Shown: piece by piece, positions 1 to 64,000 of the stretch
Numbering within the stretch: position 1 is the first letter of the stretch
Layout of the letters: every line of letters starts with the position of its first letter
Source of the DNA: Bathymodiolus brooksi
Taxonomy: Eukaryota; Mollusca; Bivalvia; Mytilida; Modiolidae
DNA length: 64,000 nucleotides
NCBI GenBank assembly: GCA_963680875.1
Contig: OY804590.1
Coordinates: 19,716,640 to 19,780,639, forward strand
Direction of reading: 5' to 3'
The notes under the pieces: model-generated
Databases searched by the model: none
What the model was told of the DNA's origin: nothing
The model's input: only the letters and a program-made list of their open reading frames with translations
Position numbers and translations under genes: made by a program

Positions 1-980
1 GTAAGATCAAAGTGGTCCAAACTAGCGGAGGAGCAATTTATTTTTCACTTACATGATTCAGATTTTACTGATATAACTGATACAGTTAATACATGTAAAG
101 AAAAGATGCATTTACATAATGTACACGTAAGTTCTTTGATGGATATATCATCTGATGTAAATGATATCGTGGAAATTTTTCATGTTTGATTAAAAATGCC
201 TCGTTTGGTGCCAGTGTAAGATTAAATCATAGGGTTCATCAGAAGAAAAAGAGAAAGCATAATAAAGTCTGGCATGATGATGAATGTAAGATAAAGTTGA
301 GACATGTTAAAAGTTTGGGTCGAATTCTTACTAAGTCACCATGGAATAAAAACTTACGTCTAAAAGTATTATATGAGAAAAGACAGTATAACAAGATACT
401 TCGTAAAAAATACAGAAATTATAAGTCAAAATTGTTAAATTCTATGCTAGATGCTTCAGAAAAAAATCCCACTGAATTTTGGAAAATTTTAAACTCCCTC
501 AAAGAAAAAAGTGAATAGCCAAGTACTGGTATTTCCTCACAGGATTGGTTTGCTTACTTTAAAGATTTAATGAACAAGAACTATACTTCTAACTACTCTG
601 TTAGTGATTTTTGTAAATATTTGCATTGTAACAATGATCGATTGAATAGTGATATCACAGCTGAGGAAATGATGAATGCAGTGAAACATTTAGAAAATGA
701 GAAAGCATCTGGATTAGACTGTATTAGTAATGAGATGATCAAGGGATCATCTAGTATATTACCTAATTTATATGTTGACATTTTCAATACTATATTGAGA
801 TCAGGTGTTTTTCCATCTCTGTGGAGAGAAAATTTTATAAAGCCTCTTTTTAAAGGCGGTGACATGAATGACCCCTCTTGTTACATGGGGATAGGCATTT
901 CTAGTTGCTTAAGTAAATTATTTACCAGAATTATGTTCAATAGACTTGATGAGTATTTAGAAAATAATAATATTATTTGT
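1..980 (+). pseudogene. LINE A reverse transcriptase, upstream half (broken)
   Basis: The reading is open in frame 1 from the window edge to about 185, then shifts by one base and continues from 186 to 980 with one in-frame TAG at 516-518. The basic stretch KKKRKHNKVWHDDECK is the linker that follows the endonuclease in many LINE ORF2 proteins. HLENEKASGLDCISNEMIK and SLWRENFIKPLFKGGD mark the start of the reverse-transcriptase domain, and GIGISSCLSKLFTRIMFNRL is the usual conserved block before the palm. The normal YRGI is YMGI here. The protein stops being homologous exactly where element B begins. The endonuclease itself must lie left of the window or be missing. Confidence 0.85.
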
Positions 981-1098
981 ATAATAATCTTTATTTCTCA
1001 AACTGACAGTGCATAGCACATATACAGAGAAGTTACAAATAAATGGACAGATTAAACTATACACAATATATACAAATACAGTAAATCGACAGATGGAA
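981..1098 (-). other. LINE B 3' UTR with poly(A) signal
   Basis: A short 3' UTR follows the stop of the C-terminal segment. AATAAA (990-995, minus strand) lies about 10 nt before the element's end, and the terminal bases read GATTATTAT, suggesting a short (ATT)n-type tail rather than a plain poly(A). The boundary at 980/981 is fixed by where element A's protein reading stops matching. Confidence 0.65.
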
Positions 1099-1850
1099 TT
1101 AGCCGGGAGGACAAACTATCATATTTATATATCTAATAAATTTACATAGTTTTTGCAGGATTGGTTTCCGTTCACTAGTCATTAAATTTTTGAATTTTAT
1201 TATATTGGGACGTTCAATTAAATGTTTTGGAAGTAGTGAAGTACGTTTTTCGCTTAAATTAGTACATTCAAATATGTAATGATATTCGTCTCCAATTTGA
1301 TTCTTTTGACAAAGTTCGCAATAGCGATTTTCCCTCCGAATATTACTCCATCTTCCCTTCTCTATGGGCAATTTATGATTTGTAGTTCTAAATTTACATA
1401 AAAGAAGGGAATTTTTTTCATCTAAAATATTAAAATATTCTTCAAATTTAAAATCAGTTTTGAAAATTCTATAATTAAATGCTTTAGGGAAAGTATGGAC
1501 TGACGAATTCCAATCCTGTAAAAACTGGTCTAACAATGTTTGTTTTATACTTTGTTTTAGCCACTCGATGCTTTTGAAAGTTTGCGTTTGCCATATATTA
1601 GAAAAACCAGTTTCGTTTAATATTTTTTCCAAACTTTTTATCCATTTAATATCGAAATTTTGTTGCGAATACAAATGGTGTGATAAACTATACATAATGC
1701 ATGATATTTTGGATTGTTTTCCACAAATAATTTTTGCCCAAAAAGAAATAATTCTAATTTTAATGTCGATTTCGACCGGATATCTATCTAATTCACCATA
1801 TATCATATAATTCGGAGTAGACGTCTTGAGGTTCAAAATCATTTTACAAA
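1099..1850 (-). pseudogene. LINE B C-terminal zinc-knuckle region
   Basis: After the frameshift near 1851 the protein continues as KMILNLKTSTPNYMIYGELD and stays open for 247 codons to the natural stop. YGELDRYPVEIDIKIRIISF is the region after the thumb shared by many animal LINEs. A Cys/His cluster, CELC then H and C (spacing C-x2-C-x9-H-x4-C), matches the zinc-knuckle found at the C-terminus of LINE ORF2 proteins and is complete here, unlike in element A. Apart from the one-base loss at its start this part is unbroken, suggesting a fairly recent insertion. Confidence 0.85.
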
Positions 1851-2885
1851 TTTTAAGTGTACTTTTTCTAACACGTCATTGTTTCCAAATCCCCATATTT
1901 CGCAGCCATAAAGTAAAATTGGTTTAACCATTTTATCGAAAAGACTCAATAGACATTTTATAGATAAATTGTGTTTTCTTCCTAATTTCAGTACTGCATA
2001 CATAGAAACAACTGCTTTATCCACTAAACGTTTTTTTGCCAGATTGAAATTGCCAGTTTTGCTAAAAATAATACCGAGATAATTGAAGTTTTGGACTACT
2101 TCAATTTCGGAACCATTATATTTAAAAGATAAATTTTGAGGTGTACGACCACTCCCAAATATGACAATTTTAGTTTTATCAATGTTAACTTTCAGCTTCC
2201 AGGTTAAACAGTATTTATGAAAAGCATCGAGCTGTGCCTGTAAATCACTCTCAGATTCTGATAATATAACCGTATCATCAGCATATAGTATTATAAATAA
2301 TTTCAAATAAATATTTAACTGGTTTTCGAGATCGCCTGAGATTGATTCTAAGCCTGTAACATTTTTGGCTTCTAGAAAAGTTTCTAAGTCATTTAAGAAT
2401 AAGGAAAATAAAAACGGAGATAAATTTTCTCCCTGTCTAACTCCATTGTCACATGCAAAATAATCTGATTTGCACTTATTAAACACAATACATGATTTTA
2501 TATTACAATACATATCAAAAATAACATCGTACATTTTCCCATTTATATTGTTTAGTAACGTTTTATGCCATAAACCAGCTCGCCAAACAGTATAAAAGGC
2601 CTTCATAAAATCAACGAATGCGCAGTACATTTTTTTCTTTTTACATTTTAGAATTTCAAAAAAAGATTGCAAAGTGAACATATTATCTGAAGTGGAATAT
2701 CCTTTGCGGAAGCCAGATTGGTTTTCACTTAAAACAGAAAAAGATTCAGAAAATTCAGTTAATCTCTCATTCAGGATTGCAGTGAAAAGTTTATCGAGGC
2801 AACTTACAATTGTAATCGGTCGATAATTGTTGGGGTCAAATTTATCGCCTTTATTTTTATAGATAGGTTTTATCATCCCAATTAA
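1839..2885 (-). pseudogene. LINE B reverse transcriptase domain
   Basis: This is the best-preserved coding block in the window: 345 open codons from the Met at 2874-2876, although the true protein continues upstream past the TGA at 2886-2888. Numbered from that Met, NYRPITIVSCLDKL is at about 17-30, NQSGFRKGYSTSDN at 52-65, motif A AFVDFMKAFYTV at 86-97 (catalytic Asp 89; the second Asp of the usual AFDTV is Tyr), motif B GVRQGENLSP at 145-154, motif C YADD at 198-201, motif D WKLKVNIDKTKIVIF at 226-240, and NYLGIIF in the thumb near 265. LLYGCEIWGF near 321 is the usual thumb/C-terminal landmark. One missing T near 1851 ends the frame at VHLKF and shifts it into the C-terminal segment. Confidence 0.9.
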
Positions 2886-3346
2886 TCAACTGCTAGGCAT
2901 AATACCATTATCAAATATAACATTAAATAATTGTTCATAAACATTAATAAACTGGTTCACCGTACTTTTGATATACTCGTTTATTATTTCATCTTCACCG
3001 CTTGCTTTTTCATTTTTAACTTTTCGGACACATTTAAAAATTTCGTCTTTTGTTATTGGTAAATTAATATGGCTATTGATTTGCTCTTAAGTTCCTTCAT
3101 CCATATCTAGTTGACCTTCGTAAACGCTACCTTCTGAATCGGAATTTAAATCTTTGAAAAAGTCGAAAAGTTTGTCAATGCCAATATCAGGTTGATTTTT
3201 TCTCTTCCCTTTATTTAATAATTTCCAAAAATCCTTTGGGTTTGTCGAATTTTTTATTTAAAAGATTTTTATATTTCTTTTCAGCGTCGCGTAGCTCTGA
3301 ATGTAATAAGTCGGTCTTTCTAGATTTGAATCGTCTCTTTATTTTC
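2886..3346 (-). pseudogene. LINE B linker between endonuclease and RT (frameshifted)
   Basis: Translating the minus strand with two frame changes recovers a coherent linker: ARKNYRKIKRRFKSRKTDLL, then a charged stretch ending NKKFD, a shift near 3240, then KDFWKLLNKGKRKNQPDIGI and ITKDEIFKCVRKVKNEKASG. KDFWK and NEKASG are landmarks also present in element A (EFWKIL, NEKASG), so the order matches LINE ORF2 proteins. In-frame stops are TAA at 3087-3089 and TGA at 2886-2888, where the family normally has Trp (SSW before LIG). No single open frame is long enough to stand out, but the frame-corrected reading is clear. Confidence 0.75.
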
Positions 3347-3992
3347 CTATAATTTTTTCGGGCGAACAAACCATGTTTTACTTAAAAACTGTTTTTCCTT
3401 GTGGTTTTTACCTGAATTTGAACCAAGGGTTTTCCTGGCAGACGTGATCAAAATATTACATAAATCCCCTGTTAATGAATCTATTATAATTGGGTTAATT
3501 CTTTCGTGTGGTAGATTTTCTAGTTTATCTGAAAGTTCGGTCAGTTTAGAAGATTCTATATTGTTTTGGAAATTTAATTGCTTGTTTACATCCCATTTCC
3601 TGATTCTGGCTACACCGTTGTTTTCTATACTTTCCGGATTAGTTTTATCTTTGACTGAGTTGCATGAAAATGAAATAGCAAGCGGACAGTGGACGTCAGA
3701 AAAAAGACAATTAAAATCTTGTACAGTGAAGTTTACAAACGATTTTAAAACATATGGGCTACTAATACAATAATCTACAGTACTGGAATTTCTACATGTT
3801 AATCTACCAATACCTTTGTCATCACCAATACGACTATTTACAATAAAAAACTGGTTTGCTTTACAAAAATTAAGCAACAAATTTCCATATTTAATTTTAG
3901 TTTTATCAATATTTTTACGTTTTAGTGGTATGTTTAGGTTTTCTAAAATACCAGCATGATTTTCGATAAACTCATCTATGTTATTGTCACCA
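3347..3992 (-). pseudogene. LINE B endonuclease, C-terminal fragment
   Basis: This minus-strand open stretch encodes the last part of an apurinic-endonuclease-like domain. It carries NQFFIVNSRIGDDKG, then RLTCRNSSTVDYCISSP, the substrate-loop and VDY block, and SDVHCPLAISF, equivalent to the conserved SDHxPL motif that contributes the active-site His. The extra V between D and H is unusual and may be an inserted codon. The N-terminal catalytic residues (the N, E and Y positions) are absent because the copy starts mid-domain. The frame continues about 30 bases further right into element A, so the Met at 4024 is not its real start. KTWF at the other end leads into the linker after a frameshift. 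Confidence 0.8.
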
Positions 3993-5642
3993 TGTCCAGA
4001 ACAAAAAGGCTTTAGAAAAGGCATGAGAACAAGTGATCATATTTTTACACTAAAAACACTTATTGATAAATAATTTAAGAAAAATAAGTATGTTTTTGCC
4101 TGCTTCATCGACTTAAGAAAGCATTTGATACGGTTAATCGAAATGCTCTTCTTCACAAAATTGTTCAATATAATATTAGAGGTAATTTTTTCAGTGTCCT
4201 GGAAAGTATGTACAAGAATGTATCATTTTCTGTTGATTTGCCAGATGGTATGACTAACACATTCGAAACAAATAATGGTGTTAAACAAGGGTGTATCCTT
4301 AAGCCTACCCTTTTTGTTGTACATTAATGACCTGATTGATCATTTTGGTCCAGACTGTGAACCTCTTGAACTGAATAGAAAGCCCATATCGTGTCTACTC
4401 TATGCAGATGACATTGTTTTATTGTCAGAATCAGCTAAAGGTTTACAAAAATCTTTGGATATATTAAAAACTTATTGTGATAAATGGAATCTTAAGATAA
4501 ATATTGGTAAAACAAAAGTAATTGTTTTCAATAAATCAGGAAGAATCCTAAAAGGTTTTTCCTTCTTATATGATGATGAACCAATAAGCCTTACAAATGA
4601 GTATAAGTACTTAGGAATACTATTTAAGCCTTCAGGTACATTTTCAGATGCTATAGATTATTTGTCTAGAAAAGCTTGTAAGGCAATGTTTTGCATACGT
4701 AAAAGTCTGTATTCTAACAAAAGTAATATACCTATACACATGAAACTGTTTGAAGCTTGTGTGAAGCCTATTCTATTATATTGTAGTGAAGTATGGTCTC
4801 TGCCTCAGTTAATTAAAGGTAGAGACATTACAAATTTTGAATCTAACTATGACACGTTTGTGCCTAATAGAATACAGATTAAATATTCAAAATATGTACT
4901 TGGTGTTCATAAATCCGCAACCAATATTGCTATTTTGGGTGAGCTGGGATTATATCCACTTTCTCTGAATGCACTCAAATCCAGTGTAGGATATTGGCTA
5001 CATATATTAAATGTAAATGATAATAATTTGATATTTCACTCATACAAGGATAACCTGCTAATCAAAGATGGGTTATTTATTAAACTCAAAAGTTTTTTTT
5101 AGAAGTGATAGGCTTTGGACACATATGGGATAACCAAGCAACTTTTTCAAAGCTTAGAACTTTGTCTGCAATAACTGATAAACTTCAAAACAGATATTTT
5201 GATTTTTGGCATAAATTACTGTTCAATGATAATAGAGTGATTGAGGGGAATAAGTTGAGAACATATCGTAAAATTAAAACAAGAGTTCAAAAGAGAACAA
5301 TATCTTTATGCAGACGTTGTTAAGAAAAGCCTTTCAAATTTTATAAAAATTCGTGTAAGTAATTGTAATTTAAATATTGAAAAATGTCGTTATCTGAAAT
5401 TACCAGTAGAACAGAGGATTTGTGCCATATGGATGTGGAGGATGAATTGTGATAAACTTATTCATGAGCGTGTAACTTTATTTACAAATATTTCTGATAT
5501 TGTACCTTTATTTACAACTATGTCAGATGTAGAAAAGTTTATGTTTTTATTAACTAGTCATGATTTAGATATATGTAAAGTGGTTATATTAGGTGTAAGT
5601 AATATGTATCTAGTAAATCAGTCAATGAAGCAAAACTTATAA
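3993..5642 (+). pseudogene. LINE A reverse transcriptase palm/thumb and C-terminus (broken)
   Basis: This is the continuation of element A after the insertion. FKKNKYVFACFIDLRKAFDT holds the catalytic Asp of RT motif A (FID). GVKQGCIL is motif B, and LLYADDIVLLSES is motif C with the YADD catalytic pair, at residues 43-46 of the open stretch 4275-5102. WNLKINIGKTKVIVF is motif D and EYKYLGI the thumb region. Breaks are TAA at 4071-4073, a frameshift within 4305-4320 just after motif B, one extra T in the T-run at 5093-5101, and another shift near 5310. The last part (LPVEQRICAIWMWRMNCDK) lacks most of the Cys/His zinc-binding motif expected here, so that region looks internally deleted. It cannot encode a working enzyme. 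Confidence 0.85.
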
Positions 5643-5705
5643 ATTACTACATAATTTTCTTTTCTACATATATTTTACTATATTTGTATTTAATATAATA
5701 ATTAG

Positions 5706-5745
5706 AATATATCAATGGTGTGGGTTCAAATCCCGTCGAGGGAAG
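5706..5745 (+). repeat. tRNA T-arm-like remnant (B box)
   Basis: GGTTCAAATCC at 5723-5733 matches the RNA polymerase III B-box/T-loop consensus. The flanks GTGGG and CCCGT can form a 5-bp stem with two wobbles. No A box or matching acceptor strand lies upstream on this strand, so this is half a tRNA-like sequence, probably from a SINE or tRNA pseudogene. See the opposite-strand half at 5808-5851. Confidence 0.5.
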
Positions 5746-5807
5746 AACAAAAATTTGATAGCTCTAAAATCTAATTCTAACACTGTTTGGTTTAATTTTC
5801 AGACGTA

Positions 5808-5851
5808 TAGCCTTACGTCCAGCGCCCTAGACCACTCGACCACATCCACTC
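5808..5851 (-). repeat. tRNA 5'-half-like remnant (A box)
   Basis: On the minus strand, TGGTCGAGTGGTCTA (5828-5842) is a good A box of the Leu/Ser tRNA type, followed by GGGCGCTGGACG, which resembles the start of an anticodon arm. No T arm follows on the same strand; the only nearby T arm, 5706-5745, faces the other way. The pair looks like an inverted or rearranged tRNA-derived element rather than a gene. Confidence 0.5.
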
Positions 5852-6639
5852 CCTATATATATTATTCAAAGATAGATAACTCTGTCAGTTCTCCTCAGCT
5901 GGGATATCATTGTTTTTTTGTCAATATATTCTTGTATGTCATTGCGTTTGGCTATGTCTGTTTATTGAATTGTTTATGTTATTTTTTTTATTTGTTCATT
6001 GATTGATGATAGATCACTGTTTGGTCTTTATATTATATATATATTATTGACCTTATTGCAGAGAACGCCTCCCAGCGATTTTGGCTTAGTGCAATCGTCT
6101 GCTATATTTGGCTTCTGTAATTAGTTCATGCAGTGTAAATTCGTCTGCTGTTCTTGTTATCAATTTTGCAAACGAATGTTTGATATGAACGAAGGATCTG
6201 ATATAAAAAAAACATTACTTAATTCTTTGACTGTAAGCCAATCAAAATTTTACTTTCACCATACATTGATTTCTAAAAGTCAGCTGTTGGCCAATCATTA
6301 TGCAGATCATGGCGACCGACCTCCTGAGCTGATTGGGCAACGGCAAGAGCTACTTAAGCGAAAGGCAAGAAGACAGTAGACGGATCACTAATCTCCATGA
6401 ATGACCATTAGACCGCAATACGTAGAGATGGTAGCCGGGCGTTAAAATCAAGCAATTTACAGGAATGTCAGATTCTTTGCACAGTTCGTATTTTTTTTAA
6501 ATAGGAGTCACAAATGTTGCTATATGAGTGAGTGAGTGATTGTTGATTAACGCGAACGCAACAATGTTTCAGCTATATCATGGCGAGAACAAGTTAATTT
6601 TCAATGAGATGATTATGAGTTTCACTTTGTACTAAACCA
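5852..6639. other. AT-rich intergenic sequence, nothing recognised
   Basis: It contains short AT microsatellite runs (about 5853-5864 and 6030-6045). Short open frames are present (for example 6128-6379) but show no recognisable domain, start context or partner exon. I see no RNA gene or tandem array. Confidence 0.5.
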
Positions 6640-6868
6640 ACACGCGTAGTCAGATATGTACAGTGTTAGCTCACTGAAACAACAATCCGCGGATAGATAT
6701 GTCGCCCACACGGACACTTTATCCTGATTCCGAACCAACCAGTCTTTGCTCTTTCTCCATAATGCTGCGTGCTTATCTTATAGTCTTCGGTTTGACCCGA
6801 TCGGGGCTCGAACCCACAATCTATCACACCGAGGCGAGCACGCTAACCATTACCCCACTGATGTGGTT
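6640..6868 (-). mobile_element. tRNA-derived SINE
   Basis: Read on the minus strand from about 6868, the head carries a D-arm-like stretch GGGGTAATGGTTAGCGTGC and a T arm with B box GGTTCGAGCCC ending at about 6794, spaced like a tRNA. The acceptor ends do not pair, so it is not a functional tRNA. The downstream body includes GTTTCAGTGAGCTAACACT near 6662-6680. From memory this resembles a conserved central domain shared by several mollusc SINEs, which I could not verify. The tail end and any target duplication are not resolved. Confidence 0.6.
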
Positions 6869-7274
6869 GTGTTGCTATATGACAAAACTGAAACACTCAT
6901 TTACCTCCCGTTCTAAGAACGACATGTGCATTTGGTGTAGTTGAGCACAACCTGCTGACGTTTTCTACCAATCTGAGGAGAAAATAGTTCATATTTCGAT
7001 TACTATCCCGGGGTGCACACTTTTTAGAACTACTACTGTACTTCAGTGATGTCACGTGATCATACTCATATAATATATAGTTTATGCTATGTGATATTAA
7101 TGTTCAGATATTATTTCCCGTCATATTATAGAAAGACAGTGATGGTCAACAATGGTCCCGCACCATTATCGAACGCTCTTTCTGGATGAGTTCTACACCG
7201 CAGGGTTGAAAATAGATCCAATTTCTATATTTCATAGTTCATTCTAGGAATACACTGTGAGTGAATAGTAACAC
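6869..7274. other. Intergenic sequence, nothing recognised
   Basis: AT-rich sequence without a tandem array, RNA-like structure or credible coding frame that I could see. It separates the SINE from the simple P-repeat copy. Confidence 0.4.
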
Positions 7275-7495
7275 GACGGGTGCCATTAGTAGAACGGAAA
7301 CTTATTACTCTTTCTGAGCACCTGAGTTCACTCCGGGTTTTGTAGGGTTCAAGTTACTCAATCTTTAGTTTTCTGTGTAGTATTTAGTAGATCATTATTT
7401 GTATTTTTGTCCTTTGGCTTTTGACCATTGTATGTCCTTTTTTGAGTTACGAATTGTTATTACCTCTTTGGTACTTTCAAACTTTTCTTTCTTAA
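7275..7495 (+). repeat. Interspersed repeat P, simple (unamplified) copy
   Basis: This copy is the reference for the window's satellites. From left to right: a head starting GACGGGTGCC (7275); S1 starting GAGTTCACTCCGGGTTTT (7324 to about 7360); S2 (about 7361-7403) ending with GTAGATCATT-like sequence; S3 (7404-7437), core TTTTGTCC...TGACCATTGTATGTCC; S4 (about 7438-7478), core GAATTGTTATTACCTCTTTG; and a tail AACTTTTCTTTC. The same order of blocks recurs at 25019-26086 and 48160-48420, and in reverse at 23334-7973. I see no coding capacity, terminal repeats or Pol III boxes, so its transposon class is unknown. It recalls a dispersed repeat common in mussel sequences, from memory only. Confidence 0.75.
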
Positions 7496-7972
7496 ATGAG
7501 TGGGAAAGTATTCTCATCAAAATATCTTTAAATTTGACAGAAATGCCTCCAAAAATGTGTTATCACTAATGCATAATATACGATAGCGATAAATAAATCC
7601 GATTTTAAAATCACAATTAATGAGACCAACCTACGAAAATCCTCAACAAATGGTATATGTTTACAGTATTGCACTAATGGAACACCAACACACACAAATA
7701 ATGCATTTACTAATTAATTACATTGTTTATAATCGTCTGAGAAAGTCTAATTAAGTAAGGATTATTCTAAAAGAGGAGTTTAAACCCATATAATTAATGA
7801 CATACGTTGAAGACCTATACAGTTTTAATTTATAGTATGTTTGGAAAAAGTTTTAAAAGCTGATATAAAACATTTTGTTATTAAGGACCCTGCTCTTTTG
7901 ATCTATGCTTCGATTTCATAAATGACGATTATACTAGGTGTCATGTTGGAGAAAGCTGGATTAAACCTGGAC
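7496..7972. other. Intergenic sequence, nothing recognised
   Basis: AT-rich and non-repetitive at the scale I can see, with no credible open frame or RNA structure. It ends where similarity to the reverse-complemented P tail begins. Confidence 0.4.
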
Positions 7973-8010
7973 TAAGAAAAGTTACACGTAGGGGTAATCA
8001 AGAATCGAAG
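7973..8010 (-). repeat. Repeat P, S4/tail end flanking the 38-bp array
   Basis: On the minus strand this reads TCCTTCGATTC, TTGATTACCCC, then AACTTTTCTTAG: the S4-to-tail order of P. It abuts the 38-bp array exactly where S3 should end, so the array sits inside this P copy, whose other side is at 23216-23334. Confidence 0.7.
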
Positions 8011-11000
8011 GACACACAATACCTTGGCCAAGACAGAAAGGACTAAAGGACACACAATACCTTGGCCAAGATAGAAAGGACTAAAGGACACACAATACCT
8101 TGGCCAAGACAGAAAGGACTAAAGGACACACAATACCTTGGCCAAGACAGAAAGGACTAAAGGACACACAATACCTTGGCCAAGACAGAAAGGACTAAAG
8201 GACACATAATACCTTGGCCAAGACAGAAAGGACTAAAGGACACATAATACCTTGGCCAAGACAGAAAGGACTAAAGGACACATAATACCTTGGCCAAGAT
8301 AGAAAGGACTAAAGGACACACAATACCTTGGCCAAGACAGAAAGGACTAAAGGACACACAATACCTTGGCCAAGACAGAAAGGGCTAAAGGACACACAAT
8401 ACCTTGGCCAAGATAGAAAGGACTAAAGGACACATAATACCTTGGCCAAGACAGAAAGGACTAAAGGACACACAATACCTTGGCCAAGATAGAAAGGTCA
8501 AGAGGACACATAATACCTTGGCCAAGATAGAAAGGTCTAAAGGACACACAATACCTTGGCCAAGACAGAAAGGACTAAAGGACACATAATACCTTGACCA
8601 AGATAGAAAGGACTAAAGGACACACAATACCTTGGCCAAGACAGAAAGGACTAAAGGACACACAATACCTTGGCCAAGACAGAAAGGACTAAAGGACACA
8701 CAATACCTTGGCCAAGACAGAAAGGACTAAAGGACACATAATACCTTGGCCAAGACAGAAAGGACTAAAGGACACATAATACCTTGGCCAATACAGAAAG
8801 GAATAAAGGACACATAATACCTTGGCCAAGACAGAAAGGACTAAAGGACACATAATAACTTGGCCAAGACAGAAAGGTCAAGAGGACACACAATGCCTTG
8901 GCCAAGACAGAAAGGACTAAAGGACACATAATACCTTGGCCAAGATAGAAAGGACTAAAGGACACACAATACCTTGGCCAAGACAGAAAGGTCAAGAGGA
9001 CACACAATACCTTGGCCAAGACAGAAAGGACTAAAGGACACACAATACCTTGGCCAAGACAGAAAGGACTAAAGGACACATAATACCTTGGCCAAGACAG
9101 AAAGGACTAAAGGACACATAATACCTTGGCCAAGACAGAAAGGTCAAGAAGACACACAATACCTTGGCCAAGATAGAAAGGTTTAAAGGACACATAATAC
9201 CTTGGCCAAGATAGAAAGGTCAAGAGGACATACAATACCTTGGCCAAGACAGAAAGGACTAAAGGACACATAATACCTTGGCCAAGACAGAAAGGACTAA
9301 AGGACACACAATACCTTGGCCAAGACAGAAAGGACTAAAGGACACACAATACCTTGGCCAAGACAGAAAGGACTAAAGGACACACAATACCTTGGCCAAG
9401 ACAGAAAGGACTAAAGGACACATAATACCTTGGCCAAGACAGAAAGGACTAAAGGACACATAATACATTGGCCAAGACAGAAAGGACTAAAGGACACATA
9501 ATACCTTGGCAAAGACAGAAAGGACTAAAGGACACACAATACCTTGGCCAAGACAGAAAGGACTAAAGGACACATAATACCTTGGCCAAGACAGAAAGGT
9601 CAAGAGGACACACAATACCTTGGCCAAGACAGAAAGGACTAAAGGACACATAATACCTTGGCCAAGATAGAAAGGACTAAAGGACACACAATACCTGGGC
9701 CAAGACAGAAAGGTCAAGAGGACACACAATACCTTGGCCAAGACAGAAAGGACTAAAGGACACACAATACCTTGGCCAAGACAGAAAGGACTAAAGGACA
9801 CATAATACCTTGGCCAAGACAGAAAGGACTAAAGGACACATAATACCTTTGCCAAGACAGAAAGGTCAAGAGGACACACAATACCTTGGCCAAGATAGAA
9901 AGGTCTAAAGGACACATAATACCTTGGCCAAGATAGAAAGGTCAAGAGGACACACAATACCTTGGCCAAGACAGAAAGGTCAAGAGGACACACAATACCT
10001 TGGCCAAGACAGAAAGGTCTAAAGGACACATAATACCTTGGCCAAGATAGAAAGGATTAAAGGACACACAATACCTTGGCCAAGACAGAAAGGTCAAGAG
10101 GACACACAATACCTTGGCCAAGACAGAAAGGTCAAGAGGACACACAATACCTTGGCCAAGACAGAAAGGTCTAAAGGACACATAATACCTTGGCCAAGAC
10201 AGAAAGGACTAAAGGACACATAATACCTTGGCCAAGATAGAAAGGACTAAAGGAAACACAATACCTTGGCCAAGACAGAAAGGTCAAGAGGACACACAAT
10301 ACCTTGGCCAAGACAGAAAGGTCAAGAGGACCCACAATACCTTGGCCAAGACAGAAAGGACTAAAGGACACACAATACCTTGGCCAAGACAGAAAGGACT
10401 AAAGGACACATAATACCTTGGCCAAGACAGAAAGGACTAAAGGACACATAATACCTTTGCCAAGACAGAAAGGTCAAGAGGACACACAATACCTTGGCCA
10501 AGATAGAAAGGACTAAAGGACACATAATACCTTGGCCAAGATAGAAAGGTCAAGAGGACACACAATACCTTGGCCAAGACAGAAAGGACTAAAGGACACA
10601 TAATACCTTGGCCAAGATAGAAAGGACTAAAGGACACACAATACCTTGGCCAAGACAGAAAGGTCAAGAGGACACACACTACCTTGGCCAAGACAGAAAG
10701 GTCAAGAGGACACACAATACCTTAGCCAAGACAGAAAGGTCTAAAGGACACATAATAACTTGGCCAAGACAGAAAGGACTAAAGGACACATAATACCTTG
10801 GCCAAGATAGAAAGGACTAAAGGAAACACAATACCTTGGCCAAGACAGAAAGGTCAAGAGGACACACAATACCTTGGCCAAGACAGAAAGGTCAAGAGGA
10901 CACACAATACCTTGGCCAAGATAGAAAGGACTAAAGGACACACAATACCTTGGCCAAGACAGAAAGGACTAAAGGACACATAATACCTTGGCCAAGATAG

Positions 11001-14000
11001 AAAGGACTAAAGGACACACAATACCTTGGCCAAGACAGAAAGGTCAAGAGGACACACAATACCTTGGCCAAGACAGAAAGGTCAAGAGGACACACAATAC
11101 CTTGGCCAAGACAGAAAGGACTAAAGGACACATAATAACTTGGCCAAGATAGAAAGGACTAAAGGACACATAATACCTTGGCCAAGATAGAAAGGACTAA
11201 AGGACACATAATACCTTGGCCAAGATAGAAAGGACTAAAGGACACATAATACCTTGGCCAAGATAGAAAGGACTAAAGGACACACAATACCTTGGCCAAG
11301 ATAGAAAGGACTAAAGGACACATAATACCTTGGCCACGATAGAAAGGACTAAAGGACACATAATACCTTGGCCAAGATAGAAAGGACTAAAGGACACATA
11401 ATACCTTGGCCAAGATAGAAAGGACTAAAGGACACATAATACCTTGGCCAAGATAGAAAGGACTAAAGGACACATAATACCTTGGCCAAGATAGAAAGGA
11501 CTAAAGGACACATACTACCTTGGCCAAGATAGAAAGGACTAAAGGACACATAATACCTTAGCCAAGATAGAAAGGACTAAAGGACACATAATACCTTGGC
11601 CAAGATAGAAAGGACTAAAGGACACATAATACCTTGGCCAAGATAGAAAGGACTAAAGGACACATAATACCTTGTCCAAGATAGAAAGGACTAAAGGACA
11701 CATAATACCTTGGCCAAGACAGAAAGGACTAAAGGACACATAATACCTTGGCCAAGACAGAAAGGACTAAAGGACACACAATACCTTGGCCAAGATAGAA
11801 AGGACTAAAGGACACATAATACCTTGGCCAAGACAGAAAGGTCAAGAGGACACACAATACCTTGGCCAAGACAGAAAGGTCAAGAGGACACACAATACCT
11901 TGGCCAAGACAGAAAGGACTAAAGGACACACAATACCTTGGCCAAGACAGAAAGGTCAAGAGGACACACAATACCTTGGCCAAGACAGAAAGGTCAAGAG
12001 GACACACAATACCTTGGCCAAGACAGAAAGGACTAAAGGACACACAATACCTTGGCCAAGACAGAAAGTTCAAGAGGACACACAATACCTTGGCCAAGAT
12101 AGAAAGGACTAAAGGACACACAATACCTTGGCCAAGATAGAAAGGACTAAAGGACACACAATACCTTGGCCAAGACAGAAAGGTCAAGAGGACACACAAT
12201 ACCTTGGTTAAGACAGAAAGGACTAAAGGACACACAATACCTTGGCCAAGACAGAAAGGTCAAGAGGACACACAATACCTTGGCCAAGACAGAAAGGTCA
12301 AGAGGACACACAATACCTTGGCCAAGACAGAAAGGACTAAAGGACACACAATACCTTGGCCAAGACAGAAAGGTCAAGAGGACACACAATACCTTGGCCA
12401 AGATAGAAAGGACTAAAGGACACACAATACCTTGGCCAAGATAGAAAGGACTAAAGGACACACAATACCTTGGCCAAGATAGAAAGGACTAAAGGACACA
12501 TAATACATTGGCCAAGATAGAAAGGACTAAAGGACACATAATACCTTGGCCAAGATAGAAAGGTCAAGAGGACACACAATACCTTGGCCAAGATAGAAAG
12601 GTCAAGAGGACACACAATACCTTGGCCAAGACAGAAAGGACTAAAGGACACACAATACCTTGGCCAAGACAGAAAGGTCAAGAGGACACACAATACCTTG
12701 GCCAAGATAGAAAGAACTAAAGGACACACAATACCTTGGCCAAGATAGAAAGGACTAAAGGACACACAATACCTTGGCCAAGACAGAAAGGTCAAGAGGA
12801 CACACAATACCTTGGCCAAGACAGAAAGGACTAAAGGACACACAATACCTTGGCCAAGACAGAAAGGTCAAGAGGACACACAATACCTTGGCCAAGACAG
12901 AAAGGTCTAAAGAACACACAATACCTTGGCCAAGACAGAAAGGACTAAAGGACACACAATACCTTGGCCAAGACAGAAAGGACTAAAGGACACACAATAC
13001 CTTGGCCAAGACAGAAAGGACTAAAGGACACACAATACCTTGGCAAAGACAGAAAGGTCAAGAGGACACACAATACCTTGGCCAAGACAGAAAGGACTAA
13101 AGGACACACAATACCTTGGCCAAGATAGAAAGGACTAAAGGACACACAATACCTTGGCCAAGACAGAAAAGACTAAAGGACACACAATACCTTGGCCAAG
13201 ATAGAAAGGACTAAAGGACACACAATACCTTGGCCAAGACAGAAAGGACTAAAGGACACACAATACCTTGGCCAAGATAGAAAGGATTAAAGGACACATA
13301 ATACCTTGGCCACGATAGAAAGGACTAAAGGACACATAATACCTTGGCCAAGATAGAAAGGACTAAAGGACACATAATACCTTGGCCAAGATAGAAAGGA
13401 CTAAAGGACACATAATACCTTGGCCAAGATAGAAAGGACTAAAGGACACATAATACCTTGGCCAAGATAGAAAGGACTAAAGGACACATACTACCTTGGC
13501 CAAGATAGAAAGGACTAAAGGACACATAATACCTTAGCCAAGATAGAAAGGACTAAAGGACACATAATACCTTGGCCAAGATAGAAAGGACTAAAGGACA
13601 CATAATACCTTGGCCAAGATAGAAAGGACTAAAGGACACATAATACCTTGTCCAAGATAGAAAGGACTAAAGGACACATAATACCTTGGCCAAGACAGAA
13701 AGGACTAAAGGACACATAATACCTTGGCCAAGACAGAAAGGACTAAAGGACACACAATACCTTGGCCAAGATAGAAAGGACTAAAGGACACATAATACCT
13801 TGGCCAAGACAGAAAGGACTAAAGGACACATAATACCTTGGCCAAGACAGAAAGGACTAAAGGACACATAATACCTTGGCCAAGACAGAAAGGTCAAGAG
13901 GACACATAATACCTTGGCCAAGACAGAAAGGTTAAGAGGACACACAATACCTTGGCCAAGACAGAAAGGTCAAGAGGACACATAATACCTTGGCCAAGAC

Positions 14001-17000
14001 AGAAAGGTCAAGAGGACACACAATACCTTGGCAAAGACAGAAAGGTCAAGAGGACACATAATACCTTGGCCAAGACAGAAAGGTCAAGAGGACACACAAT
14101 ACCTTGGCCAAGACAGAAAGGTCAAGAGGACACATAATACCTTGGCCAAGACAGAAAGGTCAAGAGGACACACAATACCTTGGCCAAGACAGAAAGGTCA
14201 AGAGGACACACAATACCTTGGCCAAGACAGAAAGGTCAAGAGGACACACAATACCTTGGCCAAGACAGAAAGGTCAAGAAGACACACAATACCTTGGCCA
14301 AGACAGAAAGGTCAAGAGGACACATAATACCTTGGCCAAGACAGAAAGGTCAAGAGGACACACAATACCTTGGCCAAGACAGAAAGGACTAAAGAACACA
14401 CAATACCTTGGCCAAGACAGAAAGGTCAAGATGACACACAATACCTTGGCCAAGACAGAAAGGTCAAGAGGACACACAATACCTTGGCCAAGACAGAAAG
14501 GACTAAAGGACACACAATACCTTGGCCAAGACAGAAAGGTCAAGAGGACACACAATACCTTGGCCAAGACAGAAAGGACTAAAGGACACACAATACCTTG
14601 GCCAAGACAGAAAGGTCAAGAGGACACACAATACATTGGCCAAGACAGAAAGGTCAAGAGGACACACAATACCTTGGCCAAGACAGAAAGGACTAAAGGA
14701 CACACAATACCTTGGCCAAGACAGAAAGGTCAAGAGGACACACAATACCTTGGCCAAGACAGAAAGGTCAAGAGGACACACAATACCTTGGCCAAGACAG
14801 AAAGGACTAAAGGACACACAATACCTTGGCCAAGACAGAAAGGTCAAGAGGACACACAATACCTTGGCCAAGACAGAAAGGTCAAGAGGACACACAATAC
14901 CTTGGCCAAGACAGAAAGGACTAAAGGACACACAATACCTTGGCCAAGACAGAAAGGTCAAGAGGACACAAAATACCTTGGCCAAGATAGAAAGGACTAA
15001 AGGACACACAATACCTTGGCCAAGATAGAAAGGACTAAAGGACACACAATACCTTGGCCAAGACAGAAAGGTCAAGAGGACACACAATACCTTGGCCAAG
15101 ACAGAAAGGACTAAAGGACACACAATACCTTGGCCAAGACAGAAAGGTCAAGAGGACACACAATACCTTGGCCAAGACAGAAAGGTCAAGAGGACACACA
15201 ATACCTTGGCCAAGACAGAAAGGACTAAAGGACACACAATACCTTGGCCAAGACAGAAAGGTCAAGAGGACACACAATACCTTGGCCAAGATAGAAAGGA
15301 CTAAAGGACACACAATACTTGGCCAAGATAGAAAGGACTAAAGGACACACAATACCTTGGCCAAGATAGAAAGGACTAAAGGACACATAATACCTTGGCC
15401 AAGATAGAAAGGACTAAAGGACACATAATACCTTGGCCAAGATAGAAAGGTCAAGAGGACACACAATACCTTGGCCAAGATAGAAAGGTCAAGAGGACAC
15501 ACAATACCTTGGCCAAGACAGAAAGGACTAAAGGACACACAATACCTTGGCCAAGACAGAAAGGTCAAGAGGACACACAATACCTTGGCCAAGATAGAAA
15601 GGACTAAAGGACACACAATACCTTGGCCAAGATAGAAAGGACTAAAGGACACACAATACCTTGGCCAAGACAGAAAGGTCAAGAGGACACACAATACCTT
15701 GGCCAAGACAGAAAGGACTAAAGGACACACAATACCTTGGCCAAGACAGAAAGGTCAAGAGGACACACAATACCTTGGCCAAGACAGAAAGGTCTAAAGA
15801 ACACACAATACCTTGGCCAAGACAGAAAGGACTAAAGGACACACAATACCTTGGCCAAGACAGAAAGGACTAAAGGACACACAATACCTTGGCCAAGACA
15901 GAAAGGACTAAAGGACACACAATACCTTGGCAAAGACAGAAAGGTCAAGAGGACACACAATACCTTGGCCAAGACAGAAAGGACTAAAGGACACACAATA
16001 CCTTGGCCAAGATAGAAAGGACTAAAGGACACACAATACCTTGGCCAAGACAGAAAAGACTAAAGGACACACAATACCTTGGCCAAGATAGAAAGGACTA
16101 AAGGACACACAATACCTTGGCCAAGACAGAAAGGACTAAAGGACACACAATACCTTGGCCAAGATAGAAAGGACTAAAGGACACATAATACCTTGGCCAC
16201 GATAGAAAGGACTAAAGGACACATAATACCTTGGCCAAGATAGAAAGGACTAAAGGACACATAATACCTTGGCCAAGATAGAAAGGACTAAAGGACACAT
16301 AATACCTTGGCCAAGATAGAAAGGACTAAAGGACACATAATACCTTGGCCAAGATAGAAAGGACTAAAGGACACATACTACCTTGGCCAAGATAGAAAGG
16401 ACTAAAGGACACATAATACCTTAGCCAAGATAGAAAGGACTAAAGGACACATAATACCTTGGCCAAGATAGAAAGGACTAAAGGACACATAATACCTTGG
16501 CCAAGATAGAAAGGACTAAAGGACACATAATACCTTGTCCAAGATAGAAAGGACTAAAGGACACATAATACCTTGGCCAAGACAGAAAGGACTAAAGGAC
16601 ACATAATACCTTGGCCAAGACAGAAAGGACTAAAGGACACACAATACCTTGGCCAAGATAGAAAGGACTAAAGGACACATAATACCTTGGCCAAGACAGA
16701 AAGGACTAAAGGACACATAATACCTTGGCCAAGACAGAAAGGACTAAAGGACACATAATACCTTGGCCAAGACAGAAAGGACTAAAGGACACATAATACC
16801 TTGGCCAAGACAGAAAGGACTAAAGGACACACAATACCTTGGCCAAGATAGAAAGGACTAAAGGACACATAATACCTTGGCCAAGACAGAAAGGACTAAA
16901 GGACACATAATACCTTGGCCAAGACAGAAAGGACTAAAGGACACATAATACCTTGGCCAAGACAGAAAGGTCAAGAGGACACATAATACCTTGGCCAAGA

Positions 17001-20000
17001 CAGAAAGGTTAAGAGGACACACAATACCTTGGCCAAGACAGAAAGGTCAAGAGGACACATAATACCTTGGCCAAGACAGAAAGGTCAAGAGGACACACAA
17101 TACCTTGGCAAAGACAGAAAGGTCAAGAGGACACATAATACCTTGGCCAAGACAGAAAGGTCAAGAGGACACACAATACCTTGGCCAAGACAGAAAGGTC
17201 AAGAGGACACATAATACCTTGGCCAAGACAGAAAGGTCAAGAGGACACACAATACCTTGGCCAAGACAGAAAGGTCAAGAGGACACACAATACCTTGGCC
17301 AAGACAGAAAGGTCAAGAGGACACACAATACCTTGGCCAAGACAGAAAGGTCAAGAAGACACACAATACCTTGGCCAAGACAGAAAGGTCAAGAGGACAC
17401 ATAATACCTTGGCCAAGACAGAAAGGTCAAGAGGACACACAATACCTTGGCCAAGACAGAAAGGACTAAAGGACACACAATACCTTGGCCAAGACAGAAA
17501 GGTCAAGATGACACACAATACCTTGGCCAAGACAGAAAGGTCAAGAGGACACACAATACCTTGGCCAAGACAGAAAGGACTAAAGGACACACAATACCTT
17601 GGCCAAGACAGAAAGGTCAAGAGGACACACAATACCTTGGCCAAGACAGAAAGGACTAAAGGACACACAATACCTTGGCCAAGACAGAAAGGTCAAGAGG
17701 ACACACAATACATTGGCCAAGACAGAAAGGTCAAGAGGACACACAATACCTTGGCCAAGACAGAAAGGTCAAGAGGACACACAATACCTTGGCCAAGACA
17801 GAAAGGTCAAGAGGACACACAATACCTTGGCCAAGACAGAAAGGACTAAAGGACACACAATACCTTGGCCAAGACAGAAAGGTCAAGAGGACACACAATA
17901 CCTTGGCCAAGACAGAAAGGTCAAGAGGACACACAATACCTTGGCCAAGACAGAAAGGACTAAAGGACACACAATACCTTGGCCAAGACAGAAAGGTCAA
18001 GAGGACACACAATACCTTGGCCAAGATAGAAAGGACTAAAGGACACACAATACCTTGGCCAAGATAGAAAGGACTAAAGGACACACAATACCTTGGCCAA
18101 GACAGAAAGGTCAAGAGGACACACAATACCTTGGCCAAGACAGAAAGGACTAAAGGACACACAATACCTTGGCCAAGACAGAAAGGTCAAGAGGACACAC
18201 AATACCTTGGCCAAGACAGAAAGGTCAAGAGGACACACAATACCTTGGCCAAGACAGAAAGGACTAAAGGACACACAATACCTTGGCCAAGACAGAAAGG
18301 TCAAGAGGACACACAATACCTTGGCCAAGATAGAAAGGACTAAAGGACACACAATACTTGGCCAAGATAGAAAGGACTAAAGGACACACAATACCTTGGC
18401 CAAGATAGAAAGGACTAAAGGACACATAATACCTTGGCCAAGATAGAAAGGACTAAAGGACACATAATACCTTGGCCAAGATAGAAAGGTCAAGAGGACA
18501 CACAATACCTTGGCCAAGATAGAAAGGTCAAGAGGACACACAATACCTTGGCCAAGACAGAAAGGACTAAAGGACACACAATACCTTGGCCAAGACAGAA
18601 AGGTCAAGAGGACACACAATACCTTGGCCAAGATAGAAAGGACTAAAGGACACACAATACCTTGGCCAAGATAGAAAGGACTAAAGGACACACAATACCT
18701 TGGCCAAGACAGAAAGGTCAAGAGGACACACAATACCTTGGCCAAGACAGAAAGGACTAAAGGACACACAATACCTTGGCCAAGACAGAAAGGTCAAGAG
18801 GACACACAATACCTTGGCCAAGACAGAAAGGTCTAAAGAACACACAATACCTTGGCCAAGACAGAAAGGACTAAAGGACACACAATACCTTGGCCAAGAC
18901 AGAAAGGACTAAAGGACACACAATACCTTGGCCAATACAGAAAGGACTAAAGGACACACAATACCTTGGCAAAGACAGAAAGGTCAAGAGGACACACAAT
19001 ACTTTGGCCAAGACAGAAAGGACTAAAGGACACACAATACCTTGGCCAAGACAGAAAGGACTAAAGGACACACAATACCTTGGCCAAGACAGAAAAGACT
19101 AAAGGACACACAATACCTTGGCCAAGATAGAAAGGACTAAAGGACACACAATACCTTGGCCAAGACAGAAAGGACTAAAGGACACACAATACCTTGGCCA
19201 AGACAGAAAGGACTAAAGGACACACAATACCTTGGCAAAGACAGAAAGGTCAAGAGGACACACAATACCTTGGCCAAGACAGAAAGGTCAAGAGGACACA
19301 CAATACCTTGGCCAAGACAGAAAGGACTAAAGGACACACAATACCTTGGCCAAGACAGAAAGTTCAAGAGGACACACAATACCTTGGCCAAGATAGAAAG
19401 GACTAAAGGACACACAATACCTTGGCCAAGATAGAAAGGACTAAAGGACACACAATACCTTGGCCAAGACAGAAAGGTCAAGAGGACACACAATACCTTG
19501 GTTAAGACAGAAAGGACTAAAGGACACACAATACCTTGGCCAAGACAGAAAGGTCAAGAGGACACACAATACCTTGGCCAAGACAGAAAGGTCAAGAGGA
19601 CACACAATACCTTGGCCAAGACAGAAAGGACTAAAGGACACACAATACCTTGGCCAAGACAGAAAGGTCAAGAGGACACACAATACCTTGGCCAAGATAG
19701 AAAGGACTAAAGGACACACAATACCTTGGCCAAGATAGAAAGGACTAAAGGACACACAATACCTTGGCCAAGATAGAAAGGACTAAAGGACACATAATAC
19801 CTTGGCCAAGATAGAAAGGACTAAAGGACACATAATACCTTGGCCAAGATAGAAAGGTCAAGAGGACACACAATACCTTGGCCAAGATAGAAAGGTCAAG
19901 AGGACACACAATACCTTGGCCAAGACAGAAAGGACTAAAGGACACACAATACCTTGGCCAAGACAGAAAGGTCAAGAGGACACACAATACCTTGGCCAAG

Positions 20001-23000
20001 ATAGAAAGAACTAAAGGACACACAATACCTTGGCCAAGATAGAAAGGACTAAAGGACACACAATACCTTGGCCAAGACAGAAAGGTCAAGAGGACACACA
20101 ATACCTTGGCCAAGACAGAAAGGACTAAAGGACACACAATACCTTGGCCAAGACAGAAAGGTCAAGAGGACACACAATACCTTGGCCAAGACAGAAAGGT
20201 CTAAAGAACACACAATACCTTGGCCAAGACAGAAAGGACTAAAGGACACACAATACCTTGGCCAAGACAGAAAGGACTAAAGGACACACAATACCTTGGC
20301 CAAGACAGAAAGGACTAAAGGACACACAATACCTTGGCAAAGACAGAAAGGTCAAGAGGACACACAATACCTTGGCCAAGACAGAAAGGACTAAAGGACA
20401 CACAATACCTTGGCCAAGATAGAAAGGACTAAAGGACACACAATACCTTGGCCAAGACAGAAAAGACTAAAGGACACACAATACCTTGGCCAAGATAGAA
20501 AGGACTAAAGGACACACAATACCTTGGCCAAGACAGAAAGGACTAAAGGACACACAATACCTTGGCCAAGACAGAAAGGACTAAAGGACACACAATACCT
20601 TGGCCAAGATAGAAAGGACTAAAGGACACACAATACCTTGGCCAAGACAGAAAGGACTAAAGGACACACAATACCTTGGCCAAGATAGAAAGGACTAAAG
20701 GACACACAATACATTGGCCAAGACAGAAAGGACTAAAGGACACACAATACCTTGGCCAAGACAGAAAGGTCAAGAGGACACACAATACCTTGGCCAAGAC
20801 AGAAAGGACTAAAGGACACACAATACCTTGGCCAAGACAGAAAGGTCAAGAGGACACACAATACCTTGGCCAAGATAGAAAGGACTAAAGGACACACAAT
20901 ACCTTGGCCAAGATAGAAAGGACTAAAAGACACACAATACCTTGGCCAAGACAGAAAGGTCAAGAGGACACACAATACCTTGGCCAAGACAGAAAGGACT
21001 AAAGGACACACAATACCTTGGCCAAGACAGAAAGGTCAAGAGGACACACAATACCTTGGCCAAGACAGAAAGGTCAAGAGGACACACAATACCTTGGCCA
21101 AGACAGAAAGGACTAAAGGACACACAATACCTTGGCCAAGACAGAAAGGTCAAGAGGACACACAATACCTTGGCCAAGATAGAAAGGACTAAAGGACACA
21201 CAATACCTTGGCCAAGATAGAAAGGACTAAAGGACACACAATACCTTGGCCAAGATAGAAAGGACTAAAGGACACACAATACCTTGGCCAAGATAGAAAG
21301 GACTAAAGGACACATAATACCTTGGCCAAGATAGAAAGGTCAAGAGGACACACAATACCTTGGCCAAGATAGAAAGGTCAAGAGGACACACAATACCTTG
21401 GCCAAGACAGAAAGGACTAAAGGACACACAATACCTTGGCCAAGACAGAAAGGACTAAAGGACACACAATACCTTGGCCAAGACAGAAAGGACTAAAGGA
21501 CACACAATACCTTGGCCAAGACAGAAAGGACTAAAGGACACATAATACCTTGGCCAAGACAGAAAGGACTAAAGAACACACAATACCTTGGCCAAGACAG
21601 AAAGGTCGAGAGGACACACAATACCTTGGCCAAGACAGAAAAGACTAAAGGACACACAATACCTTGGCCAAGATAGAAAGGACTAAAGGACACACAATAC
21701 CTTGGCCAAGACAGAAAGGACTAAAGGACACACAATACCTTGGCCAAGACAGAAAGGACTAAAGGACACACAATACCTTGGCCAAGACAGAAAGGACTAA
21801 AGGACACACAATACCTTGGCCAAGACAGAAAGGACTAAAGGATACACAATACTTTGGATAAGACAGAAAGGTCAAGAGGACACACAATACCTTGGCCAAG
21901 ACAGAAAGGACTAAAGGACACACAATACCTTGGCCAAGATAGAAAGGACTAAAGGACACACAATACCTTGGCCAAGACAGAAAGGACTAAAGGACACACA
22001 ATACCTTGGCCAAGATAGAAAGGACTAAAGGACACACAATACCTTGGCCAAGACAGAAAGGCCTAAAGGACACACAATACCTTGGCCAAGATAGAAAGGA
22101 CTAAAGGACACACACTACCTTGGCCAAGACAGAAAGGACTAAAGGACACACAATACCTTGGCCAAGATAGAAAGGACTAAAGGACACACAATACCTTGGC
22201 CAAGATAGAAAGGACTAAAGGACACACAATACCTTGGCCAAGATAGAAAGGACTAAAGGACACACAATACCTTGGCCAAGATAGAAAGGACTAAAGGACA
22301 CACAATACCTTGGCCAAGACAGAAAGGACTAAAGGACACACAATACCTTGGCCAAGATAGAAAGGACTAAAGGACACACAATACCTTGGCCAAGACAGAA
22401 AGGCCTAAAGGACACACAATACCTTGGCCAAGATAGAAAGGACTAAAGGACACACACTACCTTGGCCAAGACAGAAAGGACTAAAGGACACACAATACCT
22501 TGGCCAAGATAGAAAGGACTAAAGGACACACAATACCTTGGCCAAGATAGAAAGGACTAAAGGACACACAATACCTTGGCCAAGATAGAAAGGACTAAAG
22601 GACACACAATACCTTTGCCAAGATAGAAAGGACTAAAGGACACACAATACCTTGGCCAAGATAGAAAGGACTAAAGGACACACAATACCTTGGCCAAGAT
22701 AGAAAGGACTAAAGGACACACAATACCTTGGCCAAGATAGAAAGGACTAAAGGACACACAATACCTTGGCCAAGACAGAAAGGACTAAAGGACACACAAT
22801 ACCTTGGCCAAGACAGAAAGGACTAAAGGACACACAATACCTTGGCCAAGACAGAAAGGACTAAAGGACACACAATACCTTGGCCAAGACAGAAAGGACT
22901 AAAGGACACACAATACCTTGGCCAAGATAGAAAGGACTAAAGGACACACAATACCTTGGCCAAGACAGAAAGGACTAAAGGACACACAATACCTTGGCCA

Positions 23001-23215
23001 AGACAGAAAGGACTAAAGGACACACAATACCTTGGCCAAGACAGAAAGGTCTAAAGGACACACAATACCTTGGCCAAGATAGAAAGGACTAAAGGACACA
23101 CAATACCTTGGCCAAGACAGAAAGGACTAAAGGACACACAATACCTTGGCCAAGACAGAAAGGACTAAAGGACACACAATACCTTGGCCAAGACAGAAAG
23201 GTCAAGAGGACACAA
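8011..23215 (-). repeat. 38-bp satellite array, about 400 units (from P segment S3)
   Basis: A 15.2-kb head-to-tail array; one typical unit is 8011-8048. The length is almost always 38 bp; units at about 15316 and 18355 have lost one base (AATACTTGG). Each unit carries the 10-bp palindrome CTTGGCCAAG. Units differ mainly at three places: GACTAAAG, GTCAAGAG or GTCTAAAG; CACACA or CACATA; GACAG or GATAG. Read on the minus strand the unit aligns with S3 of repeat P (AGTCCTTTC...TTGGCCAA...TTGTGTGTCC against GTCCTCTTTC...TTGGCCA...TTGTCTGTCC at 48390-48422). Open frames up to 298 codons arise because three units are 114 bp and the GTCAAGAG class removes a stop; I do not regard them as genes. The orientation given is that of P. 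Confidence 0.95.
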
Positions 23216-23334
23216 CTAAGATCTACCAAACACTACACAGCAAACTAAAGATTGAGCAACAGGAACCCACACTAAAAACCTGGATGAACTCAAATGCTAC
23301 AGAAATGTTAACTGTTCCTCTAGTAACACCCGTC
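23216..23334 (-). repeat. Repeat P, head/S1/S2 end flanking the 38-bp array
   Basis: On the minus strand from 23334 it reads GACGGGTGTTACTAGAGGAA, then TTGAGTTCATCCAGG, GGGTTCCTGTTGCTCAATC and TTTAGTTTGCTGTGTAGTG, the head-S1-S2 order of P. It leads straight into the 38-bp units. With 7973-8010 it brackets the array as one P copy interrupted by S3 amplification. An open frame at 23146-23460 crosses this junction and is not credible as a gene. Confidence 0.75.
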
Positions 23335-24000
23335 ATAAAGCTTTCGAATATGAGTGTCACAGTCGTATTTCAAAATAAACCAAGCAGAAAAAGGAATAAA
23401 ATATATACAGTATTCCGATCTCTCGTACGTTTTAGAAAGTTTTATTATTGTAAGGTCTGATCACACTCCTGAGGGTTCTTGACTTCCGGTCTTTTGTTAA
23501 TATAATTTCATGTTGCATTGGTGTTGATTCGTGTATCCGGATTGAGATATGCTGTACTATCACCAATAACGTTGGGAGTTTGAATACCACTCATGGCGAG
23601 GTGTATTTGATACAACATTATGTGATAAAGTTTATCATTGACTTCAGGCAGGTTAGTGATGTTCTCCGGTTTCCCTCACCATAACCCTAACCCTACTGTT
23701 CCCTCGTAATTGCTATTTACCTTTAATATAACCATATACCCATTAATTCGGTTGTGTAACGCCACATATTTCAGTAATATGTTGGCGGTCAGCTTAATTG
23801 GCGGAGAAACCGTCGCATGTATCGTTATGATATATTAATCTACAGTTTGCATGGTACCGACCCATATAACAGAAAAAAGGCAACACTAACGGCATTCGTA
23901 TTCTTCAGATTTTCGTATTCTTCAGATTTTCGCATTGACCTTATGTTTGCCTCGATGAAAATTTCGCATAATAAATGTAACTTTAAATTCAAAGCAAACG
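23335..24000. other. Intergenic DNA with old repeat fragments
   Basis: No gene seen. CTCCGGTTTCCCTCACCATA near 23660-23690 and CAGTAATATGTTGGCGGTCA with GGCGGAGAAACCG near 23770-23813 recall a dispersed repeat frequent in mollusc genomes (memory only). Two CCCTAA units near 23685-23698 are too few to be telomeric. Confidence 0.4.
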
Positions 24001-24080
24001 CACCCCTCTCCCCTCCCCTCCCCAAGAAAAAAACAAAACAAAACAAATAAGCAAAAAAGAAAGAAGCAAAAATTAAAAGA
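24001..24080 (+). repeat. Low-complexity CCCCT / A-rich tract
   Basis: A C/T-rich run (24001-24024) is followed by an A-rich run with AAAAC repeats (24025-24080). It could be the tail of an old retroposed sequence, but no body is recognised upstream. Open frames on both strands here are composition artefacts. Confidence 0.6.
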
Positions 24081-25018
24081 GTATACTATGCAAATAATGT
24101 GCTATATTTATGAATCCACTTGTATATTATGCTTCCTGTACAAAAATGTCACATGGAATGATAAGAACATCCATTCCTTATTTTACACATCTTTTTTGTG
24201 TTAGACTGATTACAACACACCAATTATCGCAAGATACCAACATATTCTGACTTAACCGTTGTAATGAATAATATACACAAATAAATGGTGTCTAATTATG
24301 CTGTTTAGAAGTGAGTTCTGTAAATATGCATAATATAAAACATCAAACAACCTGTTTGTGTGAATTTGTGATATAATTTGTTGTTATTTATTCTTCTGGA
24401 ATTCTGTGGTTGCATTTTGCATGTTTCATCCTCATTATTTCTAGTATACATTTATTGACTGGTATGAGGGTAATAGCAACTGTTTATTGTTCCCCAAGAC
24501 ACCAACTATTTCCCGGGCGAATCAATTAAGAGGATCAAGGGATCAATTAACTTCCTCGAAAATGCAGTCAATAAGTCTTTTGCTATTACGAACGGCATAA
24601 GAAAATACAATGCCATAGACAGAAACAGAACCTGCTCGCCATGTTTGTTTTTGTCATCTGCGGGTTTTTAAATTTTAGTCTAGCATTGGAAAATTTCCTG
24701 GAATTTTGAATGTCCGTTATCGTGCTTCCTCCAATGAATAAAGAGGAATACAAATTCCGCGAAGATATATCGCGTCTTTAAATGATTAAAATGATTAAAT
24801 GATTAAATCTGTATTGCTGTTGGAGATCCAATAATGAAGAGGGGATATGACCCCATTAATGGGTTTTACCAGCCACATGTTTGTGCCTGTCCCCCGCTAA
24901 AACCTGGATTCCTAACGACACATGTCGTGAGATTTTTTTCTCTATCAATCAATCTGTTTTTAAACAATACACAACTATTATCAATTCTATGTACTTCGAT
25001 TCACCAATGATTTCATAA
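24081..25018. other. Intergenic sequence, little recognised
   Basis: AT-rich sequence with a short ATGATTAA triplet near 24780-24805 and a fragment CCACATGTTTGTGCCTGTCC near 24873 that recalls a bivalve dispersed repeat from memory. No coding exon, RNA gene or array is visible. Confidence 0.4.
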
Positions 25019-26086
25019 TGACGAATCGTTAGCCCTTCCGGAGCACATGATTTCACCCCGGGTTCTTTTAGGGGTTCATATTGCTCAATCTTTAGGTTTT
25101 TTTGTAGTATTTTGTAGATCATTGTTTGTCCTTTTGTCCTTTTTCGCTTAGTCATTGTATTTTCTGTCCTTCGATTCACAGCTTCTGATTATCCCTTTGG
25201 AATCGTCAGTCTTTTCTTGTTCTTTTTACTTTTTGCCAATGTGTTGTCCGTCTTCTTCGATTCACAACTTCTGATTATGCCTTTGGAATCGTCAGTCTTT
25301 TCTTGTTCTTTTTACTTTTTGCCAATGAGTTGTCCGTCTTCTTCGATTCACAACTTCTGATTATGCCTTTGGAATCGTCAGTCTTTTCTTGTTCTTTTTA
25401 CTTTTTGCCAATGAGTTGTCCGTCTTCTTCGATTCACAACTTCTGATTATGCCTTTGGAATCGTCAGTCTTTTCTTGTTCTTTTTACTTTTTGCCAATGT
25501 GTTGTCCGTCTTCTTCGATTCACAACTTCTGATTATGCCTTTGGAATCGTCAGTCTTTTCTTGTTCTTTTTACTTTTTGCCAATGTGTTGTCCGTCTTCT
25601 TCGATTCACAACTTCTGATTATGCCTTTGGAATCGTCAGTCTTTTCTTGTTCTTTTTACTTTTTGCCAATGAGTTGTCCGTCTTCTTCGATTCACAACTT
25701 CTGATTATGCCTTTGGAATCGTCAGTCTTTTCTTGTTCTTTTTACTTTTTGCCAATGAGTTGTCCGTCTTCTTCGATTCACAACTTCTGATTATGCCTTT
25801 GGAATCGTCAGTCTTTTCTTGTTCTTTTTACTTTTTGCCAATGAGTTGTCCGTCTTCTTCGATTCACAACTTCTGATTATGCCTTTGGAATCGTCAGTCT
25901 TTTCTTGTTCTTTTTACTTTTTGCCAATGAGTTGTCCATCTTCTTCGATTCACAACTTCTGATTATGCCTTTGGAATCGTCAGTCTTTTCTTGTAGATCA
26001 TTGTTTGTTCTTTTTACTTTGTTCCGTCTTCTTCAATTTACGACTTTTGATTACCCCTTTGGTATCTTCAAACTTTTCCTCTCTAA
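25019..26086 (+). repeat. Repeat P copy containing an internal 86-bp array
   Basis: The head (TTAGCCCTTCCGGAGCACAT, about 25029), S1 (CACCCCGGGTTC, 25054), S2 (GTAGATCATTGTTTGTCC, about 25114-25131), S3 (25132-25168) and S4 (from 25169) are in the same order as at 7275-7495. The S4-tail-S3 part is then repeated (next entry). The copy closes with another S2/S3/S4 and tail at about 25994-26086 (GATTACCCCTTTGGTATC, AACTTTTCCTCTC). It has the same flanks as the simple copy, so amplification is internal. Confidence 0.8.
25169..25993 (+). repeat. 86-bp tandem array, about 9.6 units (P segments S4+tail+S3)
   Basis: Units start with CTTCGATTCACAACTTCTGA at 25255, 25341, 25427, 25513, 25599, 25685, 25771, 25857 and 25943, spaced exactly 86 bp; a more diverged first unit starts at 25169. 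Copies differ by few bases (for example CAATGTG against CAATGAG), so the expansion is recent. Each unit joins an S4-like half to an S3-like half (TTTTTGCCAATGTGTTGTCC). CGATTC and GAATCG form an interrupted dyad in each unit. Confidence 0.95.
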
Positions 26087-26692
26087 CATTCATCTTGTAA
26101 TCACAGAAATCGTCTGTAGACAAGCACCATATTTTCTAATAACGTATTTTAAAGTATATATAATGGTCTTGCATTATCTAAAATTTGTCAATTATGTTTT
26201 CATTGCTAAACTAGATATGCCGTGTAATATATGTCAAGCTAGCGTACACTTGGAGGAAGCTCAGACCGTAAAACATTTCCAAATTAAATATGGAAAGTTT
26301 TATTACTTACAATGACATGAGGCTCCCGTTGAAATATTATTGAGTTTGATCAGAAATATCTTACAGCAACTTACACAAACATCACTTCACTACGATGAGA
26401 GTCTTGTGCCCTTAAATATTCCTGTACTAAGTCTAAAACGTGAGCGATCGTGTAATGTATTTGTGTGTTAGGGTATCAGTTTTTCCTCTGTTTTTGCTAT
26501 TGTTCTATTGAATTTTAGGAATTGCCCAGAAAGCGTGGTATTTCTTTCTTTTTCATATCATTTCTACTTAAATTTCCTCAACACGACTGCTAGTATTTCA
26601 GCAACAACTTCTTGGTTCTTATGAGGTAGATACTGTTATAACAATGAACGAAGCGATATCAAAACTATATTTAACGTCTATTGTTCATATCT
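26087..26692. other. Intergenic sequence, nothing recognised
   Basis: AT-rich DNA. An open frame of 136 codons (25905-26315) begins inside the 86-bp array and ends here; its N-terminal half is satellite and its C-terminal half has no recognisable domain, so I do not call it a gene. Confidence 0.4.
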
Positions 26693-26809
26693 TTGACGGT
26701 AAATATAAAATATGTGTGGCGAGGCTTAGAAACGGTGGAAAGACGAGATTTTAGCGAGTCTTTCCATTCGTTTCGTGCCGAACCACATACATTCTATATT
26801 TACCGTCAA
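26693..26809. repeat. Long imperfect inverted repeat (foldback hairpin)
   Basis: Arm 1 (26693-26744) starts TTGACGGTAAATATA and ends GGTGGAAAGAC; arm 2 (26758-26809) is its imperfect reverse complement, ending TATATTTACCGTCAA. The loop is 13 nt (26745-26757). The termini and the GGAAAGAC segment pair perfectly, with mismatches concentrated mid-arm. It could be a small foldback/MITE-type element, a head-to-head duplication, or a hairpin RNA precursor. I see no clear target duplication beside it. Confidence 0.75.
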
Positions 26810-26925
26810 TACACCAATATGGTATTGATCCTGCAATACAATTTGCAAAAACAAAATGTTATTCAATTTAATAATAAAAAAAGATGACGGAAACCCCATT
26901 GATACCTCAATAGTAGTTCCGGTAA
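26810..26925. other. Short intergenic spacer
   Basis: Non-repetitive AT-rich spacer between the foldback and the 53-bp triplet; nothing recognised. Confidence 0.4.
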
Positions 26926-27085
26926 GGGGCGTGGCTTAATACCGTTATTAGGCTAATATAAAAAGTGTTATTATGACAGGGGTGTGGCTTAATAGCTTTA
27001 TCATTCTAGTATGAAAAGTGTTATTATGACAGGGGTGTGACTTAATAGCTTTATTAGGCCAATGTTAAAAGTGTTATCATGACAC
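26926..27085 (+). repeat. 53-bp tandem triplet
   Basis: GGGG(C/T)GTGGCTTAATA begins units at 26926, 26979 and 27032 (spacing 53), each with AAAAGTGTTATTATGACA-like sequence near its end. Copies differ by about 10-20%. It is followed by CTGTCATAATAAAGC, which partly complements the TTATTATGACA of the unit. Confidence 0.8.
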
Positions 27086-27294
27086 TGTCATAATAAAGCA
27101 ACATTTTATTTCAACCCATTTATTATGACAAAAAATAACCCAGTTGCAGGATAAAGAGAAGTTATTAATCAGATGCATATGGATGTAAATGTACATGACA
27201 GTTAACGTTACACTTGGACAAACATTATTAATGTAATTTATTAATACTAAAGACAATCTCTCTCAGGCATAGGTAAATTACATGATTTGGCTAA
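27086..27294. other. Intergenic sequence, possible H-repeat leader
   Basis: AT-rich sequence. Its last bases before 27300 (GTAAATTACATGATTTGGCT then AACC) loosely resemble the 31-bp unit at 29056-29489 and occupy the same position relative to repeat H. Confidence 0.4.
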
Positions 27295-27405
27295 CCTGTT
27301 TAGGCCCTTTGGCTACATACATTTGACTTTCCAAACTTTAGACTTTGAGCGTACCTGATGACTGTTATTCCAGATACGCGTCGTGTGGAATAAATTAAAT
27401 ATCTA
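27295..27405 (+). repeat. Interspersed repeat H, copy 1 (hammerhead-like core)
   Basis: It shares with 29485-29590 the blocks CCTTTGG, GACTTTCCAA, GACTTTGAGC, TACCTGAT, ACG(C/T)GTCGT and TAAAT in the same order and spacing. CTGATGA at 27355-27361 is followed by a possible 3-bp stem (CTG...CAG, 27362-27373) and then ATAC where a hammerhead would need GAAA. It is a dispersed family; from memory similar motifs are abundant in bivalve sequences. Confidence 0.65.
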
Positions 27406-28690
27406 CATTTTTATTTTATTTTTTGACTATTTACTTATTTACTTTTGATATAGTGTTATTTTTTAAACAATATTTTCTATGCATTGTTTTTGTAGACTTA
27501 GACAAAAAGAGTAAGTAAAAGTGAATTGTAGAAGCTACAAAAGGCTATTGTTTTTTGGTCCCTGCCAAGCCCTCCGACTTCAGTCCAGTGGCAGTCAAAA
27601 GTCGTTGGCTCATTCCTAACTCAACAACCAACAACATCATAGGACATATATTATAGGGCATATAATAAGGTGAAAAACAAAAAATACCACACCGGTAGGA
27701 ACAGCTCCAAATCCTAGAAAACGTAGAAAGTGGCAAAATCGATAACCCTTAGCACACAAATAGACGACCTCTCACTTTCTTGGCTTGGCACAGGTACTTT
27801 CATAACAGACGGCGGGAATCACCTAGTTTTATATGACAAAACCTTCTTTTAGTGAAATATGCTTACTAATCGATGCAAACGTGTGGAGCCTCATGTCCAA
27901 TATTGCTTGTTAAATAAAAATGAAACAATTTTGTGATTACTTTCCTTTAATATCAGTCTTTATAGGATATCATCACTGTACAAAATCCTTTTAGAGATGT
28001 TATCACTTTAATCATAATATTATCATCATGACAATAAACAGTCTAGAGCTACTGTCTTAAAACGTTTGTCTACATTCGGAACATAAAATTCTACTCAACG
28101 TCAAACAGCTTCTTTGAAGATAACAAGATTATTTAGGTAGAAATGAATCTGATTGTTTTAATTTCCATTAAGAAAATTGCTAGATATTTTTTTTATATGA
28201 TTTCATTTCATATTTTATTCTAGTCATATCTATCGGTGATAATAATGGCGGTAGATTCCAATCTTATCCTAAATAATGGCGGCTCATCCTATAAAATAAA
28301 TTGAAGTACCGATTGACACATTTGAACTTTTGTTTGAAAAAAAAGTCATTTTATTAAAATTATATGAAATTATACTTTTTCATGTTAACTATCAAAAGGA
28401 AAATTTGTATTTGATTTTATTCAGGCTCTCATAGTATGTATTAGTTTAATTGTTATAGGCCTATAGATATTGACCGTTGATCCAATTTATTCTAGAGTCT
28501 ATTAATAATTGAGAGCGGTTGTTTTTTAATTGAAAACATTTTTTTAAGGAACAATCAAAGTATTGATTATTATTGCTCTTCATGTAAGAAACTTTCATTA
28601 TAATTGACATGATATTATCGAAACATAATTTTACAAAAAATAAATAGCGTCGTTGTACTATGCACTCGCATTGGTTGTGAATTTATGCAT
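27406..28690. other. AT-rich intergenic sequence, nothing recognised
   Basis: No credible coding frame, RNA gene or tandem array. One short minus-strand frame (27545-27736) has no recognisable domain. The sequence is strongly AT-rich throughout. Confidence 0.4.
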
Positions 28691-28860
28691 CCCGCACAAC
28701 CGACGGACGCCCCTTCAAGCCGAAGAAGCTCTCGGCCCCATTTCAATACCCGGGGTTCCCGCGGGATTGACCCCTTTTAGAGGACTAGTGCCTCTTGGAC
28801 GGAGAAACCTGGTGCCTATTCTACCCCCGGCACACCCTCTGGGAGGGGAGGGGGGTAAAA
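28691..28860. other. GC-rich island of unknown origin
   Basis: About 170 bp rich in G and C (for example CCCGGGGTTCCCGCGGGATT near 28751) inside otherwise AT-rich DNA, ending in a G-rich run GGGAGGGGAGGGGGG. A 70-codon frame (28653-28865) covers it but shows no domain. It could be a fragment of a mobile element or a decayed exon; I cannot decide. Confidence 0.5.
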
Positions 28861-29055
28861 TATAAAACTTGGTAATACTTTATAATACGTTTTACATAAC
28901 AGTTCAAAAAAACACATCAACATTATAAAACTTGTTCACAAGACGATAGTACGAATTCTGAAGCATTTTACGTTTAACTATTGATAACGTTAAATGTTGA
29001 CGTTCTCTGATAACCGCATAAACATTACATTTTTATGTTTGAAACTGACAGTTCA
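28861..29055. other. AT-rich spacer
   Basis: Nothing recognised; it leads into the 31-bp array. Confidence 0.4.
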
Positions 29056-29489
29056 TAAATGATGTTACATGTACAGGTAACCATAGTAAATGATGTTAAA
29101 GGTACAGGCAACCATAGTAAATGATGCTACAGGTACAGGTAACCATAGTAAATGATGTTACAGGTACAGGTAACCATAGTAAATGATGTTACAGGTACAG
29201 GTAACCATAGTAAATGATGTTACAGGTACAGGTAACCATAGTAAATGATGTTACAGGTACAGGTAACCATAGTAAATGATGCTACAGGTACAGGTAACCA
29301 TAGTAAATGATGTTACAGGTACAGGTAACCATAGTAAATGATGCTACAGGTACAGGTAACCATAGTAAATGATGTTACAGGTACAGGTAACCATAGTAAA
29401 TGATGTTACAGGTACAGGTAACCACAGTAAATGATGTTACAGTACAGGTAACCCTAGTAAATGATGCTACAGGTACAGGTAACCATAGT
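29056..29489 (+). repeat. 31-bp tandem array, about 14 units
   Basis: The unit runs AATGATGTTACAGGTACAGG then TAACCATAGTA; spacing is 31 bp, with one 30-bp unit near 29440. The first two units are the most diverged, as is usual at an array edge. GATGTTAC and GATGCTAC variants alternate irregularly. The last unit runs directly into repeat H copy 2 (CCTTTGG at about 29492). Confidence 0.9.
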
Positions 29490-29590
29490 GCCTTTGGTTT
29501 TCTTCCTCCGAACGACTTTCCAATCTTATGACTTTGAGCATACCTGATAAAGGTCATCTAGAAACGTGTCGTCTGCACTAAATAAGATAT
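29485..29590 (+). repeat. Interspersed repeat H, copy 2 (hammerhead-like core)
   Basis: The same block order as 27295-27405. Here the second core box is intact (GAAAC at 29561-29565) and the first is CTGATAA (29544-29550) instead of CTGATGA. Each copy thus keeps one of the two conserved boxes. The 31-bp array abuts its 5' side. Confidence 0.65.
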
Positions 29591-29745
29591 ATGATTATGT
29601 TTATCATAGTTTTGGTCTTCTACAGATAGTTCTGAAGTAACACCATTCTATTTAGCAGTGTAAGCTACCCCTCGTCATGATCTAATCATAGTAAACGAGC
29701 CACCAACGAGACATCTTAACAAATTGCTCTCATAAAAAGAAACCC
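29591..29745. other. Spacer before the 39-bp array
   Basis: Non-repetitive AT-rich sequence. I do not see a clear P head here, unlike at the other P loci. Confidence 0.4.
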
Positions 29746-30522
29746 GAGTTCACTCCCGGTTTCAGTGGGGTTCGTGTTGCTCGAGAGTTCACCCTCGGTT
29801 TCAGTGGGGTTCGTGTTGCTCGAGAGTTCACCACCGGTTTCAGTGGGGTTCGTGTTGCTCGAGAGTTCACTCCCGGTTTCAGTGGGGTTCGTGTTGCTCG
29901 AGATTTCACCCCCGGTTTCAGTGGGATTCGTGTTGCTCGAGAGTTCACTCCCGGTTTCAGTGGGGTTCGTGTTGCTCGAGAGTTCAATCCCGGTTTCAGT
30001 GGGGTTCGTGTTGCTCGAGAGTTCAATCCCGGTTTCAGTGGGGTTCGTGTTGCTCGAGAGTTCACCCCCGGTTTCAGTGGGGTTCGTGTTGCTCGAGAGT
30101 TCACCTCCGGTTACAGTGGGGTTCGTGTTGCTCGAGAGTTCACCCCCGGTTACAGTGGGGTTCGTGTTGCTCGAGAGTTCACCCTCGGTTTCAGTGGGGT
30201 TCGTGTTGCTCGAGAGTTCACCCTCGGTTACAGTGGGGTTCGTGTTGCTCGAGAGTTCACTCCCGGTTTCAGTGGGGTTCGTGTTGCTCGAGAGTTCAAT
30301 CCCGGTTTCAGTGGGGTTCGTGTTGCTCGAGAGTTCAATCCCGGTTTCAGTGGGGGTCCTGTTGCTCGAGAGTTCACCCTCGGTTTCAGTGGGGTTCGTG
30401 TTGCTCGAGAGTTCACCTTCGGTTACAGTGGGGTTCGTGTTGCTCGAGAGTTCACCCCCGGTTACAGTGGGGTTCGTGTTGCTCAAGAGTTCACCCTCGG
30501 TTTCAGTGGGGTTCGTGTTGCT
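29746..30522 (+). repeat. 39-bp tandem array, about 20 units (P segment S1)
   Basis: Units begin GAGTTCACTCCCGGTTTCAG and end GTTCGTGTTGCTCGA, repeated every 39 bp without length change. The unit aligns with S1 of repeat P and with the first third of the 120-bp unit. Because 39 is divisible by three and the unit lacks stops in several frames, both strands stay open (about 256 and 265 codons) with 13-residue periods. That double openness, with no start context or signal peptide, argues against a gene. Substitutions such as GGTTTCAG/GGTTACAG and CTCCC/ATCCC define unit subtypes. Confidence 0.95.
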
Positions 30523-33500
30523 CGATCTGTGTCATGTTCCCAATGTTTTCTGTGATTCTTGAGTTCGCTCCCGTTTTTTTAGTGGTGTCCGTGTTGCTCA
30601 TCTTTTTAAGTTTCTGAGTTGTGTCTTTGTTTTCTTTGTTCCTGATCTGTGTCATGTTCCCAATGTTTTCTGTGATTCTTGAGTTCGCTCCCGTTTTTTT
30701 AGTGGTGTCCGTGTTGCTCATCTTTTTAAGTTTCTGAGTTGTGTCTTTGTTTTCTTTGTTCCTGATCTGTGTCATGTTCCCAATGTTTTCTGGTATTCTT
30801 GAGTTCGCTCCCGTTTTTTTAGTGGTGTCCGTGTTGCTCATCTTTATAAGTTTCTGAGTTGTGTCTTTGTTTTCTTTGTTCCTGATCTGTGTCATGTTCC
30901 CAATGTTTTCTGTGATTCTTGAGTTCGCTCCCGTTTTTTTAGTGGTGTCCGTGTTGCTCATCTTTTTAAGTTTCTGAGTTGTGTCTTTGTTTTCTTTGTT
31001 CCTGATCTGTGTCATGTTCCCAATGTTTTCTGTGATTCTTGAGTTCGCTCCCGTTTTTTTAGTGGTGTCCGTGTTGCTCATCTTTTTAAGTTTCTGAGTT
31101 GTGTCTTTGTTTTCTTTGTTCCTGATCTGTGTCATGTTCCCAATGTTTTCTGTGATTCTTGAGTTCGCTCCCGTTTTTTTAGTGGTGTCCGTGTTGCTCA
31201 TCTTTTTAAGTTTCTGAGTTGTGTCTTTGTTTTCTTTGTTCCTGATCTGTGTCATGTTCCCAATGTTTTCTGTGATTCTTGAGTTCGCTCCCGTTTTTTT
31301 AGTGGTGTCCGTGTTGCTCATCTTTTTAAGTTTCTGAGTTGTGTCTTTGTTTTCTTTGTTCCTGATCTGTGTCATGTTCCCAATGTTTTCTGTGATTTTT
31401 GAGTTCGCTCCCGTTTTTTTAGTGGTGTCCGTGTTGCTCATCTTTTTAAGTTTCTGAGTTGTGTCTTTGTTTTCTTTGTTCCTGATCTGTGTCATGTTCC
31501 CAATGTTTTCTGTGATTCTTGAGTTCGCTCCCGTTATTTTAGTGGTGTCCGTGTTGCTCATCTTTATAAGTTTCTGAGTTGTGTCTTTGTTTTCTTTGTT
31601 CCTTATCTGTGTCATGTTCCCAATGTTTTCTGTGATTCTTGAGTTCGCTCCCGTTTTTTTAGTGGTGTCCGTGTTGCTCATCTTTTTAAGTTTCTGAGTT
31701 GTGTCTTTGTTTTCTTTGTTCCTGATCTGTGTCATGTTCCCAATGTTTTCTGTGATTCTTGAGTTCGCTCCCGTTTTTTTAGTGATGTCCGTGTTGCTCA
31801 TCTTTATAAGTTTCTGAGTTGTGTCTTTGTTTTCTTTGTTCCTGATCTGTGTCATGTTCCCAATGTTTTCTGTGATTCTTGAGTTCGCTCCCGTTTTTTT
31901 AGTGGTGTCCGTGTTGCTCATCTTTATAAGTTTCTGAGTTGTGTCTTTGTTTTCTTTGTTCCTGATCTGTGTCATGTTCCCAATGTTTTCTGTGATTCTT
32001 GAGTTCGCTCCCGTTTTTTTAGTGGTGTCCGTGTTGCTCATCTTTTTAAGTTTCTGAGTTGTGTCTTTGTTTTCTTTGTTCCTGATATGTGTCATGTTCC
32101 CAATGTTTTCTGTGATTCTTGAGTTCGCTCCCGTTTTTTAGTGGTGTCCGTGTTGCTCATCTTTTTAAGTTTCTGAGTTGTGTCTTTGTTTTCTTTGTTC
32201 CTGATCTGTGTCATGTTCCCAATGTTTTCTGTGATTCTTGAGTTCGCTCCCGTTTTTTTAGTGGTGTCCGTGTTGCTCATCTTTTTAAGTTTCTGAGTTG
32301 TGTCTTTGTTTTCTTTGTTCCTGATCTGTGTCATGTTCCCAATGTTTTCTGTGATTCTTGAGTTCGCTCCCGTTTTCTTAGTGGTGTCCGTGTTGCTCAT
32401 CTTTTTAAGTTTCTGAGTTGTGTCTTTGTTTTCTTTGTTCCTGATCTGTGTCATGTTCCCAATGTTTTCTGTGATTCTTGAGTTCGCTCCCGTTTTTTTA
32501 GTGGTGTCCGTGTTGCTCATCTTTTTAAGTTTCTGAGTTGTGTCTTTGTTTTCTTTGTTCCTGATCTGTGTCATGTTCCCAATGTTTTCTGTGATTTTTG
32601 AGTTCGCTCCCGTTTTTTTAGTGGTGTCCGTGTTGCTCATCTTTTTAAGTTTCTGAGTTGTGTCTTTGTTTTCTTTGTTCCTGATCTGTGTCATGTTCCC
32701 AATGTTTTCTGTGATTCTTGAGTTCGCTCCCGTTTTTTTAGTGGTGTCCGTGTTGCTCATCTTTATAAGTTTCTGAGTTGTGTCTTTGTTTTCTTTGTTC
32801 CTTATCTGTGTCATGTTCCCAATGTTTTCTGTGATTCTTGAGTTCGCTCCCGTTTTTTTAGTGGTGTCCGTGTTGCTCATCTTTTTAAGTTTCTGAGTTG
32901 TGTCTTTGTTTTCTTTGTTCCTGATCTGTGTCATGTTCCCAATGTTTTCTGTGATTCTTGAGTTCGCTCCCGTTTTTTTAGTGATGTCCGTGTTGCTCAT
33001 CTTTATAAGTTTCTGAGTTGTGTCTTTGTTTTCTTTGTTCCTGATCTGTGTCATGTTCCCAATGTTTTCTGTGATTCTTGAGTTCGCTCCCGTTTTTTTA
33101 GTGGTGTCCGTGTTGCTCATCTTTATAAGTTTCTGAGTTGTGTCTTTGTTTTCTTTGTTCCTGATCTGTGTCATGTTCCCAATGTTTTCTGTGATTCTTG
33201 AGTTCGCTCCCGTTTTTTTAGTGGTGTCCGTGTTGCTCATCTTTTTAAGTTTCTGAGTTGTGTCTTTGTTTTCTTTGTTCCTGATATGTGTCATGTTCCC
33301 AATGTTTTCTGTGATTCTTGAGTTCGCTCCCGTTTTTTAGTGGTGTCCGTGTTGCTCATCTTTTTAAGTTTCTGAGTTGTGTCTTTGTTTTCTTTGTTCC
33401 TGATCTGTGTCATGTTCCCAATGTTTTCTGTGATTCTTGAGTTCGCTCCCGTTTTTTTAGTGGTGTCCGTGTTGCTCATCTTTTTAAGTTTCTGAGTTGT

Positions 33501-36500
33501 GTCTTTGTTTTCTTTGTTCCTGATCTGTGTCATGTTCCCAATGTTTTCTGTGATTCTTGAGTTCGCTCCCGTTTTCTTAGTGGTGTCCGTGTTGCTCATC
33601 TTTTTAAGTTTCTGAGTTGTGTCTTTGTTTTCTTTGTTCCTGATCTGTGTCATGTTCCCAATGTTTTCTGTGATTCTTGAGTTCGCTCCCGTTTTTTTAG
33701 TGGTGTCCGTGTTGCTCATCTTTTTAAGTTTCTGAGTTGTGTCTTTGTTTTCTTTGTTCCTGATCTGTGTCATGTTCCCAATGTTTTCTCTGATTCTTGA
33801 GTTCGCTCCCGTTTTTTTAGTGGTGTCCGTGTTGCTCATCTTTTTAAGTTTCTGAGTTGTGTCTTTGTTTTCTTTGTTCCTGATCTGTGTCATGTTCCCA
33901 ATGTTTTCTGTGATTCTTGAGTTCGCTCCCGTTTTTTTAGTGGTGTCCGTGTTGCTCATCTTTTTAAGTTTCTGAGTTGTGTCTTTGTTTTCTTTGTTCC
34001 TGATCTGTGTCATGTTCCCAATGTTTTCTGTGATTCTTGAGTTCGCTCCCGTTTTTTTAGTGGTGTCCGTGTTGCTCATCTTTTTAAGTTTCTGAGTTGT
34101 GTCTTTGTTTTCTTTGTTCCTGATCTGTGTCATGTTCCCAATGTTTTCTGTGATTCTTGAGTTCGCTCCCGTTTTCTTAGTGGTGTCCGTGTTGCTCATC
34201 TTTATAAGTTTCTGAGTTGTGTCTTTGTTTTCTTTGTTCCTGATCTGTGTCATGTTCCCAATGTTTTCTGTGATTCTTGAGTTCGCTCCCGTTTTATTAG
34301 TGGTGTCCGTGTTGCTCATCTTTTTAAGTTTCTGAGTTGTGTCTTTGTTTTCTTTGTTCCTGATATGTGTCATGTTCCCAATGTTTTCTGTGATTCTTGA
34401 GTTCGCTCCCGTTTTTTAGTGGTGTCCGTGTTGCTCATCTTTTTAAGTTTCTGAGGTGTGTCTTTGTTTTCTTTGTTCCTGATCTGTGTCATGTTCCCAA
34501 TGTTTTCTGTGATTCTTGAGTTCGCTCCCGTTTTATTAGTGGTGTCCGTGTTGCTCATCTTTTTAAGTTTCTGAGTTGTGTCTTTGTTTTCTTTGTTCCT
34601 GATCTGTGTCATGTTCCCAATGTTTTCTGTGATTCTTGAGTTCGCTCCCGTTTCATTAGTGGTGTCCGTGTTGCTCATCTTTATAAGTTTCTGAGTTGTG
34701 TCTTTGTTTTCTTTGTTCCTGATCTGTGTCATGTTCCCAATGTTTTCTGTGATTCTTGAGTTCGCTCCCGTTTTTTTAGTGGTGTCCGTGTTGCTCATCT
34801 TTTTAAGTTTCTGAGTTGTGTCTTTGTTTTCTTTGTTCCTGATCTGTGTCATGTTCCCAATGTTTTCTGTGATTCTTGAGTTCGCTCCCGTTTTATTAGT
34901 GGTGTCCGTGTTGCTCATCTTTTTAAGTTTCTGAGTTGTGTCTTTGTTTTCTTTGTTCCTGATCTGTGTCATGTTCCCAATGTTTTCTGTGATTCTTGAG
35001 TTCGCTCCCGTTTTTTTTAGTGGTGTCCGTGTTGCTCATCTTTATAAGTTTCTGAGTTGTGTCTTTGTTTTCTTTGTTCCTGATCTGTGTCATGTTCCCA
35101 ATGTTTTCTGTGATTCTTGAGTTCGCCCCCGTTTTTTTAGTGGTGTCCGTGTTGCTCATCTTTTTAAGTTTCTGAGTTGTGTCTTTGTTTTCTTTGTTCC
35201 TGATCTGTGTCATGTTCCCAATGTTTTCTGTGATTCTTGAGTTCGCTCCCGTTTTTTTAGTGGTGTCCGTGTTGCTCATCTTTTTAAGTTTCTGAGTTGT
35301 GTCTTTGTTTTCTTTGTTCCTGATCTGTGTCATGTTCCCAATGTTTTCTGTGATTCTTGAGTTCGCTCCCGTTTTTTTAGTGGTGTCCGTGTTGCTCATC
35401 TTTATAAGTTTCTGAGTTGTGTCTTTGTTTTCTTTGTTCCTGATCTGTGTCATGTTCCCAATGTTTTCTGTGATTCTTGAGTTCGCTCCCGTTTTTTTAG
35501 TGGTGTCCGTGTTGCTCATCTTTTTAAGTTTCTGAGTTGTGTCTTTGTTTTCTTTGTTCCTGATATGTGTCATGTTCCCAATGTTTTCTGTGATTCTTGA
35601 GTTCGCTCCCGTTTTTTAGTGGTGTCCGTGTTGCTCATCTTTTAAGTTTCTGAGTTGTGTCTTTGTTTTCTTTGTTCCTGATCTGTGTCATGTTCCCAAT
35701 GTTTTCTGTGATTCTTGAGTTCGCTCCCGTTTTTTTAGTGGTGTCCGTGTTGCTCATCTTTTTAAGTTTCTGAGTTGTGTCTTTGTTTTCTTTGTTCCTG
35801 ATCTGTGTCATGTTCCCAATGTTTTCTGTGATTCTTGAGTTCGCTCCCTTTTTTTAGTGGTGTCCGTGTTGCTCATCTTTATAAGTTTCTGAGTTGTGTC
35901 TTTGTTTTCTTTGTTCCTGATCTGTGTCATGTTCCCAATGTTTTCTGTGATTCTTGAGTTCGCTCCCGTTTTTTTAGTGGTGTCCGTGTTGCTCATCTTT
36001 TTAAGTTTCTGAGTTGTGTCTTTGTTTTCTTTGTTCCTGATCTGTGTCATGTTCCCAATGTTTTCTGTGATTCTTGAGTTCGCTCCCGTTTTTTTTAGTG
36101 GTGTCCGTGTTGCTCATCTTTATAAGTTTCTGAGTTGTGTCTTTGTTTTCTTTGTTCCTGATCTGTGTCATGTTCCCAATGTTTTCTGTGATTCTTGAGT
36201 TCGCCCCCTTTTTTTAGTGGTGTCCGTGTTGCTCATCTTTTTAAGTTTCTGAGTTGTGTCTTTGTTTTCTTTGTTCCTGATCTGTGTCATGTTCCCAATG
36301 TTTTCTGTGATTCTTGAGTTCGCTCCCGTTTTTTTAGTGGTGTCCGTGTTGCTCATCTTTTTAAGTTTCTGAGTTGTGTCTTTGTTTTCTTTGTTCCTGA
36401 TCTGTGTCATGTTCCCAATGTTTTCTGTGATTCTTGAGTTCGCTCCCGTTTTTTTAGTGGTGTCCGTGTTGCTCATCTTTATAAGTTTCTGAGTTGTGTC

Positions 36501-39500
36501 TTTGTTTTCTTTGTTCCTGATCTGTGTCATGTTCCCAATGTTTTCTGTGATTCTTGAGTTCGCTCCCGTTTTTTTAGTGGTGTCCGTGTTGCTCATCTTT
36601 TTAAGTTTCTGAGTTGTGTCTTTGTTTTCTTTGTTCCTGATATGTGTCATGTTCCCAATGTTTTCTGTGATTCTTGAGTTCGCTCCCGTTTTTTAGTGGT
36701 GTCCGTGTTGCTCATCTTTTTAAGTTTCTGAGTTGTGTCTTTGTTTTCTTTGTTCCTGATCTGTGTCATGTTCCCAATGTTTTCTGTGATTCTTGAGTTC
36801 GCTCCCGTTTTTTTAGTGGTGTCCGTGTTGCTCATCTTTTTAAGTTTCTGAGTTGTGTCTTTGTTTTCTTTGTTCCTGATCTGTGTCATGTTCCCAATGT
36901 TTTCTGTGATTCTTGAGTTCGCTCCCGTTTTATTAGTGGTGTCCGTGTTGCTCATCTTTATAAGTTTCTGAGTTGTATCTTTGTTTTCTTTGTTCCTGAT
37001 CTGTGTCATGTTCCCAATGTTTTCTGTGATTCTTGAGTTCGCTCCCGTTTTTTTAGTGGTGTCCGTGTTGCTCATCTTTTTAAGTTTCTGAGTTGTGTCT
37101 TTGTTTTCTTTGTTCCTGATCTGTGTCATGTTCCCAATGTTTTCTGTGATTCTTGAGTTCGCTCCCGTTTTATTAGTGGTGTCCGTGTTGCTCATCTTTT
37201 TAAGTTTCTGAGTTGTGTCTTTGTTTTCTTTGTTCCTGATCTGTGTCATGTTCCCAATGTTTTCTGTGATTCTTGAGTTCGCTCCCGTTTTTTTTAGTGG
37301 TGTCCGTGTTGCTCATCTTTATAAGTTTCTGAGTTGTGTCTTTGTTTTCTTTGTTCCTGATCTGTGTCATGTTCCCAATGTTTTCTGTGATTCTTGAGTT
37401 CGCCCCCGTTTTTTTAGTGGTGTCCGTGTTGCTCATCTTTTTAAGTTTCTGAGTTGTGTCTTTGTTTTCTTTGTTCCTGATCTGTGTCATGTTCCCAATG
37501 TTTTCTGTGATTCTTGAGTTCGCTCCCGTTTTTTTAGTGGTGTCCGTGTTGCTCATCTTTTTAAGTTTCTGAGTTGTGTCTTTGTTTTCTTTGTTCCTGA
37601 TCTGTGTCATGTTCCCAATGTTTTCTGTGATTCTTGAGTTCGCTCCCGTTTTTTTAGTGGTGTGCGTGTTGCTCATCTTTATAAGTTTCTGAGTTGTGTC
37701 TTTGTTTTCTTTGTTCCTGATCTGTGTCATGTTCCCAATGTTTTCTGTGATTCTTGAGTTCGCTCCCGTTTTTTTAGTGGTGTCCGTGTTGCTCATCTTT
37801 TTAAGTTTCTGAGTTGTGTCTTTGTTTTCTTTGTTCCTGATCTGTGTCATGTTCCCAATGTTTTCTGTGATTCTTGAGTTCGCTCCCGTTTTTTAGTGGT
37901 GTCCGTGTTGCTCATCTTTTAAGTTTCTGAGTTGTGTCTTTGTTTTCTTTGTTCCTGATCTGTGTCATGTTCCCAATGTTTTCTGTGATTCTTGAGTTCG
38001 CTCCCGTTTTTTTAGTGGTGTCCGTGTTGCTCATCTTTTTAAGTTTCTGAGTTGTGTCTTTGTTTTCTTTGTTCCTGATCTGTGTCATGTTCCCAATGTT
38101 TTCTGTGATTCTTGAGTTCGCTCCCGTTTTTTTTAGTGGTGTCCGTGTTGCTCATCTTTATAAGTTTCTGAGTTGTGTCTTTGTTTTCTTTGTTCCTGAT
38201 CTGTGTCATGTTCCCAATGTTTTCTGTGATTCTTGAGTTCGCCCCTTTTTTTAGTGGTGTCCGTGTTGCTCATCTTTTTAAGTTTCTGAGTTGTGTCTTT
38301 GTTTTCTTTGTTCCTGATCTGTGTCATGTTCCCAATGTTTTCTGTGATTCTTGAGTTCGCTCCCGTTTTTTTAGTGGTGTCCGTGTTGCTCATCTTTTTA
38401 AGTTTCTGAGTTGTGTCTTTGTTTTCTTTGTTCCTGATCTGTGTCATGTTCCCAATGTTTTCTGTGATTCTTGAATTCGCTCCCGTTTTTTTAGTGGTGT
38501 CCGTGTTGCTCATCTTTATAAGTTTCTGAGTTGTGTCTTTGTTTTCTTTGTTCCTGATCTGTGTCATGTTCCCAATGTTTTCTGTGATTCTTGAGTTCGC
38601 TCCCGTTTTTTTAGTGGTGTCCGTGTTGCTCATCTTTTTAAGTTTCTGAGTTGTGTCTTTGTTTTCTTTGTTCCTGATATGTGTCATGTTCCCAATGTTT
38701 TCTGTGATTCTTGAGTTCGCTCCCGTTTTTTAGTGGTGTCCGTGTTGCTCATCTTTTTAAGTTTCTGAGTTGTGTCTTTGTTTTCTTTGTTCCTGATCTG
38801 TGTCATGTTCCCAATGTTTTCTGTGATTCTTGAGTTCGCTCCCGTTTTTTTAGTGGTGTCCGTGTTGCTCATCTTTTTAAGTTTCTGAGTTGTGTCTTTG
38901 TTTTCTTTGTTCCTGATCTGTGTCATGTTCCCAATGTTTTCTGTGATTCTTGAGTTCGCTCCCGTTTTATTAGTGGTGTCCGTGTTGCTCATCTTTATAA
39001 GTTTCTGAGTTGTATCTTTGTTTTCTTTGTTCCTGATCTGTGTCATGTTCCCAATGTTTTCTGTGATTCTTGAGTTCGCTCCCGTTTTTTTAGTGGTGTC
39101 CGTGTTGCTCATCTTTTTAAGTTTTTGAGTTGTGTCTTTGTTTTCTTTGTTCCTGATCTGTGTCATGTTCCCAATGTTTTCTGTGATTCTTGAGTTCGCT
39201 CCCGTTTTATTAGTGGTGTCCGTGTTGCTCATCTTTTTAAGTTTCTGAGTTGTGTCTTTGTTTTCTTTGTTCCTGATCTGTGTCATGTTCCCAATGTTTT
39301 CTGTGATTCTTGAGTTCGCTCCCGTTTTTTTAGTGGTGTCCGTGTTGCTCATCTTTTTAAGTTTCTGAGTTGTGTCTTTGTTTTCTTTGTTCCTGATCTG
39401 TGTCATGTTCCCAATGTTTTCTGTGATTCTTGAGTTCGCTCCCGTTTTTTAGTGGTGTCCGTGTTGCTCATCTTTTAAGTTTCTGAGTTGTGTCTTTGTT

Positions 39501-42500
39501 TTCTTTGTTCCTGATCTGTGTCATGTTCCCAATGTTTTCTGTGATTCTTGAGTTCGCTCCCGTTTTTTTAGTGGTGTCCGTGTTGCTCATCTTTTTAAGT
39601 TTCTGAGTTGTGTCTTTGTTTTCTTTGTTCCTGATCTGTGTCATGTTCCCAATGTTTTCTGTGATTCTTGAGTTCGCTCCCGTTTTTTTTAGTGGTGTCC
39701 GTGTTGCTCATCTTTATAAGTTTCTGAGTTGTGTCTTTGTTTTCTTTGTTCCTGATCTGTGTCATGTTCCCAATGTTTTCTGTGATTCTTGAGTTCGCTC
39801 CCGTTTTTTTAGTGGTGTCCGTGTTGCTCATCTTTTTAAGTTTCTGAGTTGTGTCTTTGTTTTCTTTGTTCCTGATCTGTGTCATGTTCCCAATGTTTTC
39901 TGTGATTCTTGAGTTCGCTCCCGTTTTTTAGTGGTGTCCGTGTTGCTCATCTTTTTAAGTTTCTGAGTTGTGTCTTTGTTTTCTTTGTTCCTGATCTGTG
40001 TCATGTTCCCAATGTTTTCTGTGATTCTTGAATTCGCTCCCGTTTTTTTAGTGGTGTCCGTGTTGCTCATCTTTATAAGTTTCTGAGTTGTGTCTTTGTT
40101 TTCTTTGTTCCTGATCTGTGTCATGTTCCCAATGTTTTCTGTGATTCTTGAGTTCGCTCCCGTTTTTTTAGTGGTGTCCGTGTTGCTCATCTTTTTAAGT
40201 TTCTGAGTTGTGTCTTTGTTTTCTTTGTTCCTGATATGTGTCATGTTCCCAATGTTTTCTGTGATTCTTGAGTTCGCTCCCGTTTTTTAGTGGTGTCCGT
40301 GTTGCTCATCTTTTTAAGTTTCTGAGTTGTGTCTTTGTTTTCTTTGTTCCTGATCTGTGTCATGTTCCCAATGTTTTCTGTGATTCTTGAGTTCGCTCCC
40401 GTTTTTTTAGTGGTGTCCGTGTTGCTCATCTTTTTAAGTTTCTGAGTTGTGTCTTTGTTTTCTTTGTTCCTGATCTGTGTCATGTTCCCAATGTTTTCTG
40501 TGATTCTTGAGTTCGCTCCCGTTTTATTAGTGGTGTCCGTGTTGCTCATCTTTATAAGTTTCTGAGTTGTGTCTTTGTTTTCTTTGTTCCTGATCTGTGT
40601 CATGTTCCCAATGTTTTCTGTGATTCTTGAGTTCGCTCCCGTTTTTTTAGTGGTGTCCGTGTTGCTCATCTTTTTAAGTTTTTGAGTTGTGTCTTTGTTT
40701 TCTTTGTTCCTGATCTGTGTCATGTTCCCAATGTTTTCTGTGATTCTTGAGTTCGCTCCCGTTTTATTAGTGGTGTCCGTGTTGCTCATCTTTTTAAGTT
40801 TCTGAGTTGTGTCTTTGTTTTCTTTGTTCCTGATCTGTGTCATGTTCCCAATGTTTTCTGTGATTCTTGAGTTCGCTCCCGTTTTTTTTAGTGGTGTCCG
40901 TGTTGCTCATCTTTATAAGTTTCTGAGTTGTGTCTTTGTTTTCTTTGTTCCTGATCTGTGTCATGTTCCCAATGTTTTCTGTGATTCTTGAGTTCGCCCC
41001 CGTTTTTTTAGTGGTGTCCGTGTTGCTCATCTTTTTAAGTTTCTGAGTTGTGTCTTTGTTTTCTTTGTTCCTGATCTGTGTCATGTTCCCAATGTTTTCT
41101 GTGATTCTTGAGTTCGCTCCCGTTTTTTTAGTGGTGTCCGTGTTGCTCATCTTTTTAAGTTTCTGAGTTGTGTCTTTGTTTTCTTTGTTCCTGATCTGTG
41201 TCATGTTCCCAATGTTTTCTGTGATTCTTGAGTTCGCTCCCGTTTTTTTAGTGGTGTCCGTGTTGCTCATCTTTATAAGTTTCTGAGTTGTGTCTTTGTT
41301 TTCTTTGTTCCTGATCTGTGTCATGTTCCCAATGTTTTCTGTGATTCTTGAGTTCGCTCCCGTTTTTTTAGTGGTGTCCGTGTTGCTCATCTTTTTAAGT
41401 TTCTGAGTTGTGCCTTTGTTTTCTTTGTTCCTGATATGTGTCATGTTCCCAATGTTTTCTGTGATTCTTGAGTTCGCTCCCGTTTTTTAGTGGTGTCCGT
41501 GTTGCTCATCTTTTTAAGTTTCTGAGTTGTGTCTTTGTTTTCTTTGTTCCTGATCTGTGTCATGTTCCCAATGTTTTCTGTGATTCTTGAGTTCGCTCCC
41601 GTTTTTTTAGTGGTGTCCGTGTTGCTCATCTTTTTAAGTTTCTGAGTTGTGTCTTTGTTTTCTTTGTTCCTGATCTGTGTCATGTTCCCAATGTTTTCTG
41701 TGATTCTTGAGTTCGCTCCCTTTTTTTAGTGGTGTCCGTGTTGCTCATCTTTATAAGTTTCTGAGTTGTGTCTTTGTTTTCTTTGTTCCTGATCTGTGTC
41801 ATGTTCCCAATGTTTTCAGTGATTCTTGAGTTCGCTCCCGTTTTTTTAGTGGTTTTCGTGTTGCTCATCTTTTTAAGTTTCTGAGTTGTGTCTTTGTTTT
41901 CTTTGTTCCTGATCTGTGTCATGTTCCCAATGTTTTCTGTGATTCTTGAGTTCGCTCCCGTTTTTTTAGTGGTGTCCGTGTTGCTCATCTTTTTAAGTTT
42001 CTGAGTTGTGTCTTTGTTTTCTTTGTTCCTGATCTGTGTCATGTTCCCAATGTTTTCTGTGATTCTTGAGTTCGCTCCCGTTTTTTTAGTGGTGTCCGTG
42101 TTGCTCATCTTTTTAAGTTTCTGAGTTGTGTCTTTGTTTTCTTTGTTCCTGATCTGTGTCATGTTCCCAATGTTTTCTGTGATTCTTGAGTTCGCTCCCG
42201 TTTTTTTAGTGGTGTCCGTGTTGCTCATCTTTATAAGTTTCTGAGTTGTGTCTTTGTTTTCTTTGTTCCTGATCTGTGTCATGTTCCCAATGTTTTCTGT
42301 GATTCTTGAGTTCGCTCCCGTTTTTTTAGTGGTGTCCGTGTTGCTCATCTTTTTAAGTTTCTGAGTTGTGTCTTTGTTTTCTTTGTTCCTGATATGTGTC
42401 ATGTTCCCAATGTTTTCTGTGATTCTTGAGTTCGCTCCCGTTTTTTAGTGGTGTCCGTGTTGCTCATCTTTTTAAGTTTCTGAGTTGTGTCTTTGTTTTC

Positions 42501-45500
42501 TTTGTTCCTGATCTGTGTCATGTTCCCAATGTTTTCTGTGATTCTTGAGTTCGCTCCCGTTTTTTTAGTGGTGTCCGTGTTGCTCATCTTTTTAAGTTTC
42601 TGAGTTGTGTCTTTGTTTTCTTTGTTCCTGATCTGTGTCATGTTCCCAATGTTTTCTGTGATTCTTGAGTTCGCTCCCTTTTTTTAGTGGTGTCCGTGTT
42701 GCTCATCTTTATAAGTTTCTGAGTTGTGTCTTTGTTTTCTTTGTTCCTGATCTGTGTCATGTTCCCAATGTTTTCTGTGATTCTTGAGTTCGCTCCCGTT
42801 TTTTTTAGTGTTGTCCGTGTTGCTCATCTTTATAAGTTTCTGAGTTGTGTCTTTGTTTTCTTTGTTCCTGATCTGTGTCATGTTCCCAATGTTTTCTGTG
42901 ATTCTTGAGTTCGCTCCCGTTTTTTTAGTGGTGTCCGTGTTGCTCATCTTTTTAAGTTTCTGAGTTGTGTCTTTGTTTTCTTTGTTCCTGATCTGTGTCA
43001 TGTTCCCAATGTTTTCTGTGATTCTTGAGTTCGCTCCCGTTTTTTTAGTGGTGTCCGTGTTGCTCATCTTTTTAAGTTTCTGAGTTGTGTCTTTGTTTTC
43101 TTTGTTCCTGATCTGTGTCATGTTCCCAATGTTTTCTGTGATTCTTGAGTTCGCTCCCGTTTTTTTAGTGGTGTCCGTGTTGCTCATCTTTATAAGTTTC
43201 TGAGTTGTGTCTTTGTTTTCTTTGTTCCTGATCTGTGTCATGTTCCCAATGTTTTCTGTGATTCTTGAGTTCGCTCCCGTTTTTTTAGTGGTGTCCGTGT
43301 TGCTCATCTTTTTAAGTTTCTGAGTTGTGTCTTTGTTTTCTTTGTTCCTGATCTGTGTCATGTTCCCAATGTTTTCTGTGATTCTTGAGTTCGCTCCCGT
43401 TTTTTTAGTGGTGTCCGTGTTGCTCATCTTTTTAAGTTTCTGAGTTGTGTCTTTGTTTTCTTTGTTCCTGATCTGTGTCATGTTCCCAATGTTTTCTGTG
43501 ATTCTTGAGTTCGCTCCCGTTTTTTTTAGTGGTGTCCGTGTTGCTCATCTTTATAAGTTTCTGAGTTGTGTCTTTGTTTTCTTTGTTCCTGATCTGTGTC
43601 ATGTTCCCAATGTTTTCTGTGATTCTTGAGTTCGCTCCCGTTTTATTAGTGGTGTCCGTGTTGCTCATCTTTTTAAGTTTCTGAGTTGTGTCTTTGTTTT
43701 CTTTGTTCCTGATCTGTGGCATGTTCCCAATGTTTTCTGTGATTCTTGAGTTCGCTCCCGCTTTTTAGTGGTGTCCGTGTTGCTCATCTTTTTAAGTTTC
43801 TGAGTTGTGTCTTTGTTTTCTTTGTTCCTGATCTGTGTCATGTTCCCAATGTTTTCTGTGATTCTTGAGTTCGCTCCCGTTTTTTTAGTGGTGTCCGTGT
43901 TGCTCATCTTTTTAAGTTTCTGAGTTGTGTCTTTGTTTTCTTTGTTCCTGATCTGTGTCATGTTCCCAATGTTTTCTGTGATTCTTGAGTTCGCTCCCGT
44001 TTTTTTTAGTGGTGTCCGTGTTGCTCATCTTTTTAAGTTTCTGAGTTGTGTCTTTGTTTTCTTTGTTCCTGATCTGTGTCATGTTCCCAATGTTTTCAGT
44101 GATTCTTGAGTTCGCTCCCGTTTTTTTAGTGGTGTCCGTGTTGCTCATCTTTTTAAATTTCTGAGTTGTGTCTTTGTTTTCTTTGTTCCTGATATGTGTC
44201 ATGTTCCCAATGTTTTCTGTGATTCTTGAGTTCGCTCCCGTATTTTTAGTGGTGTCCGTGTTGCTCATCTTTATAAGTTTCTGAGTTGTGTCTTTGTTTT
44301 CTTTGTTCCTGATCTGTGTCATGTTCCCAATGTTTTCTGTGATTCTTGAGTTCGCTCCCGTTTTTTTAGTGGTGTCCGTGTTGCTCATCTTTTTAAGTTT
44401 CTGAGTTGTGTCTTTGTTTTCTTTGTTCCTGATCTGTGTCATGTTCCCAATGTTTTCTGTGATTCTTGAGTTCGCTCCCGTTTTTTTAGTGGTGTCCGTG
44501 TTGCTCATCTTTATAAGTTTCTGAGTTGTGTCTTTGTTTTCTTTGTTCCTGATCTGTGTCATGTTCCCAATGTTTTCTGTGATTCTTGAGTTCGCTCCCG
44601 TTTTTTTAGTGGTGTCCGTGTTGCTCATCTTTATAAGTTTCTGAGTTGTGTCTTTGTTTTCTTTGTTCCTGATCTGTGTCATGTTCCCAATGTTTTCTGT
44701 GATTCTTGAGTTCGCTCCCGTTTTTTTAGTGGTGTCCGTGTTGCTCATCTTTTTAAGTTTCTGAGTTGTGTCTTTGTTTTCTTTGTTCCTGATCTGTGTC
44801 ATGTTCCCAATGTTTTCTGTGATTCTTGAGTTCGCTCCCGGTTTTTTAGTGGTGTCCGTGTTGCTCATCTTTTTAAGTTTCTGAGTTGTGTCTTTGTTTT
44901 CTTTGTTCCTGATCTGTGTCATGTTCCCAATGTTTTCTGTGATTCTTGAGTTCGCTCCCGGTTTTTTAGTGGTGTCCGTGTTGCTCATCTTTTTAAGTTT
45001 CTGAGTTGTGTCTTTGTTTTCTTTGTTCCTGATCTGTGTCATGTTCCCAATGTTTTCTGTGATTCTTGAGTTCGCTCCCGTTTTTTTAGTGGTGTCCGTG
45101 TTGCTCATCTTTTTAAGTTTCTGAGTTGTGTCTTTGTTTTCTTTGTTCCTGATCTGTGTCATGTTCCCAATGTTTTCTGTGATTCTTGAGTTCGCTCCCG
45201 TTTTTTTAGTGGTGTCCGTGTTGCTCATCTTTTTAAGTTTCTGAGTTGTGTCTTTGTTTTCTTTGTTCCTGATCTGTGTCATGTTCCCAATGTTTTCTGT
45301 GATTCTTGAGTTCGCTCCCGTTTTTTTAGTGGTGTCCGTGTTGCTCATCTTTTTAAGTTTCTGAGTTGTGTCTTTGTTTTCTTTGTTCCTGATCTGTGTC
45401 ATGTTCCCAATGTTTTCTGTGATTCTTGAGTTCGCTCCCGGTTTTTTAGTGGTGTCCGTGTTGCTCATCTTTTTAAGTTTCTGAGTTGTGTCTTTGTTTT

Positions 45501-46163
45501 CTTTGTTCCTGATCTGTGTCATGTTCCCAATGTTTTCTGTGATTCTTGAGTTCGCTCCCGTTTTTTTAGTGGTGTCCGTGTTGCTCATCTTTTTAAGTTT
45601 CTGAGTTGTGTCTTTGTTTTCTTTGTTCCTGATCTGTGTCATGTTCCCAATGTTTTCTGTGATTCTTGAGTTCGCTCCCGTTTTTTTAGTGGTGTCCGTG
45701 TTGCTCATCTTTTTAAGTTTCTGAGTTGTGTCTTTGTTTTCTTTGTTCCTGATCTGTGTCATGTTCCCAATGTTTTCTGTGATTCTTGAGTTCGCTCCCG
45801 TTTTTTTAGTGGTGTCCGTGTTGCTCATCTTTTTAAGTTTCTGAGTTGTGTCTTTGTTTTCTTTGTTCCTGATCTGTGTCATGTTCCCAATGTTTTCAGT
45901 GATTCTTGAGTTCGCTCCCGTTTTTTTAGTGGTGTCCGTGTTGCTCATCTTTTTATGTTTCTGAGTTGTGTCTTTGTTTTCTTTGTTCCTGATCTGTGCC
46001 ATGTTCCCAATGTTTTCTGTGATTCTTGAGTTCGCTCCCGTTTTTTTAGTGGTGTCCGTGTTGCTCATCTTTTTAAGTTTCTGAGTTGTGTCTTTGTTTT
46101 CTTTGTTCCTGATCTGTGTCATGTTCCCAATGTTTTCTGTGATTCTTGAGTTCGCTCCGGTTT
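30523..46163 (+). repeat. 120-bp satellite array, about 130 units (P segments S1+S2+S3)
   Basis: A 15.6-kb array of 120-bp units; one typical unit is 30561-30680. It contains GAGTTCGCTCCCG, a T-run of 5-8, GTGGTGTCCGTGTTGCTCAT (S1), AAGTTTCTGAGTTGTGTC (S2) and CCCAATGTTTTCTG then GATTCTT (S3-like). Units are almost identical; most differences are length changes in the T-run after CCCG and TTTTTAAG/TTTATAAG. On the minus strand the unit is an open 40-codon period, giving open stretches up to 752 codons, broken wherever the T-run loses or gains a base. The changes are mostly amino-acid altering and frame-breaking, so I treat it as non-coding satellite. Confidence 0.95.
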
Positions 46164-46192
46164 TAAACACTGGGGTTCATGTTGTTCATTTT
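46164..46192 (+). repeat. Repeat P S1-like end of the 120-bp array
   Basis: The last 120-bp unit breaks off after GAGTTCGCTCC and continues as CACTGGGGTTCATGTTGTTC, a more diverged S1-like sequence. This suggests the array ends inside an older P-related copy. Confidence 0.5.
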
Positions 46193-46526
46193 GTCCTTGT
46201 ATGTGTCTTTACGTTATTAGTTCCGTGTTGAAATGTCCGTTGCGATTTCCGCATAAAAATTATGTTCGGTACGTCTTTACCCCCAGTTATTTGTAGCAGG
46301 GCGCATGTCTTAGTTTATGTAATTTGTGTTTGTTTGCGCTTAGTGGTGTCCAGCATTCTGTCCTATCGTATGTCTTTACGTTCTTAGATCTGTTTTGTGA
46401 TGTCCGTTACGATTTCCGCATACAAACGATGTTCGGTTCGTCTTTGCCCCTAGTTGTTTGGAGGCGTGCTTTTGCTATATGTATGTTATTTGTGCTTGCT
46501 TTGCGTCCAGTGGTGCCAAAAACTTC
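46193..46526 (+). repeat. 167-bp tandem dimer
   Basis: Two diverged copies (46193-46359 and 46360-46526) share GTCTTTACGTT, ATGTCCGTT(G/A)CGATTTCC, ATGTTCGGT(A/T)CGTCTTT and GTGGTG(T)CCA at a constant 167-bp offset. The divergence of perhaps 25% indicates an old duplication. It is not obviously part of repeat P. Confidence 0.8.
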
Positions 46527-46534
46527 TTAACTAT

Positions 46535-46640
46535 ATGAGTAGCATGGTGGGTGTCTTATGAGAGGCAGGAACTGCTTACCCTTCGCTGAGTTTGACACGA
46601 CCCCCCACGGTTTTTTGCTTTGATTATCTTCGTCATGTGC
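46535..46640 (+). repeat. Possible diverged P-repeat head
   Basis: ATGGTGGGTGTC, GGAACTGCTTACCCTTC and ACGACCCCCCACGGTTTTTT occur in the order expected for the head and S1 of repeat P (compare 7275-7345 and 25019-25066). Similarity fades after about 46640. Confidence 0.4.
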
Positions 46641-48159
46641 CCTGTGTACCTAATGTTGCGACTGTCTATGGATTGTCCATTCTTGGTTGCCCTTTCAGTT
46701 TTCTCTAATGTTTATGCATAATGTTCAAGATTATCGTGTTCTTTATAATAACGCTGTCGTCTGGTTATATGTGAGGGTTGACATTTTACTATGAAAAAAA
46801 ACAGCACTTGTATGATTGCGACATTTCCTTAAGAGAGGAGGCCTGGATACATAAAATTGTTTAACGCTGTCACTTTTATTGAAGTGCCTGTACCATTCTA
46901 GGGAAACGTATTTGTGTGTTAGGGGTATCGAATTTGTTTCTTTATACGATTTTCTTTAGTATTTCATGAGAAATCAGTGACAGATGAAATATATATATAT
47001 TTGGACACAAAATATATATTGTATAAGATTACATATGTTATGCCCGTTTCGTGTTTGTTTATACCACAGAGACAAGATGCTATATCAATATTCATTTCAT
47101 AAAGTCATAGCCATAAGACAATCGTGTCACATTAATTATATTCTTATCCTTTACATTATGCATATGCAGGGCCTCCAAGAGAAATTTTGCAAGGTGGAAC
47201 AATACTGCTTTGTGGCCCCGGAGACAGGTTGGGACTTCTCTCAAAAATAAGGATTTGAGGTCCAATAAAACCATTTGAAAACTTTCATAAATGCTTAATT
47301 TCCTGTGCAACAGAATGTTCAGATAACACATCCTTTATACAAAGTAGTGACAAACATAATTCAGAAGTCTAAGTGAATGTTACATAATTATTTTTCTAGA
47401 TAAACTAAAAATAGTTGAAAATACCCGCAAAAACATGAAGAAAAAATCTAAATAAAACGTCTATGGCTAAGGCTATGGGGCCCTTCAGAGATTCACAGGC
47501 TCCTTCCTGGCTCTCCGGGCCCCTGATCGATGTACCGACTGAACCTCCCTCTCATAGGGCTTGTGTATATTTATATTAAGGGTACAGAATTTTCCTTTGT
47601 TTCTACCGTTTTTCGATTATTTTAGAACTGTCCTGTAGTTAGGTAAAAAAAAAAATTCCTATATGAAAATCTATCTATTCAGTCCCATAGAGCGAATTCA
47701 ATATAGCGAAGAACAATTATTTTACCATACAAATTAGATGATCTTTCTCATATTTTCTTTTAATCGTCAGTCATTACAAACAAAACTTCAAAAACAATTG
47801 TTTGTTGTTTTTCTACTTACAAATGCATACACACAAACATTTCTCTTTATATAAGATATATTTATTATTATCGTTTAATTTGGTTTTATCCGTAAAAAAA
47901 CGATCAAAAGAGATTACATCAAAATAAATATCTAGCTGTGAAAATATATTACTAAGATAAATGTTACTTTCTATCATAAAGTAAGTAATTGGTCCTCCAG
48001 ATAGATATATCAGTAGATCTAATGTCTAATATGTCATCTGTTATAGGAATCTTATTTAATAAGTATAGATTCAGATGACATCGTAAATAGGGGAATGTTT
48101 ATATCGGAATCTTAAAACCAGAACAATTTGCTCAATTGAGAAGTATTTCAGCTTTGTTC
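46641..48159. other. AT-rich intergenic sequence with a short GC-rich patch
   Basis: No credible gene. A patch at about 47475-47560 is GC-rich (for example GGGCCCTTCAGAG, CTCTCCGGGCCCCTGATCG) within AT-rich surroundings. Two short overlapping open frames on opposite strands (46984-47250 and 47092-47331) have no recognisable domain. Simple AT runs occur near 46988-47000. Confidence 0.4.
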
Positions 48160-48420
48160 ATTGTGGTAACATCCCTTTTGGAGCATCATAGTACCCCCCC
48201 CCCCCCCCCTCACACACACACACCCGGTGTTAAGTTGGGTTTATGGTTGTTTTCTGTGTAGTGTATTGCAGGTCATTGTCTGTCCTATTTCTTTTGCCCA
48301 TTGTATTGTCTGTTCCTCTTCGTTTACGCGTTCAGATTATCACTTTGGTAGCTTCAAACTTGTTTTGTAGATCGTTGTTCCTCCTTTTGTCCTCTTTCTT
48401 TTGGCCATTGTGTTGTCTGT
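48160..48420 (+). repeat. Repeat P copy leading into the 35-bp array
   Basis: The head (CCCTTTTGGAGCATCATAGT, near 48173) is followed by a run of 16 C (48194-48209) and a short CA repeat (48211-48223), then S1/S2 (TTTTCTGTGTAGTGTATTG), S3 (48286-48317) and S4 (48318-48356). Then S2'/S3' repeats (GTAGATCGTTGTTCC, TTGGCCATTGTGTTGTCTGT), an internal duplication of roughly 100 bp, before the 35-bp units begin. The second S3 (48384-48422) is the best surviving ancestor-like match to the 38-bp satellite unit. Confidence 0.75.
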
Positions 48421-51400
48421 CCTTAGATTTACGGATTCTGATTACCCCTATGATATCTTAGATTTACGAATTCTGATTACCCCTATGATATCTTAGATTG
48501 ACGGATTCTGATTACCCCTATGATATCTTAGATTTATGGATTCTGATTAACCCTATGATATCTTAGATTTACGGATTCTGATTGCCCCTATAATATCTTA
48601 GGCTTACGGATTCTGATTACCCCTATGGTATCTTAGATTTACGGATTTTGATTGCCCCTATGATATCTTAGATTTACGGATTCTGATTACCCCTATGATA
48701 TCTTAGATTTACGGATTCTGATTACCCCTATGATATCTTAGATTTACGGATTCTGATTACCCCTATGATATCTTAGATTTACGGATTCTGATTACACCTA
48801 TGATATCTTAGATTTACGGAATCTGATTGCCCCTATGATATCTTAGATTTACGGATTCTGATTGTCCCTACGATATCTTAGATTTACGGATTCTGATTAC
48901 CCCGTTGATATCTTAGATTTACGGATTCTGATTACCCCTATGATAACTTAGATTTACGGATTCTGATTACCCCTATGATGTCTTAGATTTACGGATTCTG
49001 ATTACCCCTATGCTATCTTAGATTTACGGATTCTGATTACCCCTATGATATCTTAGATTTACGGATTCTGATTACCCCGTTGATATCTTAGATTTACGGA
49101 TTCTGATTACCCCGTTGATATCTTACATTTACGGATTCTGATTGCCCCTATGATATCTTAGATTTACAGATTCTGAATACCCCTATGATGTCTTAAATTT
49201 ACGGATTCTGATTACCCCTATGATATCTTAGATTTACGGATTCTGATTACTCCTATTATATCTTAGATTTACGGATTCTGATTACCCCTATGATATCTTA
49301 GAATTACGGATTCTGATTACCCCGTTGATATCTTAGATTTACGGATTCTGATTACCCCTATGATATCTTAAATTTACGGATTCTGATTACCCCTATGATA
49401 TCTTAGATTTACGGATTCTGATTACCCCTATGATATCTTAGAGTTACGCTTCTGATTACCCCTATGATATCTTAGATTTACGGATTCTGATTACGCCGTT
49501 GATATCTTAGATTTACGGATTCTGATTACCCCTATGATATCTTAGATTTACGGATTCTGATTACCCCTATGGTATCTTGGATTTACGGATTCTGATTTCC
49601 CCTATGATATCTTAGATTTACGGATTCTGATTACCCCTATGATATCTTAGATTGACGGATTTTGATTACCCCTATGATATCTTAGATTTATGGATTCTGA
49701 TTACCCCTATGATATCTTAGATTTACGGATTCTGATTGCCCCTATGATATCTTAGGCTTACGGATTCTGATTACCCCTATGGTATCTTAGATTTACGGAT
49801 TTTGATTGCCCCTATGATATCTTAGATTTACGGATTCTGATTACCCCTATAATATCTTAGATTTACGGATTCTGATTACCCCTATGATATCTTAGATTTA
49901 CGGATTCTGATTACCCCTATGATATCTTAGATTTACGGATTCTGATTACCCCTATGATATCTTAGATTTACGGATTCTGATTACACCTATGATATCTTAG
50001 ATTTACGGATTCTGATTACCCCGTTGATATCTTACATTTACGGATTCTGATTGCCCCTATGATATCTTAGATTTACAGATTCTGAATACCCCTATGATGT
50101 CTTAAATTTACGGATTCTGATTACCCCTATGATATCTTAGATTTACGGATTCTGATTACTCCTATTATATCTTAGATTTACGGATTCTGATTACCCCTAT
50201 GATATCTTAGAATTACGGATTCTGACTACCCCGTTGATATCTTAGAGTTACGCTTCTGATTACCCCTATGATATCTTAGATTTACGGATTCTGATTACGC
50301 CGTTGATATCTTAGATTTACGGATTCTGATTACCCCTATGATATCTTAGATTTACGGATTCTGATTACCCCAATGATCTCTTAGATTTACGGATTCTGAT
50401 TACCTCTATGGTATCTTAGATTTACGGATTCTGATTACCTCTATGATAACTTAGATTTACGGATTCTAATTACCCCTAAGATATCTTAGATTTACGGATT
50501 CTGATTACCCCTATGATATCTTAGATTTACGGATTCTGATTACCCCTATGATATCTTAGATTTACGGATTCTGATTTCCCCGTTGATATCTTAGATTTAC
50601 GGATTCTGATTACCCCTATGATATCTTAGATTTACGGATTCTGATTACCCCTATGATATCTTAGATTTACGGATTCTGATTACCCCTATGATATCTTATA
50701 GTTACGGCTTCTGATTACCCCTATGATATCTTAGATTGACGGATTCTGATTACCCCTATGATATCTTAGATTTATGGATTCTGATTACCCCTATGATATC
50801 TTAGATTTACGGATTCTGATTGCCCCTATGATATCTTAGGCTTACGGATTCTGATTACCCCTATGGTATCTTAGATTTACGGATTTTGATTGCCCCTATG
50901 ATATCTTAGATTTACGGATTCTGATTACCCCTATAATATCTTAGATTTACGGATTCTGATTACCCCTATGATATCTTAGATTTACGGATTCTGATTACCC
51001 CTATGATATCTTAGATTTACGGATTCTGATTACCCCTATGATATCTTAGATTTACGGATTCTGATTACACCTATGATATCTTAGATTTACGGAATCTGAT
51101 TGCCCCTATGATATCTTAGATTTACGGATTCTGATTGTCCCTACGATATCTTAGATTTACGGATTCTGATTACCCCGTTGATATCTTAGATTTACGGATT
51201 CTGATTACCCCTATGATATCTTAGATTTACGGATTCTGATTTCCCCGTTGATATCTTAGATTTACGGATTCTGATTACCCCTATGATATCTTAGATTTAC
51301 GGATTCTGATTACCCCTATGATATCTTAGATTTACGGATTCTGATTACCCCTATGATATCTTATAGTTACGGCTTCTGATTACCCCTATGATATCTTAGA

Positions 51401-54400
51401 TTGACGGATTCTGATTACCCCTATGATATCTTAGATTTATGGATTCTGATTACCCCTATGATATCTTAGATTTACGGATTCTGATTGCCCCTATGATATC
51501 TTAGGCTTACGGATTCTGATTACCCCTATGGTATCTTAGATTTACGGATTTTGATTGCCCCTATGATATCTTAGATTTACGGATTCTGATTACCCCTATA
51601 ATATCTTAGATTTACCGATTCTGATTACCCCTATGATATCTTAGATTTACGGATTCTGATTACCCCTATGATATCTTAGATTTACGGATTCTGATTACCC
51701 CTATGATATCTTAGATTTACGGATTCTGATTACACCTATGATATCTTAGATTTACGGAATCTGATTGCCCCTATGATATCTTAGATTTACGGATTCTGAT
51801 TGTCCCTACGATATCTTAGATTTACGGATTCTGATTACCCCGTTGATATCTTAGATTTACGGATTCTGATTACCCCTATGATAACTTAGATTTACGGATT
51901 CTGATTACCCCTATGATGTCTTAGATTTACGGATTCTGATTACCCCTATGCTATCTTAGATTTACGGATTCTGATTACCCCTATGATATCTTAGATTTAC
52001 GGATTCTGATTACCCCGTTGATATCTTAGATTTACGGATTCTGATTACCCCGTTGATATCTTACATTTACGGATTCTGATTGCCCCTATGATATCTTAGA
52101 TTTACAGATTCTGAATACCCCTATGATGTCTTAAATTTACGGATTCTGATTACCCCTATGATATCTTAGATTTACGGATTCTGATTACTCCTATTATATC
52201 TTAGATTTACGGATTCTGATTACCCCTATGATATCTTAGAATTACGGATTCTGATTACCCCGTTGATATCTTAGATTTACGGATTCTGATTACCCCTATG
52301 ATAACTTAGATTTACGGATTCTGATTACCCCTATGATGTCTTAGATTTACGGATTCTGATTACCCCTATGCTATCTTAGATTTACGGATTCTGATTACCC
52401 CTATGATATCTTAGATTTACGGATTCTAATTACCCCGTTGATATCTTAGATTTACGGATTCTGATTACCCCGTTGATATCTTACATTTACGGATTCTGAT
52501 TGCCCCTATGATATCTTAGATTTACAGATTCTGAATACCCCTATGATGTCTTAAATTTACGGATTCTGATTACCCCTATGATATCTTAGATTTACGGATT
52601 CTGATTACCCCTATGATATCTTAGAATTACGGATTCTGATTACCCCGTTGATATCTTAGAGTTACGCTTCTGATTACCCCTATGATATCTTAGATTTACG
52701 GATTCTGATTACGCCGTTGATATCTTAGATTTACGGATTCTGATTACCCCTATGATATCTTAGATTTACGGATTCTGATTACCCCTATGATGTCTTAGAT
52801 TTACGGATTCTGATTACCCCTATGCTATCTTAGATTTACGGATTCTGATTACCCCTATGATATCTTAGATTTACGGATTCTGATTACCCCGTTGATATCT
52901 TAGATTTACGGATTCTGATTACCCCGTTGATATCTTACATTTACGGATTCTGATTGCCCCTATGATATCTTAGATTTACAGATTCTGAATACCCCTATGA
53001 TGTCTTAAATTTACGGATTCTGATTACCCCTATGATATCTTAGATTTACGGATTCTGATTACTCCTATTATATCTTAGATTTACGGATTCTGATTACCCC
53101 TATGATATCTTAGAATTACGGATTCTGATTACCCCGTTGGTATCTTAGATTTACGGATTCTGATTACCCCTATGATATCTTAAATTTACGGATTCTGATT
53201 ACCCCTATGATATCTTAGATTTACGGATTCTGATTACCCCTATGATATCTTAGAGTTACGCTTCTGATTACCCCTATGATATCTTAGATTTACGGATTCT
53301 GATTACGCCGTTGATATCTTAGATTTACGGATTCTGATTACCCCTATGATATCTTAGATTTACGGATTCTGATTACCCCTATGGTATCTTGGATTTACGG
53401 ATTCTGAATTCCCCTATGATATCTTAGATTTACGGATTCTGATTACCCCTATGATATCTTAGATTGACGGATTTTGATTACCCCTATGATATCTTAGATT
53501 TATGGATTCTGATTACCCCTATGATATCTTAGATTTACGGATTCTGATTGCCCCTATGATATCTTAGGCTTACGGATTCTGATTACCCCTATGGTATCTT
53601 AGATTTACGGATTTTGATTGCCCCTATGATATCTTAGATTTACGGATTCTGATTACCCCTATAATATCTTAGATTTACGGATTCTGATTACCCCTATGAT
53701 ATCTTAGATTTACGGATTCTGATTACCCCTATGATATCTTAGATTTACGGATTCTGATTACCCCTATGATATCTTAGATTTACGGATTCTGATTACACCT
53801 ATGATATCTTAGATTTACGGATTCTGATTACCCCGTTGATATCTTACATTTACGGATTCTGATTGCCCCTATGATATCTTAGATTTACAGATTCTGAATA
53901 CCCCTATGATGTCTTAAATTTACGGATTCTGATTACCCCTATGATATCTTAGATTTACGGATTCTGATTACTCCTATTATATCTTAGATTTACGGATTCT
54001 GATTACCCCTATGATATCTTAGAATTACGGATTCTGACTACCCCGTTGATATCTTAGAGTTACGCTTCTGATTACCCCTATGATATCTTAGATTTACGGA
54101 TTCTGATTACGCCGTTGATATCTTAGATTTACGGATTCTGATTACCCCTATGATATCTTAGATTTACGGATTCTGATTACCCCAATGATCTCTTAGATTT
54201 ACGGATTCTGATTACCTCTATGGTATCTTAGATTTACGGATTCTGATTACCTCTATGATAACTTAGATTTACGGATTCTAATTACCCCTAAGATATCTTA
54301 GATTTACGGATTCTGATTACCCCTATGATATCTTAGATTTACGGATTCTGATTACCCCTATGATATCTTAGATTTACGGATTCTGATTTCCCCGTTGATA

Positions 54401-57400
54401 TCTTAGATTTACGGATTCTGATTACCCCTATGATATCTTAGATTTACGGATTCTGATTACCCCTATGATATCTTAGATTTACGGATTCTGATTACCCCTA
54501 TGATATCTTATAGTTACGGCTTCTGATTACCCCTATGATATCTTAGATTGACGGATTCTGATTACCCCTATGATATCTTAGATTTATGGATTCTGATTAC
54601 CCCTATGATATCTTAGATTTACGGATTCTGATTGCCCCTATGATATCTTAGGCTTACGGATTCTGATTACCCCTATGGTATCTTAGATTTACGGATTTTG
54701 ATTGCCCCTATGATATCTTAGATTTACGGATTCTGATTACCCCTATAATATCTTAGATTTACGGATTCTGATTACCCCTATGATATCTTAGATTTACGGA
54801 TTCTGATTACCCCTATGATATCTTAGATTTACGGATTCTGATTACCCCTATGATATCTTAGATTTACGGATTCTGATTACACCTATGATATCTTAGATTT
54901 ACGGAATCTGATTGCCCCTATGATATCTTAGATTTATGGATTCTGATTGTCCCTACGATATCTTAGATTTACGGATTCTGATTACCCCGTTGATATCTTA
55001 GATTTACGGATTCTGATTACCCCTATGATATCTTAGATTTACGGATTCTGATTTCCCCGTTGATATCTTAGATTTACGGATTCTGATTACCCCTATGATA
55101 TCTTAGATTTACGGATTCTGATTACCCCTATGATATCTTAGATTTACGGATTCTGATTACCCCTATGATATCTTATAGTTACGGCTTCTGATTACCCCTA
55201 TGATATCTTAGATTGACGGATTCTGATTACCCCTATGATATCTTAGATTTATGGATTCTGATTACCCCTATGATATCTTAGATTTACGGATTCTGATTGC
55301 CCCTATGATATCTTAGGCTTACGGATTCTGATTACCCCTATGGTATCTTAGATTTACGGATTTTGATTGCCCCTATGATATCTTAGATTTACGGATTCTG
55401 ATTACCCCTATAATATCTTAGATTTACGGATTCTGATTACCCCTATGATATCTTAGATTTACGGATTCTGATTACCCCTATGATATCTTAGATTTACGGA
55501 TTCTGATTACCCCTATGATATCTTAGATTTACGGATTCTGATTACACCTATGATATCTTAGATTTACGGAATCTGATTGCCCCTATGATATCTTAGATTT
55601 ACGGATTCTGATTGTCCCTATGATATCTTAGATTTACGGATTCTGATTACCCCGTTGATATCTTAGATTTACGGATTCTGATTACCCCGTTGATATCTTA
55701 CATTTACGGATTCTGATTGCCCCTATGATATCTTAGATTTACAGATTCTGAATACCCCTATGATGTCTTAAATTTACGGATTCTGATTACCCCTATGATA
55801 TCTTAGATTTACGGATTCTGATTACTCCTATTATATCTTAGATTTACGGATTCTGATTACCCCTATGATATCTTAGAATTACGGATTCTGATTACCCCGT
55901 TGATATCTTAGATTTACGGATTCTGATTACCCCTATGATAACTTAGATTTACGGATTCTGATTACCCCTATGATGTCTTAGATTTACGGATTCTGATTAC
56001 CCCTATGCTATCTTAGATTTACGGATTCTGATTACCCCTATGATATCTTAGATTTACGGATTCTGATTACCCCGTTGATATCTTAGATTTACGGATTCTG
56101 ATTACCCCGTTGATATCTTACATTTACGGATTCTGATTGCCCCTATGATATCTTAGATTTACAGATTCTGAATACCCCTATGATGTCTTAAATTTACGGA
56201 TTCTGATTACCCCTATGATATCTTAGATTTACGGATTCTGATTACTCCTATTATATCTTAGATTTACGGATTCTGATTACCCCTATGATATCTTAGAATT
56301 ACGGATTCTGATTACCCCGTTGATATCTTAGAGTTACGCTTCTGATTACCCCTATGATATCTTAGATTTACGGATTCTGATTACGCCGTTGATATCTTAG
56401 ATTTACGGATTCTGATTACCCCTATGATATCTTAGATTTACGGATTCTGATTACCCCTATGGTATCTTGGATTTACGGATTCTGATTTCCCCTATGATAT
56501 CTTAGATTTACGGATTCTGATTACCCCTATGATATCTTAGATTTACGGATTCTGATTACCCCTATGATATCTTAGATTTACGGATTCTGATTACCCCAAT
56601 GATATCTTAGATTTACGGATTCTGATTACCTCTATGGTATCTTAGATTTACGGATTCTGATTACCTCTATGATAACTTAGATTTACGGATTCTAATTACC
56701 CCTAAGATATCTTAGATTTACGGATTCTGATTACCCCTATGATATCTTAGATTTACGGATTCTGATTACCCCTATGATATCTTAGATTTACGGATTCTGA
56801 TTTCCCCGTTGATATCTTAGATTTACGGATTCTGATTACCCCTATGATATCTTAGATTTACGGATTCTGATTACCCCTATGATATCTTAGATTTACGGAT
56901 TCTGATTACCCCTATGATATCTTAGAGTTACGGCTTCTGATTACCCCTATGATATCTTAGATTTACGGATTCTGATTACCCCGTTGATATCTTAGATTTA
57001 CGGATTCTGATTACCCCGTTGATATCTTACATTTACGGATTCTGATTGCCCCTATGATATCTTAGATTTACAGATTCTGAATACCCCTATGATGTCTTAA
57101 ATTTACGGATTCTGATTACCCCTATGATATCTTAGATTTACGGATTCTGATTACTCCTATTATATCTTAGATTTACGGATTCTGATTACCCCTATGATAT
57201 CTTAGAATTACGGATTCTGATTACCCCGTTGATATCTTAGATTTACGGATTCTGATTACCCCTATGATATCTTAAATTTACGGATTCTGATTACCCCTAT
57301 GATATCTTAGATTTACGGATTCTGATTACCCCTATGATATCTTAGAGTTACGCTTCTGATTACCCCTATGATATCTTAGATTTACGGATTCTGATTACGC

Positions 57401-60400
57401 CGTTGATATCTTAGATTTACGGATTCTGATTACCCCTATGATATCTTAGATTTACGGATTCTGATTACCCCTATGGTATCTTGGATTTACGGATTCTGAT
57501 TTCCCCTATGATATCTTAGATTTACGGATTCTGATTACCCCTATGGTATCTTAGATTTACGGATTCTGATTACCCCTATGATATCTTAGATTTACGGATT
57601 CTGATTACCCCAATGATATCTTAGATTTACGGATTCTGATTACCTCTATGGTATCTTAGATTTACGGATTCTGATTACCTCTATGATAACTTAGATTTAC
57701 GGATTCTAATTACCCCTAAGATATCTTAGATTTACGGATTCTGATTACCCCTATGATATCTTAGATTTACGGATTCTGATTACCCCTATGATATCTTAGA
57801 TTTACGGATTCTGATTTCCCCGTTGATATCTTAGATTTACGGATTCTGATTACCCCTATGATATCTTAGATTTACGGATTCTGATTACCCCTATGATATC
57901 TTAGATTTACGGATTCTGATTACCCCTATGATATCTTAGAGTTACGGCTTCTGATTACCCCTATGATATCTTAGATTTACGGATTCTGATTACCCCGTTG
58001 ATATCTTAGATTTACGGATTCTGATTACCCCGTTGATATCTTAGATTTACGGATTCTGATTACCCCTATGATATCTTAGATTTACGGATTCTGATTACCC
58101 CTATGATATCTTAGATTTACGGATTCTGATTACCCCTATGATATCTTAGATTTATGGATTCTGATTACCTATGATATCTTAGATTTACGGATTCTGATTA
58201 CCCCTATGATATCTTTTAGATTTACGGATTCTGATTACCCCAATGATATCTTAGATTTACGGATTCTGATTACCCCTATGATATCTTAGATTTACGGATT
58301 CTGATTACCCCTATGGTATCTTAGATTTACGGATTCTGATTACCTCTATGACATCTTAGATTTACGGATTCTGATTACCTCTATGATATCTTACATTTAC
58401 GGATTCTGATTACCCCGTTGATATCTTAGATTTACGGATTCTGATTACCCCTATGATATCTTAGATTTACGGATTCTGATTACCCCTATGATATCTTAGA
58501 TTTACGGATTCTGATTACCCCTTATGATATCTTAGATTTACGGATTCTGATTACCCTTATGATATCTTAGATTTACGGATTCTGATTACCCCTATGATGT
58601 CTTAGATTTACGGATTCTGATTACCCCTATGATGTCTTAGATTTACGGATTCTGATTACCCCTATGATATCTTAGATTTACGTATTCTGATTACCCCTAT
58701 GATATCTTAGATTTACGGATTCTGATTACCCCTATGATATCTTAGATTTACGAATTCTGATTACCCCGTTGATATCTTAGATTTACGGATTCTGATTACC
58801 CCGTTGATATCTTAGATTTACGGATTCTGATTACCCCTATGCTATCTTAGATTTACGGATTCTGATTACCCGTATACTATCTTAGATTTACGGATTATGA
58901 TTGCCCCTATGATATTTTAGATTTACGGATTCTGATTGCCCCTATGCTATCTTAGATTTACGAATTCTGATTGCCCCTATGATATCTTAGATTTACGGAT
59001 TCTGATTGCCCCTATGATATCTTAGATTTACGGACTCTGATTGCCCCTATGATATCTTAGATTTACCGATTCTGATTGCCCCTATGATATCTCAGATTTA
59101 CGGATTCTGATTACCCCTATGATATCTTAGATTTACGGATTCTGATTGCCCCTATGATATCTTAGATTTACGGATTCTGATTACCCCGTTGATATCTTAG
59201 ATTTACGGATTCTGATTACCCCTATGATATCTTAGATTTACGGATTCTGATTACCCCTATGATATCTGAGATTTACGGATTCTGATTACCCCTATGATAT
59301 CTTAGAGTTACGGCTTCTGATTACCCCTATGATATCTTAGATTTACGGATTCTGATTACCCCTATGATATCTTAGATTTACGGATTCTGATTACCCCTAT
59401 GATATCTTAGATTTGCGGATTCTGATTACCCCTATGGTATCTTAGATTTACGGATTCTGATTTCCCCTATGGTATCTTAGATTTACGGATTATGATTACC
59501 CCTATGATATCTTAGATTTACGGATTCTGATTACCCCTATGATATCTTAGATTTACGGATTCTGATTACCCCGTTGATATCTTAGATTTACGGATTCTGA
59601 TTACCTCTATGGTATCTTAGATTTACGGATTCTGATTACCTCTATGATATCTTAGATTTACGGATTCTGATTACCCATATGATATCTTAGATTTACGGAT
59701 TCTGATTACCCCTATGATATCTTACATTTACGGATTCTGATTACCCCGTTGATATCTTAGATTTACGGATTCTGATTACCCCTATGATATCTTAGATTTA
59801 CGGATTCTGATTACCCCTATGATATCTTAGATTTACGGATTCTGATTACCCCTATGATATCTTTGAGTTACGGATTCTGATTACCCCTATGATATCTTAG
59901 ATTTACGGATTCTGATTACCCCGTTGATATCTTAGATTTACGGATTCTGATTACCCCTATGATATCTTAGATTAATGGATTCTGATTACCCCTATGATAT
60001 CTTAGATTTATGGATTCTGATTACCTATGATATCTTAGATTTACGGATTCTGATTACCCCTATGATATCTTAGATTTACGGATTCTGATTACCCCTATGA
60101 TATCTTAGATTTACCGATTCTGATTACCCCTATGATATCTTAGATTAACGGATTCTGATTACCCCTATGATATCTTAGATTTACGGATTCTGATTACCCC
60201 GTTGATATCTTACATTTACGGATTCTGATTGCCCCTATGATATCTTAGATTTACAGATTCTGAATACCCCTATGATGTCTTAAATTTACGGATTCTGATT
60301 ACCCCTATGATATCTTAGATTTACGGATTCTGATTACTCCTATTATATCTTAGATTTACGGATTCTGATTACCCCTATGATATCTTAGAATTACGGATTC

Positions 60401-63400
60401 TGATTACCCCGTTGATATCTTAGATTTACGGATTCTGATTACCCCTATGATATCTTAAATTTACGGATTCTGATTACCCCTATGATATCTTAGATTTACG
60501 GATTCTGATTACCCCTATGATATCTTAGAGTTACGCTTCTGATTACCCCTATGATATCTTAGATTTACGGATTCTGATTACGCCGTTGATATCTTAGATT
60601 TACGGATTCTGATTACCCCTATGATATCTTAGATTTACGGATTCTGATTACCCCTATGGTATCTTGGATTTACGGATTCTGATTTCCCCTATGATATCTT
60701 AGATTTACGGATTCTGATTACCCCGTTGATATCTTAGATTTACGGATTCTGATTACCCCTATGATATCTTAGATTTACGGATTCTGATTACCCCTATGAT
60801 ATCTTAGATTTACGGATTCTGATTACCCCTATGATATCTTTGAGTTACGGATTCTGATTACCCCTATGATATCTTAGATTTACGGATTCTGATTACCCCG
60901 TTGATATCTTAGATTTACGGATTCTGATTACCCCTATGATATCTTAGATTTATGGATTCTGATTACCCCTATGATATCTTAGATTTATGGATTCTGATTA
61001 CCTATGATATCTTAGATTTACGGATTCTGATTACCCCTATGATATCTTAGATTTACGGATTCTGATTACCCCTATGATATCTTAGATTTACCGATTCTGA
61101 TTACCCCTATGATATCTTAGATTAACGGATTCTGATTACCCCTATGATATCTTAGATTTACGGATTCTGATTACCCCGTTGATATCTTACATTTACGGAT
61201 TCTGATTGCCCCTATGATATCTTAGATTTACAGATTCTGAATACCCCTATGATGTCTTAAATTTACGGATTCTGATTACCCCTATGATATCTTAGATTTA
61301 CGGATTCTGATTACTCCTATTATATCTTAGATTTACGGATTCTGATTACCCCTATGATATCTTAGAATTACGGATTCTGATTACCCCGTTGATATCTTAG
61401 ATTTACGGATTCTGATTACCCCTATGATATCTTAAATTTACGGATTCTGATTACCCCTATGATATCTTAGATTTACGGATTCTGATTACCCCTATGATAT
61501 CTTAGAGTTACGCTTCTGATTACCCCTATGATATCTTAGATTTACGGATTCTGATTACGCCGTTGATATCTTAGATTTACGGATTCTGATTACCCCTATG
61601 ATATCTTAGATTTACGGATTCTGATTACCCCTATGGTATCTTGGATTTACGGATTCTGATTTCCCCTATGATATCTTAGATTTACGGATTCTGATTACCC
61701 CTATGATATCTTAGATTGACGGATTTTGATTACCCCTATGATATCTTAGATTTATGGATTCTGATTACCCCTATGATATCTTAGATTTACGGATTCTGAT
61801 TGCCCCTATGATATCTTAGGCTTACGGATTCTGATTACCCCTATGGTATCTTAGATTTACGGATTTTGATTGCCCCTATGATATCTTAGATTTACGGATT
61901 CTGATTACCCCTATAATATCTTAGATTTACGGATTCTGATTACCCCTATGATATCTTAGATTTACGGATTCTGATTACCCCTATGATATCTTAGATTTAC
62001 GGATTCTGATTACCCCTATGATATCTTAGATCTACGGATTCTGATTACACCTATGATATCTTAGATTTACGGATTCTGATTACCCCGTTGATATCTTACA
62101 TTTACGGATTCTGATTGCCCCTATGATATCTTAGAATTACGGATTCTGACTACCCCGTTGATATCTTAGAGTTACGCTTCTGATTACCCCTATGATATCT
62201 TAGATTTACGGATTCTGATTACGCCGTTGATATCTTAGATTTACGGATTCTGATTACCCCTATGATATCTTAGATTTACGGATTCTGATTACCCCAATGA
62301 TCTCTTAGATTTACGGATTCTGATTACCTCTATGGTATCTTAGATTTACGGATTCTGATTACCTCTATGATAACTTAGATTTACGGATTCTAATTACCCC
62401 TAAGATATCTTAGATTTACGGATTCTGATTACCCCTATGATATCTTAGATTTACGGATTCTGATTACCCCTATGATATCTTAGATTTACGGATTCTGATT
62501 TCCCCGTTGATATCTTAGATTTACGGATTCTGATTACCCCTATGATATCTTAGATTTACGGATTCTGATTACCCCTATGATATCTTAGATTTACGGATTC
62601 TGATTACCCCTATGATATCTTATAGTTACGGCTTCTGATTACCCCTATGATATCTTAGATTGACGGATTCTGATTACCCCTATGATATCTTAGATTTATG
62701 GATTCTGATTACCCCTATGATATCTTAGATTTACGGATTCTGATTGCCCCTATGATATCTTAGGCTTACGGATTCTGATTACCCCTATGGTATCTTAGAT
62801 TTACGGATTTTGATTGCCCCTATGATATCTTAGATTTACGGATTCTGATTAACCCTATAATATCTTAGATTTACGGATTCTGATTACCCCTATGATATCT
62901 TAGATTTACGGATTCTGATTACCCCTATGATATCTTAGATTTACGGATTCTGATTACCCCTATGATATCTTAGATTTACGGATTCTGATTACACCTATGA
63001 TATCTTAGATTTACGGAATCTGATTGCCCCTATGATATCTTAGATTTACGGATTCTGATTGTCCCTACGATATCTTAGATTTACGGATTCTGATTACCCC
63101 GTTGATATCTTAGATTTACGGATTCTGATTACCCCTATGATATCTTAGATTTACGGATTCTGATTTCCCCGTTGATATCTTAGATTTACGGATTCTGATT
63201 ACCCCTATGATATCTTAGATTTACGGATTCTGATTACCCCTATGATATCTTAGATTTACGGATTCTGATTACCCCTATGATATCTTATAGTTACGGCTTC
63301 TGATTACCCCTATGATATCTTAGATTGACGGATTCTGATTACCCCTATGATATCTTAGATTTATGGATTCTGATTACCCCTATGATATCTTAGATTTACG

Positions 63401-64000
63401 GATTCTGATTGCCCCTATGATATCTTAGGCTTACGGATTCTGATTACCCCTATGGTATCTTAGATTTACGGATTTTGATTGCCCCTATGATATCTTAGAT
63501 TTACGGATTCTGATTACCCCTATAATATCTTAGATTTACCGATTCTGATTACCCCTATGATATCTTAGATTTACGGATTCTGATTACCCCTATGATATCT
63601 TAGATTTACGGATTCTGATTACCCCTATGATATCTTAGATTTACGGATTCTGATTACACCTATGATATCTTAGATTTACGGAATCTGATTGCCCCTATGA
63701 TATCTTAGATTTACGGATTCTGATTGTCCCTACGATATCTTAGATTTACGGATTCTGATTACCCCGTTTATATCTTAGATTTACGGATTCTGATTACCCC
63801 TATGATAACTTAGATTTACGGATTCTGATTACCCCTATGATGTCTTAGATTTACGGATTCTGATTACCCCTATGCTATCTTAGATTTACGGATTCTGATT
63901 ACCCCTATGATATCTTAGATTTACGGATTCTGATTACCCCGTTGATATCTTAGATTTACGGATTCTGATTACACCTATGATATCTTAGATTTACGGATTC
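48421..64000 (+). repeat. 35-bp satellite array, about 445 units, runs off the window (P segment S4)
   Basis: The unit is TTAGATTTACGGATTCTGAT followed by TACCCCTATGATATC, 35 bp, with occasional 34-bp (GAGTTACGCTTCTG) and 31-32-bp (TACCTATGATATC) units. It aligns with S4 of repeat P (GATTTACGACTTTTGATTACC at 26036, CCCCTTTGGTATC) and begins exactly where S4 should follow the S3 at 48384-48422. Common variants are CCCCGTTGATATC, TTGCCCC, TGATGTC, AGGCTTACGG and TATAGTTACGGC; they recur in fixed order as higher-order blocks. The array is stop-rich, with no long open frames. The far end is outside the window. Confidence 0.95.

Follow-up and report, generated by a model that had tools for sequence, protein, structure and literature searches.

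Five satellites of a Bathymodiolus brooksi contig match different parts of one retroelement 3' tail

The stretch of DNA analysed here (64,000 nucleotides, hereafter the window) holds five tandem arrays with units of 38, 86, 39, 120 and 35 bp, which match different sub-segments of a single 225-bp, T-rich sequence, P. According to TRF, these arrays together cover 48,031 of the 64,000 bases, in agreement with the initial annotation, which had put their share at about 48 of 64 kb and derived all five from P. We consider it rather probable that the five satellites are expansions of different sub-segments of one retroelement tail, and that they arose once the element had inserted, through slippage or unequal exchange. 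By COI (99%), the host is very likely a deep-sea mussel of the genus Gigantidas, whereas typing of a bacterial-looking contig (C78) gave no host identity.

The satellites of the window and their flanks

As the initial annotation had proposed, the monomers were aligned to a genomic P consensus with a shuffled control, namely 2,000 dinucleotide-preserving shuffles per monomer. The consensus was built from 30 genomic copies, which are the better matches to the simple copy at 7275 and not a random sample. No shuffle scored as well as any of the five monomers, the weakest match being that of the 120-mer (Table 1). By contrast, the 31-bp and 53-bp arrays of the window, taken as controls, failed the same test (255 and 642 of 2,000 shuffles as good, respectively). 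Scores against the 7275 copy alone were weaker (z 3.1 to 6.4; of 500 shuffles, 1, 2, 0, 1 and 0 did as well as the 38-, 86-, 39-, 120- and 35-mer), hence the use of the consensus. For the 7275 copy, 40 genomic places were scored, itself included, out of 2,697 first-look candidates.

Table 1. Features of the window (S1 to S4, sub-segments of P)
Feature	Positions	Strand	Part of P	Evidence
Simple unexpanded P copy (retroelement 3' tail)	7275..7495	+	1-225	consensus match from 7272, 80%
Possible P remnant, weak, P-3' side of 38-bp array	7979..8006	-	188-213	within 1 base of array; 9/300 shuffles as good
38-bp satellite	8008..23214	-	~126-174 (S3)	TRF ~400 copies; z 8.4, 0/2,000 shuffles as good
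P, P-5' side of 38-bp array	23215..23334	-	4-129	reaches array edge; score 133 vs shuffle maximum 57; 0/300
P, 5' side of 86-bp array	25033..25168	+	~34-172	score 184 vs shuffle maximum 58
86-bp array	25169..25994	+	~115-225 (S3+S4+tail), joined head to tail	TRF 9.6 copies, 99% matches; z 10.6, 0/2,000 shuffles
P, 3' side of 86-bp array	25995..26078	+	120-223	score 100 vs shuffle maximum 58; 0/300
39-bp array	29746..30525	+	53-92 (S1)	TRF 20 copies; z 10.3, 0/2,000 shuffles
120-bp satellite	30516..46164	+	~52-177 (S1+S2+S3)	TRF 130 copies, 98% matches; z 5.9, 0/2,000 shuffles
Two 167-bp copies after 120-bp array	46204..46515	+		no P relation established
Diverged P-like piece	46549..46711	+	7-162	score 74 vs shuffle maximum 55
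P, then second P piece	48249..48421	+	94-215, then ~113-172	older duplication, ~105-107-bp spacing, leads into 35-bp array
35-bp satellite	48422..64000	+	~176-213 (S4)	TRF 446 copies, reaching window end; z 11.2, 0/2,000 shuffles

It is very unlikely that the array lengths stem from misassembly or that the likeness to P is a low-complexity similarity between T-rich sequences. P is indeed T-rich, long arrays are hard to assemble, and the array copy numbers are those of the assembly, but the segment matches are independent of array length, and this explanation is at odds with the dinucleotide shuffles, with the control arrays in the window and at sampled loci, and with the many P-matching loci, which lie on different chromosomes.

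P had also been said to flank both the 38- and the 86-bp arrays on both sides. This is true of the 86-bp array, the only one in the window with clear P sequence at both edges, whereas the 38-bp array has a clear P flank on one side and a weak one on the other. The 39-bp array shows no P flank by a strict criterion on either side and continues directly into the 120-bp array, of which it is the P-like 5' neighbour. P lies to the left of the 35-bp array, whose right end is beyond the window. At the gathering threshold, Rfam gave no match in the whole window, and ARAGORN found no tRNA.

The parent element and P-derived arrays at other loci

Directly upstream of P is a reading frame that ends in KFYGRHHDLVD.YGI.VSQMTTDMF. 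One locus (L112) holds at 2783-3859 a reverse transcriptase (RT) frame with a YIDD motif (PF00078, E 9e-5, below Pfam's cut-off), and P starts at 3869. The upstream fragment of L112 itself gave no Pfam hit; three of the six scanned relatives of the upstream frame match GIY-YIG (PF01541), two of them, which were picked for that label, above the cut-off. P belongs to a very abundant retroelement, of which it forms the 3' tail and whose class is likely Penelope-like; P is a dispersed repeat, as initially annotated, but not a free-standing one. Naiad-type Penelope-like elements, which are abundant in invertebrates, carry GIY-YIG N-terminal to RT, and the order of frames observed here would fit this type. 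Literature searches returned, among the matches listed, no satellites from the tails of Naiad-type elements.

The view that P copies repeatedly seed satellites, with varying breakpoints, was borne out beyond the window. Arrays read at 25 fetched loci comprise further P-derived arrays of 13 unit lengths (22, 29, 30, 32, 35, 37, 38, 42, 46, 49, 50, 52 and 59 bp), lying in register inside P copies at most testable loci; with the window, this makes 16 unit lengths, from 22 to 120 bp, at unrelated loci. A 66-bp unit was read from site spacing alone. The same segment of P occurs with different unit lengths, and certain lengths are seen again at many loci. Since monomers of the window (L113-L130) or junction patterns (L131-L137) served to find the loci, these are P-like by ascertainment, and only their flanks and unit lengths count as evidence. 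The monomer searches skip very common words and did not return the 35- and 38-bp arrays of the window itself.

Among 30 arrays (both arrays of L118 being merged, likewise those of L120), P adjoins 17 of 22 at the 5' edge and 14 of 21 at the 3' edge; leaving out the 120-bp array, which has another array as its 5' neighbour, brings the former count to 16 of 21. By contrast, 20 control arrays, taken in both orientations, had P at the 5' edge in 2 of 37 cases and at the 3' edge in none of 37 (Fisher about 1e-8 for each side). The sequences seen to flank the arrays are P and, farther upstream, an RT frame.

A census of 20 fetched P-holding loci (180 kb) found 2 of 37 arrays to be P-like at 1 in 1,000 shuffles, indicating that most arrays there do not come from P. 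The proportion in the window is higher (5/7; Fisher 0.0004), this p value being after the fact, as the arrays were the reason for choosing the window. A 56-bp array (L009) and a 92-bp array (L024) pass the threshold, with 1/1,000 each, and stand outside the 16 unit lengths; the 54-bp array of L020 and the 30/73-bp arrays of L023 look P-like by eye, fall below the threshold and were left out of the counts.

The converse order of events, in which the satellites preceded the retroelement tail and supplied the monomers to build it, would account for the presence in P of pieces of all five satellites. It appears highly improbable, however, given that the arrays are embedded in P copies in register, P carrying on at the side where it would be expected, that one segment occurs with several unit lengths, and that P pieces outnumber P-like arrays by 62 to 2 in the 180 kb of the census, whose loci were picked by likeness to the simple copy.

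Internal repeats, junctions and order of events

The longest direct repeats in P are GTTGTYTGTCCTT and TGTCCTTYTTC, with spacings of 38 and 30 bp; when the 116 offsets from 15 to 130 are ranked by their longest one-mismatch direct repeat, these two come first and second. They equal the two units of 38 and 30 bp that are formed from S3, each present at several loci. In S4, shorter imperfect repeats loosely fit the 22- and 35-bp units. No comparable internal repeat of P was found for S1 or for the 86- and 120-bp units, so that their breaks look little guided; at offsets 37, 39, 42, 46, 49, 86 and 120 the internal repeats are just 3-5 bp long and rank 86th to 115th of 116. All observed units taken together, the enrichment in internal repeats is modest (p 0.005 and 0.02), as is the microhomology at the breakpoints (1.69 bp versus 0.89, 49/5,000; none exact for the 35-bp unit). 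Some satellite unit lengths are likely owed to short repeats that pre-existed inside the tail.

Junctions between units were then counted as sites, not loci, about 100 of each pattern being listed. The 38-bp junction occurs at 975 sites (32 bases, 2 mismatches allowed) and the 35-bp junction at 352 (1 mismatch allowed), and 98 of the 100 exact sites listed for the 30-bp junction fall in runs at 7 loci. An invented 45-bp junction, under a stricter setting (40 bases, 2 mismatches allowed), gave no site, nor did any of the patterns when reversed. Two counts were set aside. The 30-bp pattern has 13,809 sites in all, but with 1 mismatch it also fits a single-copy tail that has lost 8 bp. The S3/S4 boundary, at 21,105 sites, is no measure of unexpanded copies, since expanded ones (L128, L131) keep this boundary at the array end.

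Single-copy tails also vary in length. Six of 41 have lost at least 6 bases in P 119-172, and two of these six lost exactly 8 bp, the spacing of adjacent TGTCCTTT copies, as slippage would give. None of the 41 spanning copies gained 10 bases or more in this interval, a count that leaves aside array-bearing copies, which would be split.

Finally, the age of the duplications was considered. The two units of the L130 dimer are identical at 32 of 32 positions while the host P copy is 82% like the consensus (chance 5e-6 if duplicated before insertion); for the L128 dimer the values are 49/51 and 93% (chance 0.026). Both dimers are thus more alike than their host copies suggest, and the two duplications are probably younger than the insertion of P, as judged from these sequences. 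The test comprises two dimers and equates distance from the consensus with the time elapsed after insertion, an assumption that would break down for an old subfamily or under gene conversion. Homogenisation makes the large arrays undatable.

These dimers bear on a rival scheme, in which a few retroelement copies gained tandem tails once and spread by retrotransposition, the satellites growing from the short arrays thus inherited, a route described for the Ogre elements of plants. We regard it as unlikely as a general account, but several observations speak for it: equal unit lengths occur at several loci, the 35-bp arrays share at many loci a TATCTT|AGATTT junction, and the first unit in L113, L114 and L116 lacks the A that follows the break, which an independent origin at each locus leaves unexplained. 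L113-L116 were found with a query carrying this A. Excess identity is slightly higher between arrays (0.029) than for generic pairs (0.015). On the other hand, the L128 and L130 dimers look younger than their insertions, and the 35-bp class has differing junction letters and variants (A, C, T; GATATA, GGCTTC). In addition, each of the 9 array-bearing P copies has a generic copy as its closest match over P 1-124, a weak argument as 49 of 58 rows are generic. One 35-bp class may nevertheless descend from such a master copy.

Under expansion after insertion, the reading we prefer, a retroelement with a single-copy tail P would insert, and slippage or unequal exchange inside the inserted tail would likely duplicate a sub-segment, partly between short direct repeats. 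The array would grow through further unequal exchange. Duplication of blocks of many monomers would follow, leaving higher-order patterns as well as exact repeats several kilobases apart. In the window, exact 120-mers recur at offsets 2887, 3077 and 3039 in the 38-bp satellite and at 665, 977 and 3812 in the 35-bp satellite.

Related systems and implications

The statement that no such element was known proved too strong, for nine satellites of Lathyrus sativus have been traced to tandem repeats in Ogre LTR retrotransposons (PMC7004042). The likeness lies in several satellites with different monomers coming from the 3' end of one retroelement group, and in arrays that occasionally expand at dispersed copies; in the plant, this expansion is restricted to centromeric or heterochromatic regions. 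Ogre, however, is an LTR retrotransposon whose 3'UTR already carries short tandem arrays, whereas P's parent is likely Penelope-like, the simple copies sampled have a single-copy tail, and two of the units equal the spacing of direct repeats inside the tail. Work on Helentron/Cg_HINE elements of oysters (PMC7492417) likewise describes bivalve satellite-like arrays inside mobile elements and dispersed with them; these are DNA transposons with central arrays that form part of the element, whereas many segments of one retroelement tail are amplified here. For the MITE miDNA4 of Xenopus, short direct repeats of at least 5 bases are proposed to drive internal array growth, as summarised in the review PMC12628747, but there a single captured repeat lies between AT-rich direct repeats, whereas P yields many units from one tail. 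What is new here is the probable origin of several satellites from one retroelement 3' end in an animal and in another element class, the plant case being already known.

Satellite birth usually goes unseen because old arrays lose their source. Here, a single genome holds the source, many copies, dimers, short arrays and 15-kb arrays, which makes birth, breakpoint choice and growth measurable. There is a warning in this for satellite catalogues: satellites whose units look unrelated and that are listed as distinct families may be the same sequence cut at different points, and units of equal length at separate loci may arise without shared descent. Tentatively, and with more doubt than confidence, the tail can be seen as a pre-loaded satellite generator, in which the spacing of internal repeats would preset the monomers, so that the same satellites could arise at unrelated loci without common descent. 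If so, the same satellites would arise in related mussels too, again without common descent.

Five arrays and the element tail they share

The initial annotation described five satellites in the window, each built from its own part of a dispersed repeat, P, whose successive sub-segments are called S1 to S4. P proves to be the 225-bp 3' tail of an abundant retroelement. TRF recovered the arrays (48,031 bases in total), the monomers all beat 2,000 of 2,000 dinucleotide shuffles against the P consensus, and the segments assigned to them were those already named: S3 for the 38-bp unit, S3, S4 and tail for the 86-bp unit, S1 for the 39-bp unit, S1 to S3 for the 120-bp unit and S4 for the 35-bp unit. 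Neither the 31-bp nor the 53-bp array of the window outscored all shuffles against that consensus. P had also been said to flank the 38- and 86-bp arrays on both sides; this is clear for the 86-bp array, and for the 38-bp array one side is clear and the other weak. The 35-bp array has a clear P flank on its left. The 39-bp array merges into the 120-bp array and shows no P flank by the strict test.

The window lies at G000:C19:19716640-19780639 in a genome of 2.0 Gb. COI on the mitochondrial-type contig C136 shares 99% identity, across 97% of the query, with a cluster of 61 proteins led by Gigantidas vrijenhoeki, and no more than 89% with the other mussels listed, which makes Gigantidas or a near relative very likely the host. 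The simple P copy gave 2,697 first-look candidates, among which 40 places were scored. Alignment of 30 copies delimited the 225-bp tail by a sharp 3' boundary; in the other direction conservation extends beyond the tail and takes in the close of an upstream reading frame (KFYGRHHDLVD.YGI.VSQMTTDMF at loci L024 and L112). A 97-residue query from this frame end gave 45,573 first-look candidates, and all 150 that were scored matched. At L112, P starts 10 bases past a reverse transcriptase (RT) frame with YIDD, whose match to PF00078 (E 9e-5) lies below Pfam's cut-off; when six relatives of the frame preceding the RT were scanned, three matched GIY-YIG, two of them above the cut-off. We take this GIY-YIG/RT order to resemble that of Naiad elements. 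A passage in PMC12910113 gives GIY-YIG as a mark of Penelope-like elements. Twenty loci yielded 62 P pieces, 32 of them full, 18 without the 5' end, 7 without the 3' end and 5 without either, a slight bias in the direction expected for a retroelement 3' end.

Coordinates of features in the window and at other loci of the same genome
Feature	Location	Strand	Remark
Simple P copy	window 7275-7495		
LINE-like RT frame	window 519-1016, picking up again near 4254-5642	+	YADD; region 1-5642 judged by eye from the frames to be a nested insertion
LINE-like frames	window 1099-4036	-	YADD; break into the + strand frame
53-bp array, three copies	window 26925-27084		second dispersed element with tandem core, not P-like
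Near-identical 53-bp unit	L020:3664-3823	reverse complement	
31-bp array, 14 copies	window 29056-29489		unlike P; used as control
167-bp unit, two copies	window 46204-46515		between 120-bp array and diverged P-like piece
218-bp higher-order repeat	L137 (G000:C1:112560000-112560900)		
Two runs of S3/S4 boundary sites	G000:C1:150129693-150216092		many about 66-bp multiples apart among matches listed; probably 66-bp P arrays
38-bp-type matches	G000:C4:145499990-145554525		spread across about 54 kb, of which 3 kb was read (L129); a further large S3 array
S3 pieces among 35-bp units	L131		132- and 202-bp patterns, P 3' end at close
Single-copy tails lacking exactly 8 bp	L010:4590, L018:5003		deletion counterpart of the proposed slippage
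Bacterial oxidase genes	G000:C78 (L029, L031)		one product 83% like a Vibrio protein; bacterial contaminant or associate

P-like arrays across the genome

A genome scan with three monomers as queries found arrays elsewhere; a P-like array (0/500 shuffles each) is present in all 18 loci read, and since these were picked with window monomers, P-likeness is expected by choice, while the varied unit lengths are not built in. Outside the window, units measure 30, 42, 46, 49, 50 and 52 bp for S1 (39 bp in the window), 29, 30, 37 and 38 bp for S3, 22 and 35 bp for S4, and 59 bp for S3+S4; seven junction-pattern loci add a 32-bp unit, one more 37-bp array and the 218-bp higher-order repeat of L137. 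Unit lengths read directly, window included, number 16. One P segment thus recurs with differing unit lengths, which bears out the proposal that the breakpoint differs each time. By the strict flank test on 30 arrays, P adjoins the 5' edge in 17 of 22 testable cases and the 3' edge in 14 of 21, against 2/37 and 0/37 for control arrays (n=20, both orientations). The 5' count includes the 120-bp array, which has another array next to it; leaving it out gives 16 of 21.

At the 1 in 1,000 level, 2 of 37 arrays were P-like in 20 loci (180 kb) chosen for P copies, versus 5 of 7 in the window. Most arrays of that sample are not P-derived, and the window, itself selected for its arrays, is a cluster of P-like ones; a centromeric or heterochromatic setting, like that of the Lathyrus sativus satellites discussed below, may be the reason.

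Birth, unit length and growth of the arrays

Only two of the 30 arrays, L128 and L130, have fewer than 2.5 copies. The two 30-bp units of L130 are identical over 32 bases in a host P copy 82% like the consensus, and the two 38-bp units of L128 differ at 2 of 51 bases, their host copy being 93% like it. Because these identities exceed those expected had duplication accompanied insertion (about 68% for L130 and 87% for L128; chance 5e-6 and 0.026), they suggest duplication in place, after insertion, assuming that consensus distance reflects time since insertion and that gene conversion is absent. Alternatively, a few master copies could have gained tandem tails once and spread them by retrotransposition. 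The nearest relative of array-bearing P copies was a simple copy in 9 of 9 cases, but 49 of 58 rows were simple; same-unit pairs (n=7) had excess ancestry of -0.006 to 0.046, none clear, with generic pairs at 0.015 (sd 0.025) and low power.

Many 35-bp arrays, those of L113, L114 and L116 among them, have the junction TATCTT|AGATTT in common, a sign against in-place birth at each locus. A shorter P variant, CCTT(A/C)GATTT, occurs at 5,640 sites (at most two mismatches), with C in most listed one-mismatch sites; in the window and at L115, its A form could yield the junction by way of CTT repeated at a distance of 35 bp. This route fails for the other three loci, where the A of the junction is absent from the first unit and a master copy or between-locus exchange is likely.

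As to what sets unit length, P compared with itself has its longest one-mismatch direct repeat (13 bp) at offset 38 and the next longest (11 bp) at offset 30, among 116 offsets; these two spacings are also the lengths of the units that build the L137 higher-order repeat. The 38-bp junction has 975 sites in the genome and an invented offset-45 junction none, a rough contrast given the longer, stricter pattern of the latter. For the 30-bp junction, 98 of 100 listed exact sites fall in runs at seven loci, many 30 apart; 13,809 sites with up to two mismatches were dropped as support, since a single-copy tail shorter by 8 bp fits with one mismatch. At least 6 bases are missing from the S3-region stretch in 6 of 41 single-copy tails, and exactly 8 in two, a loss equal to the distance from one TGTCCTTT copy to the adjacent one. 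Unit and repeat are not linked in general, because P self-comparison gave no good internal repeat for S1, 86- or 120-bp units and enrichment over all pooled units was modest (p 0.005 and 0.02).

Exact words of 120 to 150 bases recur at offsets including 2887 and 3077 in the 38-bp array, 1199 and 1557 in the 120-bp array, and 665 and 3812 in the 35-bp array. Such recurrences fit enlargement by block duplication, which would proceed through unequal exchange.

Relation to known satellites

In a literature search covering few subscription journals, no paper was found on Naiad or Penelope-like elements in bivalves or on Gigantidas satellites, and no title among the matches listed for Penelope and satellites concerned this case. 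Passages in PMC7004042 report that 9 of 11 Lathyrus sativus satellites derive from tandem repeats of Ogre elements, and part of PMC7492417 describes oyster Helentrons carrying satellite-like arrays. Sections of a review (PMC12628747) name LINE untranslated regions among the origins of satellites and suggest that short direct repeats may act as triggers, with Penelope unmentioned in those sections. Since satellites from retroelement 3' ends are already known, and this particular case was not among the reports found, the satellites that match P are a variation on a known phenomenon.
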